Source: a virus
DNA length: 51,500 nucleotides
Strand: one strand, 5' to 3'
IMG/VR virus record: IMGVR_UViG_3300008448_000125
Coordinates: 1 to 51,500 of that record
Below the pieces are notes generated by a model. It was not told the origin of the DNA. It worked only from the letters and a program-made list of their open reading frames with translations, and did not search any database. Shown piece after piece: positions 1 to 51,500 of the stretch (position 1 is the stretch's first letter; every line of letters starts with the position of its first letter). The position numbers were made by a program, and so were the translations under genes.

Positions 1-254
1 CCAATATTTTTTTGAGTTGCCTTATTTAAATTTTCCATAAACCAAGCATCATTGTGCCACCCACACTTATGTATCTCTCTACTACAAACATATAAATGCT
101 CTGGTATATCTTTTCCACCTTCACATCTTGGTGGGAAATGATGAACATCCATACCTCTCATCTGTTCCCAAGTTAATCCCCAATTTTTTCGAGCAATATT
201 TCTTACTGTTTTAGGACTTAACCTTTCCCTTGGAACTTTAATAATAGCAGACAC
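1..254 (-). CDS. HNH endonuclease, C-terminus cut by window edge
   Basis: The 84 visible residues contain a recognisable HNH nuclease core: a DVHHFPP stretch with the tandem histidines at about 38-39, then a Gly-Gly-Lys-Asp-rich turn, HLYVC and a later REIHKCGWHN. HNH proteins of this size in phages are usually free-standing homing endonucleases that nick or cut DNA and spread by repair. The reading frame is open to the left edge, so the 3' end is missing. The only good start in this frame is GTG at 254, because a TGA lies just upstream; no strong ribosome binding site is visible. A TATAAATA late promoter sits 22 bases upstream, so the gene is probably expressed late with the virion genes. 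HNH identity is seen directly; the homing role is inferred. Confidence 0.75.
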   Translation of the reverse strand, partial: MSAIIKVPRERLSPKTVRNIARKNWGLTWEQMRGMDVHHFPPRCEGGKDIPEHLYVCSREIHKCGWHNDAWFMENLNKATQKNI

Positions 255-275
255 ATTTCAATCCCAATCTAAAAA

Positions 276-283
276 TATTTATA
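276..283 (-). promoter_or_regulatory. T4-type late promoter (TATAAATA)
   Basis: Minus-strand TATAAATA, a perfect match to the T4 late promoter core, 22 bases before the GTG start of the HNH gene. It overlaps the end of a seven-codon reading frame. Confidence 0.6.
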
Positions 284-302
284 CAAGATAGACTTCACTC
301 AT
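279..302 (-). other. Seven-codon reading frame behind a strong ribosome binding site
   Basis: After the stop of the 527-aa virion gene the minus strand has a strong Shine-Dalgarno (AAAGGAG), then ATG and the codons for MSEVYLV, then TAA. The stop falls inside the TATAAATA late promoter of the HNH gene. The strong start signal with almost no coding frame suggests the remnant of a gene start separated from its body, perhaps by the HNH insertion, or a leader peptide. A gene cannot be proven. Confidence 0.3.
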
Positions 303-316
303 AACGAAACTCCTTT

Positions 317-1900
317 TTAATCTTCTACATAAATGAACGAAGCACTAGCAGCAGTAATATTAGATGTTGATGAAATTACTGCGGTTATAAAACTATTTGG
401 TGGAACATGAAGTCCAATTTCAGATAAATCAACATCAATGGTTGAGTTATCTGATACATGAAAAGCAGCAATAGGAGGTATTGATTGTGCTGCTAATGTA
501 AATAATCCAGTGCTATCTTGAGTTGCATAAAGTGATGCATTAAAATCACTTTGAGTAGTCCATCTCAAATAATTTGTAAGAACTGGGTTCCAATATATGC
601 GAATAACTGCTGGGTCTCCTGTTGTATTTACTGATGCAGTAAGTCTTCTAGGAAGTAAATCTCTTGTATTAATCTTACCTTGATAAACAAGTTTATTTTT
701 AAGAGAAATGAGATGATATAAAGAACCAGGAGTGTTCATACTATCATTTCTGGTTGTAGTCACTGAATATGGAAGTTTTGTTCTTTCAACAATACCTTCA
801 ATCGCACCAAGGAAAGAAGAACCTCTACAAGTAACAACACCTACACCACCACCTAGATTTGCAGCAACATATCCAATCTTCATTGATGGATTGTCTAGGT
901 GTGGTAGTTGGTTTCTATTTGAATAATGTTCGTGATGGAAGAAAATCATATCCCCATTTAGAGGATTTTCAATCGCATATCTAATCTCACCAGAACCTAA
1001 CCAACGGAAGTTGATTTGATATACATTTAACTTAGATGGGTCTAGAGTAATACCAGAATATCCAGTTCCATCAAGTTTATCTAAATTAAAATCTTCTTGG
1101 AAAGTCCAGTTTTCTGTTTGTACTACCCCTGCCTGTCTTAATAATGCATTAAAAGATATTGTTGCGGTGCTTGTAATATCAAAAGTTCCAGTTTGAGGTC
1201 CAAGAGATGTTGCTAAAAATCTTAATCTTGATTGGTCATATTCAACCAAATACAAAGCATTAAAGAGTGCTTGTGCTCTTAATCCTTGTGCGAGTTGAGA
1301 AAGATTTCCTGCAAGTGTTCCTGAATTTACTGTTACCGCAGTAAAAGAAGTTCCATTCAGAGTGACTGTTACATTTCCATTATCAAGTGTGGTGAAGTCA
1401 TAACCCTGAATTCTTGCTTTACCACCATTTGCACGAAGAACACCAAACTTCCCATTGGTGTGTGCATATCCAATTTGAATTGCTTGTTCTTGATTGAATA
1501 GTCCTGCTCTTTGTGTAAATCCTACTGGGTTATTTGAGAACGAACCAGTAAATCTGCAAACAACACCTTGTCCTGGACGGTATCTAATAAAGTTCGTACT
1601 TCTGATTACACCATAAGAATTTGCAGAAGAACCAGCACCAACTATAAATGTAGAGTTTGCATGAGTAGCAATTCCTGTTGCACTGAATGTATATGTCTCA
1701 AACTCTCTTGGGTCTAATCCATAGACAGCATCTGCCTGAATTTTTGGTGTAATTGGGACTGCAATATTCTCACCAAAAGCAGATTTAGAACAAGCACCTT
1801 CATTTAGAATATTTCCATACTCATCAGCACGGAGATAAACTTCGTGAAGTGTTCTTTCTTGATTTAAGTAGTCTTGTGTAGACTTATTCCACTGAGCCAT
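317..1900 (-). CDS. Putative virion structural protein (527 aa)
   Basis: I do not recognise a named family. The protein is Gly/Ser/Thr/Asn-rich with alternating hydrophobic residues typical of beta-rich virion proteins. The N-terminus (MAQWNKSTQDYLNQERTLHE) is polar and probably helical. The middle carries repeated short aromatic-containing strands and a segment with FFHHEHYSNRN at about 320. No signal peptide or membrane span is seen. Its start codon overlaps the stop of the preceding 104-aa gene (TAATG), with a GGAG ribosome binding site, so it is translationally coupled to the gp13-gp16 unit. It is the last large gene of that late transcript before the HNH gene. A head- or neck-associated decoration or fibre-like role is an inference from position and composition. 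Confidence 0.7.
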   Translation of the reverse strand: MAQWNKSTQDYLNQERTLHEVYLRADEYGNILNEGACSKSAFGENIAVPITPKIQADAVYGLDPREFETYTFSATGIATHANSTFIVGAGSSANSYGVIRSTNFIRYRPGQGVVCRFTGSFSNNPVGFTQRAGLFNQEQAIQIGYAHTNGKFGVLRANGGKARIQGYDFTTLDNGNVTVTLNGTSFTAVTVNSGTLAGNLSQLAQGLRAQALFNALYLVEYDQSRLRFLATSLGPQTGTFDITSTATISFNALLRQAGVVQTENWTFQEDFNLDKLDGTGYSGITLDPSKLNVYQINFRWLGSGEIRYAIENPLNGDMIFFHHEHYSNRNQLPHLDNPSMKIGYVAANLGGGVGVVTCRGSSFLGAIEGIVERTKLPYSVTTTRNDSMNTPGSLYHLISLKNKLVYQGKINTRDLLPRRLTASVNTTGDPAVIRIYWNPVLTNYLRWTTQSDFNASLYATQDSTGLFTLAAQSIPPIAAFHVSDNSTIDVDLSEIGLHVPPNSFITAVISSTSNITAASASFIYVED

Positions 1901-2214
1901 TATTCACTCCACGATAATCTTTCTGGTTGATACCTCTGAGAACTCTTAATTTTTAAAGAACTTTGAGATTGTGATGGATAGATATTGTGAACAATCGCAC
2001 CAGGATATTCTCCTTGAAGTTGTTCAGCGAGAGCGTTCTTATCCATCATAGAACCTTCAACCTCAAGACGATACATCTTTCCTTCCCAAACTACATCAGC
2101 AAAGAAAGACTCACTTGCGGTCTCTGGTTCTTGTGAACCACCTACATTTAAAGTTCCATTAAAATCACCATTGATGGTGATGCTTTCTTGTAAAAACTGT
2201 TGAAAACTTTTCAT
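1900..2214 (-). CDS. Conserved hypothetical virion-associated protein (104 aa)
   Basis: The start was chosen as the ATG at 2214, which overlaps the stop of the upstream gene (TAATG); it gives the N-terminus MKSFQQFLQES. That N-terminal signature recurs in head-associated proteins of T4-like cyanophages, where it resembles a prohead targeting or processing segment; this is recalled family knowledge, not a search result. A second part (about 40-75) contains WEGKMYRLEVEG followed by a charged helix. No membrane segment is present. It is coupled at both ends to its neighbours inside the neck/terminase unit, which supports a packaging or capsid-related role. The exact function is unknown. Confidence 0.65.
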   Translation of the reverse strand: MKSFQQFLQESITINGDFNGTLNVGGSQEPETASESFFADVVWEGKMYRLEVEGSMMDKNALAEQLQGEYPGAIVHNIYPSQSQSSLKIKSSQRYQPERLSWSE

Positions 2215-3917
2215 TAGCATTTCCAGCGACGACGGGCTTTACAAATTGCTTTATCTGGGTCTTTTGAGCAATCAATGTTATGCATGTCTTGCTGACCCTT
2301 AGAGCGAGCGCAGAAGGACTTTCTACGCTTTGATCTTCCTGGTCCAGGATCTTTCTCAGTTACGGCAGTCTTTAGTTTAGAACCAGGATTCTCACGACGA
2401 TAAGCATTAACTGCTTTCTGACTCATACCATCAGTTTTGTCTGACTTATTTACTTTCTGCCAATCTTCTTCCAGTTCTTCTCTCCAGTTAGAGTATCCTT
2501 CTTTTACACAGTTGGGAACCATTTTCCCACCCTTCTTTTTCATACCAACTTGCTTGTAACCATCCCAGCAAGGATCTTCTTTTGCTTCGGCAAAAGCATC
2601 TGTAGAAACACCATCAGCATAAGATGATTGACTTGGAGTTGCTCTCTTAAATCTAGGTTTTCTGCTTAGATTAGAGGGGAGTTGATTGTCTCCTACTTTT
2701 TTACCTAATGGATATTTTGGATCATATGCACTTTGCTCACTAACAAGAGGTTCTGGTTTAATCAGATCAATTGTTTCAATTTCAAGTGCCTTGAAGTCAT
2801 CTCTCCAGTTGGAAAACTCATATCCCTCTTTTTTAGTTCCCCAGTTATCAGCACCAACTTTACGGCACTTAACTAATGCACCAGATGCATATGCACTTGG
2901 CCAAACGTCATATCTTGCCTTTACTTTCTTATAGCAAGCATCTTTTTTCTCATCAATCAATTGACCCTTAACTTCTGTCTCTTGTCTGAGTAACTTTAAT
3001 GCTTCACGAGTAGCATCGTTGTGTCGTTGCATACCATATGAAGCATGACCAATACCAGTTCCAGGCTGAATTTTTTCACCTTTCTTAGCAGCTTCTACAC
3101 CAGATTTCGAAGCCTGTTGTGCTCTACGAATTGCAGCAAGTCCAAGAGCACCAGCACCAAGAGCAAGACCACCAGCAACTAAAGGAGCAAGTTCATCAAG
3201 TTGCTCACCTTTTGGTTCAAAGTGTTGTGCTAGTTTTAGTTTACTATCACTAGGAAGTTCTAAAACATCTTCAGGTCTACCACCAACTCCACCAGCAAGT
3301 TTTTTATTATCTCTAAACATTCTCCTAAGTGCATCAGCTCCACTTTCTCCGGGAAGAAGTTTAACTTGTTCTCTCACTATCTTTGCTTTACCCTTTCTAT
3401 TTGGGTTTGGATCTTCTTTACGCTTCTTCTTTGCTCTCTTCTCTCTTTCATCCTTACTCATTGCTGCACGATCATCAGCATCGCGGCAGAATGGTTTGGT
3501 TTTTTGTCCTGGTTGTTTGGCACAAGGTTTTCCATCATACTTACCACCTGCCTGAACCCATCCACCACCAGAAAACCAGTCACGGAGTGAGTAGTCTTTA
3601 TCTTTAGCGGACTTGCCATCACGCTTACCTTCTTCCATATAAGAAGCAGCAGCATCTGTGTTGTGCTCCGTATCAGTCAACTTTGCTTGAACCCAAGCAG
3701 GAAGGTTATCTGCGTCAGTTTTCTTTGCAAGAACTCTTGCTACTTTTTGTAGATTATCAATAGACTTTTTGACCTGAGTCTTAGCCATTGAGACTTCATG
3801 GTCTTTTTCTTTTGCTTCATTCATTTTCTTTTTACGTCCCTGACAATGAGCACGCTGAGAAAACCCTTTTGGGTTGTCGCAATCAATCGATTTTTTATAT
3901 TTCTCAGACCAACCCAT
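2214..3917 (-). CDS. Mosaic Lys/Cys-rich protein with DUF5872-like module (567 aa)
   Basis: The protein is a chain of short conserved modules joined by polar linkers. Residues 1-35 read MGWSEKYKKSIDCDNPKGFS and continue in a Cys/Lys-rich form. About 95-170 is a DUF5872-like segment (LRDWFSGGGWVQAGGKYDGK, then PCAKQPGQKTKPFC). About 245-265 is an Ala/Gly/Leu-rich stretch that could be membrane-active. About 325-365 has a Cys/Trp module (VWPSAYASGALVKCRKVGA). The C-terminus is a basic Cys-rich tail ending KARRRWKC. Similar modules are known from large marine phage and giant-virus proteins of unknown function. It follows gp16 with a 14-base gap and overlaps the next gene. It is probably DNA- or head-associated because of its strong positive charge; this is inference. 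Confidence 0.7.
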   Translation of the reverse strand: MGWSEKYKKSIDCDNPKGFSQRAHCQGRKKKMNEAKEKDHEVSMAKTQVKKSIDNLQKVARVLAKKTDADNLPAWVQAKLTDTEHNTDAAASYMEEGKRDGKSAKDKDYSLRDWFSGGGWVQAGGKYDGKPCAKQPGQKTKPFCRDADDRAAMSKDEREKRAKKKRKEDPNPNRKGKAKIVREQVKLLPGESGADALRRMFRDNKKLAGGVGGRPEDVLELPSDSKLKLAQHFEPKGEQLDELAPLVAGGLALGAGALGLAAIRRAQQASKSGVEAAKKGEKIQPGTGIGHASYGMQRHNDATREALKLLRQETEVKGQLIDEKKDACYKKVKARYDVWPSAYASGALVKCRKVGADNWGTKKEGYEFSNWRDDFKALEIETIDLIKPEPLVSEQSAYDPKYPLGKKVGDNQLPSNLSRKPRFKRATPSQSSYADGVSTDAFAEAKEDPCWDGYKQVGMKKKGGKMVPNCVKEGYSNWREELEEDWQKVNKSDKTDGMSQKAVNAYRRENPGSKLKTAVTEKDPGPGRSKRRKSFCARSKGQQDMHNIDCSKDPDKAICKARRRWKC

Positions 3918-3931
3918 TTTCAGGTTATAAA

Positions 3932-4354
3932 CTATTCCTTATTATTTAGAAAACCTTGCTTGAGTAGTTTTTGAAGTTCTGATGTTGATCCAACAAAAAC
4001 TGCATTGTTAGTTACTGTATTTGGACCCTTATTGTTACCAACATCTTCTTCAACATCTTTAAGTTTTTTCTGAAGATCTATTAGTTTATCAGTTGTATCC
4101 GCAACACTTTTAATTAACTGACCCGCAACTTCATATGCTCTTGGACTCCCCCCTTCACCGGCAAGTTCCATGATTCCATTGATTGCTTCTTGTCCCTTTT
4201 CTATAAGTGAATATAGATTTGCTCTCGTATATTCATAATCTTTTTTAATATCAGTTTTCTGTTCGGGTTTTTGAATACTTTTGGGAGTATCATCAACCTC
4301 AACAATACTACTCTCAACATTTAGAGCATCGTCAATAGAATCAAATTCAGACAT
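3932..4354 (-). CDS. 16: gp16-like small terminase subunit
   Basis: This 140-aa protein corresponds in size, position and sequence character to the T4 gp16 small terminase (164 aa), which recognises concatemeric DNA and regulates the large terminase during head filling. The sequence has an acidic N-terminus, a central helical pair (YEYTRANLYSLIEKGQEAIN, then an Ala/Lys helix at about 75-105 ending in a coiled coil), and a C-terminal segment with VFVGSTSELQKLL, which is characteristic of cyanophage gp16. It follows gp15 with a 6-base gap, in the canonical 13-14-15-16 order. The partner gp17 is not found downstream, where instead a 567-aa mosaic protein begins. Identification rests on family knowledge and gene order. 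Confidence 0.87.
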   Translation of the reverse strand: MSEFDSIDDALNVESSIVEVDDTPKSIQKPEQKTDIKKDYEYTRANLYSLIEKGQEAINGIMELAGEGGSPRAYEVAGQLIKSVADTTDKLIDLQKKLKDVEEDVGNNKGPNTVTNNAVFVGSTSELQKLLKQGFLNNKE

Positions 4355-4360
4355 AAGTTA

Positions 4361-5161
4361 TTAAATATCAGTTTGTTGTGTTGGACTGTAAGACTTAGAA
4401 TCTCCAAAATATTCCCAAGTTTCTGTGAATCCAAAGTCGTCGCCAGGATCTGCGTTTATTGGATCTGGAACTGCTGTATATCTAACTTCTCTCTTCGCAG
4501 TTTGTGTATTTGTATCTGAGTACATATCAACAATAACCTTACGAATGAGACCTTCTGGATTATCAGCAACAGGACCGAATAGATAAGTTTTAGCGGTAAA
4601 CTGTAAAGTATATATTAATGCTCTTCTTGTGGAGAAGTCTCCTTCATAGTCATCTTGCATTCCAACGCTGTTTAGAACTACTGGAATATCTCTTTTTTCT
4701 CCAATTGAGTCTACTAAGTCTATGGTTAAATTAAACGATGGTTGGAAGTAAGGTAAAATTTGCTCAACAATTTGTAAAGCATCATCATTCAACTTACAAA
4801 AAATACTCAGTTCAAATCCAATGTTATATGGAACAGGCATAAAAACCTTTTTCATTCGATCATTATCATCGACCGCTCTAAAAGTCTGAGTTATACCAGT
4901 TTTTCTTGAGGCATCATATTCAATAGAAGTCATTTCAAACGACATTCTTGGTAAAGTAATTTGAACTGGTTTGTCCAGGTTTGCTTGCTGCTCAAGTCTT
5001 GCTAGAAACTTTTGAGAAGGACCATAAGCTAGAGGAACACTTACAACACTATTGATATTTCCACTGCCATCTTTGTGTTTAATATCAATTTGGTTAAATA
5101 GAGTTCCAAATGCTATAATAGTTTTACGAATTATTTCGTGATAGTAATAAGTTCCTAACAT
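4361..5161 (-). CDS. 15: gp15 tail terminator / sheath stabiliser
   Basis: The protein is 266 aa (T4 gp15 is 272 aa). It starts MLGTYYYHEIIRKTIIAFGT and contains the gp15-type segments on residues about 85-125 (VMPVPYNIGFELSIF region preceded by a GITQTFRAV strand) and about 165-195 (ALIYTLQFTAKTYLFGPV). gp15 hexamers cap the tail tube and sheath and form the tail side of the head-tail joint. Start and stop overlap the neighbouring genes by one base (TAATG with gp14), so it is translationally coupled. No truncation or inserted domain is visible. The C-terminal 40 residues are polar and variable-looking. Confidence 0.92.
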   Translation of the reverse strand: MLGTYYYHEIIRKTIIAFGTLFNQIDIKHKDGSGNINSVVSVPLAYGPSQKFLARLEQQANLDKPVQITLPRMSFEMTSIEYDASRKTGITQTFRAVDDNDRMKKVFMPVPYNIGFELSIFCKLNDDALQIVEQILPYFQPSFNLTIDLVDSIGEKRDIPVVLNSVGMQDDYEGDFSTRRALIYTLQFTAKTYLFGPVADNPEGLIRKVIVDMYSDTNTQTAKREVRYTAVPDPINADPGDDFGFTETWEYFGDSKSYSPTQQTDI

Positions 5162-6540
5162 TAGTAAGTACCGAATGGATTAGACTGTGAAAAGTCCAAA
5201 ATGAGATCTGCTGCTGCTTCAATTTCTTCATTTTGTCTATATTTATCTGTCTCTGTATTCGCCACAGAAACTCTAGTTTCATAAACAGCACCAGATTTTG
5301 ATCCAGTAATTGTTTCACCCGGATAGAACGAACCAGTTACAATACCAACTCTTAGAATATTGGTATCTGTATCCCAGTTTTTAACTCTTGCTGTAGATCC
5401 AGATCTCGATCCAGTTACAAGTTCGTTGAACCAGAATGTTCCAATACCAGTCGTCGCGGCAGCTGCAACTGTTACTGTTGGTGCAGAGAAGAATCCTGCT
5501 CCAGCATCTGTAATATAAATTGCACTGACAGTTCCAGCAGCACTTACAATAGAAGTTGCAGCTGCTGGTAGATTTGGCGACAGTGATGGTAGTGAGAAAG
5601 AAACCGATGGCGCAGTAGAGTAACCAGCTCCACCATCGTTAACAACAACATTAACAACACCTTTTCTATCGGTAATGATTCCACAAGTAGCAGCTGCACC
5701 AGTTCCACCACCACCAGTAATAGTGATAGTTGGTGCTACAGTGTACCCAGTACCAGCATGAGTAATAAGAATTTCTTTAATAGAAGTTATACTATTTCTA
5801 GTTGTTGTAATAGCAACTGCTTGAGCGTTGGTTCCTCCGGAAGGTGCCGTTGTAATTGCAACTGTTGGTGTTCCTGTAAATCCAGATCCATCGTTGTTGA
5901 GGAAAATTTGTCTTATATAACCAGTCCCAATACTGGCAGTTGCTGTTGCTCTTGTTCCACTGGAATACATTGATAGATCAATAATGTTTCCAATATCCTC
6001 AAGAACTTCATCTATTTCGTCGATAGAAGTATCTAGAACTTCATCCTCATATTCGAAGAGTTCACATTGAAGTTCATAAACATAATTTTTTCCCAGTTGA
6101 TAGAAAGGTTTTTCATGCTCAACAAACTTTACTTCAAACAATCTCTTTCCAAGTGGGAAGTATACTAAATCACCTTCTCTTGGTCTATCAAAAACAGTAA
6201 TTTCTGTATCATCTTCACCGTCCAAAAATGGCGAGATGAAATCCTCAAATCTTTCTTTTGAGATTACTAATGATACTTCATCCCTAACACTAACACCAAA
6301 CTTGGTCATAATATCTCCAGCACCACTATAACCATCATAGTTATTGAGATATGCTTCTAATAAAAAATTATCGTCAAAAACGGATGATTGTATCTCTTCA
6401 ATGATAGTTTGTTTTCTTACAAACTTTCTTGGAATATAAGTTACTTCGATACCATATATTTTGAGTTGTTCATTGATCAACTCTTGTATTAATCTTTGTT
6501 CTCCAGAAGAACCTTGTAAGAAAAAGGGATTAAGTGCCAT
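5161..6540 (-). CDS. 14: gp14 neck protein with large repeat insertion
   Basis: The first 195 residues are typical of gp14 (MALNPFFLQGSSGEQRLIQE, YIPRKFVRK, then FGVSVRDEVSLVIS and a DLVYFPLGKRLFEVKFVEHE barrel). The last 40 (NEEIEAAADLILDFSQSNPF) are the typical end. Between them, about residues 195-415, lies an inserted Gly/Ala/Thr-rich segment built from repeats of the form GxGYTxAPTVTIT, with a separate block around ITGSKSG. T4 gp14 is 256 aa, so this version, 459 aa, is much enlarged. gp14 forms the neck with gp13 and joins head to tail. The insertion should project from the neck surface (inference). It overlaps gp15 and gp13 by one base each. Confidence 0.92.
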   Translation of the reverse strand: MALNPFFLQGSSGEQRLIQELINEQLKIYGIEVTYIPRKFVRKQTIIEEIQSSVFDDNFLLEAYLNNYDGYSGAGDIMTKFGVSVRDEVSLVISKERFEDFISPFLDGEDDTEITVFDRPREGDLVYFPLGKRLFEVKFVEHEKPFYQLGKNYVYELQCELFEYEDEVLDTSIDEIDEVLEDIGNIIDLSMYSSGTRATATASIGTGYIRQIFLNNDGSGFTGTPTVAITTAPSGGTNAQAVAITTTRNSITSIKEILITHAGTGYTVAPTITITGGGGTGAAATCGIITDRKGVVNVVVNDGGAGYSTAPSVSFSLPSLSPNLPAAATSIVSAAGTVSAIYITDAGAGFFSAPTVTVAAAATTGIGTFWFNELVTGSRSGSTARVKNWDTDTNILRVGIVTGSFYPGETITGSKSGAVYETRVSVANTETDKYRQNEEIEAAADLILDFSQSNPFGTY

Positions 6541-7397
6541 TATCCAATAAAATCGAGAGGTGGTAGTTCATAATCCATAGACATACGAGATTGAATCTCT
6601 GCAAGTTCTCTTTCAGCATCATCATATAATTGTCTACCATTAAGTTCAATTCCACCAGGAAGTTTTACACCATTGAACTTGATTAAGTTTTGACCCCACT
6701 GGCGTTTAATAAGAGCAGTTAGGTATCTCTTTAAGAAACTATCATTATAAACACCAGTATATGAATCTGGATCTAATATTCTATGGCAGTCAATAATAAT
6801 ATAGTCATTTTCACTCATACTCTTCCAATCAATATCCAGATACAATCTATCTTGTCTCTTATTGTATCTAATTTGTTTATCTGGAGTTAAAAGGAAGTCA
6901 ATATCCTCCAAATAAGTTTTCGTCATTGCATATTGCAATAGTTCAACCGAATTGAAGTAGTAGAGATCATTCAAAAACAGTTGATATTTGATACTAAACA
7001 TTCCACCAGAAATAGAACTAGTATCAAACTTAAAGATTTTTTCAATTCCAATAACAGAATCTGGAACCTGAATGAAATTGGAAGTTTCGTAGTAATTTGA
7101 AGTGGTTGTCCCATAACCACTGATAGTCGTTGAAGTAGCACTTGTAGTTACGATACCTGCGGTATTTGTGCTTCCAGATTCGTTTGATGCCCTTCCTCTA
7201 TCTAAGTCTGCTTGAGTGAATCTATACTTCAGATACATTCTCTCAACACCATCAAAATGACGCTCTTGAAAATACTGAAGAGCATCATCTACCAGGTCGT
7301 CAATTTGATCATCATCAACGTTGATCTCCAAAACTGGAGCGCCCAAACGTCTCAAACAATAATCGATAAGTCCTTGGCGTGTTGATGGTTTTGCCAT
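6540..7397 (-). CDS. 13: gp13 neck protein
   Basis: The 285-aa protein begins MAKPSTRQGLIDYCLRRLGA and continues with EINVDDDQIDDLVDDALQYF and an MYLKYRFTQAD strand, the hallmark of gp13 neck proteins (T4 gp13 is 309 aa). A central helical block (about 130-200) and a C-terminal segment with LKRYLTALIKRQWGQNLIKF and LPPLDFIG complete the family pattern. gp13 binds the portal and with gp14 closes the filled head so that the tail can attach. The start overlaps the stop of the 73-aa gene upstream (TAATG). A short Gly/Ser/Thr-rich loop (about 70-100) looks variable, as expected for an exposed loop. Confidence 0.93.
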   Translation of the reverse strand: MAKPSTRQGLIDYCLRRLGAPVLEINVDDDQIDDLVDDALQYFQERHFDGVERMYLKYRFTQADLDRGRASNESGSTNTAGIVTTSATSTTISGYGTTTSNYYETSNFIQVPDSVIGIEKIFKFDTSSISGGMFSIKYQLFLNDLYYFNSVELLQYAMTKTYLEDIDFLLTPDKQIRYNKRQDRLYLDIDWKSMSENDYIIIDCHRILDPDSYTGVYNDSFLKRYLTALIKRQWGQNLIKFNGVKLPGGIELNGRQLYDDAERELAEIQSRMSMDYELPPLDFIG

Positions 7398-7618
7398 TAG
7401 AATTCCTCAGCAGATAAATTATCCGTCTTTTGTGTGGATTTTTTCTTCGTTTGCAATTTACTCAATTCTTCCTCTTGCTCATTCACTTTCTTTTTGAGAG
7501 CATCAATGGTTTGATTAGCAACCATAATCTTTGCTTCTAAAGCAACAGTTTGTGAAAATAAATCTGATGCTTTTTGCTGATATACTAAAATCATGCTTCT
7601 GTAATCAGTTTCATTCAT
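7397..7618 (-). CDS. Small coiled-coil protein upstream of gp13 (73 aa)
   Basis: The protein is almost entirely one predicted coiled coil: an N-terminal helix (RSMILVYQQKASDLFSQTVA) leads into heptad-like repeats up to LQTKKKSTQK, with a short acidic tail. There is no membrane span or catalytic motif. It is the first gene of the late transcript that carries gp13, gp14, gp15 and gp16, behind a TATAAATA promoter and a terminator for the previous unit. Its position suggests a neck or whisker-associated role comparable in place to T4 wac, but it is far too short to be fibritin itself. Function unknown. Confidence 0.7.
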   Translation of the reverse strand: MNETDYRSMILVYQQKASDLFSQTVALEAKIMVANQTIDALKKKVNEQEEELSKLQTKKKSTQKTDNLSAEEF

Positions 7619-7627
7619 AATTGATAC

Positions 7628-7652
7628 AAAAAAAGGTGGGACTTGCCCACCT
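7628..7652 (-). terminator. Rho-independent terminator after the fibre gene
   Basis: On the minus strand AGGTGGG, a 5-base loop and CCCACCT form a perfect 7-bp stem followed by a run of seven T. It ends transcription from the 818-aa fibre gene and lies directly downstream of the late promoter for the gp13 unit. Confidence 0.9.
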
Positions 7653-7653
7653 A

Positions 7654-7661
7654 TATTTATA
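7654..7661 (-). promoter_or_regulatory. T4-type late promoter (TATAAATA) for the gp13-gp16 unit
   Basis: Perfect TATAAATA, 36 bases before the start of the 73-aa coiled-coil gene. The terminator stem of the fibre unit lies between this element and that gene, so the transcript start is expected to fall at or in the stem. Confidence 0.7.
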
Positions 7662-7675
7662 ATCGCTAGTTAATT

Positions 7676-10132
7676 TTAGAATGATCCACCATCTATGGTG
7701 ATATTTTCCAGACTTCTTGTAGATCCACTACAGGAGATAACCTGCGACTGACCAGCACAATCATTAACCCACAGAGAGCCAATTTCAAAATCTGCATATG
7801 TGATACTACCCATAACACTGGTAGTTTCAGTAACTTGTGAAGCAACTACGATTCTTCCAGCACTGTCGTCCCAGAACATAGCAGCGGTCTTAGCGGAACC
7901 GCTGTAGTAATGTAGAACAATACCAACGTCAATGTTTGCGTCGGAAGAAGGAGCAACAAGTGAACCACCGCTGTTGACTAGACCAACCTCAATCAGAGAA
8001 TCTTCAACTTTCAGAGTCTCTGTATTGATGATGGACTGAGTTCCAAGAACGGTGAAGTTTCCGTTAACAGTCAGATCATCAGCAACCGTAACTGTTCCAC
8101 CAGTTGAATCGAGTGTTAGACCACCAGATGAGGTAGAAACTGTGTTACCATCAATGGTTACGTTATCAACAGCAGCGGCACCCGTTACGGTAAGTGTAGT
8201 ACCATTGAAGGTTAAGTTTCCACTATCCTCAATAGCGCCTGAAGTACCAGCAAGAACAACACGACCTGAAGTTAGATCTGATACTGTTGCAGACGAAAGA
8301 ACTGTTTCAGCACCAGAAACATTTAGACCGCCATTAAAGTCAACAGCACCAGTTACTGTAAGACCAGCACCAACAACAGCATCTTTTGTAACAGCGATGG
8401 AATCTGTGACTGATAAATCGCCAGTTACTGTGAGAGTTGAACCATCAAAGGTTAGGTTTCCACTATCCTGGAGAGCACCTGAAGTACCAGCAAGGACAAC
8501 ACGACCAGAAGTGAGGTCTGATACTGTTGCTGAGGATAATACAGTTTCTCCACCTGAAATATTAGCACCACCATTACCATCAATAGCGCCAGTTACTGTA
8601 AGACCAGCACCGATAACAACATCAGTTGCGGAAAGATTTGCGATAGTTGAAACGCCTGTGGAATTTATATTTCCACTTACGTTACCTGTTAAGTCTCCCT
8701 GTACTCCACCGCTTGCATAGAAATTAGTAGCAGATACCGAGTTATTACTTGCAGTTACACCACTACCAACAGCAAGGACAACTCCATTTGCCATTGATGT
8801 GGTTCCAATAGCAAGAGCATAGTTAAATGCAAATGCATCAGTTTCAAATCCAAGAGTCCCACTCTTGAACCACATTAACTGTTTATAAGTATCTGGAAGT
8901 GTGTTAATACCAGATGCAGCAAATGATACTAATGGAGATCCCTCAGTAGATGCAATTGCCACTCCAGCATGATTAGCGGTATCCTCATTAGGAGTAATGG
9001 AAGTTGTATATCCAAGAATAATATCTTTGTTTTCAATAAAAACATCTTGCCCTCTAAGAGCAACAAAGGTTCCTCCAATTGTTACATTTCCACTAACATT
9101 AATATCGCCACCAACGTTTAGATTCCTCTGTATTCCTACACCACCATCAATAATTACAGCACCATTATCATAAGATGTCGATTCGGTAGTTCCCGTGAAT
9201 GAAACAATTCCAGAAAGTACTGAGTTTCCATGTGATGCAAAACTTTCATCAACTTCAAATATTCCATTTACGAAAAGATCATCTAAAATATGTAAATTAT
9301 AAATTGTAGAGAATCCAGCAACATTAATTCCATTATTACCAACTACTATTCCATTAAAAGTGGAAAAACCAGTTACATTTAAGTTTTCGCTAAGATTTAA
9401 ACTTCTTGCGTAAATATCTGCCCATCTATTAGATAATGATCCCAGATCATAATATACATCTGTGGTTGGGATAAGATCGGATGCAAATTCTCCGCCAACA
9501 ATAACATCATCAGATCCAGAATCACCAAGATTAATTGTTCCGCCACGGAATGTTACTACACCGACAAACTCCGAATATCCACCAACATGTAGGTTTTGCT
9601 TAACCGTTAGGTTTTTAGCAATACCCATACCTCCGTCAAGTTGAACGGAACCAGTATTTTCGTCACCTAAAGTATTATCCGTAGTGTTGGTTACAGTTGT
9701 AATACCAGAGATATCAGTGGATGCTTCAATATTCAGATGACCCTGAATCGTGGTAATACCAGTCAGAGCTGAGTTAGCAGAACCAGCACCCCAAGTTAGA
9801 TTTCCATTTCCATCATTAGTGAGAACGGAACTTACAGCACCTTGAGTTCCTGGGAAAGTATATGTTACAATACCAGCAAGAGATGCTGGTGCCGCAAGAC
9901 TAATATAGTCCGAACCATTTGAACTACCTTCAACAAGGTTAACTGCAGAACCAGTACTTTCAGTTTCTACTCTCCAAAATCTGGATGAACCTACAAATTT
10001 ATTAGTTGCTGTTTCTGAAGTTAAACCAACATATAGATCGTATCTATCTGTTGTAAACCCGGGTTCACCTGCCCTCAATCCTGGGAGATTATTAAATAGA
10101 CCCCTCTTAAACTGTAATACAGGAGCAGCCAT
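7676..10132 (-). CDS. Repeat-rich tail fibre-like protein (818 aa)
   Basis: The N-terminus (about 1-35: LQFKRGLFNNLPGLRAGEPG, then DLYVGL) matches the short N-terminal fold found in phage fibres and tropism determinants (Mtd_N-like), which anchors the fibre to the virion. The rest is a long series of short beta-strand repeats with NLTFDGSTLTVTGDL-type motifs, as in trimeric beta-helical fibres. Residues about 500-655 contain two near-identical 80-aa units. The C-terminus (about 725-818) differs: it carries VGIVLHYYSGSAKTAAMFWD and two cysteines, possibly a knob. It is its own late unit, with AATAAATA upstream and a strong terminator downstream. A host-recognition role is inferred; baseplate attachment is suggested by location after the baseplate genes. 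Confidence 0.78.
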   Translation of the reverse strand: MAAPVLQFKRGLFNNLPGLRAGEPGFTTDRYDLYVGLTSETATNKFVGSSRFWRVETESTGSAVNLVEGSSNGSDYISLAAPASLAGIVTYTFPGTQGAVSSVLTNDGNGNLTWGAGSANSALTGITTIQGHLNIEASTDISGITTVTNTTDNTLGDENTGSVQLDGGMGIAKNLTVKQNLHVGGYSEFVGVVTFRGGTINLGDSGSDDVIVGGEFASDLIPTTDVYYDLGSLSNRWADIYARSLNLSENLNVTGFSTFNGIVVGNNGINVAGFSTIYNLHILDDLFVNGIFEVDESFASHGNSVLSGIVSFTGTTESTSYDNGAVIIDGGVGIQRNLNVGGDINVSGNVTIGGTFVALRGQDVFIENKDIILGYTTSITPNEDTANHAGVAIASTEGSPLVSFAASGINTLPDTYKQLMWFKSGTLGFETDAFAFNYALAIGTTSMANGVVLAVGSGVTASNNSVSATNFYASGGVQGDLTGNVSGNINSTGVSTIANLSATDVVIGAGLTVTGAIDGNGGANISGGETVLSSATVSDLTSGRVVLAGTSGALQDSGNLTFDGSTLTVTGDLSVTDSIAVTKDAVVGAGLTVTGAVDFNGGLNVSGAETVLSSATVSDLTSGRVVLAGTSGAIEDSGNLTFNGTTLTVTGAAAVDNVTIDGNTVSTSSGGLTLDSTGGTVTVADDLTVNGNFTVLGTQSIINTETLKVEDSLIEVGLVNSGGSLVAPSSDANIDVGIVLHYYSGSAKTAAMFWDDSAGRIVVASQVTETTSVMGSITYADFEIGSLWVNDCAGQSQVISCSGSTRSLENITIDGGSF
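8200..8640. repeat. Two tandem 240-bp repeats inside the fibre gene
   Basis: A 240-bp (80-codon) unit is duplicated in frame: for example GTTTCCACTATCC begins at 8216 and again at 8456, and long stretches after each are the same apart from scattered third-position changes. Each unit encodes ETVLSSATVSDLTSGRVVLA in the fibre shaft. Confidence 0.85.
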
Positions 10133-10155
10133 TTTTTAACTTTACCTTTTTTATC

Positions 10156-10163
10156 TATTTATT
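10156..10163 (-). promoter_or_regulatory. Late promoter variant (AATAAATA) for the fibre gene
   Basis: AATAAATA on the minus strand, 24 bases before the fibre ATG, in a 43-base gap; same spacing as the other late promoters here. Confidence 0.6.
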
Positions 10164-10175
10164 CCAAAAAATTAT

Positions 10176-10412
10176 TCAAAAATTTCCATAATCAATTACA
10201 TCATTAGGTACTGCATCAGCAAGATCCATTACATATGCTGGAGTAACATGTATATACTTATTAGTTGTTGAATCATACATCAAAATAGAATAATTTGCTT
10301 TAGCAGTTATATCAACGTCAGTTAAATCTGCAACAGATGATGTTGCAGATTTGTTGGAAGCAATAACTCTGATTCCTTGTTTTTGACCGACCCTAACATT
10401 GATGTTTGCCAT
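10176..10412 (-). CDS. Small virion-associated protein (78 aa)
   Basis: The protein starts MANINVRVGQKQGIRVIASN and has a middle DLTDVD and ILMYDSTTNKYIHVTPAY segment, a pattern typical of small fibre- or baseplate-associated beta proteins where a Ser/Thr loop precedes a strand. No membrane span. It overlaps the 112-aa gene by one base (TAATG) and shares its late promoter. I do not assign a function; the sequence resembles the attachment segment of phage fibres. Confidence 0.7.
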   Translation of the reverse strand: MANINVRVGQKQGIRVIASNKSATSSVADLTDVDITAKANYSILMYDSTTNKYIHVTPAYVMDLADAVPNDVIDYGNF

Positions 10413-10750
10413 TAGCGAGTAACTCCTTTACTTACCAATACCATTCCCTCAACGACTCTTGTTATATATGAAAAAGAATCTGTAACAACTACATCATAAA
10501 CATACCTGCCTTCTTTTAGGTTTGCTGTTTGTGTTGTAGATAAACCAATTCTAATTTGTCCACCAGCACTACTATAAACACTAGTAGTAAATGTAGTTAC
10601 ACCAGTAGCACCGGGATGTTTTCTCATTTCAGCTTTAACAGTATATCCACTTAAATTGAGTGCAGAATTAGTTCCAGCATCTTCTAACGTGAAAACTTGA
10701 CTGAAATCAGTTCCACCATTGATAACAATATTACTAACGTAAACAGACAT
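10412..10750 (-). CDS. Ig-like beta-sandwich virion protein (112 aa)
   Basis: A single small beta domain is suggested: MSVYVSNIVINGGTDFSQVF at the start, then LSGYTVKAEMRKHPGA, a Ser/Gly turn, a strand IRIGLSTTQTA and LKEGRYVYDVVVTD. This layout recalls the N-terminal domain of BppU-like baseplate proteins, in which strands with a conserved Y-x-Y-D-V end the domain. It is the first gene of a two-gene late unit with the 78-aa protein. A baseplate or fibre-linker role is inferred from fold type and location. Confidence 0.75.
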   Translation of the reverse strand: MSVYVSNIVINGGTDFSQVFTLEDAGTNSALNLSGYTVKAEMRKHPGATGVTTFTTSVYSSAGGQIRIGLSTTQTANLKEGRYVYDVVVTDSFSYITRVVEGMVLVSKGVTR

Positions 10751-10772
10751 CTTATCAAATGGTCTTTACAAG

Positions 10773-10780
10773 TATTTATG
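10773..10780 (-). promoter_or_regulatory. Late promoter variant (CATAAATA)
   Basis: CATAAATA on the minus strand, 23 bases before the 112-aa gene. It overlaps the last codons of the gene that ends at 10776. Confidence 0.6.
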
Positions 10781-10955
10781 CTAAACCAGAGATAGCAAAG
10801 TTCTTGATAACTTCTTGTTGTTTGAGATAAAGTTTAAAATAAGATTTAGCGAAACTTTTTAACTCATCAACATCCAATTCGTCAATAAGTCTAGAGAACT
10901 TTTCATACTCGAACATTTTATTGATCGACTCTAGTTCAATTTTGTCTGGATCCAT
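10776..10955 (-). CDS. Small helical protein of the baseplate unit (59 aa)
   Basis: The start was set at the ATG at 10955 (MDPDKIELESINKMFEYEKF), because it has a GGAG ribosome binding site eight bases upstream and overlaps the previous gene's end by 20 bases; an upstream ATG at 10988 is possible. The protein is an acidic/hydrophobic helical bundle with a Leu/Phe/Tyr-rich second half (LKSFAKSYFKLYLKQQEVIK). Similar short proteins lie at this position in other T4-like cyanophages (recalled, not searched). Function unknown. Confidence 0.7.
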   Translation of the reverse strand: MDPDKIELESINKMFEYEKFSRLIDELDVDELKSFAKSYFKLYLKQQEVIKNFAISGLA

Positions 10956-11139
10956 TGATAATCTCCATAAGTAGGGATTTGATTTCACTAATATCTGTTT
11001 TTATTTGATCAATTTCTTCTCTTTGTTTTCTTCTTTCCGATCTCAATTTAACATACTGCAAATATTCAGTTGTATCAGTATTAACAATAGCACCCGAATC
11101 TTCACGAAACAGGTGCTTATGACCTTCAACTCTTTTCAT
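10936..11139 (-). CDS. Small coiled-coil protein of the baseplate unit (67 aa)
   Basis: Residues 1-27 (MKRVEGHKHLFREDSGAIVN) form a conserved head segment and about 28-65 a highly charged heptad coiled coil (RSERRKQREEIDQIKTDISE). It is separated from the 2,347-aa gene upstream by one base and overlaps the 59-aa gene downstream. It probably serves as a small linker or chaperone for the large structural protein it follows; this rests only on context. Confidence 0.7.
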   Translation of the reverse strand: MKRVEGHKHLFREDSGAIVNTDTTEYLQYVKLRSERRKQREEIDQIKTDISEIKSLLMEIINGSRQN

Positions 11140-11140
11140 C

Positions 11141-14100
11141 TTATGCTAGGGCAATAGTTCTAAGATCCTTGAATCTCGGTGCTTTTGCTTCATTTGTTCC
11201 GTTCATAACAATCTTAATTCTAAATGCATTGAATTGCTCAAGTTCATCAGCACTAAACTGATACTCAAGAAACTCTCCATCATTACTTGCGCGTACAAAT
11301 GCGTCCGCTCTACCACTATTTAATGTAGAATCTATGACAGCATCACCATATCCATCGCCATCAGTATCTTTAAGGTTATCGTAACCTGGGAACAATTCAT
11401 ATGCTTGTTCAACTCCATTAGAGTCTGCTCTAAAGAGTTGGTAAAGAACTCTAAAGTCAGCTGAAGAATGGCGATAAGCAGAAACAAGAACTTTGAGTGA
11501 TGTTGCTGGTTGCTTAAGTCTAACTATGCTTGTGGCGTAAATAGCACTATGTGGATCTTCTTGAACTAAATTAACTCTACCATCAAAAGCATAGTCGCTG
11601 ATTGGATTATTCAGTCTATTTCTACCAAATACAATAGATGCTGTAGAAACATTAACAGCAGGAGACAGGTTTGGATCTGCCGTATTCATTGTTAGACCAA
11701 GTGTAAATGACTTGTTCTTTGGTAATGATGAGAGTCTTGTAGTCTCATTAATTTGGGATGCTACAAGTCTTGTAGTCGTTAATTCATTTACATTGTTTAG
11801 TTCAATAGTCTCATAACCCTGATCAATGAATGATGCTTCAGAACCTCCAGCACTTGTACCAGAAACTGTTCTAATTTGGGCAGACAATGAAGTAGTCTCT
11901 CCAGGTGTCAGAACACTGAATTGTGGATCAATTCTATTAAATTGAACATTCTTAGTTGCTGAGGCACCCTTACCACCGATAATATTTTCATCGGTGAAAC
12001 TCAACTGACTGTCTCCAGAAGTTCTTGATCCGCGATCAATTTGTAAGTGATAAGTATCAAAGTCTCTTTCAGACTTGAGAGCGGTATCGGTTGGTAGATT
12101 ATGTTGGGTATTGATTCTAGTTAGAGAAATACCATTCAACTCATAAGCATAGACCTTATCACCAATGGAGTGCTTTCTCGTGAGTGAACCGTCAACACCT
12201 CTAGTTCCAATACCAAGTGTACCAGCACCTCCACTACCTGCGGTAATAGCATTATAGAAGATGATCTCATTATTTACTTTCAAGTAACCTTGAGAAGTTG
12301 AGATACCTTCGAATGTTGCAAATAGTGAGGTATTAGCAACTGAAATAGTAGTATCACTAATTGCAAGTTCAGCGTTAAGAGTTGTTGGAATAGTGTCTGG
12401 TGCTAGATCAGCAAGAACAACTATGTTGTTATCGGCGTGCATTCCATGATTTGGTTGAGTAACTTCAATAACTCTTCCATCATAAAGATTACTGATAACA
12501 GCAGAGTCACGAATATCTGTGTTAGCATAAGCAACGGCAGTACTTGGATTACTATAGACAACCAAGTCTTGTCCAGCAGTAAACTCTTCACCCTGAACAT
12601 TTGTTAGATATAGTGTATCTTTTCCACTCAGGGTAGCTACAGAAATCTGGGCATTTTTGCCTTTCACAACACTTGAAGTAGTAATGCCTAGGATATCTCC
12701 AACAACATATCCATTTCCAGCAAGAGTGATTGTTGGCGTTCCAGATACAGATCCAGCAGAGAAAGTAATAGATGCAGTAGCACCACTACCATTTCCAGTT
12801 ATGGAGTAAAGTGGTACATTTGTAAATGTACCATTGCTGTATCCAGCACCAACTCTATTTACAGAAACTGTATTGAGGTTTCCACCAACTTGCTCAATAT
12901 ACCCACTGATAGCAGAGGCAGTTGTACTATCACTTACCTTCTTACCGATAGTAAGAATACTATTCATAGAAGTGGTAGTTGTAATACCAACCTTCAGTTT
13001 TCTTGGTAAAGTCTTAATAGAATTCTCATTAAGTTGTCCAACGTTTGTGTCTCTGGTTCCCAGTGATGGATTATAGAAATAAGCTACGCCAGGAGTTGTG
13101 GTGAAGTTTGCTTTATAAAGTTTGAACTTAAGATCTTCAAACTGGTTAGCAGTCCAGATAGTACCGTTTTGAGACTTGAAGAGGCTTCCTCCAACATATT
13201 GCTTGGTAGCAATGACGCTCTCGGCATCTGGTAGAGTTGAAGTATTAACAGTCTTCTCACCCATTCTAGCAATCCATACTTCATACAAATCTGAGTATGG
13301 TGAAAGAAGAACAAGAGCATACTCTGTGTCTGCTTCAAGATAAACTGGAGATGGGAACTTAATGTTAGTTGCTACTGAAGCATCTCTTGATGTCTGAATC
13401 TGAGATGGATCAATAGTAACTCTTGAGTATTCTGTTACAAGATTTTTAGTAGGAATACCAAGTTCAACAGTTCTTAGTTCAACAAACAGTTTTTCACTAT
13501 CATCTTTATTGGCGAAGAATACATCCACACCAGTCATAAATGCACCAGTTTCATCAACGGTGAATGACTGCGCTAGTGGATCATATCTTTCAACTTCTGT
13601 AATTCTTTCAAAGATATCGATTCTTCCTGTAGTTGTATAATTTGTTTCAGCACTACTAATAAGTGTGCTTCCTGGTAGTTGTGCTTCATTAGTAGCACTT
13701 GAAGTTAGTCTAAAGGTCTTAGTTCCAGTTGTGAATCTTAGTGGAGGTGGTGGTGATGCTAGTGGATTTCTAAAGAACATAGAACCATAGATATCACCAA
13801 ATGTATCTGCTACTAGTCTGATATTAGCAACAGATGCTTGAGCACCGCTAGTTTCTCCGAGAAGAACCATCCCAGTGGTGATATAACCATTATACTTACC
13901 AAGAACCTCTTCTTGTAACGCTTCAACATCGATGTTTAGAACTGTTGATGATGCTGAGTATGATACTGGGAGTGTAATTGATTTGTTATATGGATTCAGA
14001 CTAAAGGTTGATGATGGATTTCCACCAGGACCGGTCTTATGATTTGGTTGAACAACACGGCAAGTAAATAGATTTGTTCCTCCATCATAACCTCTTACGG

Positions 14101-17100
14101 TTTCACCAACTTGGAATACACCAGAGGTCATACTAATTTCGATAAGTTTTGGAACAATATCGAGACCACTAGTGCTATCAAAGAAGTGATAATGTCTTGC
14201 TAATGGTCTTAATCCAATAGCTCTGAATAGAACATTCCTGGAGCGAATATGTGGATCTGGTGTAGAAGAAGCAAGAACAGTTCTTGAACCAACAACTCTT
14301 GTAGCACCTCCAGAACCACCAACTGTTCTAGTTCCACCATCCCTAACAATTGTTCTAGTCCAACTATCTGTTTTTGGACTTAGTTCGATGGAACCATTAA
14401 ATTCAATAACGTTAAATGGGTTTACGTTCTCAACTCTAGTTGCTAAAGGTTGCTCAATCCAAGACTTTTCGGTATATTTAAGAGTAATCAGATCACCCGT
14501 CTTTTGAACATTTGAATCAAGAAGACTTAGATTTTCGCTGAAGTTAGCCGTCTCTAAGTTAATGGATGGATCAAGAGATGGTTGTGGTGATAGTGAGTGG
14601 AAGTCAATAGGAGTGATCAACTCATTATCGGATGTATCAATATCGGCAGTTGTTTGTGCTTTATCTAATCTCTGATTATCTTTGAAGTCATCTACAAAGA
14701 ATCCAGACTTGAATCTGTCTAAACCATCAACGTCTCTGATTTGTAAGGTCTTGGTGCTGAGTTCTAGTAGTGAAAGTGAAGTTACAGTTTCGAGATTCTC
14801 CACTCTATCTTCAATCTTTCCAATGTCTCTCATTGTATATCTTCTATTATCAACAACAGTAACTACTGCATCACTGGTGTTGTAGAGATATGCTGGTAGA
14901 GAAATTGTTCCGATCTCCATAGCATCATCACTGTTTGATGGTGCCTTTGGATTTTCTGCCGATGCACCTTTAATTACAGTGAAAGCACCTTCTTTGTTTA
15001 GAACTACCTTATCAATTCTTGGTAGATAGAAGTCGTATCCAACGAGTGAACTTTCATTTGGAGCAACAACTAACGTTGGATTGATTCCAGCAGTTGCGAA
15101 TGTTCTGCTAGCAAAATCAAATGGAGATGCAGTAGATGAAGTAAACTGAGCAACTCTTGGTCTAAAGTCAAGAGTATCTGTTGCTCTTCTTCCATCACTC
15201 ATCAACGGAATGTCTGTCTTATATCTTTCAGCAGTATATGAGTTTACTGTGTAAAGATTTCCAGCATCGTTGGTTGGAATGGAGTAATGATTGAAGATAA
15301 TCAACAATCTGTGTGAAGGGATATAGTTGTCCCTACCTCTTACAATCCTAGCATAGTCGTAGAACTGATCCCTTACACCCTTATCAAGGGTATACTTGCT
15401 AGTAATATCTTGGTAGTTACCTTCATTTACTGCCTGAACGGTTGATATAATGTTTGATTCACCAAAAGTAGCAACTTCGCCAACTACAAACTTATTCGAA
15501 TTCAGATAGACAATCTCAACCTTAGTTGCAGAAGATCTTGTTACAACTTGAGCAATGGCTCCGCTAGTTGATCCAACAACTCTTTCCCCAAGAATAGAGT
15601 TTGCATCCAAAGATAATCCTGAAGGGAATTCAATGGAATCTAGAGTTGGAGCAGACGTATCATATGATTCATATATTGCTAAAACTTCTACAACATCTGG
15701 GAAGTTTAGAGATATTTCCTTATCTTGAACTCTTGTTCCATAATAAGCACTTTCTGTAAGACCACTAATAGCAGTGGATACACCAGAAACACTATTAATA
15801 ACACTGACCTTTTCGCTTCTAGTGAAGTTTTTTGTCTTGCTTGTGATAGAGTTCTTCTTAACAGTTGTATTAACTGTGACGTTTCCAGACTGAGAAGGAG
15901 TTAATCCTGTAAATGTAATAGTCTGACCATTTGAACCAAGAGTAACTTGGTCGGATGATAGGTCTTCAATAGTTCCATTAGAATAGAATACTCCGTATCT
16001 TTCCGCATCAAATGTCTCAAAGAAAGCACTGCTAATACCAGTAGATGAAACGTTTATAGTTAAAGATCCAGTAGAACTGGTGGTTTGTTGTTTGAGTTGA
16101 CTCGAAACTAAAAGGTTAGATCCGGCAAGACTTACTGAAGCAATGTTCTCTTGTTCGAGTGGAGCAAAAAGACCACCATTATCTTCTACTAGTGGAGCTC
16201 CAAGAGAAAATGTAACATCAGTATTGCTACCTGGTAGAGAACCATTACATACACCACTAACGCTTTCTACGGCAGCAACGGTCATACTATTATCATTATT
16301 TACACTGACGACTCTATTGAAAGTTTCATCAGCAACACCAGGTATCTGATACCTGATGATAGTATCACTCTTAATTCCAACAAAGTTCTTTCCTGGACAA
16401 GTTACGTTACCACCACTAGTAATTCTGATGGTGTCGGCAATACCAAAGTTCTTAGCAAGTTTTCTTTGAAGAACTGAGTCGGCAATAAAGTCCAGACTCA
16501 TATCAGAATCAATAGAATCTGAGTTTTGGTAGATTGATTTAACATCTTCAATACCAAAAGTCTGAATAGTCTTAATCGATCTTGAAACTTCTTTAGTTTC
16601 ATTAATCAGAATTTGTTCACCTTCAATAAAGGTTCCAGATGTTTGGATGAGATTAAGAGTGGCGCTACCACCAGGTGCCGTCTCAACATAACCAGAAGCG
16701 CCACTACTTACACCTCTAATATAGGAACTAGCAGGGACCTCTGCAGTGGTTACAGACTGGTTTAGAGTGATCTTTGTGTATGTTTGAATATCAAACAGAT
16801 ACAGATCCCAGTCAGAAGTATCATCTGAATATGCTGCGTCCGTTAAACTAAACGAATATACTCTTGCCTTACCAATTTCAGTTCCAGTTGCTGCTGTGCT
16901 AGAAGAACCTCTTCTTTGGTTTTGTAACCTAACAATGTTATCATTGTTATTAATACCGAGAATAGGTGTTCCCTGAACATTATTAACTCTTATTAGTGTT
17001 CCAAATTCAAATGGAACAAGTGCCGATGAAATACTCTTCTTATCTCTTGGCTTTTCTACATCAATATTAGTTGTTGAAATAGTCTCAATATCATATCCCT

Positions 17101-18184
17101 TAACGTAGGCTCTTCCTGGAGATACCTTTACGGTCATCAAATCTTCTGACGGAGTATTTCCCTGATCGGTACTTTGACCTTCAGTATAGACGCCACCATT
17201 AGATAATCCATTATTTAATGATTCATTTACTTCTACACTAAATTCGTCTACAGCATAATCACCAGACTCTTCAAAAGTTCTCTTAGCAAAGTAATCTCTA
17301 ATCAGATTATAACTTGACTTGTTTTGTAATTTTTTGATCTGACCATTTTCAATTCTGATCAACTCTACAAAAGTTTTATCGTCAAAGTCTGTTAGGAGCT
17401 TCTTGGATAATGTTAGAGAAATTTTCAGTCTATCGGCACCTGGTGCTGCATAGTTTGAATATCCTTTAGCATTATCATAAAGAGAAGAATCATCTTTAGC
17501 TGTTACAATCTCTTCTAAGATAGTTAGACCAACTCTATAAGATGAATCTGCTCTATATGCATCAAGAACAATTTTATCCTGTGATACATCTACAAAAGTT
17601 CCTCTAATAAAATAAACACCGTTAGCAATACCAACAGCAGTTCCAACTGATGTAGCATCTTCATCAATCAGAGACGCAACAGTTTCGCCTGCATTTACTG
17701 TGGTGTTACCGTAAGTAAATCCTGTTTCTGTAATCAGGACTTCACCATCAGTGAAAGGAACTACTTCACCAGCATTATCTGCATTGAGATATCTTACAAA
17801 TAATGTGAGATTAGTGATTCCTTCTGATTCGGAAATATCGAGCCACTTATCAACTGTAGCAACAACACCAGAGGTTTGTCCTCTAAGTTTCTTTCCTACT
17901 AAGTTAGTAGCATAGATGTTAACATCAATACCCAAATGATCGGCATTGAGTTTTACCGAGTTGTAATTAGCATCAAAGGTTACCCCACCAGGGATAACCA
18001 TTGAACCTTCCTTGAAGACGTGACTTCCAAACGACTCTATCTGATTTTGTAAGATAGACTGGAGAGTTGTTAGCTCTCTCGCCTGGATTGGATATCCTGG
18101 TTTGAATAAAACCCTATAGAAGTTATCTTCCTTATCAAAATCATCGTAATAAGGGTTTATATTGAGATTCGTTTTCTGTGGCAT
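11141..18184 (-). CDS. Large DUF4815-type baseplate/tail structural protein (2,347 aa)
   Basis: The N-terminal 90 residues (NPYYDDFDKEDNFYRVLFKP, then YPIQARELTTLQSILQNQIE and GSMVIPGG) are the signature of DUF4815 phage proteins, which are very large tail or baseplate structural proteins. The body is beta-rich with recurring GSGAT- and TSGA-type turns; a block around 1660-1720 contains NRVGAGYSNGTFTNVPLYSI and GNGYVVGDILGI, the same GxGY repeat type seen in gp14. The C-terminal 300 residues include a long polar segment and end FKDLRTIALA. It sits between gp8 and the small fibre genes, at the place of T4 gp9-gp12. It shares the gp8 late promoter (3-base gap). A peripheral baseplate or receptor-contacting role is inferred. 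Confidence 0.82.
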   Translation of the reverse strand: MPQKTNLNINPYYDDFDKEDNFYRVLFKPGYPIQARELTTLQSILQNQIESFGSHVFKEGSMVIPGGVTFDANYNSVKLNADHLGIDVNIYATNLVGKKLRGQTSGVVATVDKWLDISESEGITNLTLFVRYLNADNAGEVVPFTDGEVLITETGFTYGNTTVNAGETVASLIDEDATSVGTAVGIANGVYFIRGTFVDVSQDKIVLDAYRADSSYRVGLTILEEIVTAKDDSSLYDNAKGYSNYAAPGADRLKISLTLSKKLLTDFDDKTFVELIRIENGQIKKLQNKSSYNLIRDYFAKRTFEESGDYAVDEFSVEVNESLNNGLSNGGVYTEGQSTDQGNTPSEDLMTVKVSPGRAYVKGYDIETISTTNIDVEKPRDKKSISSALVPFEFGTLIRVNNVQGTPILGINNNDNIVRLQNQRRGSSSTAATGTEIGKARVYSFSLTDAAYSDDTSDWDLYLFDIQTYTKITLNQSVTTAEVPASSYIRGVSSGASGYVETAPGGSATLNLIQTSGTFIEGEQILINETKEVSRSIKTIQTFGIEDVKSIYQNSDSIDSDMSLDFIADSVLQRKLAKNFGIADTIRITSGGNVTCPGKNFVGIKSDTIIRYQIPGVADETFNRVVSVNNDNSMTVAAVESVSGVCNGSLPGSNTDVTFSLGAPLVEDNGGLFAPLEQENIASVSLAGSNLLVSSQLKQQTTSSTGSLTINVSSTGISSAFFETFDAERYGVFYSNGTIEDLSSDQVTLGSNGQTITFTGLTPSQSGNVTVNTTVKKNSITSKTKNFTRSEKVSVINSVSGVSTAISGLTESAYYGTRVQDKEISLNFPDVVEVLAIYESYDTSAPTLDSIEFPSGLSLDANSILGERVVGSTSGAIAQVVTRSSATKVEIVYLNSNKFVVGEVATFGESNIISTVQAVNEGNYQDITSKYTLDKGVRDQFYDYARIVRGRDNYIPSHRLLIIFNHYSIPTNDAGNLYTVNSYTAERYKTDIPLMSDGRRATDTLDFRPRVAQFTSSTASPFDFASRTFATAGINPTLVVAPNESSLVGYDFYLPRIDKVVLNKEGAFTVIKGASAENPKAPSNSDDAMEIGTISLPAYLYNTSDAVVTVVDNRRYTMRDIGKIEDRVENLETVTSLSLLELSTKTLQIRDVDGLDRFKSGFFVDDFKDNQRLDKAQTTADIDTSDNELITPIDFHSLSPQPSLDPSINLETANFSENLSLLDSNVQKTGDLITLKYTEKSWIEQPLATRVENVNPFNVIEFNGSIELSPKTDSWTRTIVRDGGTRTVGGSGGATRVVGSRTVLASSTPDPHIRSRNVLFRAIGLRPLARHYHFFDSTSGLDIVPKLIEISMTSGVFQVGETVRGYDGGTNLFTCRVVQPNHKTGPGGNPSSTFSLNPYNKSITLPVSYSASSTVLNIDVEALQEEVLGKYNGYITTGMVLLGETSGAQASVANIRLVADTFGDIYGSMFFRNPLASPPPPLRFTTGTKTFRLTSSATNEAQLPGSTLISSAETNYTTTGRIDIFERITEVERYDPLAQSFTVDETGAFMTGVDVFFANKDDSEKLFVELRTVELGIPTKNLVTEYSRVTIDPSQIQTSRDASVATNIKFPSPVYLEADTEYALVLLSPYSDLYEVWIARMGEKTVNTSTLPDAESVIATKQYVGGSLFKSQNGTIWTANQFEDLKFKLYKANFTTTPGVAYFYNPSLGTRDTNVGQLNENSIKTLPRKLKVGITTTTSMNSILTIGKKVSDSTTASAISGYIEQVGGNLNTVSVNRVGAGYSNGTFTNVPLYSITGNGSGATASITFSAGSVSGTPTITLAGNGYVVGDILGITTSSVVKGKNAQISVATLSGKDTLYLTNVQGEEFTAGQDLVVYSNPSTAVAYANTDIRDSAVISNLYDGRVIEVTQPNHGMHADNNIVVLADLAPDTIPTTLNAELAISDTTISVANTSLFATFEGISTSQGYLKVNNEIIFYNAITAGSGGAGTLGIGTRGVDGSLTRKHSIGDKVYAYELNGISLTRINTQHNLPTDTALKSERDFDTYHLQIDRGSRTSGDSQLSFTDENIIGGKGASATKNVQFNRIDPQFSVLTPGETTSLSAQIRTVSGTSAGGSEASFIDQGYETIELNNVNELTTTRLVASQINETTRLSSLPKNKSFTLGLTMNTADPNLSPAVNVSTASIVFGRNRLNNPISDYAFDGRVNLVQEDPHSAIYATSIVRLKQPATSLKVLVSAYRHSSADFRVLYQLFRADSNGVEQAYELFPGYDNLKDTDGDGYGDAVIDSTLNSGRADAFVRASNDGEFLEYQFSADELEQFNAFRIKIVMNGTNEAKAPRFKDLRTIALA

Positions 18185-18187
18185 TTT

Positions 18188-19735
18188 TTAGAATTCCAGG
18201 ATAATTTTAACGTCTTCTTTTTGTCTAGAATTTCTGGAGATAGCGGGACGATTATCAAGATATACAATATCTCCCGACCCTTTATTTATCTCAGGACTGG
18301 CAACTCCGTTCGTAAACTGAGTCCCAAGAGAGATAAGTTTTGTTCCAGATGGGTTTGTGCTAATACCAGTAAAACCAGTATCAATTGAACCAGAAAAACC
18401 AGAAGTTGATGTTACAGCGTTTGCATTTGAAGCAAAATCATATAGTTTAGCATTTGTAGAAACACCGACATAATCTGTAGTATCAAAGTATGTCTGATTC
18501 AAGAAAGAATTTCTATCTTGGAAATACTTAAGAACCTTTGTCTCCAAATCATACGATGCAACATACCCTTTAGCAGTACCACCAGTTACCGATTGACTAA
18601 TCTTGTCTCCAACTGATACAGATCCAGTAGTGGATGTAAACTTAAGTGCTCCTAAGGATGAGAATTGATTTTCAGTGAATAAGTTAGTAGATCCAATGGA
18701 GGTTGGATTCTTTACAATTCCAATCTGAGCAAATGTTACGTCAGTTGGGAAATCTTTTGTTGAATCATCAAATCTAGCATAAACAAGAACTTTATCAGCA
18801 CCAAGTTCTCTGTAGATATCATATCCATGACCCTTTGAAGGTGGAATGATTGGAATCAGTTTAGCCTTGGTTGAAGAGTTTGAGTTAATAGATCCAAGAT
18901 CAACCATACCATAGGTGTAATCTTTACCGCCAGAAGAAACAACAGTATTTGTTACTTTTCCGTTAGCATCAACATCTACAATAACTTTCGCTCCACTACC
19001 ATCACCCAAAATATTCAATTCGTGGGATCCTTGTGAATATCCAAGACCCTGAGTGTCGATATAAACTTTCTTTATCTGATTTTCATTTGTATCAGAATCT
19101 CCATTATTTCTTACTGCTGCAATTTGAGCGTTAGTTGAAGATGCCCAATCACTAGGTAAAGAAATATATTCTGTAGAGTCAAATTTAATAATATCACTAG
19201 GGGAAACACTATACAGATATTTCCAAAGATATCCATCACCACTTACACCAGCTTTGGATGGTTCTAAATCTGTAAAGGTTGGTTCATCTAAAGAAGCATT
19301 CCCTGCAGTATTAATTCCTGAAGATCCATTATCAATACAAATATAAACCTTATACTCACTATTCATTACATAATAATTTGTATCATAAAGTCTTGAAGAC
19401 TTTGTAGTTGGTGAAAGGTTGGTCAAGCTATAATCATGACGATACATTTCATATTTTGTCCCCCTCGTCCAGTCAACTCTTCTAACAAGTCTTCTCACGT
19501 TGGAAGAAGTTACCTTCTTACCAAAAGACATGTTATCACCAACAAAATTCTGATAATCAAAATTATCAGTTGGATTGGGAGTGTTAGTATCCCAATCCGT
19601 TGTTCTACCGTATCCAACTACTGCTGGATTAGAAAGACCTACAAAAACATAATATGAGTTAGAAGAACTGGTGACGGAATCTACAAAATTTCCCGCATTT
19701 AATATTCTAAACTGATCTGTTACAATTGCCGCCAT
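18188..19735 (-). CDS. 8: gp8-like baseplate wedge protein (515 aa)
   Basis: The N-terminus (MAAIVTDQFRILNAGNFVDS, SNSYYVFVGLSNP) and the segments about 85-160 (TRGTKYEMYRHDYS, YDTNYYVMNSEYKVYICIDN) with GYLWKYLYSVSPSDIIKFDS at about 195 are those of cyanophage gp8. T4 gp8 is a 334-aa wedge subunit; this version is longer, with a C-terminal extension that includes a GxGYSQG/GSGAK repeat block (about 225-275). gp8 joins gp7 and gp10 in the baseplate wedge. A TATAAATA late promoter starts the unit 19 bases upstream, and the large DUF4815 gene follows closely. Confidence 0.88.
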   Translation of the reverse strand: MAAIVTDQFRILNAGNFVDSVTSSSNSYYVFVGLSNPAVVGYGRTTDWDTNTPNPTDNFDYQNFVGDNMSFGKKVTSSNVRRLVRRVDWTRGTKYEMYRHDYSLTNLSPTTKSSRLYDTNYYVMNSEYKVYICIDNGSSGINTAGNASLDEPTFTDLEPSKAGVSGDGYLWKYLYSVSPSDIIKFDSTEYISLPSDWASSTNAQIAAVRNNGDSDTNENQIKKVYIDTQGLGYSQGSHELNILGDGSGAKVIVDVDANGKVTNTVVSSGGKDYTYGMVDLGSINSNSSTKAKLIPIIPPSKGHGYDIYRELGADKVLVYARFDDSTKDFPTDVTFAQIGIVKNPTSIGSTNLFTENQFSSLGALKFTSTTGSVSVGDKISQSVTGGTAKGYVASYDLETKVLKYFQDRNSFLNQTYFDTTDYVGVSTNAKLYDFASNANAVTSTSGFSGSIDTGFTGISTNPSGTKLISLGTQFTNGVASPEINKGSGDIVYLDNRPAISRNSRQKEDVKIILEF

Positions 19736-19753
19736 CGTAATAGCTTTTTTCTA

Positions 19754-19761
19754 TATTTATA
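19754..19761 (-). promoter_or_regulatory. T4-type late promoter (TATAAATA) for the gp8 unit
   Basis: Perfect TATAAATA on the minus strand, 19 bases before the gp8 ATG, in the short gap after the 3,959-aa gene. Confidence 0.7.
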
Positions 19762-19762
19762 A

Positions 19763-22700
19763 CTATCCTAGATCCTTCCTCAGTGCTCCACCATCTCTTA
19801 AACCATATCCACGTCTTTGAATTGATGGGAATGTTGATAATCCAGAGTCAACTGTTAGACCTGTTACACCAATAGAAACTGGTGAAGATGCTCTAGTGAA
19901 CCCAGAAAGTCTACCCCAAGAGAAGTGTCCGCGTGGGTCTGTAGCACTACCAGTTGTTGATAGACCAGTTATCGGTGTCGTAGATAGAATATTGCAAGTA
20001 GCAACTCCAGTTGTAGCAGAAGAGTGGAAAGAGTTAATAATATAAATGTTATCTAAGAATGTTGTTCCAACACCTACTACAGAAGAATCTGATCCGTTGA
20101 TAGAAGTAACACCATTTCCAATGCTAGTATTGAAAACATAGATTGGATATCCTTCCTGAAGACCAGTGAATGAAGAAGCATTCAATGTAAATTTGAGTGC
20201 TAATGGATTACCACCAGTTCCAACTGTAGTTCCAATTCCAGTAACTGTTCCTGCGAAACCAGCAACGGCATTGATACCAGTTATGGTTTCGAATGAAATT
20301 GTTGGTGTTGAAGTTAGAACTTGTGGAGCAGCAGTGTGTGTATAACCAAAACCAGGATTTACAACTGTTATCGCAGTGATAGAACCATTAGAAACGGTTG
20401 CTGTTGCGGTTGCAGTTGTTCCAACACCAACACCAACTGCCTTAGGAGCAGAAATTTTAACATCTGTGGAAGAACCAACGTATCCAGAACCACCACTGGT
20501 AATCGTAAAGGAACTAATAGTTCCAGCAGCAGAAACAACCGCTGTTATTGCTGCAGCAACAGGATCTGTTGTTGTGTTAACAATAATACCATTTACGCTA
20601 GCAATAGTGATAGCAGACTCATTTTCTTCATAGTTGAAGAATTGTGCGTCATCAACAAAAATCTCTGTACCAGAAGTTGAAAGATCACCAATAATTTTTG
20701 CTGTTGGATAAACTTGTCCTTCAATAGAATCTCTGGACTTGTAGATAAGTTCCCCACCAAGGTTCTTATCAACCTTTTGCTTGGTCCAACTAAATGGTTT
20801 GTAGTTGGTATCATCAATTCCAAGACCACCGTAAATATTGGTCTCTACCTTATCTGAAGCATTTATGTTGTAAATTGTTCTTGGATCTTGAACTTCACTG
20901 GTTTTTGTCTTTTGTAGTTGAATAGAATCTCCAACTTTTATCGTTTCATTTACATTAACACTAATCGAATCAGTGTCCCTTGTTCCCATATAGAAGAATA
21001 TATCAACCTTATCGTCTTCTTTTGGAGCAGTTGTAAATACGATTGAAGTACCACCTTCAAAGTTATAGTTAACATTTGGTTCTTGTAAGACTCCATCAAT
21101 GTAGATTAGTAGTAGTGCTTCAAGATCAATCGCAGCAGAGTCAATATTGTTTGAATCAACTTCGAAACTTAGAAGCTCACCATTATACTGAAGTGGGAAT
21201 CTAGTTCTTATTCCATTTTGTAGACTTGCGATAGAGTCAATGTAATCTAACTCACCAAATTGCCATGCGGCAAAATTATCACTGAATACATCTAGAACTT
21301 CTAGTTCAAAATCATTGATTGGTGCTGCAAGATCTTTGGCGGTTACCAAACCAACTGGTTTGAACTTGTCGCCCTTTCTGAATCCCCAACCAGGTCTTGT
21401 AATCTTAAAGTTCTTGATTTCAAACAAGGTAGAACCAATACCAACGTTGGTAACCGCAGCACCAACCTCAACATTAAGGAGTAGACCACTTCCAGTGTCT
21501 GTAGTAGCGCCAATACCAAGGCGAGAAACACCAACGATTGGTAGATTTTCATAATTTGGTTCTGGTATTTGAATAGTTGGATTGGAACTGTATCCACTAC
21601 CACCATCAACTACAGTAAATGATAGAGTTCCACCAGCACCGACTGTTGCTGTAATACTAGCAGCAGTTCCAGTGTGACTTGAATCTGTTACACCAATAGA
21701 AACCGTTCCTCTATATCCAGAACCTACAATATCAGTGGAACCAATACCAACAGACTGAATAACACCACCAGATACAACTGCAGTAACCGCTGCACCAACC
21801 AGAGGAGCAAAACCGAGACCTTGAGTTGATCCAAGAGAAACAATCAAACCACCTCTAGGAAGTAAGTTCTGGTTTACATCATAGTCGGAGATGAAACTTG
21901 CATTATTAACACCAGTAAACACAATACTAGAAATACCAGCGTTTTCAATGAAACTGTAGTTTCCTCCAGCATTATTGTTTGTTGTTGGCGTCTGGAACAT
22001 ATTATTAATAAACACCAAGCCACTACCAGTTTCAATACCAGTGGTGTTTGCTCCTCCAACAGTTAGTCTATAAGTAGCACCAATTCCAGTGAACTGTCTT
22101 GTGATATTATCGTAGATTTGATTAGTAGAATAATCCTGACGGAGATAAACTCTTCCAGTAAATGATGACTTAGTATAAGGAATATTACTTTCATCTACCA
22201 GTTCTTGAGTGTTTCCTCTAGGAGCCTCAGTAAAGTGGATCTTACTTCTGGTCATATTATAAGAACCTTGATAGACCCTAACGGTTGTTCCATCAGTATG
22301 TGTTGTTGCTAAGGTTCCAACAAAACCTCTTTCACTCTTAATAACACTGAATGAACCAGTTCCGGTGATAGGACCAATAGTTGTAGTTCCGATACCAACG
22401 GCATCTACCTTGACAAATTCATCATCAATTTTCAGAACATCACCCGGAAGTATCGAAGAAATACCAGAAACTCCAAAATATGTTGCTCCAACAGAAATAG
22501 AACCACCATTATCAGAGAGAGTATGATTGATTGGAGTAAATGCGAGAGGAGATCTAGCAACACCATCAATAGTAATCAGTGATTTCTCCAGTTTCTTACT
22601 CATCTCAAGAGTATGAGCATTTCCAGTTCCAGCGGAATTAAAGGTTACTGCTACTCCAGCGTTTGCATTGGATTTGCTTGTAGCGAGTTTGAATTGATTA

Positions 22701-25700
22701 TTATTAATCTTGATAGCATAAACATCTACTGGAAGAATATTGGTATCGGACATAACCATAGCGGTATATGCTCCACCAACAAATGATGATCTTGGTGTGT
22801 AGATTAGTCTTTCACCCGTGCTAAAGAAATGATCATTTAGTGTAAATACTCCAGTTCCAAGATTAACAACGGTTGATATTCCAGGATTGAACTGCTTTTC
22901 AAAAATTGGAACCCCATTGTGAGTAACATCAAAATCAAATCTATTTGTTCTATCTCCATTGATAGAATCAAACTGATTTGTAACCAGTCTTTGGTTGATA
23001 GTACCATAAGAAAGTACAGCAGGAACATTATTCAAATCCTTCTCTGTTTGAATAATTTCACTGTAAGTTTGTACAGTGATATCATCTGAGATATTAGAAT
23101 CTGGATAGAACACCAGATTGAAGTCGTCACCAGAAATTTCTGATCCAAATGTACCAATTCCTGTTGTACTTTCAACTGAAAGATATGGATATTGGACGGT
23201 AAATGTATCAATATTGTTATGTTCAAATACAATCTGGTGTAGTGCTGAAGTGCTTCCGTAAGAAACCTTAGCAGTTGTTTTTACAGTAGTAACATCTAAT
23301 CTAGAGTACGTTGAGACGGTTGAGATTCCAGTTCCAGAGAATACTGAGTAGTTGCTTTCTAATCTACCCTCTTTTACCAAATTATCTGGTTGTCCAGATG
23401 CCTTGAAGATATAAGTTCCAATACCAGACGCAGTAGTACCAAAACCAACAACAGAAGATCTAACAAGAACCTCATTAGATTCTGTATTCTCAAACTTGAG
23501 CGAAAGAACACCAGAGTCTATACTAGAGATAAAAGTACCAATGAAGTTGTTTGATGCTCCAGATCCAGAAGAGTTGTCGAAGAAAAAGTCGGACTTATAT
23601 GTATTGGTTCCATCATGATCGATAAACATATCAACAACCGCCTTGTTCTTCGTTACAGTATCTGTAAGTTCGACGATGGCGAAGAGAGATTCTGCAGTTC
23701 CAGTAGTTTTTTCATAAACAGTTGAGGTAGAACCTACACCAACTGTTACGTTTGAACCAATAAGATCTACAAAACCAATTGACTGTGTGTTAATACCAGC
23801 AAGAGTTGTATTAAAATTAGTTTTAATAAACTTGATATCAAAATCAGATTCGTAAGGATCTACTGGAGTAAATCTTAGTTTTACATTACCAAATGAATCC
23901 TTGATTGCTTGAAGATCTGCTAACTGACTTTCTGTATTATATACAGATGATTTTTCAACAGTAATTAGATCATCATCGGCAGTATTCAATATAACAATTT
24001 CTGTAGATTGTCTATCTGCAGTATTAGGATTGATTATTTGAACAAAATATCTACTATATCCATCATTAGCAATGAAACTATCAATGTCCTTGTAAAGAGT
24101 TGTGTTTGCATCTTCGGCATTGGAGAACTGACTATTGAAGTTATCGATTGTAAGAACTCTATTAGTTCTACATTCAATGTAGTCACTCAGTTTCTTATTC
24201 TGAAGTTTAACAAACTTTGACTTGTTCGATGATACATCAGTATCAATACCAAAATCAAAGAAGTTGATAGCATCAACTCTCATTGTTGACCCGTCAGCAT
24301 TAAGATTGATAATATCAACCAATGCTGTACTTGTTGATCCATTACTTGTTGCTGCAGAAACTCTTCCCGTACTTGTAATTCCAGTATCGGCAAAGTTCTT
24401 AAGACCTGAAGAGTGTAAGAGTCTATTTACTGGATCTATCCAGTCTTCATACTCAATTGGACTCTTAATGGTGTAAGATAGATTCTGATAATAATCATTG
24501 TCTGGCAGAACTTGATAATCTTCGTTAAGTTTTCCAATATCATCTGACCAACCATAATCAGTATTCAGACCATAATTGACTTTAAATATTCCCTTATTTT
24601 CCTCAACAGAATCAATCGTTGCTACGGTTCCAGAATCTTTTCCAACAATTACCTCACCAACACTTAAAGTGTAAGTTCCGTAAACCTTGATGGAATCATT
24701 TAGGTTATCGGTAATAATCAAGTCTCTTTCGGTATAGGTATTACCAGATTTTGTAAATACGGTTTCACCAATAATAAATGCTAATGGTTCTTGTGTAACA
24801 TCAAACGTTGGATAGTTATTCCTGTTCACCAGGAAAGCGAATGAATTTTGATCTGTATTCGCTACACCAGCATTTGTAGCATATGGTGAAATATCATACT
24901 CAACCTCTGCTGGGTTGGTATTTCTATAAGCAGTTACCTCAAAGAAGTTGTAACTATAGTCTTCTGAGTTGAAACCAGTTCCAGTTGTAGATGCTAAAGA
25001 TACGCCCTCAACAAAAACATAATCTCCTACACTAAATGGTGCTGTTGCTGTAGTGAATCCAGCAACTGGTGTAGATATAATACAAGTAATAATTCCTGCT
25101 TGTGATGTGAATATGCTGTTAATACCAACACCATTACTATTATTAACAGAATAAATTTGGGATTTTAGCTCAGAAATTCCTCTTGGGGATTCAATAATCT
25201 CAACAGATGAAATTGCAGCACCTTGTACTTTTGCTATTACGAGACCAGTATCATATGCTCTTCCAGTCGCTGGGTTAACAATGACTAGATCTGGTGCTGA
25301 TGTATATCCAGAACCACCAGATGTAACATTAATATTGCTAATTTCATTTCTATTTACAACAGTGATATTTGGTGAAATGTAGACCTCAGGATTGAGAGTC
25401 TTGTCTGCAGAAAAATCAAATCCAGGATCTTGAATTGTAATCTGATTGATTCTACCCAACTTTGTTGATGTTGGAATAATATCCGCATTATCTCCAATTG
25501 AAGAAGCAATACTTACAAATCTTGGAAGTTTCTTGTAATTTGCTCCACCAAAAGTAATCTTCATCGAATCAACACCACCAAGAGCTCTTGGTGAAGATGT
25601 GGAGTACTTAAGAACGCTTGTAGAAGATTGATTATAATCAAGATCTTCAGGAACACCTCTTAGTGAAATATCGAACGTGGTTGTACCTACACCAGAAACT

Positions 25701-28700
25701 GCATATGTTCCATTATATCTACTATCAACCAATAAGATTTCATTATAATTTTTAACGTCTGTATCAGCAGTGCTAATAAAACCAGACTTTTCTAACTGAT
25801 AATAAATCTTTGATGGAAGATCTTTATGATAGTTAAGTGTGAAAGTTGCTGTGGTTGTAACACCAACAGTTCCAACACCAGAAGTACTGAATGTTGTAGA
25901 TGAACCAATAGAAACTAACTCGTTCTTGAAATCACTATCATAGAATAGTTTAAGTTTGTAACCACTCAGAGATGTATCAGATACATTGAATACTAGGTTG
26001 TTATCTCTAACAACTTCTAGTTGTGGATTTATTCTAGATAATTCTTGACTTGAACCACCAGTAGAAGCAAAACTTACAATAGAAGGTGGTGTAGAAACAG
26101 CATCATAAATTGTAGTAGTGAGGTTAATTGTGTCGTCATCAATTCTGTAGACGAAGTATGTTCCAGTCGATAATCCAGATACAACCAGGTCAGAGGCATT
26201 ATAGAAAACCTTATCACCAGTTTTTAGACCGTGTTTTGTTATGGTCAACTCTCCAGTTGACGTATTGACTGATGTTGAATTAAATCCAATTGGATTAACT
26301 AGCAGTCTATCGTGTGTGGAATTGTACTTGACGTAAACTGATGCGGATGTCCCAACTCCAACAGACTGTTGAGAATTCAAACTCAACTTGATAGTATCAC
26401 CATTGGTTAAGTTATGATCTGTAGAAACAGAAACTCTAGCCTTAATTTTTTCCGCTCTAGCGGTTACTTGAGTCTTATTGGATGTGAAAGAATATCTATA
26501 GTCGTTGCTATCTCCATTTTCAATAAATGATCTGAAATATAAACCTTCAGTATTTGTTGTTAGACCAACTTGTGTGCACAGACCGACAATATCATCAGAT
26601 TTCTTGATTACATATAGAGTTTCCGAGTCTCCAGTTAATGGAATTCCAAATGCGGGACTAGTTTCCGTATTTGAAACATTGATTCCATGTGTCCCATTAA
26701 CTCTTTCAAATGTTACTTGTTGACCAGTTTTAAATGGGTGATCTGGTAGGTAGATACTTTGGACAGGAACAGAAACTGTTTTTGCCCTTCCGCCAACCAA
26801 ATATGTGTTTGATGATGCTGAACCAGTAGTTGTACCAATACCTACAGATTGAATAGGGTTGAAGTATATCTTATCATTTACACTAGAATCAAAGTATGAA
26901 GTCTTAACTGGTAAAGTAAATCTATTTGTTGATACAAATACGTCTGTGTGTGCTGTGTGAGCAGACCCTGTAACTCCTCTGATTACCCTTATAACCTTAT
27001 TTTCTGGATAAGTATTGAGAACAGACATTCTCTCTGTTCCAATAGCAACAGTTGTTCCAGCAGAGACTGTAGAAGGAATACTGATAACAAAAATATCAGT
27101 AACAAAACCAACTGTTGAATTTGCTGCTACTTCGGCAACTAGTCTAGTTGTTTCTGAAGTAACTCCAATTTTATGGGTTTTTGTTAGTCCAGGAACGAAG
27201 GTAGATAGTCCAGAAATAACAATCTGGTCATTCTCTAAGAAAGTATGATATGGATCAACGTGAACGGATACTTGATTCGAATTATCCCAAGTAAGAACGT
27301 TAGATTGATAAGTTTGAATTGTAGTATTTACATCAACAATTGATTTACCAGTTACGGATCCAACATATGCAGAGAGTCCTCCACCATTAGTATCTGTACT
27401 ATCAAATGATGCAATATCACCTACTCTGTAATTTGCTCCAGACTCATTGATTACAAATCCATCAACAGATCCCTTAGTAATAGAATCAATAACGGCACTT
27501 TGCATTAGAGTCTCATAAGACTCAGAGATAAAATCGTTATTGGCGTATTTGTCTCCGATCTTATATGGGAAAGTGTTTCTTGTTAGTTCTGAATTATTGA
27601 AATTATATCCTTGATCAATATTTTGTGTGATTGGGGTTGAACGATATGTATGACCTATAAAGTATGGAAACTTGCTATTCTTCCCATCACTAGTAATGCC
27701 AACGTGATATGCATAAACTCCATTGGGGAATTCTGGTGTCTTAGCATATCTTCCATTATGTTCATCAAGGTCTCCAGAAGAGGTGAACTTATAATCTTCG
27801 ACAAAAAATCCTGCAGTGAATCCAATCGGTCTATCAACAATATCGGATGTAGATTCTTCGTATCCATTGCTCAGAATTTTGATTCCAGAGTTAATATCTG
27901 AAGGATCGGCATAAGCATATGCACCATAAATTGGATTTCCATCATAAGCCCAACCAATAATTGGTGAATGTGATGTTCCATCATCACCAAATTGGGAAGA
28001 ACCAATGCTGGTTGTGTATCCAACTAATCCGTATCCAAGTTCTCCATTAGTTTCTAAAAGAATCTCATCACCAAAACGATAGTGATTATTCAAAGTTAAT
28101 GCTCTTACAGAAGCTTCCACATTACCATTTCTACCTGCTGGAGTCACAGTAATTGAGGTGGTATTCTGAGAGTACCCTACTCCAGGATTAATAACAACAA
28201 CGTTGGTGATCTTACCACCAGATACCATTGCTCTTAGTTTAGCACCGACACCATCACCAGATACTGTTAAATCTGGTGCCGAGGTATATTCACTACCACC
28301 ACTAGTTACCTGAACAGAAACAATAGAACCACTAGAAATGAGTGGTTTCAGTTCAGCATCTTTACCATTCTTTATTTTAATATCTGGTCTCTTGTGGAAG
28401 TTTAAAATAGTTGTACCATATCCAGTACCAGTCTCATACAGATATAAATCAACGATTTCACCCCTAATAATTGGAGTTGCAGTAATAACACCAGTTATAC
28501 CATCATACTCGGTATTTACTGAGATTGTTATATCAGGATAAGCGAAGTTTTGGAAACCAGTTCCAACTCCTGTAATGGAAACTGGAAGTCTCTTAGTATA
28601 ATCTGCGGTAATAGTTCCACCAACACCAGCATTTGCTAGTTTGAACGTGCTATCAGAAATCTTAAGAACTTTATATCTTAAAGAAGTTGATAAACCAGTT

Positions 28701-31642
28701 ACTGCTGTCCCATCGGTTGTGTAAACAACAACATCACCATCAGCAAAACCGTGGTTTTCAAATATGATTGAATTCTCAACCGTTGAAATATTTTCAGATT
28801 TAACTTTAAGTTTTCTATTTTGGTATCCACTTCCCGAATTGATAACCTTAATGGAATTGAGAGTTTTCTTATCCTCATACATTCTAAACTTATGAATACC
28901 CTGAGAAGTTGTAGTAAATCCTACTGTATTAATCCCACTTGAGTAATTCGCAAAAGATTCATATAGTTTGATTGAGGTATTATTTACCAATTCTGCAAAA
29001 TAAACGGAACCACTATTCAATGACAGATCTTGGTGAGTATTACTTCCACCAAATGTTCCAACGCCAATAGAATTATTTCCATTTCTGCTATAGACAATAG
29101 CATCACCATTTCTCAGGTTATGAGGCTTTGTAAATGTGATTGTCTCATCTGAGATGTTAATCCCACCACCATCAGATGTTAAACGTGCATCAAACTCAAT
29201 CTCACGATATCTTGTTCCAACAACAGGTTCCAGAATAGCACCAGATCCATTACCACCATCAATAGTAACAGATATTACATCCTTAATATCAAAATCTTGG
29301 GGATCTACTTTAACCTCTTTTACGTTACCTTTTACAACTGGTCTAACCAACGCAGTTGTACATCCAACTCCTGGAGAAGAAATAACAATCTCTGGTGGAG
29401 AAATAACATCATAATTCGTTCCACCATTATAGAGTCGAATTTTTTCTATTGGACCATAGTAAATCTTATCGGTCGATTTGTAGTTGATAATTTCAACTCC
29501 GTTGACCAGCATACCAGTTGATTCTGGTGGAGTTGAAGAACCTTTACCATTTTGAATATTTCTACTCAATGGAAACTTCTTAAGAAGTTTTTGTGGGTAA
29601 ATATATCTACTCTTTTGAGATGATAATGTAAATGTATGGGATCCAGTAGCACTACTAGAAGTAAACTCAATAGGATTATCACTAACAATTAGTGATCTTG
29701 ATGCATATAATTTGATTTGGTTTGTTAAAGGAAGGACTTTAACGTAGTAGTATCCTTCACTGAGACCATTCAGTGCTGCTGATGAATAGGTGTAATAAAC
29801 TTCATCCCCAGTAATGAATGGAACGTTGCTAGCAAAAGAAAGAATCGAATACTTTTCGGTCTCTGTATTGTATCCTTGTAGAGCACTTCCACTTGCTGAT
29901 GTTATTGTTGCTTTAGAAATATCTTCACTAATATCATATGATGGTAGTGAGTTTGAAGCAACATATCCATATCCACTACGATCTGTGTAAACGTTCTGAA
30001 CATCACTAGTGATGGTGTTATCGCCATAGAAGATCTCAGTTCCACTACTAGATGCAGTGTTTAACTTTCTCCTAATTGTGTAGATAACTGTAGGACTAGC
30101 AGTGAATCCGCTGAGATTATTGAGTGTTATCTGCCTGTTTACTGCATCAATAGTAGCGACAGTAGCATTGCTATGAAGAACGGTTTCTGTTACTCCATTA
30201 AGAATATCTACAGTATCTCCTACTTTAAGACTTGACTTATCTATTTCAGTCTTTAATTGGAAATTTGAACCACTAATACTATCAACATCAAATCTTGAGC
30301 TGGTATTGTAAATCCAACTGTTAGCAAATATTTCTTTATTAGTCTTGTTTGCACTTGGATTTAAGATTTTTTCACCAACATTCTTGGTATAAATCTTTTG
30401 ACCTTCAGTAGAAAGTAAAATATCACCTATTGGTTCAAATTCAGACAATACACCTGTAATACGAAGTTCTACTTTCTTGGTAGTATCACCATTCTCATAT
30501 CCATAAAATACTTCATCAGTTCTAAGATTTGCCTTTGTTGGAATTGCAACAGTAACACCTGTGCATCCTAAGAACTGGTTTACAGTCTTAGACGTATATT
30601 CAATAGCATTGGTTCCAAAAACAACCCTGCCAGTATCAGCAAATCCTACTGTAGAATCTACAGTGATTACAGAAGATCCAACAGATACTGCGCTAATAAC
30701 TTTTGTCTGTGGTTGAATTTCAAATGTACCTTCAATAAGGTCTCTATCATCAAATCCAACAAACAGACCAAGTTTAAAATATGTGCTAATACCAGATCTG
30801 GTGAAGATTTCTACTTCCGATACAGACGCTTTAGTTTCTGAATCTGATGATTTTATTATCGTTTGTCCAACCAGATTGTTTGGATCACCAGAAATTCTTT
30901 CTGCAACAACAACTTCTCTTCTGATAAACTGTGCAGAAGATGGTTTTACAAGATATTCTTCTAGGTCAACTACCTGAGGAACAACGCCATATAGAACTTT
31001 AAATAGTATCTTATATGATTCTTCCGTTCCTTTTGCTTCATAGAGACTTCTTGCTTCTTTTATGAAGTTATTAACATCAAGATTGGGTACAAAATCAACA
31101 TTCTCAAGACCTGGTGTGAAGGAATACTTGAGTTTATTATAAAATTCTTTAAGAAAACGGGTACTTAGGTTCTCTACAGAACTTCCAGAATCGTGAGATG
31201 CTGATGATGACGTACTAAACAGCAGTTCTTCTGGGTCTAAATCTGTTTTATATGTGGTAATACCACTAAATCCTCTAATACATCCAGTAAAAGAGTTTGT
31301 AGTGATACCAGTATAGGTAAAAATCTCATTGTCGATCTTAAACAGACCATACTCATGAGGAAATCCTTTTGTAGATGCAACTCGAACAGTCTCATCGGTT
31401 GATGAAATACCAACAGAAAGAGTAGTCTCACCAATAATTACTTCTGGAGTTAGATTGTCTAACTTCAAATACTGATCAAGATTATCTGAAAGGTCTGATG
31501 GACCAGACTGATATTCTTGAGAGATGTAATATTGTTTTAGAAAATCTACTGTTTTTGGACTTTCTGAAAGTATGAATTCTGGTAGTTGACTTTCAATTAT
31601 TTGCTGAACTTTTACCCTCTTCTCAAAGCCCGTTTGTATCAT
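19763..31642 (-). CDS. Giant gp7-position baseplate protein with YHYH domain (3,959 aa)
   Basis: This 11.9 kb gene lies between gp6 and gp8, where T4 has gp7 (1,032 aa). The first 170 residues (ESQLPEFILSESPKTVDFLK, then QYYISQEYQSGPSD) look like the conserved wedge-binding part. The body is a chain of beta-rich units. Around 1190-1340 there is a YHYH-type domain (PIIGWAYDGNPIYGAYAYAD, later NGRYAKTPEFPNGVYAYHV). Repeats with GGSGYTSAPDLTVSGDG-like cores recur at several places, for example around 780, 1120, 1150, 2070 and 3340-3390, and again near 3760-3830. It shares the gp25 late promoter and starts one base from the gp6 stop. A baseplate wedge initiator role with surface-exposed, possibly glycan-binding, repeats is inferred. 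Confidence 0.82.
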   Translation of the reverse strand: MIQTGFEKRVKVQQIIESQLPEFILSESPKTVDFLKQYYISQEYQSGPSDLSDNLDQYLKLDNLTPEVIIGETTLSVGISSTDETVRVASTKGFPHEYGLFKIDNEIFTYTGITTNSFTGCIRGFSGITTYKTDLDPEELLFSTSSSASHDSGSSVENLSTRFLKEFYNKLKYSFTPGLENVDFVPNLDVNNFIKEARSLYEAKGTEESYKILFKVLYGVVPQVVDLEEYLVKPSSAQFIRREVVVAERISGDPNNLVGQTIIKSSDSETKASVSEVEIFTRSGISTYFKLGLFVGFDDRDLIEGTFEIQPQTKVISAVSVGSSVITVDSTVGFADTGRVVFGTNAIEYTSKTVNQFLGCTGVTVAIPTKANLRTDEVFYGYENGDTTKKVELRITGVLSEFEPIGDILLSTEGQKIYTKNVGEKILNPSANKTNKEIFANSWIYNTSSRFDVDSISGSNFQLKTEIDKSSLKVGDTVDILNGVTETVLHSNATVATIDAVNRQITLNNLSGFTASPTVIYTIRRKLNTASSSGTEIFYGDNTITSDVQNVYTDRSGYGYVASNSLPSYDISEDISKATITSASGSALQGYNTETEKYSILSFASNVPFITGDEVYYTYSSAALNGLSEGYYYVKVLPLTNQIKLYASRSLIVSDNPIEFTSSSATGSHTFTLSSQKSRYIYPQKLLKKFPLSRNIQNGKGSSTPPESTGMLVNGVEIINYKSTDKIYYGPIEKIRLYNGGTNYDVISPPEIVISSPGVGCTTALVRPVVKGNVKEVKVDPQDFDIKDVISVTIDGGNGSGAILEPVVGTRYREIEFDARLTSDGGGINISDETITFTKPHNLRNGDAIVYSRNGNNSIGVGTFGGSNTHQDLSLNSGSVYFAELVNNTSIKLYESFANYSSGINTVGFTTTSQGIHKFRMYEDKKTLNSIKVINSGSGYQNRKLKVKSENISTVENSIIFENHGFADGDVVVYTTDGTAVTGLSTSLRYKVLKISDSTFKLANAGVGGTITADYTKRLPVSITGVGTGFQNFAYPDITISVNTEYDGITGVITATPIIRGEIVDLYLYETGTGYGTTILNFHKRPDIKIKNGKDAELKPLISSGSIVSVQVTSGGSEYTSAPDLTVSGDGVGAKLRAMVSGGKITNVVVINPGVGYSQNTTSITVTPAGRNGNVEASVRALTLNNHYRFGDEILLETNGELGYGLVGYTTSIGSSQFGDDGTSHSPIIGWAYDGNPIYGAYAYADPSDINSGIKILSNGYEESTSDIVDRPIGFTAGFFVEDYKFTSSGDLDEHNGRYAKTPEFPNGVYAYHVGITSDGKNSKFPYFIGHTYRSTPITQNIDQGYNFNNSELTRNTFPYKIGDKYANNDFISESYETLMQSAVIDSITKGSVDGFVINESGANYRVGDIASFDSTDTNGGGLSAYVGSVTGKSIVDVNTTIQTYQSNVLTWDNSNQVSVHVDPYHTFLENDQIVISGLSTFVPGLTKTHKIGVTSETTRLVAEVAANSTVGFVTDIFVISIPSTVSAGTTVAIGTERMSVLNTYPENKVIRVIRGVTGSAHTAHTDVFVSTNRFTLPVKTSYFDSSVNDKIYFNPIQSVGIGTTTGSASSNTYLVGGRAKTVSVPVQSIYLPDHPFKTGQQVTFERVNGTHGINVSNTETSPAFGIPLTGDSETLYVIKKSDDIVGLCTQVGLTTNTEGLYFRSFIENGDSNDYRYSFTSNKTQVTARAEKIKARVSVSTDHNLTNGDTIKLSLNSQQSVGVGTSASVYVKYNSTHDRLLVNPIGFNSTSVNTSTGELTITKHGLKTGDKVFYNASDLVVSGLSTGTYFVYRIDDDTINLTTTIYDAVSTPPSIVSFASTGGSSQELSRINPQLEVVRDNNLVFNVSDTSLSGYKLKLFYDSDFKNELVSIGSSTTFSTSGVGTVGVTTTATFTLNYHKDLPSKIYYQLEKSGFISTADTDVKNYNEILLVDSRYNGTYAVSGVGTTTFDISLRGVPEDLDYNQSSTSVLKYSTSSPRALGGVDSMKITFGGANYKKLPRFVSIASSIGDNADIIPTSTKLGRINQITIQDPGFDFSADKTLNPEVYISPNITVVNRNEISNINVTSGGSGYTSAPDLVIVNPATGRAYDTGLVIAKVQGAAISSVEIIESPRGISELKSQIYSVNNSNGVGINSIFTSQAGIITCIISTPVAGFTTATAPFSVGDYVFVEGVSLASTTGTGFNSEDYSYNFFEVTAYRNTNPAEVEYDISPYATNAGVANTDQNSFAFLVNRNNYPTFDVTQEPLAFIIGETVFTKSGNTYTERDLIITDNLNDSIKVYGTYTLSVGEVIVGKDSGTVATIDSVEENKGIFKVNYGLNTDYGWSDDIGKLNEDYQVLPDNDYYQNLSYTIKSPIEYEDWIDPVNRLLHSSGLKNFADTGITSTGRVSAATSNGSTSTALVDIINLNADGSTMRVDAINFFDFGIDTDVSSNKSKFVKLQNKKLSDYIECRTNRVLTIDNFNSQFSNAEDANTTLYKDIDSFIANDGYSRYFVQIINPNTADRQSTEIVILNTADDDLITVEKSSVYNTESQLADLQAIKDSFGNVKLRFTPVDPYESDFDIKFIKTNFNTTLAGINTQSIGFVDLIGSNVTVGVGSTSTVYEKTTGTAESLFAIVELTDTVTKNKAVVDMFIDHDGTNTYKSDFFFDNSSGSGASNNFIGTFISSIDSGVLSLKFENTESNEVLVRSSVVGFGTTASGIGTYIFKASGQPDNLVKEGRLESNYSVFSGTGISTVSTYSRLDVTTVKTTAKVSYGSTSALHQIVFEHNNIDTFTVQYPYLSVESTTGIGTFGSEISGDDFNLVFYPDSNISDDITVQTYSEIIQTEKDLNNVPAVLSYGTINQRLVTNQFDSINGDRTNRFDFDVTHNGVPIFEKQFNPGISTVVNLGTGVFTLNDHFFSTGERLIYTPRSSFVGGAYTAMVMSDTNILPVDVYAIKINNNQFKLATSKSNANAGVAVTFNSAGTGNAHTLEMSKKLEKSLITIDGVARSPLAFTPINHTLSDNGGSISVGATYFGVSGISSILPGDVLKIDDEFVKVDAVGIGTTTIGPITGTGSFSVIKSERGFVGTLATTHTDGTTVRVYQGSYNMTRSKIHFTEAPRGNTQELVDESNIPYTKSSFTGRVYLRQDYSTNQIYDNITRQFTGIGATYRLTVGGANTTGIETGSGLVFINNMFQTPTTNNNAGGNYSFIENAGISSIVFTGVNNASFISDYDVNQNLLPRGGLIVSLGSTQGLGFAPLVGAAVTAVVSGGVIQSVGIGSTDIVGSGYRGTVSIGVTDSSHTGTAASITATVGAGGTLSFTVVDGGSGYSSNPTIQIPEPNYENLPIVGVSRLGIGATTDTGSGLLLNVEVGAAVTNVGIGSTLFEIKNFKITRPGWGFRKGDKFKPVGLVTAKDLAAPINDFELEVLDVFSDNFAAWQFGELDYIDSIASLQNGIRTRFPLQYNGELLSFEVDSNNIDSAAIDLEALLLIYIDGVLQEPNVNYNFEGGTSIVFTTAPKEDDKVDIFFYMGTRDTDSISVNVNETIKVGDSIQLQKTKTSEVQDPRTIYNINASDKVETNIYGGLGIDDTNYKPFSWTKQKVDKNLGGELIYKSRDSIEGQVYPTAKIIGDLSTSGTEIFVDDAQFFNYEENESAITIASVNGIIVNTTTDPVAAAITAVVSAAGTISSFTITSGGSGYVGSSTDVKISAPKAVGVGVGTTATATATVSNGSITAITVVNPGFGYTHTAAPQVLTSTPTISFETITGINAVAGFAGTVTGIGTTVGTGGNPLALKFTLNASSFTGLQEGYPIYVFNTSIGNGVTSINGSDSSVVGVGTTFLDNIYIINSFHSSATTGVATCNILSTTPITGLSTTGSATDPRGHFSWGRLSGFTRASSPVSIGVTGLTVDSGLSTFPSIQRRGYGLRDGGALRKDLG

Positions 31643-31643
31643 T

Positions 31644-33524
31644 TTATCCCCTCTTTAGTTCTCCGTTTGAATAACTTGAAGTAACTTTATAACCGACGCC
31701 AGAAATCTGTTCGCCAGATGTTATAGTATCTTTAACCATATTTATGGTGCTATCAGCAACAGAAAAGGATAGATATAGATCCTTTAGACCGATAATATCA
31801 TTAGACTCTGGGAACGCCTGAATTTCGATAATATTGTTAGCAACCACCGTAGAAGTGATGTTTAAAGTGTTGAGAGTTATCTCACCCTTAGTGTAATCTA
31901 CGGTGCCTGCAGACTTCACTACGATCTCATACTTACCAGTCTCGTTAATATCCTTAACGATGGAAATAACGCCCTTCCCGTTGCTTCCGGGCACATCTGT
32001 GAAGTAGAATGTTCCTATTCTACCAGCAAGAGTAAATCCAGTACTCTTAATATTGAATCCATCCTTATTGATATGGAACTTGTTACCATAACACAGTTCA
32101 TACTGTGCTGATTGATTAATCAGTGCCTTTAGATTTCTACGGATAATGACTCTTGTGATGTTTGAAGTGATCGCATTATCGGAATTATCAATAGTCTGAC
32201 ACAATCTACTATACTTAAATCTACCACCAAACTGGTTGATATTTGCTTTTGCAAAAGTATTCAGAATCGAAATTACTTTAGTCTTCAAGGCATTGACGTT
32301 TGTAACCTGAGAGCTGTTATAATAGACTCCAGAGTTAATTTCAACATAAAGAACCTTAAGATCAGTGATTCTTTGGTTGATACCAGAAAGTGAATAATCT
32401 TTCAGTTTTGAAAGAATATTTTGCTTATCAAAATCCGAAACAAAGTCGCCATTCTTTGGTTTAATGCTAATAATGACGTTTCCAAACTGTGGTGGGTCCA
32501 ACTCTTCGCCACCAACAACAGAAACAGACTCTGTATTTGGATAAATCTGTTGAATAATCGCTTCATAGTCACGAGTCGTCACTGCTCTATGCTGAGAAGC
32601 GTAAATTCTTGGTGCAAAGTACTTAATTGAGTCAACACTTTCAATTGCACTACCGTTTGCTGCTGCATTTACGGTTGTAACGCTAATTGCATTGGTTGGG
32701 ATGATCGGATTTCCCAAAGAATCTAAAAATCTACCGGAGAATGAGAAATTAGCAGCACCATTTCCATCTTCACCATCAGTAATGATGTAAGAAACGGTAA
32801 TAATAGTGCCACTTTCTAATTTTTTACCAAAATATCCGTCTCCAAACAAAAGTTCATACTTTTCATCCTGAACTTCCTGAATCAAATAGATTTCTGAGGT
32901 CTTGTTAATATTTAAAATGTTATCAACACGGGAATATTCTCTTCCTTCACCACTATCAGAGAGTCCTTTGACTTTTACGACGATAGTTGAAGTGTCAATA
33001 AAGGAATTATCAAGGACAAAACGCTGATCAAGTGATCCATCAACCACAAATTGCTTCTTGAGGTATGTCCCTTGGTAGATCGTAATACTATTGAAAGAAC
33101 CAGTACCAGAATTGATGGTTGTAGTAATGCTTTCTGGTATTGAGAAGATATAATTGCTGTTTTCTGCTGTTCCTACACACACTAGACCCGCCTCTAAGGT
33201 CATTGTATCCGATGATGAGGTAGTTTGTGCGTTCAAACTAATTGTTGCCTTAGCGGCGTTCCTAGAGCGAGGTACATAACCAATATTTCTTGCGAGAGAA
33301 ACGACATTTTCTCTCAAAGTTGCCGAATCCAAGAAGGATTCGTTGACTACCATATTCGCATTGAACGCATTAATATAACTATTATACGCTAGAGTGTCGA
33401 TTAAGACAGAAAAATTAGACCCCTCAAAGTCAAAATCCGTGAAATTTGAGTTAGCACGGAGATAATCTTTGATCGAGGTCCTTATTTGGTCAAAATCGAG
33501 GTTCGTAAACTTTGTAAAAGGCAT
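31644..33524 (-). CDS. 6: gp6 baseplate wedge protein
   Basis: The 626-aa protein (T4 gp6 is 660 aa) opens MPFTKFTNLDFDQIRTSIKD and has the diagnostic segment NFSVLIDTLAYNSYINAFNA followed by NMVVNESFLDSATLRENVVS and RNIGYVPRSRNAAKATI. The centre (about 290-420) has the YFAPRIYASQHRAVTTRDYE and QIYPNTESVSVVGGEE motifs of the J-like wedge family. gp6 dimers make the continuous inner ring of the baseplate and hold gp25, gp53 and gp7 together. It is four bases from gp25 and one base from the giant gp7-position gene, as in the T4 gene order. Confidence 0.94.
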   Translation of the reverse strand: MPFTKFTNLDFDQIRTSIKDYLRANSNFTDFDFEGSNFSVLIDTLAYNSYINAFNANMVVNESFLDSATLRENVVSLARNIGYVPRSRNAAKATISLNAQTTSSSDTMTLEAGLVCVGTAENSNYIFSIPESITTTINSGTGSFNSITIYQGTYLKKQFVVDGSLDQRFVLDNSFIDTSTIVVKVKGLSDSGEGREYSRVDNILNINKTSEIYLIQEVQDEKYELLFGDGYFGKKLESGTIITVSYIITDGEDGNGAANFSFSGRFLDSLGNPIIPTNAISVTTVNAAANGSAIESVDSIKYFAPRIYASQHRAVTTRDYEAIIQQIYPNTESVSVVGGEELDPPQFGNVIISIKPKNGDFVSDFDKQNILSKLKDYSLSGINQRITDLKVLYVEINSGVYYNSSQVTNVNALKTKVISILNTFAKANINQFGGRFKYSRLCQTIDNSDNAITSNITRVIIRRNLKALINQSAQYELCYGNKFHINKDGFNIKSTGFTLAGRIGTFYFTDVPGSNGKGVISIVKDINETGKYEIVVKSAGTVDYTKGEITLNTLNITSTVVANNIIEIQAFPESNDIIGLKDLYLSFSVADSTINMVKDTITSGEQISGVGYKVTSSYSNGELKRG

Positions 33525-33528
33525 CTTT

Positions 33529-33930
33529 TTATCTGGTAGCCTCTAATAAGAATGTAAATTGCTGAGCAGGAACGTCTTGACCGATGATATTATACAAAAC
33601 TGTGACTTCAAACGTGTTATTATCGGGTTGAGGATCGACTTCTACCCTAACATTGTTGACTCTTGGTTCAAAATTTTCGATTGTAGTCAGAATTTGCTCT
33701 TGAATTACGGTAGCAGTACCAAAATCAACGAAATCGAACAGACTTGAACGCACATCTGACCCTAAAAGTGGTTGAAAAAAACGTTCATTTGGTATTGTCT
33801 GTACTAAATTACGAATCGAACGAGTAATTGCTGCCTCATTTTTGAGAATAGGCAGATCCTTGGTCACAGGATGTGGATCAAAAGACAAACTAATGTCCTT
33901 AAATGCTCTAGAAACCCGTGAGATCGCCAT
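33529..33930 (-). CDS. 25: gp25 baseplate wedge protein (lysozyme-fold)
   Basis: At 133 aa this matches T4 gp25 (132 aa). Motifs visible: the N-terminal FKDISLSFDPHPVTKDLPIL, then EAAITRSIRNLVQTIPNERF (the R-N-L-V-x-T helix) and the QPLLGSDVRSSLFDF core, typical of the gp25/GPW family also found in R-type pyocins and type VI secretion. It nucleates sheath assembly and seats the sheath on the baseplate. A TATAAATA promoter lies 23 bases upstream and starts the gp25-gp6-gp7 transcript. Confidence 0.95.
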   Translation of the reverse strand: MAISRVSRAFKDISLSFDPHPVTKDLPILKNEAAITRSIRNLVQTIPNERFFQPLLGSDVRSSLFDFVDFGTATVIQEQILTTIENFEPRVNNVRVEVDPQPDNNTFEVTVLYNIIGQDVPAQQFTFLLEATR

Positions 33931-33952
33931 TTGTCAAGAAGTTTTCTTGCTT

Positions 33953-33960
33953 TATTTATA
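33953..33960 (-). promoter_or_regulatory. T4-type late promoter (TATAAATA) for the gp25-gp6 unit
   Basis: Perfect TATAAATA on the minus strand, 23 bases before the gp25 ATG, just after the last codons of the 83-aa gene that ends at 33962. Confidence 0.75.
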
Positions 33961-33961
33961 T

Positions 33962-34213
33962 TTACATCCAAGGATTGCCATATGTTGGCTCCGTTCCATA
34001 GTCCCAATCATCATAATCTTCATCATTACGAATCTTTTCGTGAAGTTCAGACTGTTTTTTTAGGTCGTGACGAGGCGCAAGGTCGTGCATGACCTCTGTT
34101 AGTACTCTTTTTTGATTTAAATTCTGCATTGAACCATAATCTGAGGCGAGTTTCGTGGTTCCCCACATCTCTCTCATGTAGTCTTTGTTCCTATCGACAG
34201 GTGATTGTCCCAT
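33962..34213 (-). CDS. Conserved small hydrophilic protein upstream of gp25 (83 aa)
   Basis: The sequence MGQSPVDRNKDYMREMWGTT, a basic/acidic helical middle (LAPRHDLKKQSELHEKIRND) and a Trp/Tyr/Gly-rich end (WDYGTEPTYGNPWM) are characteristic of a short protein that sits before gp25 in T4-like cyanophages (recalled). No membrane segment or known domain is visible. It has its own late promoter variant 58 bases upstream and a hairpin that reaches its ribosome binding site. Function unknown; a tail or baseplate assembly role is suggested by position. Confidence 0.7.
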   Translation of the reverse strand: MGQSPVDRNKDYMREMWGTTKLASDYGSMQNLNQKRVLTEVMHDLAPRHDLKKQSELHEKIRNDEDYDDWDYGTEPTYGNPWM

Positions 34214-34218
34214 TTTAG

Positions 34219-34239
34219 CTCCTGATTTATAAAAATCAG
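34219..34239 (-). promoter_or_regulatory. Hairpin overlapping a ribosome binding site
   Basis: On the minus strand CTGATTT, a four-base loop and AAATCAG form a perfect 7-bp stem whose 3' foot overlaps the first two bases of the AGGAG Shine-Dalgarno of the 83-aa gene. It could limit translation of that gene when folded, but an incidental stem cannot be excluded. Confidence 0.4.
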
Positions 34240-34270
34240 AACTTTTAGAGGGGTTGCTATCCCTTACTAC

Positions 34271-34278
34271 TATTTATT
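34271..34278 (-). promoter_or_regulatory. Late promoter variant (AATAAATA)
   Basis: AATAAATA on the minus strand, 58 bases before the 83-aa gene. It overlaps the stop codon of the 198-aa gene. Confidence 0.5.
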
Positions 34279-34870
34279 TTACCCAAAAACCTTTTCTAAG
34301 GTAATCGGAATCATAAATGAACTCATGATCATCATATTTTTTTTTATCCGAGTCATTCCAAACTGGTATTGCTACACTATTTCCATACCTAAAGTCTGGG
34401 TTTTGGCGAAAGTGAACTTCAATGAGACGATTTCCTATAAATTCGCAGTTGATCCACTCATAGTTACCCCTCAATTTTTTTAAAATACTAGGAAAAGGAA
34501 TGGTAACGTCAACTTTTTTCCACATATCCCATCTATAAAGTGGATTCATCTCATCCCTTGTACCCAAAACTGCTAATTTTTGTTCTTCATTTTGGTAATC
34601 TACACTGATATGATTTCCTTCAAAAATTTCGCACCAAAATTCCGATGGATGATAAGGGTCTGTATACTTATGGATATACTCTTTACGAGCATAACGACCC
34701 ATACCAAGTAAGTTCATACTAGGTCTTAAAATATAAAAATCGGGTCTAGGTACACTTGTGCCTATAGGACCACAAGTATAACCCAAAACCCGACTTAATA
34801 TCAACTTATTGTATACCCAAAGGTCTTCAGAATGTATTTGGTTCCATTCATCATCACCTTCTAAGTACAT
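34274..34870 (-). CDS. Conserved hypothetical protein (198 aa)
   Basis: I do not recognise a named domain with certainty. The protein is rich in aromatic and charged residues and has ILSRVLGYTCGPIGTSVPRP, then YILRPSMNLLGMGRYARKEY near 50-70, EFWCEIFEGNHISVDY at about 95 and an NCEFIGNRLIEVHFRQNPDF motif at about 140. The combination of YIxRP, a Gly-Met-Gly-Arg turn and a final EVHFRxN strand is reminiscent of ATP-grasp-like folds, but the support is weak. The start overlaps the stop of the 49-aa gene (TAATG). No membrane segment. It belongs to the conserved block between the glycosyltransferase-like gene and gp25. Confidence 0.65.
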   Translation of the reverse strand: MYLEGDDEWNQIHSEDLWVYNKLILSRVLGYTCGPIGTSVPRPDFYILRPSMNLLGMGRYARKEYIHKYTDPYHPSEFWCEIFEGNHISVDYQNEEQKLAVLGTRDEMNPLYRWDMWKKVDVTIPFPSILKKLRGNYEWINCEFIGNRLIEVHFRQNPDFRYGNSVAIPVWNDSDKKKYDDHEFIYDSDYLRKGFWVK

Positions 34871-35019
34871 TATCCCTTACCTTGTCCGCGATACTTTTTA
34901 CGCGCCTTATTACGAGAAGAGGAAGCGTATTTAGTACCCATTCCATCTCCTTGACGAGACTTTTTAGGCGGACCAGGAATATAAGAACTTTTATTCAGTC
35001 CTACTTTTGCCTTAGCCAT
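34870..35019 (-). CDS. Small basic protein (49 aa)
   Basis: The reading frame encodes MAKAKVGLNKSSYIPGPPKK, then SRQGDGMGTKYASSSRNKAR and a basic end with YRGQGKG. It is strongly positively charged with Gly/Pro turns and no hydrophobic core, so it should be largely unstructured and could bind nucleic acid. A GGAG-type ribosome binding site precedes the ATG, and the stop overlaps the start of the 198-aa gene (TAATG). Short proteins with this N-terminus are widespread in T4-like cyanophages next to gp25 (recalled). Function unknown. Confidence 0.7.
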   Translation of the reverse strand: MAKAKVGLNKSSYIPGPPKKSRQGDGMGTKYASSSRNKARKKYRGQGKG

Positions 35020-35185
35020 GATAATTCTCCTTAATAATTTCAGTGTCTAATTCATCAGGTCTTGGAGATCCTGTCTGATAGAACTCTATCGACAGGTCCT
35101 CCATTATATTGAAATACTCTTCCTCAGTCAAGCGGGAGTATAATTTCTTCCCCCTACAATAGATATTGTAAAGTTCGTTAGACAT
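35012..35185 (-). CDS. Small conserved protein (57 aa)
   Basis: The ATG at 35185 was chosen because it overlaps the stop of the glycosyltransferase-like gene (TGATG); the frame continues upstream but without a better start. The protein (MSNELYNIYCRGKKLYSRLT, then EEEYFNIMEDLSIEFYQTGS) is acidic and helical, with a polar tail ending ENYHG. The stop overlaps the start region of the next gene by eight bases. Its partner or role is unknown; expression is coupled to the gene before it. Confidence 0.68.
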   Translation of the reverse strand: MSNELYNIYCRGKKLYSRLTEEEYFNIMEDLSIEFYQTGSPRPDELDTEIIKENYHG

Positions 35186-35940
35186 CAAATGATCCTTGTC
35201 TTTTCGTGACCAACTCTGATACGAGGATCGCACCAGATTTCAAAGCCTGCTTCCTTTGCATCCAAACAGAACGATACATCTTCTCCACACATATCCTGTA
35301 CGTCACCAGATTCAAAGACTTGCATCTTCGGAGCAAACCAGGGATACTTCATCTCTTCGTGCTCAAAGACTCCATGCTTAATCATCAACCAACCAAATCC
35401 TGCATAATCAACAGTAAATGGTTTCTTACGCTTCGACATCGTTTCTAGCGTTTCATGATTCATGACTCCACCATTGTTCTTGAAGTCATCTTCTTCCATC
35501 CAGTGAGCAACAGAGGTCGTGTGCCCGTCTTCCGTACAATACCAACCACTGGCGATATCTTCATCCATCAATACTAATTGTAAAAACTTTTCAGTATTGA
35601 AAACAATATCAGAATCAATCCACAATTGATAATCATACTTTAGCTTGCCGTCCCAGGGAATCTGGTCAGGTCCACGAAGTACATTCGCTCCTAGGCACTT
35701 GCATCTTGCGAAGTTGACCATCGAGGAGTAGTCTTGAGAAATTTGAATACTAGCACCACTCTGTACGATATCAAAACAGAGTTGTACAAAATTCTTTAAG
35801 AAGGTGTAAGAAACTCCACGCCCAGGCAGACAGAAGACGATTGATTTACCACGGATCATCTCCCGTGCCTTCTCATAATCGAATTCGACTTCCTTGGTGA
35901 CTGTCGGAGTCTTTGCTTTTACAGTAAATCCTTTAGCCAT
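35185..35940 (-). CDS. Glycosyltransferase-like GT-A protein (251 aa)
   Basis: A GT-A type fold is suggested by the order of elements: a first strand with IVFCLPGRGVSYTFLKNFVQ (about 34-53), a helix and strand with SIQISQDYSSMVNFARCKCL (about 64-83), and the D-x-D site WIDSDIVF at about 108-114 (Asp109, Asp111) that would bind a metal-nucleotide sugar. The C-terminal part has YAGFGWLMIKHGVFE, CGEDVSFCLDAKEAGFEIWC and a final VGHEKTR, with the GEDVSF acidic motif typical of family 2-like enzymes. The substrate cannot be told. It may glycosylate virion proteins or DNA, as glycosyltransferases of T4-like phages do (inference). A strong sigma70-type promoter lies upstream, so it is probably expressed before the late genes. 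Confidence 0.75.
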   Translation of the reverse strand: MAKGFTVKAKTPTVTKEVEFDYEKAREMIRGKSIVFCLPGRGVSYTFLKNFVQLCFDIVQSGASIQISQDYSSMVNFARCKCLGANVLRGPDQIPWDGKLKYDYQLWIDSDIVFNTEKFLQLVLMDEDIASGWYCTEDGHTTSVAHWMEEDDFKNNGGVMNHETLETMSKRKKPFTVDYAGFGWLMIKHGVFEHEEMKYPWFAPKMQVFESGDVQDMCGEDVSFCLDAKEAGFEIWCDPRIRVGHEKTRII

Positions 35941-35963
35941 AAAACAGTGTAATTACATCGGTT

Positions 35964-35992
35964 ATCATACAGCATTATCTATATGAGGTCAA
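35964..35992 (-). promoter_or_regulatory. Sigma70-type promoter for the glycosyltransferase-like gene
   Basis: TTGACC (35987-35992), a 17-bp spacer and TATGAT (35964-35969) on the minus strand, in the short gap after the gene at 36011. Good match to a host-type promoter. Confidence 0.7.
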
Positions 35993-36010
35993 GCGCCGCG
36001 CCCTTGAGTA

Positions 36011-36208
36011 TCAAGTTCCCTTAACCTCAGTGATAATGATCGTTTCTCCATCAATCTCCATGTTCACTACAGTTCCCTCATACCAACCAAATTCACTCAG
36101 CACCCATTCGGGGATATTAAAATAATACTCCCCAGTTATTGGATCGACCTCCACAGTCGTATAATTTTCTCCGGGATTTTTTTGCATTTGAGGTATTTGA
36201 ATTTCCAT
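36011..36208 (-). CDS. Small AbrB-like protein (65 aa)
   Basis: A two-part sequence: a polar N-terminus (MEIQIPQMQKNPGENYTTVE) followed by two beta-hairpin-like segments, VDPITGEYYFNIPEWVLSEF and GTVVNMEIDGETIIITEVKG. The IPEWVLSEFGWYEGTVVNME pattern resembles the swapped-hairpin DNA-binding fold of AbrB/MazE-type proteins (promoter-binding regulators or antitoxins), but the match is weak and no partner toxin gene is adjacent. A TATATAA-type element is 16 to 20 bases upstream of the ATG, and the 12-bp tandem repeats lie just beyond. Transcriptional regulator is a guess. Confidence 0.6.
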   Translation of the reverse strand: MEIQIPQMQKNPGENYTTVEVDPITGEYYFNIPEWVLSEFGWYEGTVVNMEIDGETIIITEVKGT

Positions 36209-36240
36209 TTTTGTTTTATATAGAAAATCTTGAAATTGGA

Positions 36241-36296
36241 CTTTGAGTAAACCTTTGAGTAAACCTTTGAGTAAACCTTTGAGTCTTATAAAGAGC
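36241..36296. repeat. Tandem 12-bp direct repeats
   Basis: Four perfect copies of CTTTGAGTAAAC (36241-36288) plus a partial fifth (CTTTGAGT). They are in the upstream region of the AbrB-like gene, 33 bases from its start. Confidence 0.95.
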
Positions 36297-36406
36297 TAGC
36301 GATCGTAACACTTTGTAGGTTACAGGGACCCATGGGTTTTATATACACGCGCCGCGACCGCACGGGGGCGGCGGCGGGGGCACTGCCCCCTCACGAACCC
36401 AGGGGG
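36297..36406. other. Noncoding GC-rich tract
   Basis: No gene seen. It has a GTAAC...GTTAC inverted repeat (36305-36323), then a very GC-rich low-complexity stretch with GGGGGCACTGCCCCC (36376-36390), which could form a hairpin near the 3' end of the 60-aa gene. There is no T tract on the minus strand, so a terminator is uncertain. Confidence 0.5.
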
Positions 36407-36589
36407 TCACCAGGCAGGCAGTGCCTCCTGTGCCTCATCAGCCCACACCTCAGCGAACTGACCCGCGATGGCGTAGGCACTGATGCCCAACTGGGGCTGC
36501 AGGCCCGAACCGATGGCGGAGTCGTCGTTGCAGCGGGCGGTCCACACGATCTGACGGGTACGGAGGTCGGAGGATTGGGAGAGGATCAT
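36407..36589 (-). CDS. Small hypothetical protein in the GC-rich island (60 aa)
   Basis: The frame encodes MILSQSSDLRTRQIVWTARC, then NDDSAIGSGLQPQLGISAYA and AEVWADEAQEALPAW. The second half is rich in Ala/Trp/Glu and probably helical. A TAGGAT -10 element and the recurrent leader CTCAGTTCAA precede the ATG. The codons are GC-rich like their surroundings. I do not recognise the family. The gene is plausible because of its leader, but weaker than its neighbours because the sequence is GC-biased and short. Confidence 0.5.
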   Translation of the reverse strand: MILSQSSDLRTRQIVWTARCNDDSAIGSGLQPQLGISAYAIAGQFAEVWADEAQEALPAW

Positions 36590-36627
36590 GGGTCTGTCGG
36601 TTGAACTGAGAGTATCCTACAGCATCA

Positions 36628-36646
36628 GGGGGCACGAAGGTCCCCC
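36628..36646 (-). terminator. Possible terminator hairpin after the 249-aa gene
   Basis: On the minus strand a G-rich and a C-rich arm (five G-C pairs, one mismatch, two more pairs) surround a small loop just downstream of the 249-aa gene. No T tract follows, so it is a weak candidate. Confidence 0.35.
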
Positions 36647-36654
36647 CGTTACAA

Positions 36655-37404
36655 TCAGTAGGAAATGACCTGAGGCGCGGCATCGGCAACCAGAGCGGCG
36701 ACCTTATCCTGCTGCAGTTTCAGCACGACCTGAGAGTTGCGGTTCGCTTTGCTCAAACCCAGAAACGCCTTGATACCGTTGTTGCTGGTCACACGGAGAC
36801 GGAGACCAAGGTCCAGGGTTTCACCGTTACCCTTGAGAACGATGCGGCGGGAGGTCGTGCCCTTACCAGCGACCAGGTGGGCAGTGTAACCAGCAGAGAG
36901 GCAACGGGCGGCACGGATGGTATCGTGACCCATCACATAGCAGCGTTGGGCGGCGGTGTCGTTGATGACCATCGACATCCCATGGTTGGCGTCGATCAGT
37001 TCAGAGATCAACCAAGCGGTGAGGGTCTCAGAGGTGATGGCGTTCAGGGCATCGCTGCAAACCTCATTGAACAGGTCACGGGTCTCTTCCACAATAGCGG
37101 TACGCTCAGCGGCACCCCAGTTACGGGCGGTGCTGATAAAGGAGCGGAAGTCCTCAAAGCGGGAGGAGTCCAGAAGGGCATCGGTTTGGGAGGTGTTCAC
37201 CCAGTCAAAGGAACCGTTACGAAGACCTGCCTTGTGCTTGATGCTGATAGGAGTAGCACCCGCCATAGCGTCTGCCTTGTTACGGGTGCCGCCCAGGTGG
37301 GTGACGGTCTCAGCGAACACCTGATGGGCGTTCAGCAGAGCGATGGTGTCGTGCTCATTAGCGACGCCAGAGTGGTGAACGGAACCGTTGGTTTGGAAGG
37401 TCAT
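36655..37404 (-). CDS. Putative PD-(D/E)XK nuclease-like protein (249 aa)
   Basis: The N-terminal 60 residues hold a pattern compatible with PD-(D/E)XK nucleases: Glu17 in the first helix (GVANEHDTIALLN), Asp45 in TRNKADAMAG, and Ser54-Ile-Lys56-His-Lys58 in PISIKHKAG. The remainder is helical with an Ala/Leu-rich middle (ETLTAWLISELIDANHGMSM) and a C-terminal beta-rich part (GLRLRVTSNNGIKAFLGL). If active, it would cut DNA; a restriction-like or host DNA degradation role is inferred. The usual catalytic acid of the E-x-K motif is Ser here, so it may be inactive or a variant. A TTGACC-17-TACATT promoter and one palindrome copy lie upstream. Its GC content and codon use match the island, not the structural genes. 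Confidence 0.5.
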   Translation of the reverse strand: MTFQTNGSVHHSGVANEHDTIALLNAHQVFAETVTHLGGTRNKADAMAGATPISIKHKAGLRNGSFDWVNTSQTDALLDSSRFEDFRSFISTARNWGAAERTAIVEETRDLFNEVCSDALNAITSETLTAWLISELIDANHGMSMVINDTAAQRCYVMGHDTIRAARCLSAGYTAHLVAGKGTTSRRIVLKGNGETLDLGLRLRVTSNNGIKAFLGLSKANRNSQVVLKLQQDKVAALVADAAPQVISY

Positions 37405-37443
37405 TTGGGAATCGGGTGAGCGCCACCCGTCTGAACTGAGAGT

Positions 37444-37501
37444 AATGTAAGCGATTTTGGGGGTCAGGTCAAGACCCCCGGACAGTTGTCAGACCGTCAC
37501 A
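37444..37501 (-). promoter_or_regulatory. Palindrome-promoter cassette for the 249-aa gene
   Basis: Palindrome copy at 37479-37501 (left arm in minus-strand order TGTGACGGTC, right arm AACTGTCCG), then TTGACC (37467-37472), a 17-bp spacer and TACATT (37444-37449). A GGGGGTC...GACCCCC inverted repeat overlaps the -35 region. The gap between palindrome and -10 is 29 bp, as in the other copies. Confidence 0.7.
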
Positions 37502-37748
37502 GGTCAGCCAGCATCTCATCCAACTCATCGGTGTCGATGGTAGGGTCCATCCAGCGAGCACCGTCAGGAGTCATCTGCCCGAACTGAGATTCCAGGCGGG
37601 GGATCAGGCGATCATAGGAATCGTAGCGGCAGGCGACCTTGTAAAGGTTCTCATCGTTCTGGAGCCAGAGGGCGACGTTCCAGGTTGCCCAATTTGCCCA
37701 TCCGTTGTAGGTTTCGGTTTCGGGGATCATGGAGGTGAGTGCTTGCAT
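37497..37748 (-). CDS. Conserved NGWANWATWNVALW protein (83 aa)
   Basis: The motif TYNGWANWATWNVALWLQND at about 13-32 defines a small family widespread in phages and bacteria (DUF7249-like, recalled from the motif), function unknown. Before it is a short variable N-terminus and after it a helical segment (NLYKVACRYDSYDRLIPRLE), then TDELDEMLADL. The family is often found next to DNA-metabolism or host-takeover genes. It has its own palindrome-type promoter, and its stop lies inside the palindrome of the next downstream gene. Confidence 0.8.
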   Translation of the reverse strand: MQALTSMIPETETYNGWANWATWNVALWLQNDENLYKVACRYDSYDRLIPRLESQFGQMTPDGARWMDPTIDTDELDEMLADL

Positions 37749-37769
37749 TGGTTGGTTGCGTGTGAGTGT

Positions 37770-37828
37770 ATTGTAAGGGGTCAGGCGACCAGCGCCGACT
37801 CCATGTGGACGGTTTGCAGATTGACCTC
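37770..37828 (-). promoter_or_regulatory. Palindrome-promoter cassette for the 83-aa gene
   Basis: Degenerate palindrome copy at 37805-37828 (minus-strand right arm AAACCGTCCAC), a 29-bp gap, then TACAAT (37770-37775). The palindrome lies within the end of the upstream 56-aa gene. The leader (CACACGCAACCAACC) belongs to a recurrent family. Confidence 0.6.
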
Positions 37829-37951
37829 AGCCCAATCGTATTCTTCCTTCAGTTGGGCGCAGCGGGCATCAGCAGCAGACTTGCAATCCCACAGGGAGCA
37901 ATGATCATCAGATTCATAGAAGAATCCAGCGGTGACGACGTAGACTTGCAT
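37781..37951 (-). CDS. Small hypothetical protein (56 aa)
   Basis: The frame encodes MQVYVVTAGFFYESDDHCSL, then WDCKSAADARCAQLKEEYDW and AEVNLQTVHMESALVA. It has an N-terminal strand followed by an amphipathic helix. Similar short proteins with an N-terminal MxVYVVT strand are known from cyanophages. The ATG follows the recurrent leader CTCAGTTCAAAGG, which includes an AAAGG-type binding site. It is one of four consecutive small genes in the GC-rich island, each with its own promoter or coupled to one. Function unknown. Confidence 0.65.
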   Translation of the reverse strand: MQVYVVTAGFFYESDDHCSLWDCKSAADARCAQLKEEYDWAEVNLQTVHMESALVA

Positions 37952-37974
37952 CGGGTTTCCTTTGAACTGAGATC

Positions 37975-38034
37975 AGTATAAGGGGTCAGCGGGCGATCAG
38001 GTCACCAGTGGTGTGCAGTAGGTCTGCTGTCACA
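37975..38034 (-). promoter_or_regulatory. Palindrome-promoter cassette for the 56-aa gene
   Basis: Palindrome copy at 38011-38034 (minus-strand arms TGTGACAG and ACTGCACAC), a 30-bp gap, then TATACT (37975-37980). The -35 region (GACCTG) is poor. The palindrome lies inside the coding end of the upstream 55-aa gene. Confidence 0.7.
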
Positions 38035-38153
38035 GTGCGGATGGGTCGGATCGGTTCCCATAGCAACCACAGCACAACAGCGGTAACGGTCAAGCGGAGC
38101 ATGGTCTGTCGGTGAAACTCAGGGGAGCGGGAGCGGGTCAGAGCGTTGATCAT
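37986..38153 (-). CDS. Small membrane protein (55 aa)
   Basis: One predicted membrane span is visible (LRLTVTAVVLWLLWEPI, about 19-35), preceded by a basic N-terminus (MINALTRSRSPEFHRQT) and followed by a polar tail. Its ATG overlaps the stop of the 53-aa gene (ATGA), so the two are coupled. A role in the host membrane, as for many phage early micro-proteins, is inferred; no family is recognised. Confidence 0.65.
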   Translation of the reverse strand: MINALTRSRSPEFHRQTMLRLTVTAVVLWLLWEPIRPIRTVTADLLHTTGDLIAR

Positions 38154-38311
38154 CGTTCCAGTTGTGCCAGGGAGGAGGGGGCGATGTGAGAGGGTGACCC
38201 ACAGGACCTGTAGAAGTCTACCATACGGTCTGCCTCTTCCTTAGTCGTGAACCATTGCGACCGCCACTCGCAGGCATTGTAGGGGGTCTGGTAACGGACT
38301 TCAAAGCGCAT
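38150..38311 (-). CDS. Small hypothetical protein (53 aa)
   Basis: The frame encodes MRFEVRYQTPYNACEWRSQW, then FTTKEEADRMVDFYRSCGSP and SHIAPSSLAQLER. It appears to be a small strand-helix protein (EVRYQTPY, then KEEADRMVDFYR), a form common among phage early proteins. It has a TACAAT -10 element with the leader CTCACAACGCAACC, and a degenerate version of the palindrome (about 38371-38394) lies at the expected distance. It overlaps the next gene by four bases. Function unknown. Confidence 0.65.
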   Translation of the reverse strand: MRFEVRYQTPYNACEWRSQWFTTKEEADRMVDFYRSCGSPSHIAPSSLAQLER

Positions 38312-38352
38312 GGGGTTTGGTTGCGTTGTGAGAGTATTGTAGCAGATCAGGG

Positions 38353-38526
38353 TCAGTCCCTGTCGGAGACGGTCCAGGTGCCGTAGGTAGCATGGTCGGG
38401 TGCCTGGTAGGTTCCCTCAGCGTGTGCTTTGAGAATCTCCTCCCGACGCTTTGCCTCAGCGTTCACCTTTGCGGTGTAGTCAGCCATGATGGAGGACATG
38501 TCCAGTTTGGTGGATTGTTTCTTCAT
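38353..38526 (-). CDS. Small hypothetical protein (57 aa)
   Basis: The frame encodes MKKQSTKLDMSSIMADYTAK, then VNAEAKRREEILKAHAEGTY and QAPDHATYGTWTVSDRD. It is helical and charged through about 40, with a short Tyr/Trp-containing tail. No signal or membrane span. It follows the leader AAGAGC directly, with the -10 TATACT eight bases upstream, so its mRNA leader must be only a few bases long. Function unknown. Confidence 0.62.
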   Translation of the reverse strand: MKKQSTKLDMSSIMADYTAKVNAEAKRREEILKAHAEGTYQAPDHATYGTWTVSDRD

Positions 38527-38532
38527 GCTCTT

Positions 38533-38592
38533 AGTATAGGGGGTCCTCAGTTGAACCAGTAGGCAAGTTGTGCCAGTTCCTCTGCCGTCTCC
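38533..38592 (-). promoter_or_regulatory. Palindrome-promoter cassette for the 57-aa gene
   Basis: Palindrome copy starting at 38569 (right arm AACTGGCACA on the minus strand, left arm degenerate), a 30-bp gap, then TATACT (38533-38538). The palindrome lies in the coding end of the upstream 58-aa gene. Confidence 0.65.
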
Positions 38593-38723
38593 TGTACGTT
38601 GTCGGGGGTCAGACGTGCCAGGATACGCTCTGCATCCTCCTCAGGCACATAGGAGAGGTCACCGTTGATCTCAGCAGCAAGGGCAGAGGCGATGGAGATG
38701 CAGCGGGATTGGAGTTCTTTCAT
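38547..38723 (-). CDS. Small helical protein (58 aa)
   Basis: The ATG at 38723 was chosen because it lies right after a TATACTAAGAGC promoter-leader, identical to the gene below; the frame is open further upstream but without signals. The product (MKELQSRCISIASALAAEIN, then GDLSYVPEEDAERILARLTP and VQETAEELAQLAYWFN) is strongly helical and acidic. It resembles small phage early proteins with a helix-rich C-terminus; no function is known. Its end carries the palindrome of the next downstream gene. Confidence 0.65.
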   Translation of the reverse strand: MKELQSRCISIASALAAEINGDLSYVPEEDAERILARLTPDNVQETAEELAQLAYWFN

Positions 38724-38729
38724 GCTCTT

Positions 38730-38822
38730 AGTATAGGGGGTCTGGGGGTGCTGTGGCGGTTTGGTGGACAGTCCGGGAAGTGGCACAAGGTGGGTTGTGG
38801 GGGGTTGCCGCTGCCCTATAAT
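38730..38822. promoter_or_regulatory. Divergent promoter pair sharing one palindrome
   Basis: Palindrome at 38764-38787 (arms GTGGACAGT and AGTGGCACA). On the minus side TATACT (38730-38735) is 28 bp away; on the plus side a perfect TATAAT (38817-38822) is 29 bp away. The minus side drives the 58-aa gene; the plus side points right, into a region without a gene of normal size. Confidence 0.7.
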
Positions 38823-38828
38823 AAGGTC

Positions 38829-38935
38829 ACAAGCGAAGGAGGGGCAGGGTCGCCCTGATGACGAAAACGGTCGCCACCGAACCTGCCTTCCGGTAATTAT
38901 AAAAAAGTATAAAAAAAGGGAGGCAATTGCCTCCC
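38829..38935 (+). ncRNA. Possible rightward small RNA
   Basis: The predicted plus-strand transcript begins about seven bases after the TATAAT at 38817-38822 and would end at the GGGAGGC...GCCTCCC stem (38918-38935), giving about 105 bases. Inside it, GGCAGG at about 38843 can pair with CCTGCC at about 38882. A 12-codon frame starting ATGACGAAAACG is present but far from the AAGGAGG site. No other gene runs rightward here. Promoter and stem are seen; the RNA itself is inferred. Confidence 0.3.
38911..38935 (-). terminator. Rho-independent terminator after the 115-aa gene
   Basis: Perfect GGGAGGC...GCCTCCC stem (38918-38935) followed on the minus strand by seven T. It lies six bases after the stop of the 115-aa gene. 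Confidence 0.9.
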
Positions 38936-38941
38936 TATTGT

Positions 38942-39289
38942 TTATGCGAACATGAAACCATTGGTAAACTCATACTCATTGTAGACAGGAGAAGTTCCTG
39001 CCTGTCCAACGAACTTGTGAATGTACCAATTCCAGTTCCGTTGAAATACACCTTCGCTAGCGACTCCGTGCTCTTTGAGAATAGCATTCAGACGGGATTT
39101 GGTGGTGACAGACTGATAACCACCGTCGAAGATCTGAACGAAGTTATCACCAATGATGGCGATTTTGTTACCGTGAAGGTATACGGTGGACTCGTTAGTT
39201 TCGGGATCGTAGGAGACTTCGGTGTTGTCTTTGTGCCAGTTCAGATTGTTAGAAATGGCGTTGTTCATTTCACGTTCGATCTTACGCAT
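38942..39289 (-). CDS. Conserved hypothetical protein (115 aa)
   Basis: The protein begins MRKIEREMNNAISNNLNWHK, then has a beta-hairpin-like part (NTEVSYDPETNESTVYLHGN, then IAIIGDNFVQIFDGGYQSVT) and a helix plus tail (RLNAILKEHGV, VFQRNWNWYIHKF). Related proteins with the MNNAISNN start and a WYI segment are common in T4-like phages and are of unknown function. The promoter has both a TTGACT -35 and a palindrome copy, and a strong terminator closes the unit, so it is a single-gene transcript. The GC content is lower than in its neighbours but still in the island. Confidence 0.75.
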   Translation of the reverse strand: MRKIEREMNNAISNNLNWHKDNTEVSYDPETNESTVYLHGNKIAIIGDNFVQIFDGGYQSVTTKSRLNAILKEHGVASEGVFQRNWNWYIHKFVGQAGTSPVYNEYEFTNGFMFA

Positions 39290-39315
39290 GAGTCTGTGTT
39301 GTTTGATCTGAAGGT

Positions 39316-39375
39316 AGTATGGGACGGATTGGGGGGAAAGTCAAGAGGGTGTGTGCCACCTTCTCAACCGTCACA
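39316..39375 (-). promoter_or_regulatory. Palindrome-promoter cassette for the 115-aa gene
   Basis: Palindrome at 39352-39375 (TGTGACGGTT in minus-strand order, then AGGTGGCACA), a 30-bp gap with TTGACT (39339-39344) and a 17-bp spacer, then CATACT (39316-39321). The palindrome ends 7 bp before the -35, which is the usual arrangement. Confidence 0.75.
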
Positions 39376-39565
39376 CCCCGAAGAACTCTTCAAACTCATC
39401 TGCGATACGGTCGATCAACCAATCGGTAGCGTTCAGATCGAACACGTCGCAAACCCAATCGACGCAATCGTTGAGGTCGCAGAGGTTGCTACCCATGAAA
39501 TCACGAAGAGCGGGAGCGATGTCCAGATCGAACTGGTGGACTTGAGAAGCAGTGGTGTTGTTCAT
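39371..39565 (-). CDS. Small acidic protein (64 aa)
   Basis: The ATG at 39565 was chosen because a TATAAT -10 is seven bases upstream. The product (MNNTTASQVHQFDLDIAPAL, then RDFMGSNLCDLNDCVDWVCD and ATDWLIDRIADEFEEFFGV) is acidic, with three cysteines and an amphipathic helical end. Related small proteins with the DLDIAPALRDF segment are found in cyanophages; function unknown. The palindrome of the next downstream gene starts before its stop. Confidence 0.65.
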   Translation of the reverse strand: MNNTTASQVHQFDLDIAPALRDFMGSNLCDLNDCVDWVCDVFDLNATDWLIDRIADEFEEFFGV

Positions 39566-39571
39566 ACAGAC

Positions 39572-39631
39572 ATTATAGGCACGGGGTCCGCCGATCTGAG
39601 GGAAGCAGTGGACAGTGCCCCAACCGTCCAC
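39572..39631 (-). promoter_or_regulatory. Palindrome-promoter cassette for the 64-aa gene
   Basis: Palindrome at 39608-39631 (arms GTGGACGGTT and CACTGTCCAC on the minus strand), a 30-bp gap, then TATAAT (39572-39577). The -35 position (CTCAGA) is poor. Confidence 0.75.
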
Positions 39632-39652
39632 CCGCGGCGGCCCTGGGTATAA

Positions 39653-39826
39653 TTAATCCTCCAGAAGTTCGGGGTAGTATTCTTTTACCTCTGCAATCAA
39701 TTCCGACTCCGAATAGTTATCATAACTCTCACTCATAGAATCATACAAACACGCCATCATGGTTTTGATGTCCATATCATCCAGGATTTGCTGAATGAGT
39801 TGATCTTGGAGTTCAGAACGATTCAT
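39653..39826 (-). CDS. Conserved small protein (57 aa)
   Basis: The frame encodes MNRSELQDQLIQQILDDMDI, then KTMMACLYDSMSESYDNYSE and LIAEVKEYYPELLED. It is wholly helical and acidic, and the sequence is very characteristic: proteins with this start recur in many cyanophages (recalled). Expression appears to depend on the 35-aa gene upstream, as no promoter was seen between them. Function unknown. Confidence 0.75.
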   Translation of the reverse strand: MNRSELQDQLIQQILDDMDIKTMMACLYDSMSESYDNYSESELIAEVKEYYPELLED

Positions 39827-39831
39827 GAGTT

Positions 39832-39939
39832 TCAGTTACGAATGTGAGATTTGTTGATGGTGGTTTGCCACTCACTCGGAGCAGAAAGTCGGGGGTTCAT
39901 CTTTACCCAACGACCTTGAAACTTCACAAGAATCGACAT
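39832..39939 (-). CDS. Small basic protein (35 aa)
   Basis: The frame encodes MSILVKFQGRWVKMNPRLSA, then PSEWQTTINKSHIRN. It is basic, with a strand-like start. Its ATG overlaps the stop of the 44-aa gene (TGATG), which is strong evidence for a coupled real gene. No family is recognised. Confidence 0.6.
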   Translation of the reverse strand: MSILVKFQGRWVKMNPRLSAPSEWQTTINKSHIRN

Positions 39940-40073
39940 CAGTAATCGTAGTTAGAGTTGATGTAAGATTCTACATTGAACTTCTCATCTTTCTCCCATT
40001 CTTCTTTATACTCAATCACATCGAAGATTTCACCAGGAGCATCAGCAATCTCAGACCAGAGTTCATCAAACAT
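39939..40073 (-). CDS. Small acidic protein (44 aa)
   Basis: The frame encodes MFDELWSEIADAPGEIFDVI, then EYKEEWEKDEKFNVESYINS and NYDY. It is highly acidic with aromatic residues, a form compatible with a DNA-mimic or inhibitor protein; this is a guess from composition only. It has a TATTCT promoter with one palindrome copy and a second palindrome further upstream, making its control region the most elaborate of the small genes. Confidence 0.6.
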   Translation of the reverse strand: MFDELWSEIADAPGEIFDVIEYKEEWEKDEKFNVESYINSNYDY

Positions 40074-40099
40074 CGGGGCAATCCCTCAACCACGAAACA

Positions 40100-40158
40100 A
40101 GAATACCCCACCAGGAGACCCAGTGGGGCAGATAGTGGACACTTGCTCAACTGGCACA
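40100..40158 (-). promoter_or_regulatory. Palindrome-promoter cassette for the 44-aa gene
   Basis: Palindrome at 40135-40158 (minus-strand TGTGCCAGTT and AAGTGTCCAC), a 29-bp gap, then TATTCT (40100-40105). Confidence 0.7.
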
Positions 40159-40173
40159 AGAATGCCCAATTGC

Positions 40174-40222
40174 GATACGAATTCATATCATACAATATTC
40201 TTATGATACGAATTCATATCAT
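40174..40222. repeat. Two copies of an 18-bp EcoRI-centred palindrome
   Basis: GATACGAATTCATATCAT occurs at 40174-40191 and 40205-40222; the core GATAYGAATTCRTATC is an imperfect palindrome. A third copy with one mismatch is at 40927-40944. The second copy overlaps the -10 element of the upstream cassette at 40203-40208. Confidence 0.9.
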
Positions 40223-40260
40223 AAAGTACTGATCAATGTGCCAATCCACGAACTGGCACA
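40203..40260 (-). promoter_or_regulatory. Second upstream palindrome-promoter cassette
   Basis: Palindrome at 40237-40260 (arms TGTGCCAGTT and ATTGGCACA), a 28-bp gap, then TATCAT (40203-40208). It abuts the stop of the 36-aa gene and could start a longer transcript into the 44-aa gene. Confidence 0.55.
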
Positions 40261-40371
40261 TTAAAAATCGATATCGAATTCTTTTACGTTACAGTGAAGA
40301 TCTTCACCTGGTTCGAGTTCTAATAACTCCTTCCAGTTTACATCTTCAAGATGTAAATCATCATAACACAT
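40261..40371 (-). CDS. Small acidic protein (36 aa)
   Basis: The frame encodes MCYDDLHLEDVNWKELLELE, then PGEDLHCNVKEFDIDF. It is very acidic, with two cysteines and no basic cluster. It is a plausible small gene because the frame is well filled and the codons match those around it, but no ribosome binding site is obvious. Function unknown; compare the acidic proteins on either side. Confidence 0.5.
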   Translation of the reverse strand: MCYDDLHLEDVNWKELLELEPGEDLHCNVKEFDIDF

Positions 40372-40456
40372 GATGTCTAGTGTAACTGTAACTAGGCGCT
40401 TGTTATGTGTTAACATGTTACTAGATGTGTAATGTGTATGTATGACCTAGTACACA

Positions 40457-40660
40457 TTATGCATAATGACGATACGCAAGTGTATCATAATCTTGTGTAT
40501 CTCGTGTGTATTCCTCGTCGAGATCTACTACATCTAGTTGAGCATAATGCTCATAGTATGAGTCCTCGTCGAGATTATAATCATTGCTGAATGTATAGTC
40601 GAGATCGTAATCGTCGTACATAAGCTCGTCGAGATCTTGTGTTCTTGTGTATTGTAGCAT
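40457..40660 (-). CDS. Acidic Tyr/Asp-rich repetitive protein (67 aa)
   Basis: The protein (MLQYTRTQDLDELMYDDYDL, then DYTFSNDYNLDEDSYYEHYA and LDEEYTRDTQDYDTLAYRHY) is built from Asp/Tyr/Leu and carries the recurring motif LDE, because the DNA contains the palindrome CTCGTCGAG several times in frame. The start could be the internal ATG at 40620 (MYDDYDLDY), as a TACAAT element lies between the two. It could be a DNA-mimic protein or simply the in-frame reading of a repeat array; I cannot tell. Confidence 0.45.
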   Translation of the reverse strand: MLQYTRTQDLDELMYDDYDLDYTFSNDYNLDEDSYYEHYAQLDVVDLDEEYTRDTQDYDTLAYRHYA

Positions 40661-40738
40661 ATATCTCGTCGAGAAACAACCTGTCTAGGTATAAGTCTCG
40701 TCGAGATTCATAACCATTATTTATAAGTCTCGTCTAGA
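40513..40738. repeat. Array of CTCGTCGAG palindromes
   Basis: Near-identical 9-11 bp palindromes (TCTCGTCGAGA and close variants) are centred at about 40518, 40569, 40629, 40669, 40701 and 40733, with a degenerate copy near 40600. Spacings are about 51, 60, 40, 32 and 32 bp, close to multiples of a DNA helical turn. The array covers the 67-aa gene and continues into the upstream noncoding DNA. Confidence 0.85.
40718..40725 (-). promoter_or_regulatory. Late promoter-like element (TATAAATA)
   Basis: Perfect TATAAATA on the minus strand inside the palindrome array, 58 bases before the ATG of the 67-aa gene. Confidence 0.45.
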
Positions 40739-40740
40739 TT

Positions 40741-41013
40741 TTGTGTGGGTCTCCGTATATTTTCCCGCGCCCGGAACTTGACAACTTGCGCGTCTTATGG
40801 TACGCTCGCTAAGCCCACAAGACCAGGAGGGATTTATAAGGGATTTATAAGGGGTTTATAAGGGGTTTATAAGGTTTATAAGACACAAGACCAGGAGGGG
40901 TTTATAAGAATTATAAGAGTATTATTGATACTAATTCATATCATTATCATACCTTATTGAGAATCATTATCAACAATACAATTAACAACTTTATATTTAA
41001 AAAGGTATTTAAT
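40741..41013. other. Noncoding repeat-rich region, candidate control or origin region
   Basis: No gene seen. From left to right it holds a plus-strand TTGACA-17-TACGCT promoter-like pair (40778-40806), a direct repeat of CACAAGACCAGGAGGG (40816-40831 and 40874-40889), a tandem array of GGGATTTATAAG/GGGGTTTATAAG units, the third copy of the 18-bp EcoRI-centred palindrome, and an AT-rich tract. This combination of iteron-like repeats next to AT-rich DNA is what phage replication origins often look like; this is inference. Confidence 0.45.
40816..40916. repeat. GGRTTTATAAG tandem array with direct repeats
   Basis: At least six units of GGRTTTATAAG (11-12 bp) run in tandem from about 40830, framed by two copies of CACAAGACCAGGAGGG. 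On the minus strand the units read CTTATAAATCCC or CTTATAAACCCC, that is, close to the late promoter core TATAAATA but with C in place of its last bases. Confidence 0.85.
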
Positions 41014-41039
41014 TAATAAAAAACCCCTAAAAAGGGGTT
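41014..41039 (-). terminator. Rho-independent terminator after the HicA-domain gene
   Basis: On the minus strand AACCCC...GGGGTT forms a 6-bp stem (41022-41039) followed by TTTT and a T-rich tail. It lies about 31 bases after the HicA-domain gene. Confidence 0.8.
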
Positions 41040-41069
41040 AAAAGAACATAAAACACTTATTTTAGTCCT

Positions 41070-41738
41070 TTACACTCCCCCTCTATAATGTGATCTACGT
41101 GAATCTAATCTTCTCTGAACTGATGCCTTAAGATCTCTATAAAATGGGCTGGGATTAATATCAGTATCAACAGGTTGAATTAATCCACCTCCACCACTAC
41201 CTGACTTAACATTGAGACTTAAACCTCTATTACCTCTAACAGATGCAGTAGTTGCTGACTTTGGTATTTCACCGGACTTTAAATTAGAACTAAATGCAGT
41301 CTTCATTCTCTGTAATAAGTTGGGGGTTGATACCGTATTAACAACTGGTTTTAACTTATTCATAAAATCAGAGAACGTTGTTTGTGTTCCTGTTATTGCT
41401 CCTCTGTTACCTGCTTCTATTCTTCTCTGTGATGATGATAACCTTGTAACTTGTGTAAGTTTATCTGCCTTTAGTTTATTTGCTGATATTGAATCAAGTT
41501 TTACTTTCTCTGGTTTAATTGGTAATTCTACTCCCTTATTTGTGAGAGCACGTTTTAAATCACGACGAAAGTTTAGAAAACCTCTACTATCACTACCACT
41601 CTTTGGTGCTGGTACTTGAGCACCTGATTCATGCCTGTAAATATCATGCTTACCAGAAGAACGTTCTAACTTAAAACCAAGTTTTTCTGCCTGTTGAGCA
41701 TAACGTTTTTGATCTGATGCTTCCTGTAAATTATGCAC
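41070..41738 (-). CDS. HicA-like domain protein with long basic tail (222 aa)
   Basis: Residues about 16-66 (KLGFKLERSSGKHDIYRHES, then GAQVPAP and FRRDLKRAL) have the order of a HicA/YcfA fold: a GF start strand, the GKHDIYRH segment holding the catalytic-type His, and a C-terminal helix. HicA toxins are mRNA-cleaving double-stranded-RNA-binding proteins. The C-terminal 150 residues are basic, Ser/Thr/Gly-rich and look disordered. No HicB antitoxin gene is next to it, so a lone RNA-binding or nuclease role is more likely than a toxin-antitoxin pair. A GATAAATA late promoter is 28 bases upstream and a terminator follows, so it is probably expressed late, unlike the small genes around it. Confidence 0.6.
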   Translation of the reverse strand: MHNLQEASDQKRYAQQAEKLGFKLERSSGKHDIYRHESGAQVPAPKSGSDSRGFLNFRRDLKRALTNKGVELPIKPEKVKLDSISANKLKADKLTQVTRLSSSQRRIEAGNRGAITGTQTTFSDFMNKLKPVVNTVSTPNLLQRMKTAFSSNLKSGEIPKSATTASVRGNRGLSLNVKSGSGGGGLIQPVDTDINPSPFYRDLKASVQRRLDSRRSHYRGGV

Positions 41739-41752
41739 AGTATAATGAGGTT

Positions 41753-42001
41753 TTACTTCTCATCATATTTATCGGCGCGTGACTTAACATAGGTGAGATC
41801 TTTCCATGACTCTGGATAACACAATACCAGTGTTCTATGATTCCTATGATGAGTACCGTTCTGCAGATCATCAGGATGTTTTGGTTTAGTCTTTGTCTCA
41901 ATCGTAAGATAAGACTTATCCTTAAAATACACCCATCCTTCTACAGAGAACTTACCTTTGTTCCACCTAACATAATCATCTAATTGGGGGACATAAGACA
42001 T
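41753..42001 (-). CDS. Conserved hypothetical protein (82 aa)
   Basis: The protein starts MSYVPQLDDYVRWNKGKFSV, then EGWVYFKDKSYLTIETKTKP and THHRNHRTLVLCYPESWKDL. The V-x-W-N-K-G and GWVYFKD strands, then a histidine-rich segment, form a small beta-domain typical of a cyanophage family of unknown function. It overlaps the 97-aa gene by 22 bases. A bound metal is possible because of the HHRNHR segment (guess). Confidence 0.7.
   Translation of the reverse strand: MSYVPQLDDYVRWNKGKFSVEGWVYFKDKSYLTIETKTKPKHPDDLQNGTHHRNHRTLVLCYPESWKDLTYVKSRADKYDEK
41766..41773 (-). promoter_or_regulatory. Late promoter variant (GATAAATA)
   Basis: GATAAATA on the minus strand, 28 bases before the HicA-domain gene, inside the end of the 82-aa gene. 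Confidence 0.55.
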
Positions 42002-42273
42002 TGCATTAAAGGATTAAGGTTTAATAGCATTGCAGAGTATGGTGTCGTTTGTTCTATACTAACGACGGATCCCATTGTAGAGGAGTTGACTGGGGAATGA
42101 TAGGACTTTGTTTTGGTGTTATAGAATCCCCAGATACAACGGACTGGAGCACCATGATTGTAATCAAACCGACGCTGATGAAGAATCCAGATAGCAATAA
42201 CATTGCGTTTAAACTCGGTTTGCTCATAACTATACCCTTCTGGTGGTTGGTGTTTAAACGTCTGGGGTAGCAC
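41980..42273 (-). CDS. Conserved hypothetical protein (97 aa, start uncertain)
   Basis: The body (FKHQPPEGYSYEQTEFKRNV, then IAIWILHQRRFDYNHGAPVR and CIWGFYNTKTKSYHSPVNSS) is a compact conserved domain found in cyanophages. The GTG at 42273 gives a protein beginning (M)LPQTFKH; no ATG is near, and the frame is open further upstream, where it overlaps the 55-aa gene. A GAAGGA ribosome binding site is 18 bases upstream, too far to settle the start. The conserved FYNTKTKxYHSP strand is probably the family core. Function unknown. Confidence 0.6.
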   Translation of the reverse strand: MLPQTFKHQPPEGYSYEQTEFKRNVIAIWILHQRRFDYNHGAPVRCIWGFYNTKTKSYHSPVNSSTMGSVVSIEQTTPYSAMLLNLNPLMQCLMSPN

Positions 42274-42421
42274 GCAATCGATTGGGATTTGTTCCTTCTT
42301 CAATGAGTTCTTCAAGACGTTGTTTTGCTTCTGGTTTTGTGAGTTGAGTGGACTTTCCTGGTACAACTTCCCATCCTGTTGTGTTGTACTCTTCAATGCG
42401 ATACAGTTTTTCTTCAGTCAT
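42254..42421 (-). CDS. Small conserved protein (55 aa)
   Basis: The frame encodes MTEEKLYRIEEYNTTGWEVV, then PGKSTQLTKPEAKQRLEELI and EEGTNPNRLRATPDV. A strand-turn-strand start (LYRIEEYNTTGWEVV) and a C-terminal helix with GxNPNRLRA define a family widespread in cyanophages (recalled). It overlaps the 97-aa gene in a different frame. Its ATG is two bases from the stop of the 77-aa gene. Function unknown. Confidence 0.75.
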   Translation of the reverse strand: MTEEKLYRIEEYNTTGWEVVPGKSTQLTKPEAKQRLEELIEEGTNPNRLRATPDV

Positions 42422-42423
42422 TG

Positions 42424-42657
42424 TTATGTGGTAAATGATTCTACAATACCCGATTCTTCGGTGTTAGCAAGTGCATAACGCGAGGCACTATTCACTCGTT
42501 CCATAATCAGGTTGTCGTATTTATCGTCACATTGATCCCTCCAATTCAGAAGAATATCATGACATTCAACATCGTTCTTAGCGATTACAGCGATCAAACC
42601 ACCATATTCTGATGATGGAAATGGAACCCAGTAATCAACCAAATACAGATAGTTCAT
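42424..42657 (-). CDS. Conserved small protein (77 aa)
   Basis: The protein begins MNYLYLVDYWVPFPSSEYGG and has LIAVIAKNDVECHDILLNWR, a helical part DDKYDNLIMERVNSASRYAL and a final EESGIVESF. The YLVDYWVPFPxSEYGG segment is characteristic of a cyanophage family of unknown function. A TTGACA-17-TACAAT promoter sits directly upstream, inside the end of the 59-aa gene, with an AAGGAG ribosome binding site. It is unusual here in using an ordinary consensus promoter instead of the palindrome cassette. Confidence 0.8.
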   Translation of the reverse strand: MNYLYLVDYWVPFPSSEYGGLIAVIAKNDVECHDILLNWRDQCDDKYDNLIMERVNSASRYALANTEESGIVESFTT

Positions 42658-42670
42658 CGTTGTGTGTAAG

Positions 42671-42850
42671 TTACTCCTTAATTGTAGATTGTTGTTTGCT
42701 ATTTGTCAAGAGAGACAATTGTCGTTCAAGTTCACACTTCATCTTATACAATTTACTATAAAGAAAAACCTCATACTCATTTCCTTTCAGTAAACTAATC
42801 ATGTTGTGAATCTGCATCAGTGCTAAATGCAACTTTGCTTCTTCAGTCAA
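42671..42850 (-). CDS. Small helical protein with TTG start (59 aa)
   Basis: TTG was chosen as start because a GGAGG site is at optimal distance and no ATG fits; the TTG overlaps the stop of the 47-aa gene (TTGA). The product is (M)TEEAKLHLALMQIHNMIS, then LLKGNEYEVFLYSKLYKMKC and LERQLSLLTNSKQQ, an amphipathic helix-rich protein with a coiled-coil tendency. Part of its C-terminus encodes the -35 of the promoter for the next gene. Function unknown. Confidence 0.65.
   Translation of the reverse strand: MTEEAKLHLALMQIHNMISLLKGNEYEVFLYSKLYKMKCELERQLSLLTNSKQQSTIKE
42681..42709 (-). promoter_or_regulatory. Consensus sigma70-type promoter
   Basis: TTGACA (42704-42709), 17 bp, TACAAT (42681-42686) on the minus strand, 24 bases before the ATG of the 77-aa gene. 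Confidence 0.8.
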
Positions 42851-42990
42851 AGAAATTCCTCCATCAGATAATCTACAGTCACCTCCATTTTAGCGGCACT
42901 GTTTTCCAGAAACTCATCCAGAAGTTCAGGTGCATCTTCCTGCATTACGGCAAGAGTCTGATACCAAAGTTTAGTAGGAAGGGACGACAT
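42847..42990 (-). CDS. Small acidic helical protein (47 aa)
   Basis: The ATG at 42990 gives MSSLPTKLWYQTLAVMQEDA, then PELLDEFLENSAAKMEVTVD and YLMEEFL. The frame is open upstream (another ATG lies in the 68-aa gene), but this start overlaps the upstream stop by 20 bases in the usual tight packing. The sequence is an acidic helical protein of a type found in cyanophages. Function unknown. Confidence 0.65.
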   Translation of the reverse strand: MSSLPTKLWYQTLAVMQEDAPELLDEFLENSAAKMEVTVDYLMEEFL

Positions 42991-43177
42991 CGTTTCGGAG
43001 TCCTGTTTCTGATCGATCAAGAGTTTCCCAAACTGAGTATAGTTTGTTGTAGAGGGCTGGGGCACTTCCATATTCTTTAGCAATTTGATTTTCGTCACGG
43101 TTGGTAAGTAGTTGCAGTGCAGATAGAATTACACCAATTTCATGCACATTCAGATTTACATTTGCGTCAGTCATCAT
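42971..43177 (-). CDS. Small conserved protein (68 aa)
   Basis: The protein (MMTDANVNLNVHEIGVILSA, then LQLLTNRDENQIAKEYGSAP and LYNKLYSVWETLDRSETGLR) has an N-terminal amphipathic helix followed by a short linker and a second helix, much like small phage proteins that bind a larger partner. A GGAGGT ribosome binding site precedes the ATG and a TAGAAT element lies about 20 bases further upstream. Function unknown. Confidence 0.7.
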   Translation of the reverse strand: MMTDANVNLNVHEIGVILSALQLLTNRDENQIAKEYGSAPALYNKLYSVWETLDRSETGLRNDVVPSY

Positions 43178-43211
43178 ACCTCCATAGGTGAACTATTGTT
43201 ATTCTAACATA

Positions 43212-43412
43212 TTAGTCTTGAAGAGTGAAGTTAGGAGCCCACATGACTTCATATTGTCCATTGTCTTCTCCTTGGGCTTCAAACCATTCTGCATATTCCT
43301 CATATAATGCACGACAGGTATCTTCGTTGTCAACTTCTGCACAACTTTGACACAGTGCATAAATGTGGTCAAGTTGATCCTCTACAATGTCGGTGCGTTG
43401 TTCGTCAGTCAT
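43212..43412 (-). CDS. Small acidic protein (66 aa)
   Basis: The frame encodes MTDEQRTDIVEDQLDHIYAL, then CQSCAEVDNEDTCRALYEEY and AEWFEAQGEDNGQYEVMWAP. It is acidic with three cysteines and an amphipathic middle. The leader AAGGTAATCAAGAGG precedes the ATG, one of the recurrent leader families, and the promoter is a TATACT with a palindrome copy. Function unknown. Confidence 0.7.
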   Translation of the reverse strand: MTDEQRTDIVEDQLDHIYALCQSCAEVDNEDTCRALYEEYAEWFEAQGEDNGQYEVMWAPNFTLQD

Positions 43413-43437
43413 GAGAAGTCCTCTTGATTACCTTGTA

Positions 43438-43497
43438 AGTATAGCAGGGTGAAGTGGGATAAGCAGTGCAGTAGTGGACAGTTCCTCAACTGGTCTG
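43438..43497 (-). promoter_or_regulatory. Palindrome-promoter cassette for the 66-aa gene
   Basis: Palindrome at 43474-43497 (minus-strand CAGACCAGTT and AACTGTCCAC), a 30-bp gap, then TATACT (43438-43443). The stop codon of the upstream 301-aa gene lies inside the palindrome. Confidence 0.75.
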
Positions 43498-44391
43498 GAA
43501 TCGCCCGTGGTTGAAGTTAGCACGGGAGAATGCCTCACGCTTCACCAATTTGAAGCAACCGTGCTCATTGGACAAAACATAACCTTCAGCATCAATACGC
43601 TCCCCTAACAGATAGGTAGCAGGTCCATTATTGCGACAAATGAACAAACAGTCCTCCTTAATCGACTTGACAAGTTTCCACAAACGAATTAGGTTGCGAT
43701 CGCAGTCGCAGGCGACCGTCAGTGCCTCCTCGTCCAGTTCGTTGCCGCTTTTGATGAAAGTGTTGAAAACCTGCTTCATCTTCTGTGCTTTTGAATGACT
43801 TACAAACTCACAGGTTGTAGACATTTGACGGGCAAATGCACAGACTTCATCAACATCAGCAAAACGCTCTTGCCCATAGGCAATCCAGGCAAGTGGTTGC
43901 ACAAACTTACACTGACGGTTACCAGTCAGTTTATAAGACAATGGATAGGCATGTGCATCCCGAAGATCACTACTTGCCTGATAATAGGTATGAGGAGCAA
44001 CAATCACATCCTCAGTGATTACATTCTCAAACTGATAGGTGAGGAGTTGGGAGTTGTACTCGGACTGTCCACCAAACCCAATAAAATCACCTTGATAGAT
44101 GTTATGAGTGCGAGGAAGCACATCATAACAACGATGAAGGATTTCCGCGACATTTCCTTCGTAGAACTGATCGATTTCATCATGAGAATGAGCAATGCGA
44201 ATCTTCACCTTGTTGAACACTGCTTTAGTGCCGACAAAGAAAGTATTTGTTGCAGGATCGTTGCCCCAGACAATCGCAGGAGCACCGTCCATCTTAACAC
44301 TCAGATTACCCTTACTCACAAACCAATCAAGAACAGAAAGGTCACCAGTAAGAATAGAATCTTCAGGGTGCTCAAGGTGAAGGTTTTTCAT
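43486..44391 (-). CDS. Nucleotidyltransferase / RNA-DNA ligase-like protein (301 aa, DUF6267-like)
   Basis: The order of motifs matches covalent nucleotidyltransferases (ligases and capping enzymes). Motif I SVKMDGAPAIVWG gives the candidate nucleophile Lys33 in K-M-D-G36; a VGTKAVFNK segment follows at about 53. A possible motif III/IIIa is YQGDFIGFGGQSEY at about 99-112, motif IV is EGYVL with Glu269, and motif V is KLVKR with Lys281. DUF6267 phage proteins have this plan. It probably forms a covalent AMP intermediate and seals or modifies RNA or DNA ends; the substrate is unknown. The stop lies in the palindrome that starts the next unit. The ATG overlaps the stop of the 47-aa gene (TGATG). 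Confidence 0.65.
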   Translation of the reverse strand: MKNLHLEHPEDSILTGDLSVLDWFVSKGNLSVKMDGAPAIVWGNDPATNTFFVGTKAVFNKVKIRIAHSHDEIDQFYEGNVAEILHRCYDVLPRTHNIYQGDFIGFGGQSEYNSQLLTYQFENVITEDVIVAPHTYYQASSDLRDAHAYPLSYKLTGNRQCKFVQPLAWIAYGQERFADVDEVCAFARQMSTTCEFVSHSKAQKMKQVFNTFIKSGNELDEEALTVACDCDRNLIRLWKLVKSIKEDCLFICRNNGPATYLLGERIDAEGYVLSNEHGCFKLVKREAFSRANFNHGRFQTS

Positions 44392-44534
44392 CAGAAAAGT
44401 TCGAGTTGGGCAAACATCAGGTGATCGTCACAACTATCAGAGTCGTGCAGATCAATCATATCAGAATCGGTGTGAGAAAAGAGTTTATCGAAAAGAAAAT
44501 CAACAAACTCTTTATTTGATTTTTCGTTGTTCAT
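44391..44534 (-). CDS. Small acidic protein (47 aa)
   Basis: The frame encodes MNNEKSNKEFVDFLFDKLFS, then HTDSDMIDLHDSDSCDDHLM and FAQLELF. It is strongly acidic in the second half. An in-frame upstream ATG (44546) would add MVTL. It is coupled to the ligase-like gene downstream by a TGATG overlap, so it may be a partner or leader for it. Function unknown. Confidence 0.6.
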   Translation of the reverse strand: MNNEKSNKEFVDFLFDKLFSHTDSDMIDLHDSDSCDDHLMFAQLELF

Positions 44535-44551
44535 GAGAGTAACCATCAGAA

Positions 44552-44698
44552 TCACCAGCGAATGTAAGTTTCGTCAGGATAAATGCCATTTTCTTCACAA
44601 CGGCACTCATAGGCAATTCGCTTGAGAAACTCAATGTCCATGTCCTCAATCTCCTCCAGAATACTGAGGCGCAGTTCGCGGATGGTGGCGTCTTCCAT
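44552..44698 (-). CDS. Small acidic helical protein (48 aa)
   Basis: The frame encodes MEDATIRELRLSILEEIEDM, then DIEFLKRIAYECRCEENGIY and PDETYIRW. It is an acidic helix-rich protein with two close cysteines. It follows a TATAAT promoter with a palindrome copy and an AAGAGC-type leader that is longer here and includes GAGGGG as ribosome binding site. It heads the operon that also contains the 47-aa and ligase-like genes. Confidence 0.65.
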   Translation of the reverse strand: MEDATIRELRLSILEEIEDMDIEFLKRIAYECRCEENGIYPDETYIRW

Positions 44699-44723
44699 TG
44701 GATTCCCCTCTGTTGATGCTCTT

Positions 44724-44782
44724 ATTATAGGGCATTCAGGCGCTGCTGGAATGCCCCCTGTGCCAGTTCTTAAACTGTCACA
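44724..44782 (-). promoter_or_regulatory. Palindrome-promoter cassette for the 48-aa gene
   Basis: Palindrome at 44759-44782 (TGTGACAGTT and GAACTGGCACA in minus-strand order), a 29-bp gap, then TATAAT (44724-44729). The upstream gene's stop codon lies inside the palindrome. Confidence 0.8.
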
Positions 44783-45021
44783 GGCACTTGGAAATACAAT
44801 CCAGCACGCTTCATCATATCAATCAATGCGGATTGAATATCCTCCAATTCATCACGTTCTGCATCAGTCATTTCTTCCTCAAAGTAGAAAACATCAAACT
44901 CATTGAAGTTCACACTACCATCAGCAAGAATGGGAGCATAGAACAACTCACCCTCGGTGCAAACAGTATAAACACAACCGTGATTCTCAACAGTCAGGAA
45001 AACGCCAGTGAAGTTAGTCAT
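44770..45021 (-). CDS. Conserved hypothetical protein (83 aa)
   Basis: The protein starts MTNFTGVFLTVENHGCVYTV, then CTEGELFYAPILADGSVNFN and EFDVFYFEEEMTDAERDELE, ending with a helix. The strand-rich N-terminus with GCVYTV and the YAPILxDGSVxFxxFD motif are characteristic of a cyanophage family of unknown function. It is in an operon with the 77-aa gene and the 24-aa membrane peptide upstream. Confidence 0.72.
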   Translation of the reverse strand: MTNFTGVFLTVENHGCVYTVCTEGELFYAPILADGSVNFNEFDVFYFEEEMTDAERDELEDIQSALIDMMKRAGLYFQVPVTV

Positions 45022-45022
45022 T

Positions 45023-45097
45023 TCAGAAACGGGTGATGTTTTTAAGGAGAATAAAAACCAGGGTTGTAATACAAACCCAGATGATAAATGTGGTCAT
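45023..45097 (-). CDS. 24-aa single-span membrane peptide
   Basis: The frame encodes MTTFIIWVCITTLVFILLKN and a short ITRF tail: essentially one membrane span with a basic end. Its ATG overlaps the stop of the 77-aa gene (TGATG), and its stop is one base from the start of the 83-aa gene, which argues for a real coupled gene. Such micro-proteins are common in cyanophage early regions; their targets are unknown. Confidence 0.55.
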   Translation of the reverse strand: MTTFIIWVCITTLVFILLKNITRF

Positions 45098-45330
45098 CAG
45101 CAGGCACCATTCATAGGATTAACATTCACGGCATCGGTATTAAAGTTGGTCACTTCATAACCAAGTCCAATGCGCTCATCACACTCACGCTGAAAGTCAC
45201 GCTTGGTAATACACTTGGTGCTCATGGTATCAACACCCTGAAACTTCAGCACTTTATAGATGAATTGAGTGCTACCTTCGATGGGATAGTAGTCAACAAC
45301 CATCGTACCAGTGGTGGAGGTGAGTTGCAT
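45097..45330 (-). CDS. Conserved hypothetical protein (77 aa)
   Basis: The protein is MQLTSTTGTMVVDYYPIEGS, then TQFIYKVLKFQGVDTMSTKC and ITKRDFQRECDERIGLGYEV. A beta-rich first half and a helical QRECDERIGLGYEVTNF segment define a small family seen in cyanophages. The leader AAGGTAATCAAGGG precedes the ATG. It starts an operon with the membrane peptide and the 83-aa gene. Function unknown. Confidence 0.72.
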   Translation of the reverse strand: MQLTSTTGTMVVDYYPIEGSTQFIYKVLKFQGVDTMSTKCITKRDFQRECDERIGLGYEVTNFNTDAVNVNPMNGAC

Positions 45331-45358
45331 TTGGGGTCGTTCCCTTGATTACCTTAGT

Positions 45359-45417
45359 ATTATAGAGCAGATGGTGGGCAGTGGAAGCGGTACTGTGCCA
45401 CTTCCACAACTGTCCCC
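45359..45417 (-). promoter_or_regulatory. Palindrome-promoter cassette for the 77-aa gene
   Basis: Palindrome at 45394-45417 (GGACAGTT and AAGTGGCACA in minus-strand order), a 29-bp gap, then TATAAT (45359-45364). Confidence 0.8.
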
Positions 45418-45420
45418 ACT

Positions 45421-45585
45421 TCAGGCACCAATAACAGAAACGTCGATCTCTTTAATGTTCAATCCACACAGTTGATTGTAGACACGATTGTGAATAAACT
45501 TACATGCGTTTTCTTTGTTAGAACGCTCATACCAAATAGTAATGCAACCGTCTGCAGTTTCAACCAGAATGCGAATGTCCTTCAC
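45421..45585 (-). CDS. Small protein with GTG start (54 aa)
   Basis: The GTG at 45585 was chosen because the recurrent leader (AAGGTAATCAAGAG) lies just upstream, as in two neighbouring genes. The product is (M)KDIRILVETADGCITIWYE, then RSNKENACKFIHNRVYNQLC and GLNIKEIDVSVIGA: a strand-helix-strand protein with three cysteines. It could be a small RNA- or protein-binding module; function unknown. It forms its own unit with a palindrome promoter. Confidence 0.65.
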   Translation of the reverse strand: MKDIRILVETADGCITIWYERSNKENACKFIHNRVYNQLCGLNIKEIDVSVIGA

Positions 45586-45611
45586 TGGTGTCGTCTCTTG
45601 ATTACCTTGTA

Positions 45612-45670
45612 ATTATACTGCCTGCATCAGGCGGTTGGAGAAGCAGTGTGCCACCTTTTCAACTGTCACA
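45612..45670 (-). promoter_or_regulatory. Palindrome-promoter cassette for the 54-aa gene
   Basis: Palindrome at 45647-45670 (TGTGACAGTT and AGGTGGCACA in minus-strand order), a 29-bp gap, then TATAAT (45612-45617). The whole cassette lies inside the last codons of the metalloprotease gene. Confidence 0.8.
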
Positions 45671-46089
45671 AGACCCCTATCTATCAAATAATCATGATAC
45701 AATTCTTCTTCCATATATCGTGCTTCTACTTCATGTGGTTGATACCAATACTCATACTTTTCGACAGGTTCTTTAGAATAACACAATTTTCCATAACGGG
45801 AGCGCAGCAGACCATCCACCCACTGCTTCATATGGGTTAATTCATGCAAAAGAGTTTTTACATACAACTCTTTGTCCATATAGGTATTCATTTCGATTAG
45901 AAAGTGACGAGGACGATAATTGTCTTCAATAACGTCACAATATCCATAAACCTGCTCACGATTCAGACCACGATGCACAATGTCCAGCGTAATCTTGTGT
46001 CGTGGGAAATACTTAGTCAGAAACCAAGAGGTAACATCCTCACAGAGTTTCTTAGAATAACCATATCCAGAATGACTGATGTAAGACAT
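45613..46089 (-). CDS. Zinc metalloprotease-like protein (158 aa)
   Basis: An HExxH zinc motif is visible: TLLHELTHMKQW, with His82-Glu83-Leu-Thr-His86, and a third ligand candidate Glu in PHEVEARYMEEELY at about 122. The spacing and the long C-terminal helix resemble SprT-like or ImmA/IrrE-like peptidases. The N-terminus (MSYISHSGYGYSKKLCEDVT) is a helix. It probably acts on a host or phage protein in the cytoplasm, as there is no signal peptide. The ATG at 46089 was preferred over a TTG further upstream. The last codons overlap the palindrome cassette of the next gene. Confidence 0.7.
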   Translation of the reverse strand: MSYISHSGYGYSKKLCEDVTSWFLTKYFPRHKITLDIVHRGLNREQVYGYCDVIEDNYRPRHFLIEMNTYMDKELYVKTLLHELTHMKQWVDGLLRSRYGKLCYSKEPVEKYEYWYQPHEVEARYMEEELYHDYLIDRGLVTVEKVAHCFSNRLMQAV

Positions 46090-46134
46090 TGACCCCAATG
46101 AAGAAACCAAAGGAAAGAACCAAGAAAAACAAGT

Positions 46135-46233
46135 TTATGTGTCGTCGTCATTATCAGTGTCTCTCATAATAACGTAATTAAAACCAAGTGCTAAAAGCAC
46201 AGCACTAATCCAACAAAGAAAAAGTGTAATCAT
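46135..46233 (-). CDS. 32-aa single-span membrane protein
   Basis: The frame encodes MITLFLCWISAVLLALGFNY, then VIMRDTDNDDDT: one membrane span followed by an acidic tail. Its ATG overlaps the stop of the 67-aa gene (ATGA), which supports it as a coupled real gene. Targets are unknown. Confidence 0.6.
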   Translation of the reverse strand: MITLFLCWISAVLLALGFNYVIMRDTDNDDDT

Positions 46234-46433
46234 CCCCACGCTTCCACATATTCAATAAGAGTAAATCCTTCGTCAGTCTGCGTTTCCTCAACCAACTCAT
46301 CATAGGTCATCTCTTTCAATCCTTCCAGATAATCTTCAGGAGATACATCCACATCAGGATCATAATCATCATGACAAAGAAAGACATACTCATTGTAAAG
46401 TGCCTCAATCAACAGTTCTTTGGGGAAATTCAT
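46230..46433 (-). CDS. Small acidic protein (67 aa)
   Basis: The protein is MNFPKELLIEALYNEYVFLC, then HDDYDPDVDVSPEDYLEGLK and EMTYDELVEETQTDEGFTLI. It is very acidic with a helix-turn pattern, similar to several small cyanophage proteins. The start lies inside the 38-aa membrane gene in another frame. Function unknown. Confidence 0.7.
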   Translation of the reverse strand: MNFPKELLIEALYNEYVFLCHDDYDPDVDVSPEDYLEGLKEMTYDELVEETQTDEGFTLIEYVEAWG

Positions 46434-46521
46434 TTTCTTTGTTGAGATGATTAAACCAGGGAGAGAATAATGCTAGTGCCGCCCATGCAACACTAGCAGA
46501 AATGATAAGGAAGTAAATCAC
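46405..46521 (-). CDS. 38-aa membrane protein with GTG start
   Basis: The GTG overlaps the stop of the 116-aa gene (GTGA) and begins (M)IYFLIISASVAWAALALF, a membrane span, followed by SPWFNHLNKENEFPQRTVD. It overlaps the 67-aa gene's start in a different frame. The tight coupling and hydrophobic profile support a real gene; it is too short for a fold assignment. Confidence 0.55.
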   Translation of the reverse strand: MIYFLIISASVAWAALALFSPWFNHLNKENEFPQRTVD

Positions 46522-46868
46522 TTATAAAGATAACCTCCTGCCCAGTCACAACGCTCAAGCATTTGCTCACGGGAGTTGATAATCAGCACATTGTAACGCT
46601 CTCCCTTAGCAGGTGCTTTAATGCTAGCAGGTTTGTAGACAGAACCAGTCTTCTTATCAATGAAAGCGTGAATGCTATCGCGGCGATCACCAATGTGCAT
46701 GAAGACTTTGTGATACTTACGCCCAGAAGAGTCCAGAGAGTAGAAGTAACCGTCAGGAGCATCTTGCTGGAGAGCATCACACAGCATCATACCATACTTA
46801 ACAATGTTAAGATAGATGGTGTTCTGTGCGTCCTTCTGGGCAGCGTAGTCAGCGAAGGTGGTGGACAT
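46518..46868 (-). CDS. Conserved hypothetical protein (116 aa)
   Basis: The ATG at 46868 was chosen because it follows a TATAAT promoter and a CATACGCAAGCAACC-type leader. The protein has DAQNTIYLNIVKYGMMLCDA, then GYFYSLDSSGRKYHKVFMHI, FIDKKTGSVYKPASIKAPAK and CDWAGGYLYK. This family is widespread in cyanophages and other T4-like phages, function unknown. It is a compact beta domain with a conserved V-Y-K-P-A-S-I-K-A-P-A-K loop. It starts the operon that ends with the metalloprotease. Confidence 0.8.
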   Translation of the reverse strand: MSTTFADYAAQKDAQNTIYLNIVKYGMMLCDALQQDAPDGYFYSLDSSGRKYHKVFMHIGDRRDSIHAFIDKKTGSVYKPASIKAPAKGERYNVLIINSREQMLERCDWAGGYLYK

Positions 46869-46889
46869 CGGTTGCTTGCGTATGAAGGT

Positions 46890-46948
46890 ATTATAGGGCA
46901 TCCTAGACGCCTCTCAGGGGTCAGTATGCCAGTTCGGGAACTGGATCC
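46890..46948 (-). promoter_or_regulatory. Palindrome-promoter cassette for the 116-aa gene
   Basis: Palindrome at 46925-46948 (GGATCCAGTT and AACTGGCATA in minus-strand order), a 29-bp gap, then TATAAT (46890-46895). It lies in the end of the 41-aa gene. Confidence 0.8.
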
Positions 46949-47046
46949 CAGGAGTCGTCCTCTTTCATGTATCCCATCCAGTCTTTAGGATCTACATCAT
47001 AGATCTCAATCTCACGAATTTCATCCAGAATCTCAGATAAGTCCAT
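46921..47046 (-). CDS. Small acidic protein (41 aa)
   Basis: The frame encodes MDLSEILDEIREIEIYDVDP, then KDWMGYMKEDDSWDPVPELA. It is acidic and helical with Trp/Asp-rich end. It is preceded by GAGGGT and a TACAAT element (47073-47078) without a palindrome. Its last codons contain the palindrome of the next unit. Function unknown. Confidence 0.6.
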   Translation of the reverse strand: MDLSEILDEIREIEIYDVDPKDWMGYMKEDDSWDPVPELAY

Positions 47047-47090
47047 GAAGTTGACCCTCAAATTGTTTAGTTATTGTAGCATAAGGCAGA

Positions 47091-47477
47091 CTAAACCGCC
47101 AGTGCTCCAGAAGGAATTTCTACAATCTCAGGCAGTTTGCTATCATCAAACTGGTGCATGTTGTAGCACACCCATTCACCATTACGGAAGACATAAGCAT
47201 ACTCTTCGCTGTTGTCGGGCAGCAGGTATTCTCCAAGGAAAGCATCAAGGCGAGGAGGGCAATTCTCACCACGAGCAGAATAATACTCTGCTTCCTTGTC
47301 ATCATTCCAACAGGAACTCATATCACCACCATCAATCAGTTCAGAAACTTTCTCTTTGGTGTTGTAATGAGTGTTCAGAATACGACCCAACCATTCGGGA
47401 TACCCATCCCAATGATGATAGCTTGAAAGAATAGAACCGTCAGAGAGTTCAATTCCAATTCTGGAGCGAGTCGCCAT
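47091..47477 (-). CDS. Conserved hypothetical protein (128 aa)
   Basis: The start MATRSRIGIELSDGSILSSY and the HHWDGYPEWLGRIL segment define a family that is very common in phages and some bacteria, of unknown function. The middle has ISELIDGGDMSSCWNDDKEA-like features, and the C-terminus a beta-strand FRNGEWVCYN. The HHWDGYP histidine and aspartate residues could form a metal or catalytic site (guess). It has its own palindrome promoter with the leader TTCAGTTCAAAC. Confidence 0.82.
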   Translation of the reverse strand: MATRSRIGIELSDGSILSSYHHWDGYPEWLGRILNTHYNTKEKVSELIDGGDMSSCWNDDKEAEYYSARGENCPPRLDAFLGEYLLPDNSEEYAYVFRNGEWVCYNMHQFDDSKLPEIVEIPSGALAV

Positions 47478-47497
47478 TGCCTTTGTTTGAACTGAAG

Positions 47498-48475
47498 TCA
47501 GTATAGGGCATCCACAAGCGGGTTTGATGCCTGCTGTACCAGTTCATCAACTGTCTCCTGTGCAATGGTGATAGCATCGGGATTCACGTCCAGGGTGACG
47601 CAATTTCGGTTCAGGTTAAAAGCGGAAATAGCAGTCGTTCCAGATCCACAGAAGGGATCCAGAACCCATCCACCCTCAGGACATGATGACTTTATGATAC
47701 GTTCTAACAGTTTCAGGGGCTTTTGTGTGGGATATTTACGCTTATTCTTCTCACTTCTGCTGATAAAGTATACATCATCCCACAAATTCTGCACTGGAAC
47801 ACCTTTGGACTCATGAGAATAGATTTTCTTGTAGATATTGTTTGCACCGTAGTGCAAACGGTCCTGGGCGTCCAGTTCTTCCAGTTTTTCCCTTGTTATA
47901 CGGAACCCAAACTGTGGATTATATCCTTTGTACTCAAATCTTGCACAAGGACGACTCTTCTCACCGCTAACTTTAGCGAGAGCATAATAACCAACCTCAT
48001 CCTTGTTTTGGAAACTATTCGCAGCATATACTGGATCCAGAGAGGTATATTCAACCTCAAAGTATGGACTACCTTTACGGAAGACCATAATGCTGTCTAC
48101 GATGTTACCCCAACCGTTCTTGATATTGTTCTTTGGACCGCTGCGTTTCCAAGAAATATTTGTGTAGAAAGCGTCACGAATCTTGCGATTAACTTTAGAC
48201 AATACCAGAGCATTACCAATGAAGTTATTATGACAATACATCCACCCATCTTTATTCAGTTTGGCGTAGGCATTGTTGATAACTTCAGCATACCAGTCAA
48301 TATAATCATCAAAGGAAGTCCAGTTGTCTGAGAATCCTTTCTCTTGACCATCTTCCTCTTGCATAGTAAAGTCCCTCTGCAATCCAAAGGGAGGATCCAT
48401 ATAAACTAGGTCAAATGTCTGGTCAACAGTATTCAGTTCTTCAACGGGTTTCTGAAGAATCTTGATCTCAGACAT
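47498..48475 (-). CDS. Beta-class DNA methyltransferase (325 aa)
   Basis: Motif IV DPPF (Asp27-Pro-Pro-Phe30) comes first and motif I DPFCGSGTT (about 273-281) near the end, the order of beta-class N4-cytosine/N6-adenine DNA methyltransferases. The TQKPLKLLERII stretch before motif I is typical too. Target specificity cannot be told. It probably protects phage DNA from restriction or marks it. No restriction enzyme gene is adjacent. The ATG at 48475 was preferred over a TTG two codons upstream. A TTGACG-17-TATCAT promoter lies directly upstream. The last codons overlap the palindrome cassette of the next unit. Confidence 0.88.
   Translation of the reverse strand: MSEIKILQKPVEELNTVDQTFDLVYMDPPFGLQRDFTMQEEDGQEKGFSDNWTSFDDYIDWYAEVINNAYAKLNKDGWMYCHNNFIGNALVLSKVNRKIRDAFYTNISWKRSGPKNNIKNGWGNIVDSIMVFRKGSPYFEVEYTSLDPVYAANSFQNKDEVGYYALAKVSGEKSRPCARFEYKGYNPQFGFRITREKLEELDAQDRLHYGANNIYKKIYSHESKGVPVQNLWDDVYFISRSEKNKRKYPTQKPLKLLERIIKSSCPEGGWVLDPFCGSGTTAISAFNLNRNCVTLDVNPDAITIAQETVDELVQQASNPLVDALY
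47500..47558 (-). promoter_or_regulatory. Palindrome-promoter cassette for the 128-aa gene
   Basis: Palindrome at 47535-47558 (GGAGACAGTT and AACTGGTACA in minus-strand order), a 29-bp gap, then TATACT (47500-47505), all inside the 3' end of the methyltransferase gene. Confidence 0.8.
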
Positions 48476-48497
48476 AATCAATCACTTACAACAAACT

Positions 48498-48526
48498 ATG
48501 ATACCATAAAAAAAGGAGGGCGTCAA
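48498..48526 (-). promoter_or_regulatory. Sigma70-type promoter for the methyltransferase gene
   Basis: TTGACG (48521-48526), 17 bp, TATCAT (48498-48503). The -35 hexamer is the loop of the terminator of the CP12-like gene, so the two elements overlap. Confidence 0.65.
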
Positions 48527-48532
48527 CCCTCC
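48508..48532 (-). terminator. Rho-independent terminator after the CP12-like gene
   Basis: Perfect GGAGGG...CCCTCC 6-bp stem (48515-48532) and seven T on the minus strand, six bases after the stop. Confidence 0.9.
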
Positions 48533-48538
48533 AATCTA

Positions 48539-48751
48539 TCAGTCATCGTAGACTCTACATTCCAGTGCATTAGGATGAGTGTCGCAATACAACTCAAGTG
48601 GTGTAGGATCGTGTGAATCTTCTGGATGATGTTCTTTATATGTTTTCAGTGCTTCTAACTCTTCCTCAGTGTGCCTTCTTGCTTGTGGAGAGATAGTTGG
48701 ATCACTCAAAAGGTCCTCGTCCTTTTGAATATGTGTGTCGATGTTTTCCAT
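48539..48751 (-). CDS. cp12: CP12-like Calvin-cycle regulator (70 aa)
   Basis: The C-terminus (DPTPLELYCDTHPNALECRV, then YDD) matches the CP12 signature: a Cys-x8-Cys pair (C56 and C65) in a Leu-Glu-x-Tyr/Phe-Cys...Glu-Cys-Arg-x-Tyr-Asp frame. CP12 binds GAPDH and phosphoribulokinase and shuts down the Calvin cycle; phage versions are proposed to divert carbon to the pentose phosphate pathway and so to nucleotides and NADPH. The N-terminal cysteine pair of plant CP12 is absent, as in other phage versions recalled. The helical N-terminus (MENIDTHIQKDEDLLSDPTI) is phage-specific. Upstream is an AATAAATA element; a strong terminator follows. Confidence 0.85.
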   Translation of the reverse strand: MENIDTHIQKDEDLLSDPTISPQARRHTEEELEALKTYKEHHPEDSHDPTPLELYCDTHPNALECRVYDD

Positions 48752-48773
48752 TGTTTTGTAACGGGATAATACT

Positions 48774-48781
48774 TATTTATT
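48774..48781 (-). promoter_or_regulatory. Late promoter variant (AATAAATA) before the CP12-like gene
   Basis: AATAAATA on the minus strand, 23 bases before the CP12-like ATG, overlapping the end of the 58-aa gene. Confidence 0.5.
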
Positions 48782-48782
48782 T

Positions 48783-48959
48783 TTATCGCGGTGTGTTGTC
48801 TTCCTTTCCTTCAAGACTTCGCACCATAAGTTCAGCAAACTTTTCCATTTTTTCGGCAGAAACTGTTTGTGGAGCATAGGTTATTGCGTCTTTGAGGGCA
48901 ATAAGTTCTTCCCACTCTTCTTTTGTGAGAACTTCAGAACCAGTTTTTGCGAGAGTCAT
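48783..48959 (-). CDS. Conserved small protein (58 aa)
   Basis: The frame encodes MTLAKTGSEVLTKEEWEELI, then ALKDAITYAPQTVSAEKMEK and FAELMVRSLEGKEDNTPR. It is helical and charged. The EVLTKEEWExLIALKDAI segment is characteristic of a small cyanophage family (recalled). A GCAAGGAACTC ribosome binding region precedes the ATG. Function unknown; it sits directly before the CP12-like gene and may share its transcript. Confidence 0.75.
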   Translation of the reverse strand: MTLAKTGSEVLTKEEWEELIALKDAITYAPQTVSAEKMEKFAELMVRSLEGKEDNTPR

Positions 48960-49047
48960 GAGTTCCTTGCGATGTGTCCCAATGTTAGCATTTCAATATA
49001 CTAATATCTAGAAACTTAATACTTTCTTTGGGATCACGTTACACTTC

Positions 49048-49272
49048 TTAATCTCCGAAGAAAGAACCAAAGGATCCACTGTCGCCAAACTTACGATTTT
49101 CCATCTTATCAAGCAGAGCATCTGTGCTGATGAGGGTATCAATTTGCATAATCATATCGGCAATATGTTTAGCAATGAATGGTTTTTCTTGACGAGCAGC
49201 ATAAGATAATGCATTTCTTAATGATGCTTCTGCTTCTCGCAAACTCGTTTCAACTGATTCAGATAGAGCCAT
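49048..49272 (-). CDS. Small helical protein (74 aa)
   Basis: The ATG at 49272 was chosen because it overlaps the preceding gene's end; it gives MALSESVETSLREAEASLRN, then ALSYAARQEKPFIAKHIADM and IMQIDTLISTDALLDKMENR, with a Gly/Ser/Phe-rich tail. The helical bundle with a polar surface recalls small regulators that bind a larger protein. A TTGACA...TAAAAT promoter-like pair lies within the gene upstream, 6 bases before another in-frame ATG at 49332, so a longer form is possible. It is the last gene of the right-hand operon. Confidence 0.65.
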   Translation of the reverse strand: MALSESVETSLREAEASLRNALSYAARQEKPFIAKHIADMIMQIDTLISTDALLDKMENRKFGDSGSFGSFFGD

Positions 49273-49450
49273 TTGCATCCTCACATTTTTCATAAAAAAT
49301 CCCATTTTTATAACAGGACTTTCCAGTTTCATAATATTTTACTATATTTGGTTGTGGTTTGTCAAGGTTACAGTATTCGCCTTGACTTTCTAGAAAGTTA
49401 TTAGCACATCCCATTACAAGTATGGGAGCAAGAAAATTAAGAGTATACAT
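49259..49450 (-). CDS. Small lipoprotein-like protein (63 aa)
   Basis: The N-terminus MYTLNFLAPILVMGCANNFL has a hydrophobic stretch followed by Val-Met-Gly-Cys, the form of a bacterial lipobox with Cys15. The rest is polar with three further cysteines (YCNLDKPQPNIVKYYETGKS, then CYKNGIFYEKC). The ATG overlaps the stop of the 142-aa gene (TAATG). If processed, it would be an envelope lipoprotein, for example in superinfection exclusion; this is a guess. Confidence 0.55.
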   Translation of the reverse strand: MYTLNFLAPILVMGCANNFLESQGEYCNLDKPQPNIVKYYETGKSCYKNGIFYEKCEDANGSI

Positions 49451-49878
49451 TATGATCCAGGAGTCCAGTCATATCCACCCCATGCCTTAATTGCTTCATA
49501 TTCAGCATCAAGTTGTGCTCGCTTGTTATAGTATTCTGCCTCACGCAGGTTATACTCACGACACTTATCTTTCTCTTCTTGTTCTGCCGCAGCATCACAC
49601 ATTGCATTGAGTTCTTCTTCAGTATACTGAGAAAACTCTTCACCAGTTGGACTTAAGTCAACAGGACGATTACCTTTTAGCAGAGAAAGAAACTCAATAT
49701 TCTTAGTCAGATACTTTTTATGATACTCTACATTTTCATCCACACATTTGATAAGAGTATCGTAAATGTCTTGTGGGGTAAGATCTTCAGAATTCAAAGC
49801 ATCATGTAACCAGTTTTCAAGGTGCTCAAGTGAATACTTTTTATATTCAAAATCAGTGCTGTACGGATTTGAGGTCAT
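49450..49878 (-). CDS. Conserved hypothetical protein (142 aa)
   Basis: The protein is MTSNPYSTDFEYKKYSLEHL, then ENWLHDALNSEDLTPQDIYD and TLIKCVDENVEYHKKYLTKN, a long charged helical stretch, then YTEEELNAMCDAAAEQEEKD and a Trp/Tyr end (AWGGYDWTPGS). The helix-rich layout and TLIKCVDENVEYHKK segment belong to a family found in cyanophages. No catalytic motif is visible. It starts within the end of the 57-aa gene (26-base overlap). Confidence 0.75.
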   Translation of the reverse strand: MTSNPYSTDFEYKKYSLEHLENWLHDALNSEDLTPQDIYDTLIKCVDENVEYHKKYLTKNIEFLSLLKGNRPVDLSPTGEEFSQYTEEELNAMCDAAAEQEEKDKCREYNLREAEYYNKRAQLDAEYEAIKAWGGYDWTPGS

Positions 49879-50026
49879 CTAGGTAGTCCTTGATTGCTTG
49901 CTCCATAATAACCTGAACTTCCTTCTGAGTCAAGCCATTAAGCCACGACCATTTTGAGTCTTGTGGGTCCCAGTCCATTGTGAATGAACCATCTTTGTTT
50001 TCTGTTATTTTAAGAGAGTCTTCCAT
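49853..50026 (-). CDS. Conserved small protein (57 aa)
   Basis: The frame encodes MEDSLKITENKDGSFTMDWD, then PQDSKWSWLNGLTQKEVQVI and MEQAIKDYLDDLKSVQH. The sequence MEDSLKITExxDGSFTMxWD with a Trp-rich middle is strongly conserved in cyanophages (recalled), function unknown. It overlaps the stop of the 63-aa gene (TGATG). Confidence 0.78.
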   Translation of the reverse strand: MEDSLKITENKDGSFTMDWDPQDSKWSWLNGLTQKEVQVIMEQAIKDYLDDLKSVQH

Positions 50027-50217
50027 CAGAGTTCAGTATAATCTGGATCTTTTTTTGCTTTCTTACGAATTTTTTTGAGTTCTTTGAGTTCCATTTTAAT
50101 ATTTTGGTAGGCAGTTTCTGCATCAATCTTCCCACCCATTTCAAGAGCAATAATGATATCTGCTCTCGTTCCAAAATGTGATAATGCCTTTTCTAAATTG
50201 CTTAGACCTTCATACAT
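50026..50217 (-). CDS. Small helical protein (63 aa)
   Basis: The ATG at 50217 was chosen because it overlaps the upstream stop. The product (MYEGLSNLEKALSHFGTRAD, then IIIALEMGGKIDAETAYQNI and KMELKELKKIRKKAKKDPDY) is helical with a very basic C-terminal segment, suitable for nucleic acid or membrane contact. Function unknown. Confidence 0.7.
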   Translation of the reverse strand: MYEGLSNLEKALSHFGTRADIIIALEMGGKIDAETAYQNIKMELKELKKIRKKAKKDPDYTEL

Positions 50218-50428
50218 CTGGAATAATCCTACAATGCTCGGCAAGAATATCTATGCGAGCATCAAGGGAGTTTTCCATCTCATAAAGAGCATTAGTGAGT
50301 CCAATGTTCTCTTCTTCAAGGACACGAACACGGTCTTCAAGTTGAGTCAGTCTATCATAAACATCATCCATAGGAACACTGTCCGTAATTCCCCACTTTT
50401 CAAGAAACCAGTATGGATTACTTTTCAT
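50210..50428 (-). CDS. Small coiled-coil protein (72 aa)
   Basis: The protein (MKSNPYWFLEKWGITDSVPM, then DDVYDRLTQLEDRVRVLEEE and NIGLTNALYEMENSLDARID) has an aromatic start and a central heptad coiled coil. It overlaps both neighbours. Function unknown; it may pair with the helical protein next to it. Confidence 0.7.
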   Translation of the reverse strand: MKSNPYWFLEKWGITDSVPMDDVYDRLTQLEDRVRVLEEENIGLTNALYEMENSLDARIDILAEHCRIIPDV

Positions 50429-50655
50429 AGTTTTCCACCTACTTCGCCCGAATAAGATTTGGTCTCAGTCCAACCTTCCTGCCGTCCTTTAAGATAAAAA
50501 CGGGTGCCTGATATACATGACTCTTCAGTGAGAGCTGAGACCAATCCGTTACCTTCTTTGTCATAACTATCCCAGAGAAATTTTCCTTTTACAACATAAA
50601 AACATTCGTCAATCAGTTTCTTATCTGGTATATCAAGTGGATTGCGTTTCGTCAT
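50425..50655 (-). CDS. Small hypothetical protein (76 aa)
   Basis: The ATG at 50655 gives MTKRNPLDIPDKKLIDECFY, then VVKGKFLWDSYDKEGNGLVS and ALTEESCISGTRFYLKGRQE. It is a beta-rich domain with two cysteines, possibly an SH3-like fold. It overlaps the gene upstream by 23 bases. No family is assigned. Confidence 0.65.
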   Translation of the reverse strand: MTKRNPLDIPDKKLIDECFYVVKGKFLWDSYDKEGNGLVSALTEESCISGTRFYLKGRQEGWTETKSYSGEVGGKL

Positions 50656-50860
50656 TTTTTTTATTGAATCCAAAAGGTTGAGTTTCTGCTTCTTTCTCTA
50701 CGCGAAGTTTCTGTGCTAGGGTGCAGACATTCTCAGCAACTTTGAGGACATCTTCTACCTTAGTATCGGCAGGCAGACGCCCTTTCACATATTCATAGAT
50801 AGGAAAGAAGATGTCTGCTGCTTCGGTTACTTCTTCAATTGTCAGTGGTTTTGTATTCAT
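50633..50860 (-). CDS. Small helical protein (75 aa)
   Basis: The protein is MNTKPLTIEEVTEAADIFFP, then IYEYVKGRLPADTKVEDVLK and VAENVCTLAQKLRVEKEAET: three helices with a short basic tail. The VAENVCTLAQKLR helix with an upstream EVLKV pattern looks like a small DNA- or protein-binding module. It overlaps the 56-aa gene by 26 bases. Function unknown. Confidence 0.7.
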   Translation of the reverse strand: MNTKPLTIEEVTEAADIFFPIYEYVKGRLPADTKVEDVLKVAENVCTLAQKLRVEKEAETQPFGFNKKNDETQST

Positions 50861-51005
50861 TGGGTCTCTTCAAATCAGGGTGAGGTGCATACAGTGGTCC
50901 TTGGTAATCACCAGCATGAACTTTTTTAAGTGCCTCTACAACTTCAGGAGTTTCATCCCAAGTCCATACATCGCCAGTTTTTCCAGTAAAAGTGCGTTCA
51001 GTCAT
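50835..51005 (-). CDS. Small conserved protein (56 aa)
   Basis: The frame encodes MTERTFTGKTGDVWTWDETP, then EVVEALKKVHAGDYQGPLYA and PHPDLKRPNEYKTTDN. The strand DVWTWDETPEVVEALKK followed by YxGPLYAPHPDL is distinctive and probably belongs to a conserved cyanophage family. It overlaps the end of the 61-aa gene by eight bases. Function unknown. Confidence 0.68.
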   Translation of the reverse strand: MTERTFTGKTGDVWTWDETPEVVEALKKVHAGDYQGPLYAPHPDLKRPNEYKTTDN

Positions 51006-51183
51006 TCATAACCTCCTGAGTTGCGTTGAGTAGTGTTTGCACCATTGCATCTAAAGTATCCATTGGAATCCACGCTGGATCTTCATTAGCAAACTGTACT
51101 AGAACTTCAGTAACTTTCTTACGATACTGAAGACTATACAGAGTTCTTGTATTTTTAACGAATGATATAGGATTAGTCATCAT
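50998..51183 (-). CDS. Small helical protein (61 aa)
   Basis: The protein (MMTNPISFVKNTRTLYSLQY, then RKKVTEVLVQFANEDPAWIP and MDTLDAMVQTLLNATQEVMN) has a basic start and an amphipathic helix. A second in-frame ATG one codon downstream is an alternative start. It overlaps the genes on both sides, in keeping with the polycistronic right-hand operon. Function unknown. Confidence 0.65.
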   Translation of the reverse strand: MMTNPISFVKNTRTLYSLQYRKKVTEVLVQFANEDPAWIPMDTLDAMVQTLLNATQEVMND

Positions 51184-51346
51184 ATTTGTAACTGAGTTTG
51201 ATGTCTTTCTTGTTTAGTTTGTAACGATCAATGTGTTTTTTACGGTGCTCTTCAGATTGGAAATAACACTTACGTGTTTCCTTTCCGTCCTTATGAATGA
51301 GTTTCCAAGGGAACTGATCAAATGGAAATTCTTCTGTGTAGTCCAT
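51173..51346 (-). CDS. Conserved small protein (57 aa)
   Basis: The frame encodes MDYTEEFPFDQFPWKLIHKD, then GKETRKCYFQSEEHRKKHID and RYKLNKKDIKLSYKYDD. The MDYTEEFPFDQFPWxLIHKDG start and the basic His-rich middle (EEHRKKHIDRY) are strongly conserved in cyanophages (recalled); function unknown, nucleic acid binding possible from charge. It overlaps the upstream stop (TGATG). Confidence 0.75.
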   Translation of the reverse strand: MDYTEEFPFDQFPWKLIHKDGKETRKCYFQSEEHRKKHIDRYKLNKKDIKLSYKYDD

Positions 51347-51500
51347 CATCTAGGTTGTTCACGGTTCTGATCATAGCAGAGATCATATATTTCGTCAAGC
51401 ACGGCACTACATTCCCAATACTCTGCGGTATTGTTGAGACATTTCTCAACTTGATACCTACGAACAGCAGTCTGAATGAGACGCCACTGATCTGCTCTAA
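51346..51500 (-). CDS. Unknown protein, N-terminus cut by window edge
   Basis: The open frame runs off the right edge. The visible C-terminal 51 residues (RADQWRLIQTAVRRYQVEKC, then LNNTAEYWECSAVLDEIYDL and CYDQNREQPR) are helical and Cys/Trp-containing. It overlaps the start of the 57-aa gene (TGATG). No family can be assigned from this part. Confidence 0.65.
   Translation of the reverse strand, partial: RADQWRLIQTAVRRYQVEKCLNNTAEYWECSAVLDEIYDLCYDQNREQPR

Follow-up and report, generated by a model that had tools for sequence, protein, structure and literature searches.

The window analysed here, a 51,500-nucleotide stretch of viral DNA (IMG/VR record IMGVR_UViG_3300008448_000125, positions 1 to 51,500), contains a region of small genes in which inverted repeats with the consensus TGTG[A/C]CAGTT-N4-AACTG[G/T]CACA are dispersed (Table 1). 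The initial annotation had placed about 15 such repeats between 37.48 and 47.56 kb, and all 15 were recovered at the listed places; 14 of the start coordinates were kept, but the first copy fits better at 37478 than at 37479. The palindromes proved to be minus-strand promoter elements and share the strand of the small genes downstream, a point that the annotation had not specified.

Table 1. Palindromes of the window with their −10 elements and downstream genes (gap, distance from palindrome to −10; score, bits with the phage-only matrix)
Feature	Coordinates	Strand	Score	−10 (gap, bp)	Downstream gene	Other features
Palindrome	37478..37501	−	14.4	TACATT (28)	36655-37404, start 73 bp downstream	−35 TTGACC
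Weak palindrome	37805..37828	−	−5.1	TACAAT (29)	37497-37748	Spacing and gene start fit
Weak palindrome	38011..38034	−	−4.4	TATACT (30)	37781-37951	
Palindrome	38569..38592	−	14.4	TATACT (30)	38353-38526	
Palindrome	38764..38787	−	19.2	TATACT (28)	38547-38723	
Palindrome	39352..39375	−	26.3	CATACT (30)	38942-39289	−35 TTGACT
Palindrome, GTGGAC type	39608..39631	−	1.4 (weak)	TATAAT, perfect (30)	39371-39565	
Palindrome	40135..40158	−	21.0	TATTCT (29)	39939-40073, possible 44-aa ORF	CCCCAC/GTGGGG spacer stem
Palindrome	40237..40260	−	29.1	TATCAT (28)	40016-40195, possible ORF	
Palindrome, GTGGAC type	43474..43497	−	1.2 (weak)	TATACT (30)	43212-43412	Overlaps 3' end of gene 43486-44391
Best palindrome, TGTGACAGTTTAAGAACTGGCACA	44759..44782	−	34.6	TATAAT (29)	44552-44698	Overlaps stop of gene 44770-45021; 8-bp spacer stem
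Palindrome	45394..45417	−	26.2	TATAAT (29)	45097-45330	
Palindrome	45647..45670	−	29.7	TATAAT (29)	45421-45585	
Palindrome	46925..46948	−	12.9	TATAAT (29)	46518-46868 or 46901 (DUF7717, Pfam)	
Palindrome	47535..47558	−	18.7	TATACT (29)	47091-47477	Inside 3' end of DNA methylase gene 47498-48481 (Pfam); GGCATC/GATGCC spacer stem

Scores came from a matrix built from the copies of other phages, with those of the window excluded. By this matrix 11 of the 15 sites reached 12.9–34.6 bits, and at a threshold of at least 10 bits the whole window gave 12 matches, 11 of them in 37.4–47.6 kb, compared with 0.29 in random sequence. The lone match in the structural region, at 11993, scored 10.3 bits. The copies at 37805, 38011, 39608 and 43474 were not significant on their own scores, and their −10 elements were correctly placed. 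The scan of the window showed that the matches were concentrated in the small-gene region together with −10 elements and were not scattered at random. A chance origin was ruled out by this count and by the rarity of the motif in prokaryote genomes, where 8 exact palindromes were found in 257 Gb, none of them in a record titled Synechococcus or Prochlorococcus.

The arrangement of the promoters proposed in the initial annotation was largely confirmed. At a gap of 28–30 bp on the minus strand, a TATAAT hexamer with at most one mismatch was found in 12 of the 15 copies and with at most two mismatches in all 15; the chance of a hexamer with at most one mismatch within a 4-bp range of gaps is 3.7%. 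A start codon opening an ORF of 44 aa or more lay 40–73 bp downstream of every palindrome. The promoters at 35.96, 42.68 and 48.50 kb lacked the palindrome, as noted before, and all carried TTGACN-17-TANNNT. Among 124 oriented copies from isolates and the window, the distance from palindrome to −10 had its mode at 29 bp; it was fixed at 28–31 bp in phages, and a TATAAT-like hexamer (at most one mismatch) occurred at this gap in 56 of 65 non-redundant IMG/VR sites. The poor −35 element emphasised by the annotation held for the window (13 of 15 copies, with 37478 and 39352 as exceptions) but not for the class as a whole. As a rule it was refuted by a TTGA or TTGC exactly 7 bp past the palindrome in 34 of the 65 IMG/VR sites, and by the sites of isolate phages, 38% of which matched TTGACA at four or more of six positions versus 10% by chance. 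A trade-off between the two elements was not seen, and palindrome strength did not rise as the −35 worsened (rho +0.25). The matrix scan and the −10 gaps bear out the annotation's promoter cassette, which is dispersed and has a palindrome upstream at fixed spacing. Activator dependence, as the annotation had suggested, is the best reading of the site, with binding and activation as its inferred parts.

The scan of related cyanophages gave counts far above random in nine genomes. Carriers, with 10 to 50 palindromes per genome and usually the same spacing, included Syn9, S-PM2, P-SSM2, P-HM2, Syn19, S-CRM01, DSL-LC02 and ACG-2014f; the carrier viruses infect marine and freshwater cyanobacteria. 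More than 119 IMG/VR stretches also carried the palindrome, mostly with the same spacing, and a palindrome-promoter query of GenBank matched 86 phage records, 82 of them named Synechococcus, Prochlorococcus or cyanophage. The count was near zero in HTVC008M, T4, Ma-LMM01 and Syn5. P-TIM68 and S-SM2 had almost no copies; not every T4-like cyanophage therefore has the system. A strong cluster in a Mojavia contig was set aside, being without promoter spacing and not established as phage. Copy identity was 65% within ACG-2014f versus 41% between phages, and other genomes were near background.

A significant stem between the palindrome and the −10 was present in 30 of the 124 copies, compared with 3 of 124 control stretches. 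In the window such spacer stems were found in 3 of 15 copies, none with a T tract; some among all copies were full terminators.

A host regulon with the same inward palindrome was sought in picocyanobacteria and rejected, as genomes below 2.5 Mb gave about no matches above control. Larger cyanobacterial genomes had some palindromes above control, which led to Yfr2: in 7 of 18 loci scanned, the palindromes adjoined the Cyano-1/Yfr2 RNA (RF01701). For the reverse test, 20 Yfr2 loci were picked by RNA pattern alone, with no reference to the palindrome, and scored with the phage-trained matrix. The phage palindrome exceeded the 99th percentile of random sequence in 12 of the 20, in every case 44–47 bp upstream of GTGAGGAG. 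The operator lay about 30 bp from the −10 in these promoters, compared with 28–31 bp in phages. The palindrome was missing from several loci of a second Yfr2-like type (GTGAGGAGCGAACCAG...). In picocyanobacterial yfr2 promoters, 10 exact GTG[AC]CAGTT half-sites were found versus 0.06 expected. These half-sites were often everted (AACTGNCAC-GTGNCAGTT) in the picocyanobacteria, the actual hosts, but inward in phages and larger cyanobacteria. Judged by its position in yfr2 promoters, the half-site probably corresponds to CGRE1.

According to PMC6778093, which cites Lambrecht 2018, the GntR regulator PMM1637, common to all cyanobacteria, binds CGRE1-containing yfr2 promoters and mediates Yfr2 induction. 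The PMM1637-type regulator is treated as PlmA in PMC7344720, which gives about 200 PlmA dimers per Synechococcus elongatus cell. PlmA is reported to be essential in S. elongatus, and its DNA-binding domain was found to be nearly invariant. GntR proteins were present in 7 of 7 cyanobacterial genomes tested and in none of the nine motif-bearing phages; a tblastn search with PlmA gave no cyanophage match, and an IMG/VR search gave none. A phage-encoded GntR protein was discarded on these results.

The same palindrome stands, equally spaced, upstream of a cyanobacterial small-RNA gene, and the viruses therefore probably turn on their own genes with an activator of the host, PlmA being the best candidate. 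Judging from sequence comparison, we assign a probability of roughly two in three to the palindrome being the operator of a dimeric activator, most likely host PlmA, at sigma70-type promoters of T4-like cyanophages. The predicted operator would lie at about −42 to −65, centred at about −54. The phage promoter would copy the layout of the Yfr2 promoter (palindrome, about 30 bp, −10), and PlmA already in the cell would bring RNA polymerase to promoters whose −35 is often poor. Binding of PlmA to the phage operators, activation by PlmA and early timing of the genes are inferred parts of this reading. Several observations count against PlmA. With about 200 dimers in an S. elongatus cell (PMC7344720), many phage promoters would have to be served, and the half-sites are often everted in the yfr2 promoters of the actual hosts. 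The scarcity of copies in P-TIM68 and S-SM2 and the rho of +0.25 were counted likewise.

A DNA-binding protein encoded by the phage and unrelated to GntR, acting like MotA or Ogr elsewhere, could recognise the palindrome and activate instead. Exact palindromes are nearly absent from prokaryotes and number tens per phage, and the operator geometry differs between picocyanobacterial promoters and phages, both as such a protein would suggest; the occurrence of this 20-base operator, equally spaced, in Yfr2 promoters would then be a coincidence, and we consider this explanation unlikely. It is still less probable that PlmA binds as a repressor or decoy, being titrated from yfr2 or keeping genes off until its removal. 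The 10–50 sites per phage genome, set against a handful in the host and about 200 dimers, would suit titration, but the position of the site, upstream of the −35, leaves the −10 and the start free, the fixed distance to the promoter is something a decoy would not need, and PMM1637-mediated induction of Yfr2 is stated in PMC6778093.

The palindrome might also work at the RNA level, terminating or helping to process the upstream transcript through a stem-loop at its 3' end, or be a PeSL-type recombination cassette, the promoter link being secondary. In the window and in several IMG/VR loci it often touches or covers the stop codon of the preceding gene, and the copies within ACG-2014f show partial homogenisation, with 75% identity or more in 116 of 435 pairs. 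Yet the palindrome itself has no T tract after it, many copies have an A/G or C/T mismatch in the stem that would not help an RNA hairpin, and terminator-like stems occur separately in the spacer. An RNA stem-loop as the main function was ruled out by these mismatches and the fixed distance to the −10, and this explanation as a whole is very improbable.

Starting from PlmA as the activator, a wider picture is plausible but tentative: T4-like cyanophages may have gathered a large regulon around the host protein, with many more sites than the host itself has. As PlmA is linked to both nitrogen (PII-PipX) and redox (thioredoxin) signalling, the transcription of phage takeover genes might be set by the physiological state of the host, and in part of the cassettes the intrinsic terminator of the upstream gene might be nested between activator site and −10. 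If true, host nitrogen and redox state would be linked to transcription in T4-like cyanophages, which are abundant ocean viruses. With a host factor named and an operator defined, the switching-on of small takeover genes becomes testable. The literature calls the PlmA regulon unknown, and phage genomes may hold the largest collection of PlmA binding sites.

The initial annotation knew of no description of the motif. It has probably been described, as the same operator is present in cyanobacterial Yfr2 promoters and Doron et al. (ISME J, 2016) reportedly found a 'novel regulatory element' at early genes of Syn9 and P-TIM40, conserved among T4-like cyanophages. To our knowledge, no binding factor was named for that element; in Syn9 the palindrome occurs at several promoters of small genes. 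A literature search with sequence strings of the motif returned unrelated papers only. What is new here is that many cyanobacteria have the palindrome, equally spaced, upstream of their Yfr2/Cyano-1 gene and that picocyanobacterial yfr2 promoters hold its half-sites.

The late-promoter dyad of P2 Ogr and P4 delta, at about −55, is likewise an inverted repeat at a similar position that activates promoters with a poor −35, but its sequence and length are different and its activator is a phage-encoded zinc finger. The MotA box of T4 middle promoters also makes up for a poor −35; it replaces the −35 at −30, where the position of the cyanophage palindrome does not fit. Marine T4-like cyanophages lack motA and/or asiA (PMC5780444). 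The PeSL cassettes of T4-type phages (Arbiol 2010 and Comeau 2014, as cited in PMC4503421), to which the annotation had likened the locus, share small promoter cassettes among small variable genes, located at the upstream 3' end and some with a terminator stem. The likeness is partial: the palindrome often lies where the preceding gene ends and about one quarter of the copies have a stem-loop, but the constant part here is the upstream 24-bp operator and the stem, if any, is placed between operator and −10. A close layout is that of the CGRE1/yfr2 promoters, which share the half-site and, in larger cyanobacteria, the inward palindrome and its −10 distance; they differ in that picocyanobacterial half-sites are often everted, whereas the phages carry the palindrome 10–50 times per genome at many small genes.

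The coding strand of the structural and small genes in the window, an IMG/VR record of 51.5 kb, was found from the longest frames to be the minus strand, and its baseplate wedge protein was 60–65% identical to the counterparts of Synechococcus T4-like phages. The cassette was therefore read on the minus strand, as the 24-bp palindrome, 28–30 bp, TATAAT or TATACT, and a start codon 40–73 bp past the palindrome. Using a symmetric weight matrix trained on other phage genomes with the window left out, 11 of the 15 palindromes proposed in the initial annotation scored 12.9–34.6 bits, compared with 0.29 matches of ≥10 bits per window in random sequence matched in dinucleotide composition. The other four were too degenerate to be called by the matrix alone and have no significance of their own; all four had a –10 box at the right distance with at most one mismatch to TATAAT. 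Such a box was present on the minus strand at 12 of the 15 sites (3.7% for a random position).

Positions of features in the window and in cyanobacterial loci
Feature	Location	Position	Strand	Observation
Baseplate wedge protein	Window	31644–33524	minus	
Degenerate sites (starts)	Window	37805, 38011, 39608, 43474	minus	
Identical 16-bp near-palindromes GATACGAATTCATATC, two copies	Window	40174–40189, 40205–40220		31 bp apart, between cassettes 40135 and 40237; EcoRI site inside; possibly another operator
222-aa protein	Window	41070–41738	minus	Weak HicA toxin-like match, under Pfam cut-off
Palindrome-free promoter	Window	~48440–48560	minus	TTGAC –35 in loop of terminator hairpin GGAGGG-TTGAC-GCCCTCC-TTTTTTT, then TATCAT; terminator and promoter superimposed
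Perfect inward palindromes	Mojavia contig L183	3108–3131, 5192–5215		2 kb apart, beside related genes; phage-type promoter spacing absent
Four tandem Yfr2-type RNA genes	One large cyanobacterial genome (G310, C41)	260621, 260792, 260963, 261134		171-bp spacing

An exact search recovered the palindrome in at least 119 IMG/VR stretches, with a chance expectation of <1 if the collection holds some tens of gigabases, which is our estimate of its size. Among 65 non-redundant IMG/VR sites, TTGA or TTGC lay exactly 7 bp from the palindrome in 34, and 56 TATAAT-like hexamers were located at gaps of 28–31 bp (8–21 per position), against 0–3 at most other gaps. The distance to the –10 box, which the initial annotation had proposed to compare among related cyanophages, was kept across the motif-bearing genomes. 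Most of the GenBank phage records with a match (82/86) were named as cyanophages. At a threshold of 12 bits (random, ~1 or less), copies numbered 54 in G007 (a phage genome outside the GenBank set), 35 in ACG-2014f, 24 in S-CRM01, 19 each in P-SSM2 and S-PM2, 13 in P-HM2, 10 each in Syn19 and DSL-LC02, 9 in Syn9, 3 in S-SM2, and 1 each in P-TIM68 and HTVC008M; scanning of the T4, Ma-LMM01 and Syn5 genomes gave none. By these counts, the palindrome is a promoter element common to many T4-like cyanophages, both marine and freshwater.

The arm distal to the promoter preferred TGTGACAGTT, and the proximal arm (reverse complement) TGTGCCA[GC]TT. The –35 was of above-chance quality, yet mostly imperfect. 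A significant stem was present between palindrome and –10 in 30 of 124 copies versus 3 of 124 control stretches; several were full intrinsic terminators, such as GGGGAGCT-tta-AGCTCCCC-TTTTTT ahead of the –10 in S-CRM01, and three spacers in the window had 6–8 bp stems with no T tract. Only in ACG-2014f were the copies alike even outside the palindrome and –10, as would be expected of recombination between cassettes. In many marine phage contigs (L013, L028, L035, L042, L068, L097, L113), the palindrome directly followed a gene's stop codon; downstream of it came TTGACC-17-CATAAT with a T4-type late promoter TATAAATA fused to it, an arrangement that suggests combined early/late control.

In prokaryote genomes totalling 257 Gb there were only eight exact matches, and neither Synechococcus nor Prochlorococcus appeared in the titles of the matching records. 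Allowing up to two mismatches in 386 cyanobacterial genomes, 1–4 sites were found in many of the larger genomes and near none in those <2.5 Mb; the reversed-pattern control was near zero. The neighbourhoods of 20 of these sites were retrieved, and in 7 of the 18 searched with Rfam, Cyano-1 RNA (RF01701) lay just downstream of the palindrome, with a –10 ~30 bp from it. We take this RNA to be of the Yfr2 family, because the Yfr1 core has its complement in the 5' GTGTGAGGAG of this RNA. As a reverse test against circularity, 20 Yfr2-type loci were picked by RNA pattern only; in 12 of them the phage-trained matrix found a palindrome that scored beyond the 99th percentile of the random background, in every case 44–47 bp upstream of GTGAGGAG. 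Exact GTG[AC]CAGTT half-sites, often everted, occurred 10 times in 18 non-redundant picocyanobacterial yfr2-type promoters (0.06 expected). A second kind of Yfr2-like RNA (GTGAGGAGCGAACCAG...ACCGAGACGAAACACGG, L306–L335), highly conserved in cyanobacteria, had no palindrome upstream.

The yfr2 promoters with the CGRE1 motif, which occurs nowhere else in the MED4 genome, are bound by PMM1637, a GntR-type regulator common to all cyanobacteria that mediates Yfr2 induction (PMC6778093). This regulator is treated as PlmA, which is exclusive to cyanobacteria, amounts to ~200 dimers per S. elongatus cell and is linked to PII-PipX and thioredoxin (PMC7344720); plmA was reported to be essential in S. 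elongatus (PMC5083789). A search of seven cyanobacterial genomes found GntR-domain proteins in each, and in six of them a PlmA-like protein of ~330 aa whose winged helix-turn-helix is nearly invariant; none was found in nine motif-bearing phages (eight GenBank records and G007). No PlmA relatives were found in IMG/VR, and tblastn of PlmA against 50,697 phage records gave no match named as cyanophage in a tally of names.

We think that PlmA is probably an activator at the phage palindromes. The palindrome, with its centre near –54, would be occupied by PlmA dimers, which would assist sigma70 RNA polymerase at promoters that often have a weak –35; transcription would presumably be early. Weighing against this reading are the everted half-sites of real hosts, the absence of a trade-off between palindrome and –35, and the almost complete lack of copies in some phages of the group.

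The abstract of a 2016 Syn9 transcriptome paper reportedly describes a new regulatory element that is located at early genes and shared by T4-like cyanophages through conservation. The palindrome is expected to be the same element, so the motif is not claimed here as new, and the initial view of it as undescribed probably does not hold. That the palindrome is the Yfr2/PlmA operator was not found stated in the literature searched; this link may already have been made in Lambrecht 2018.
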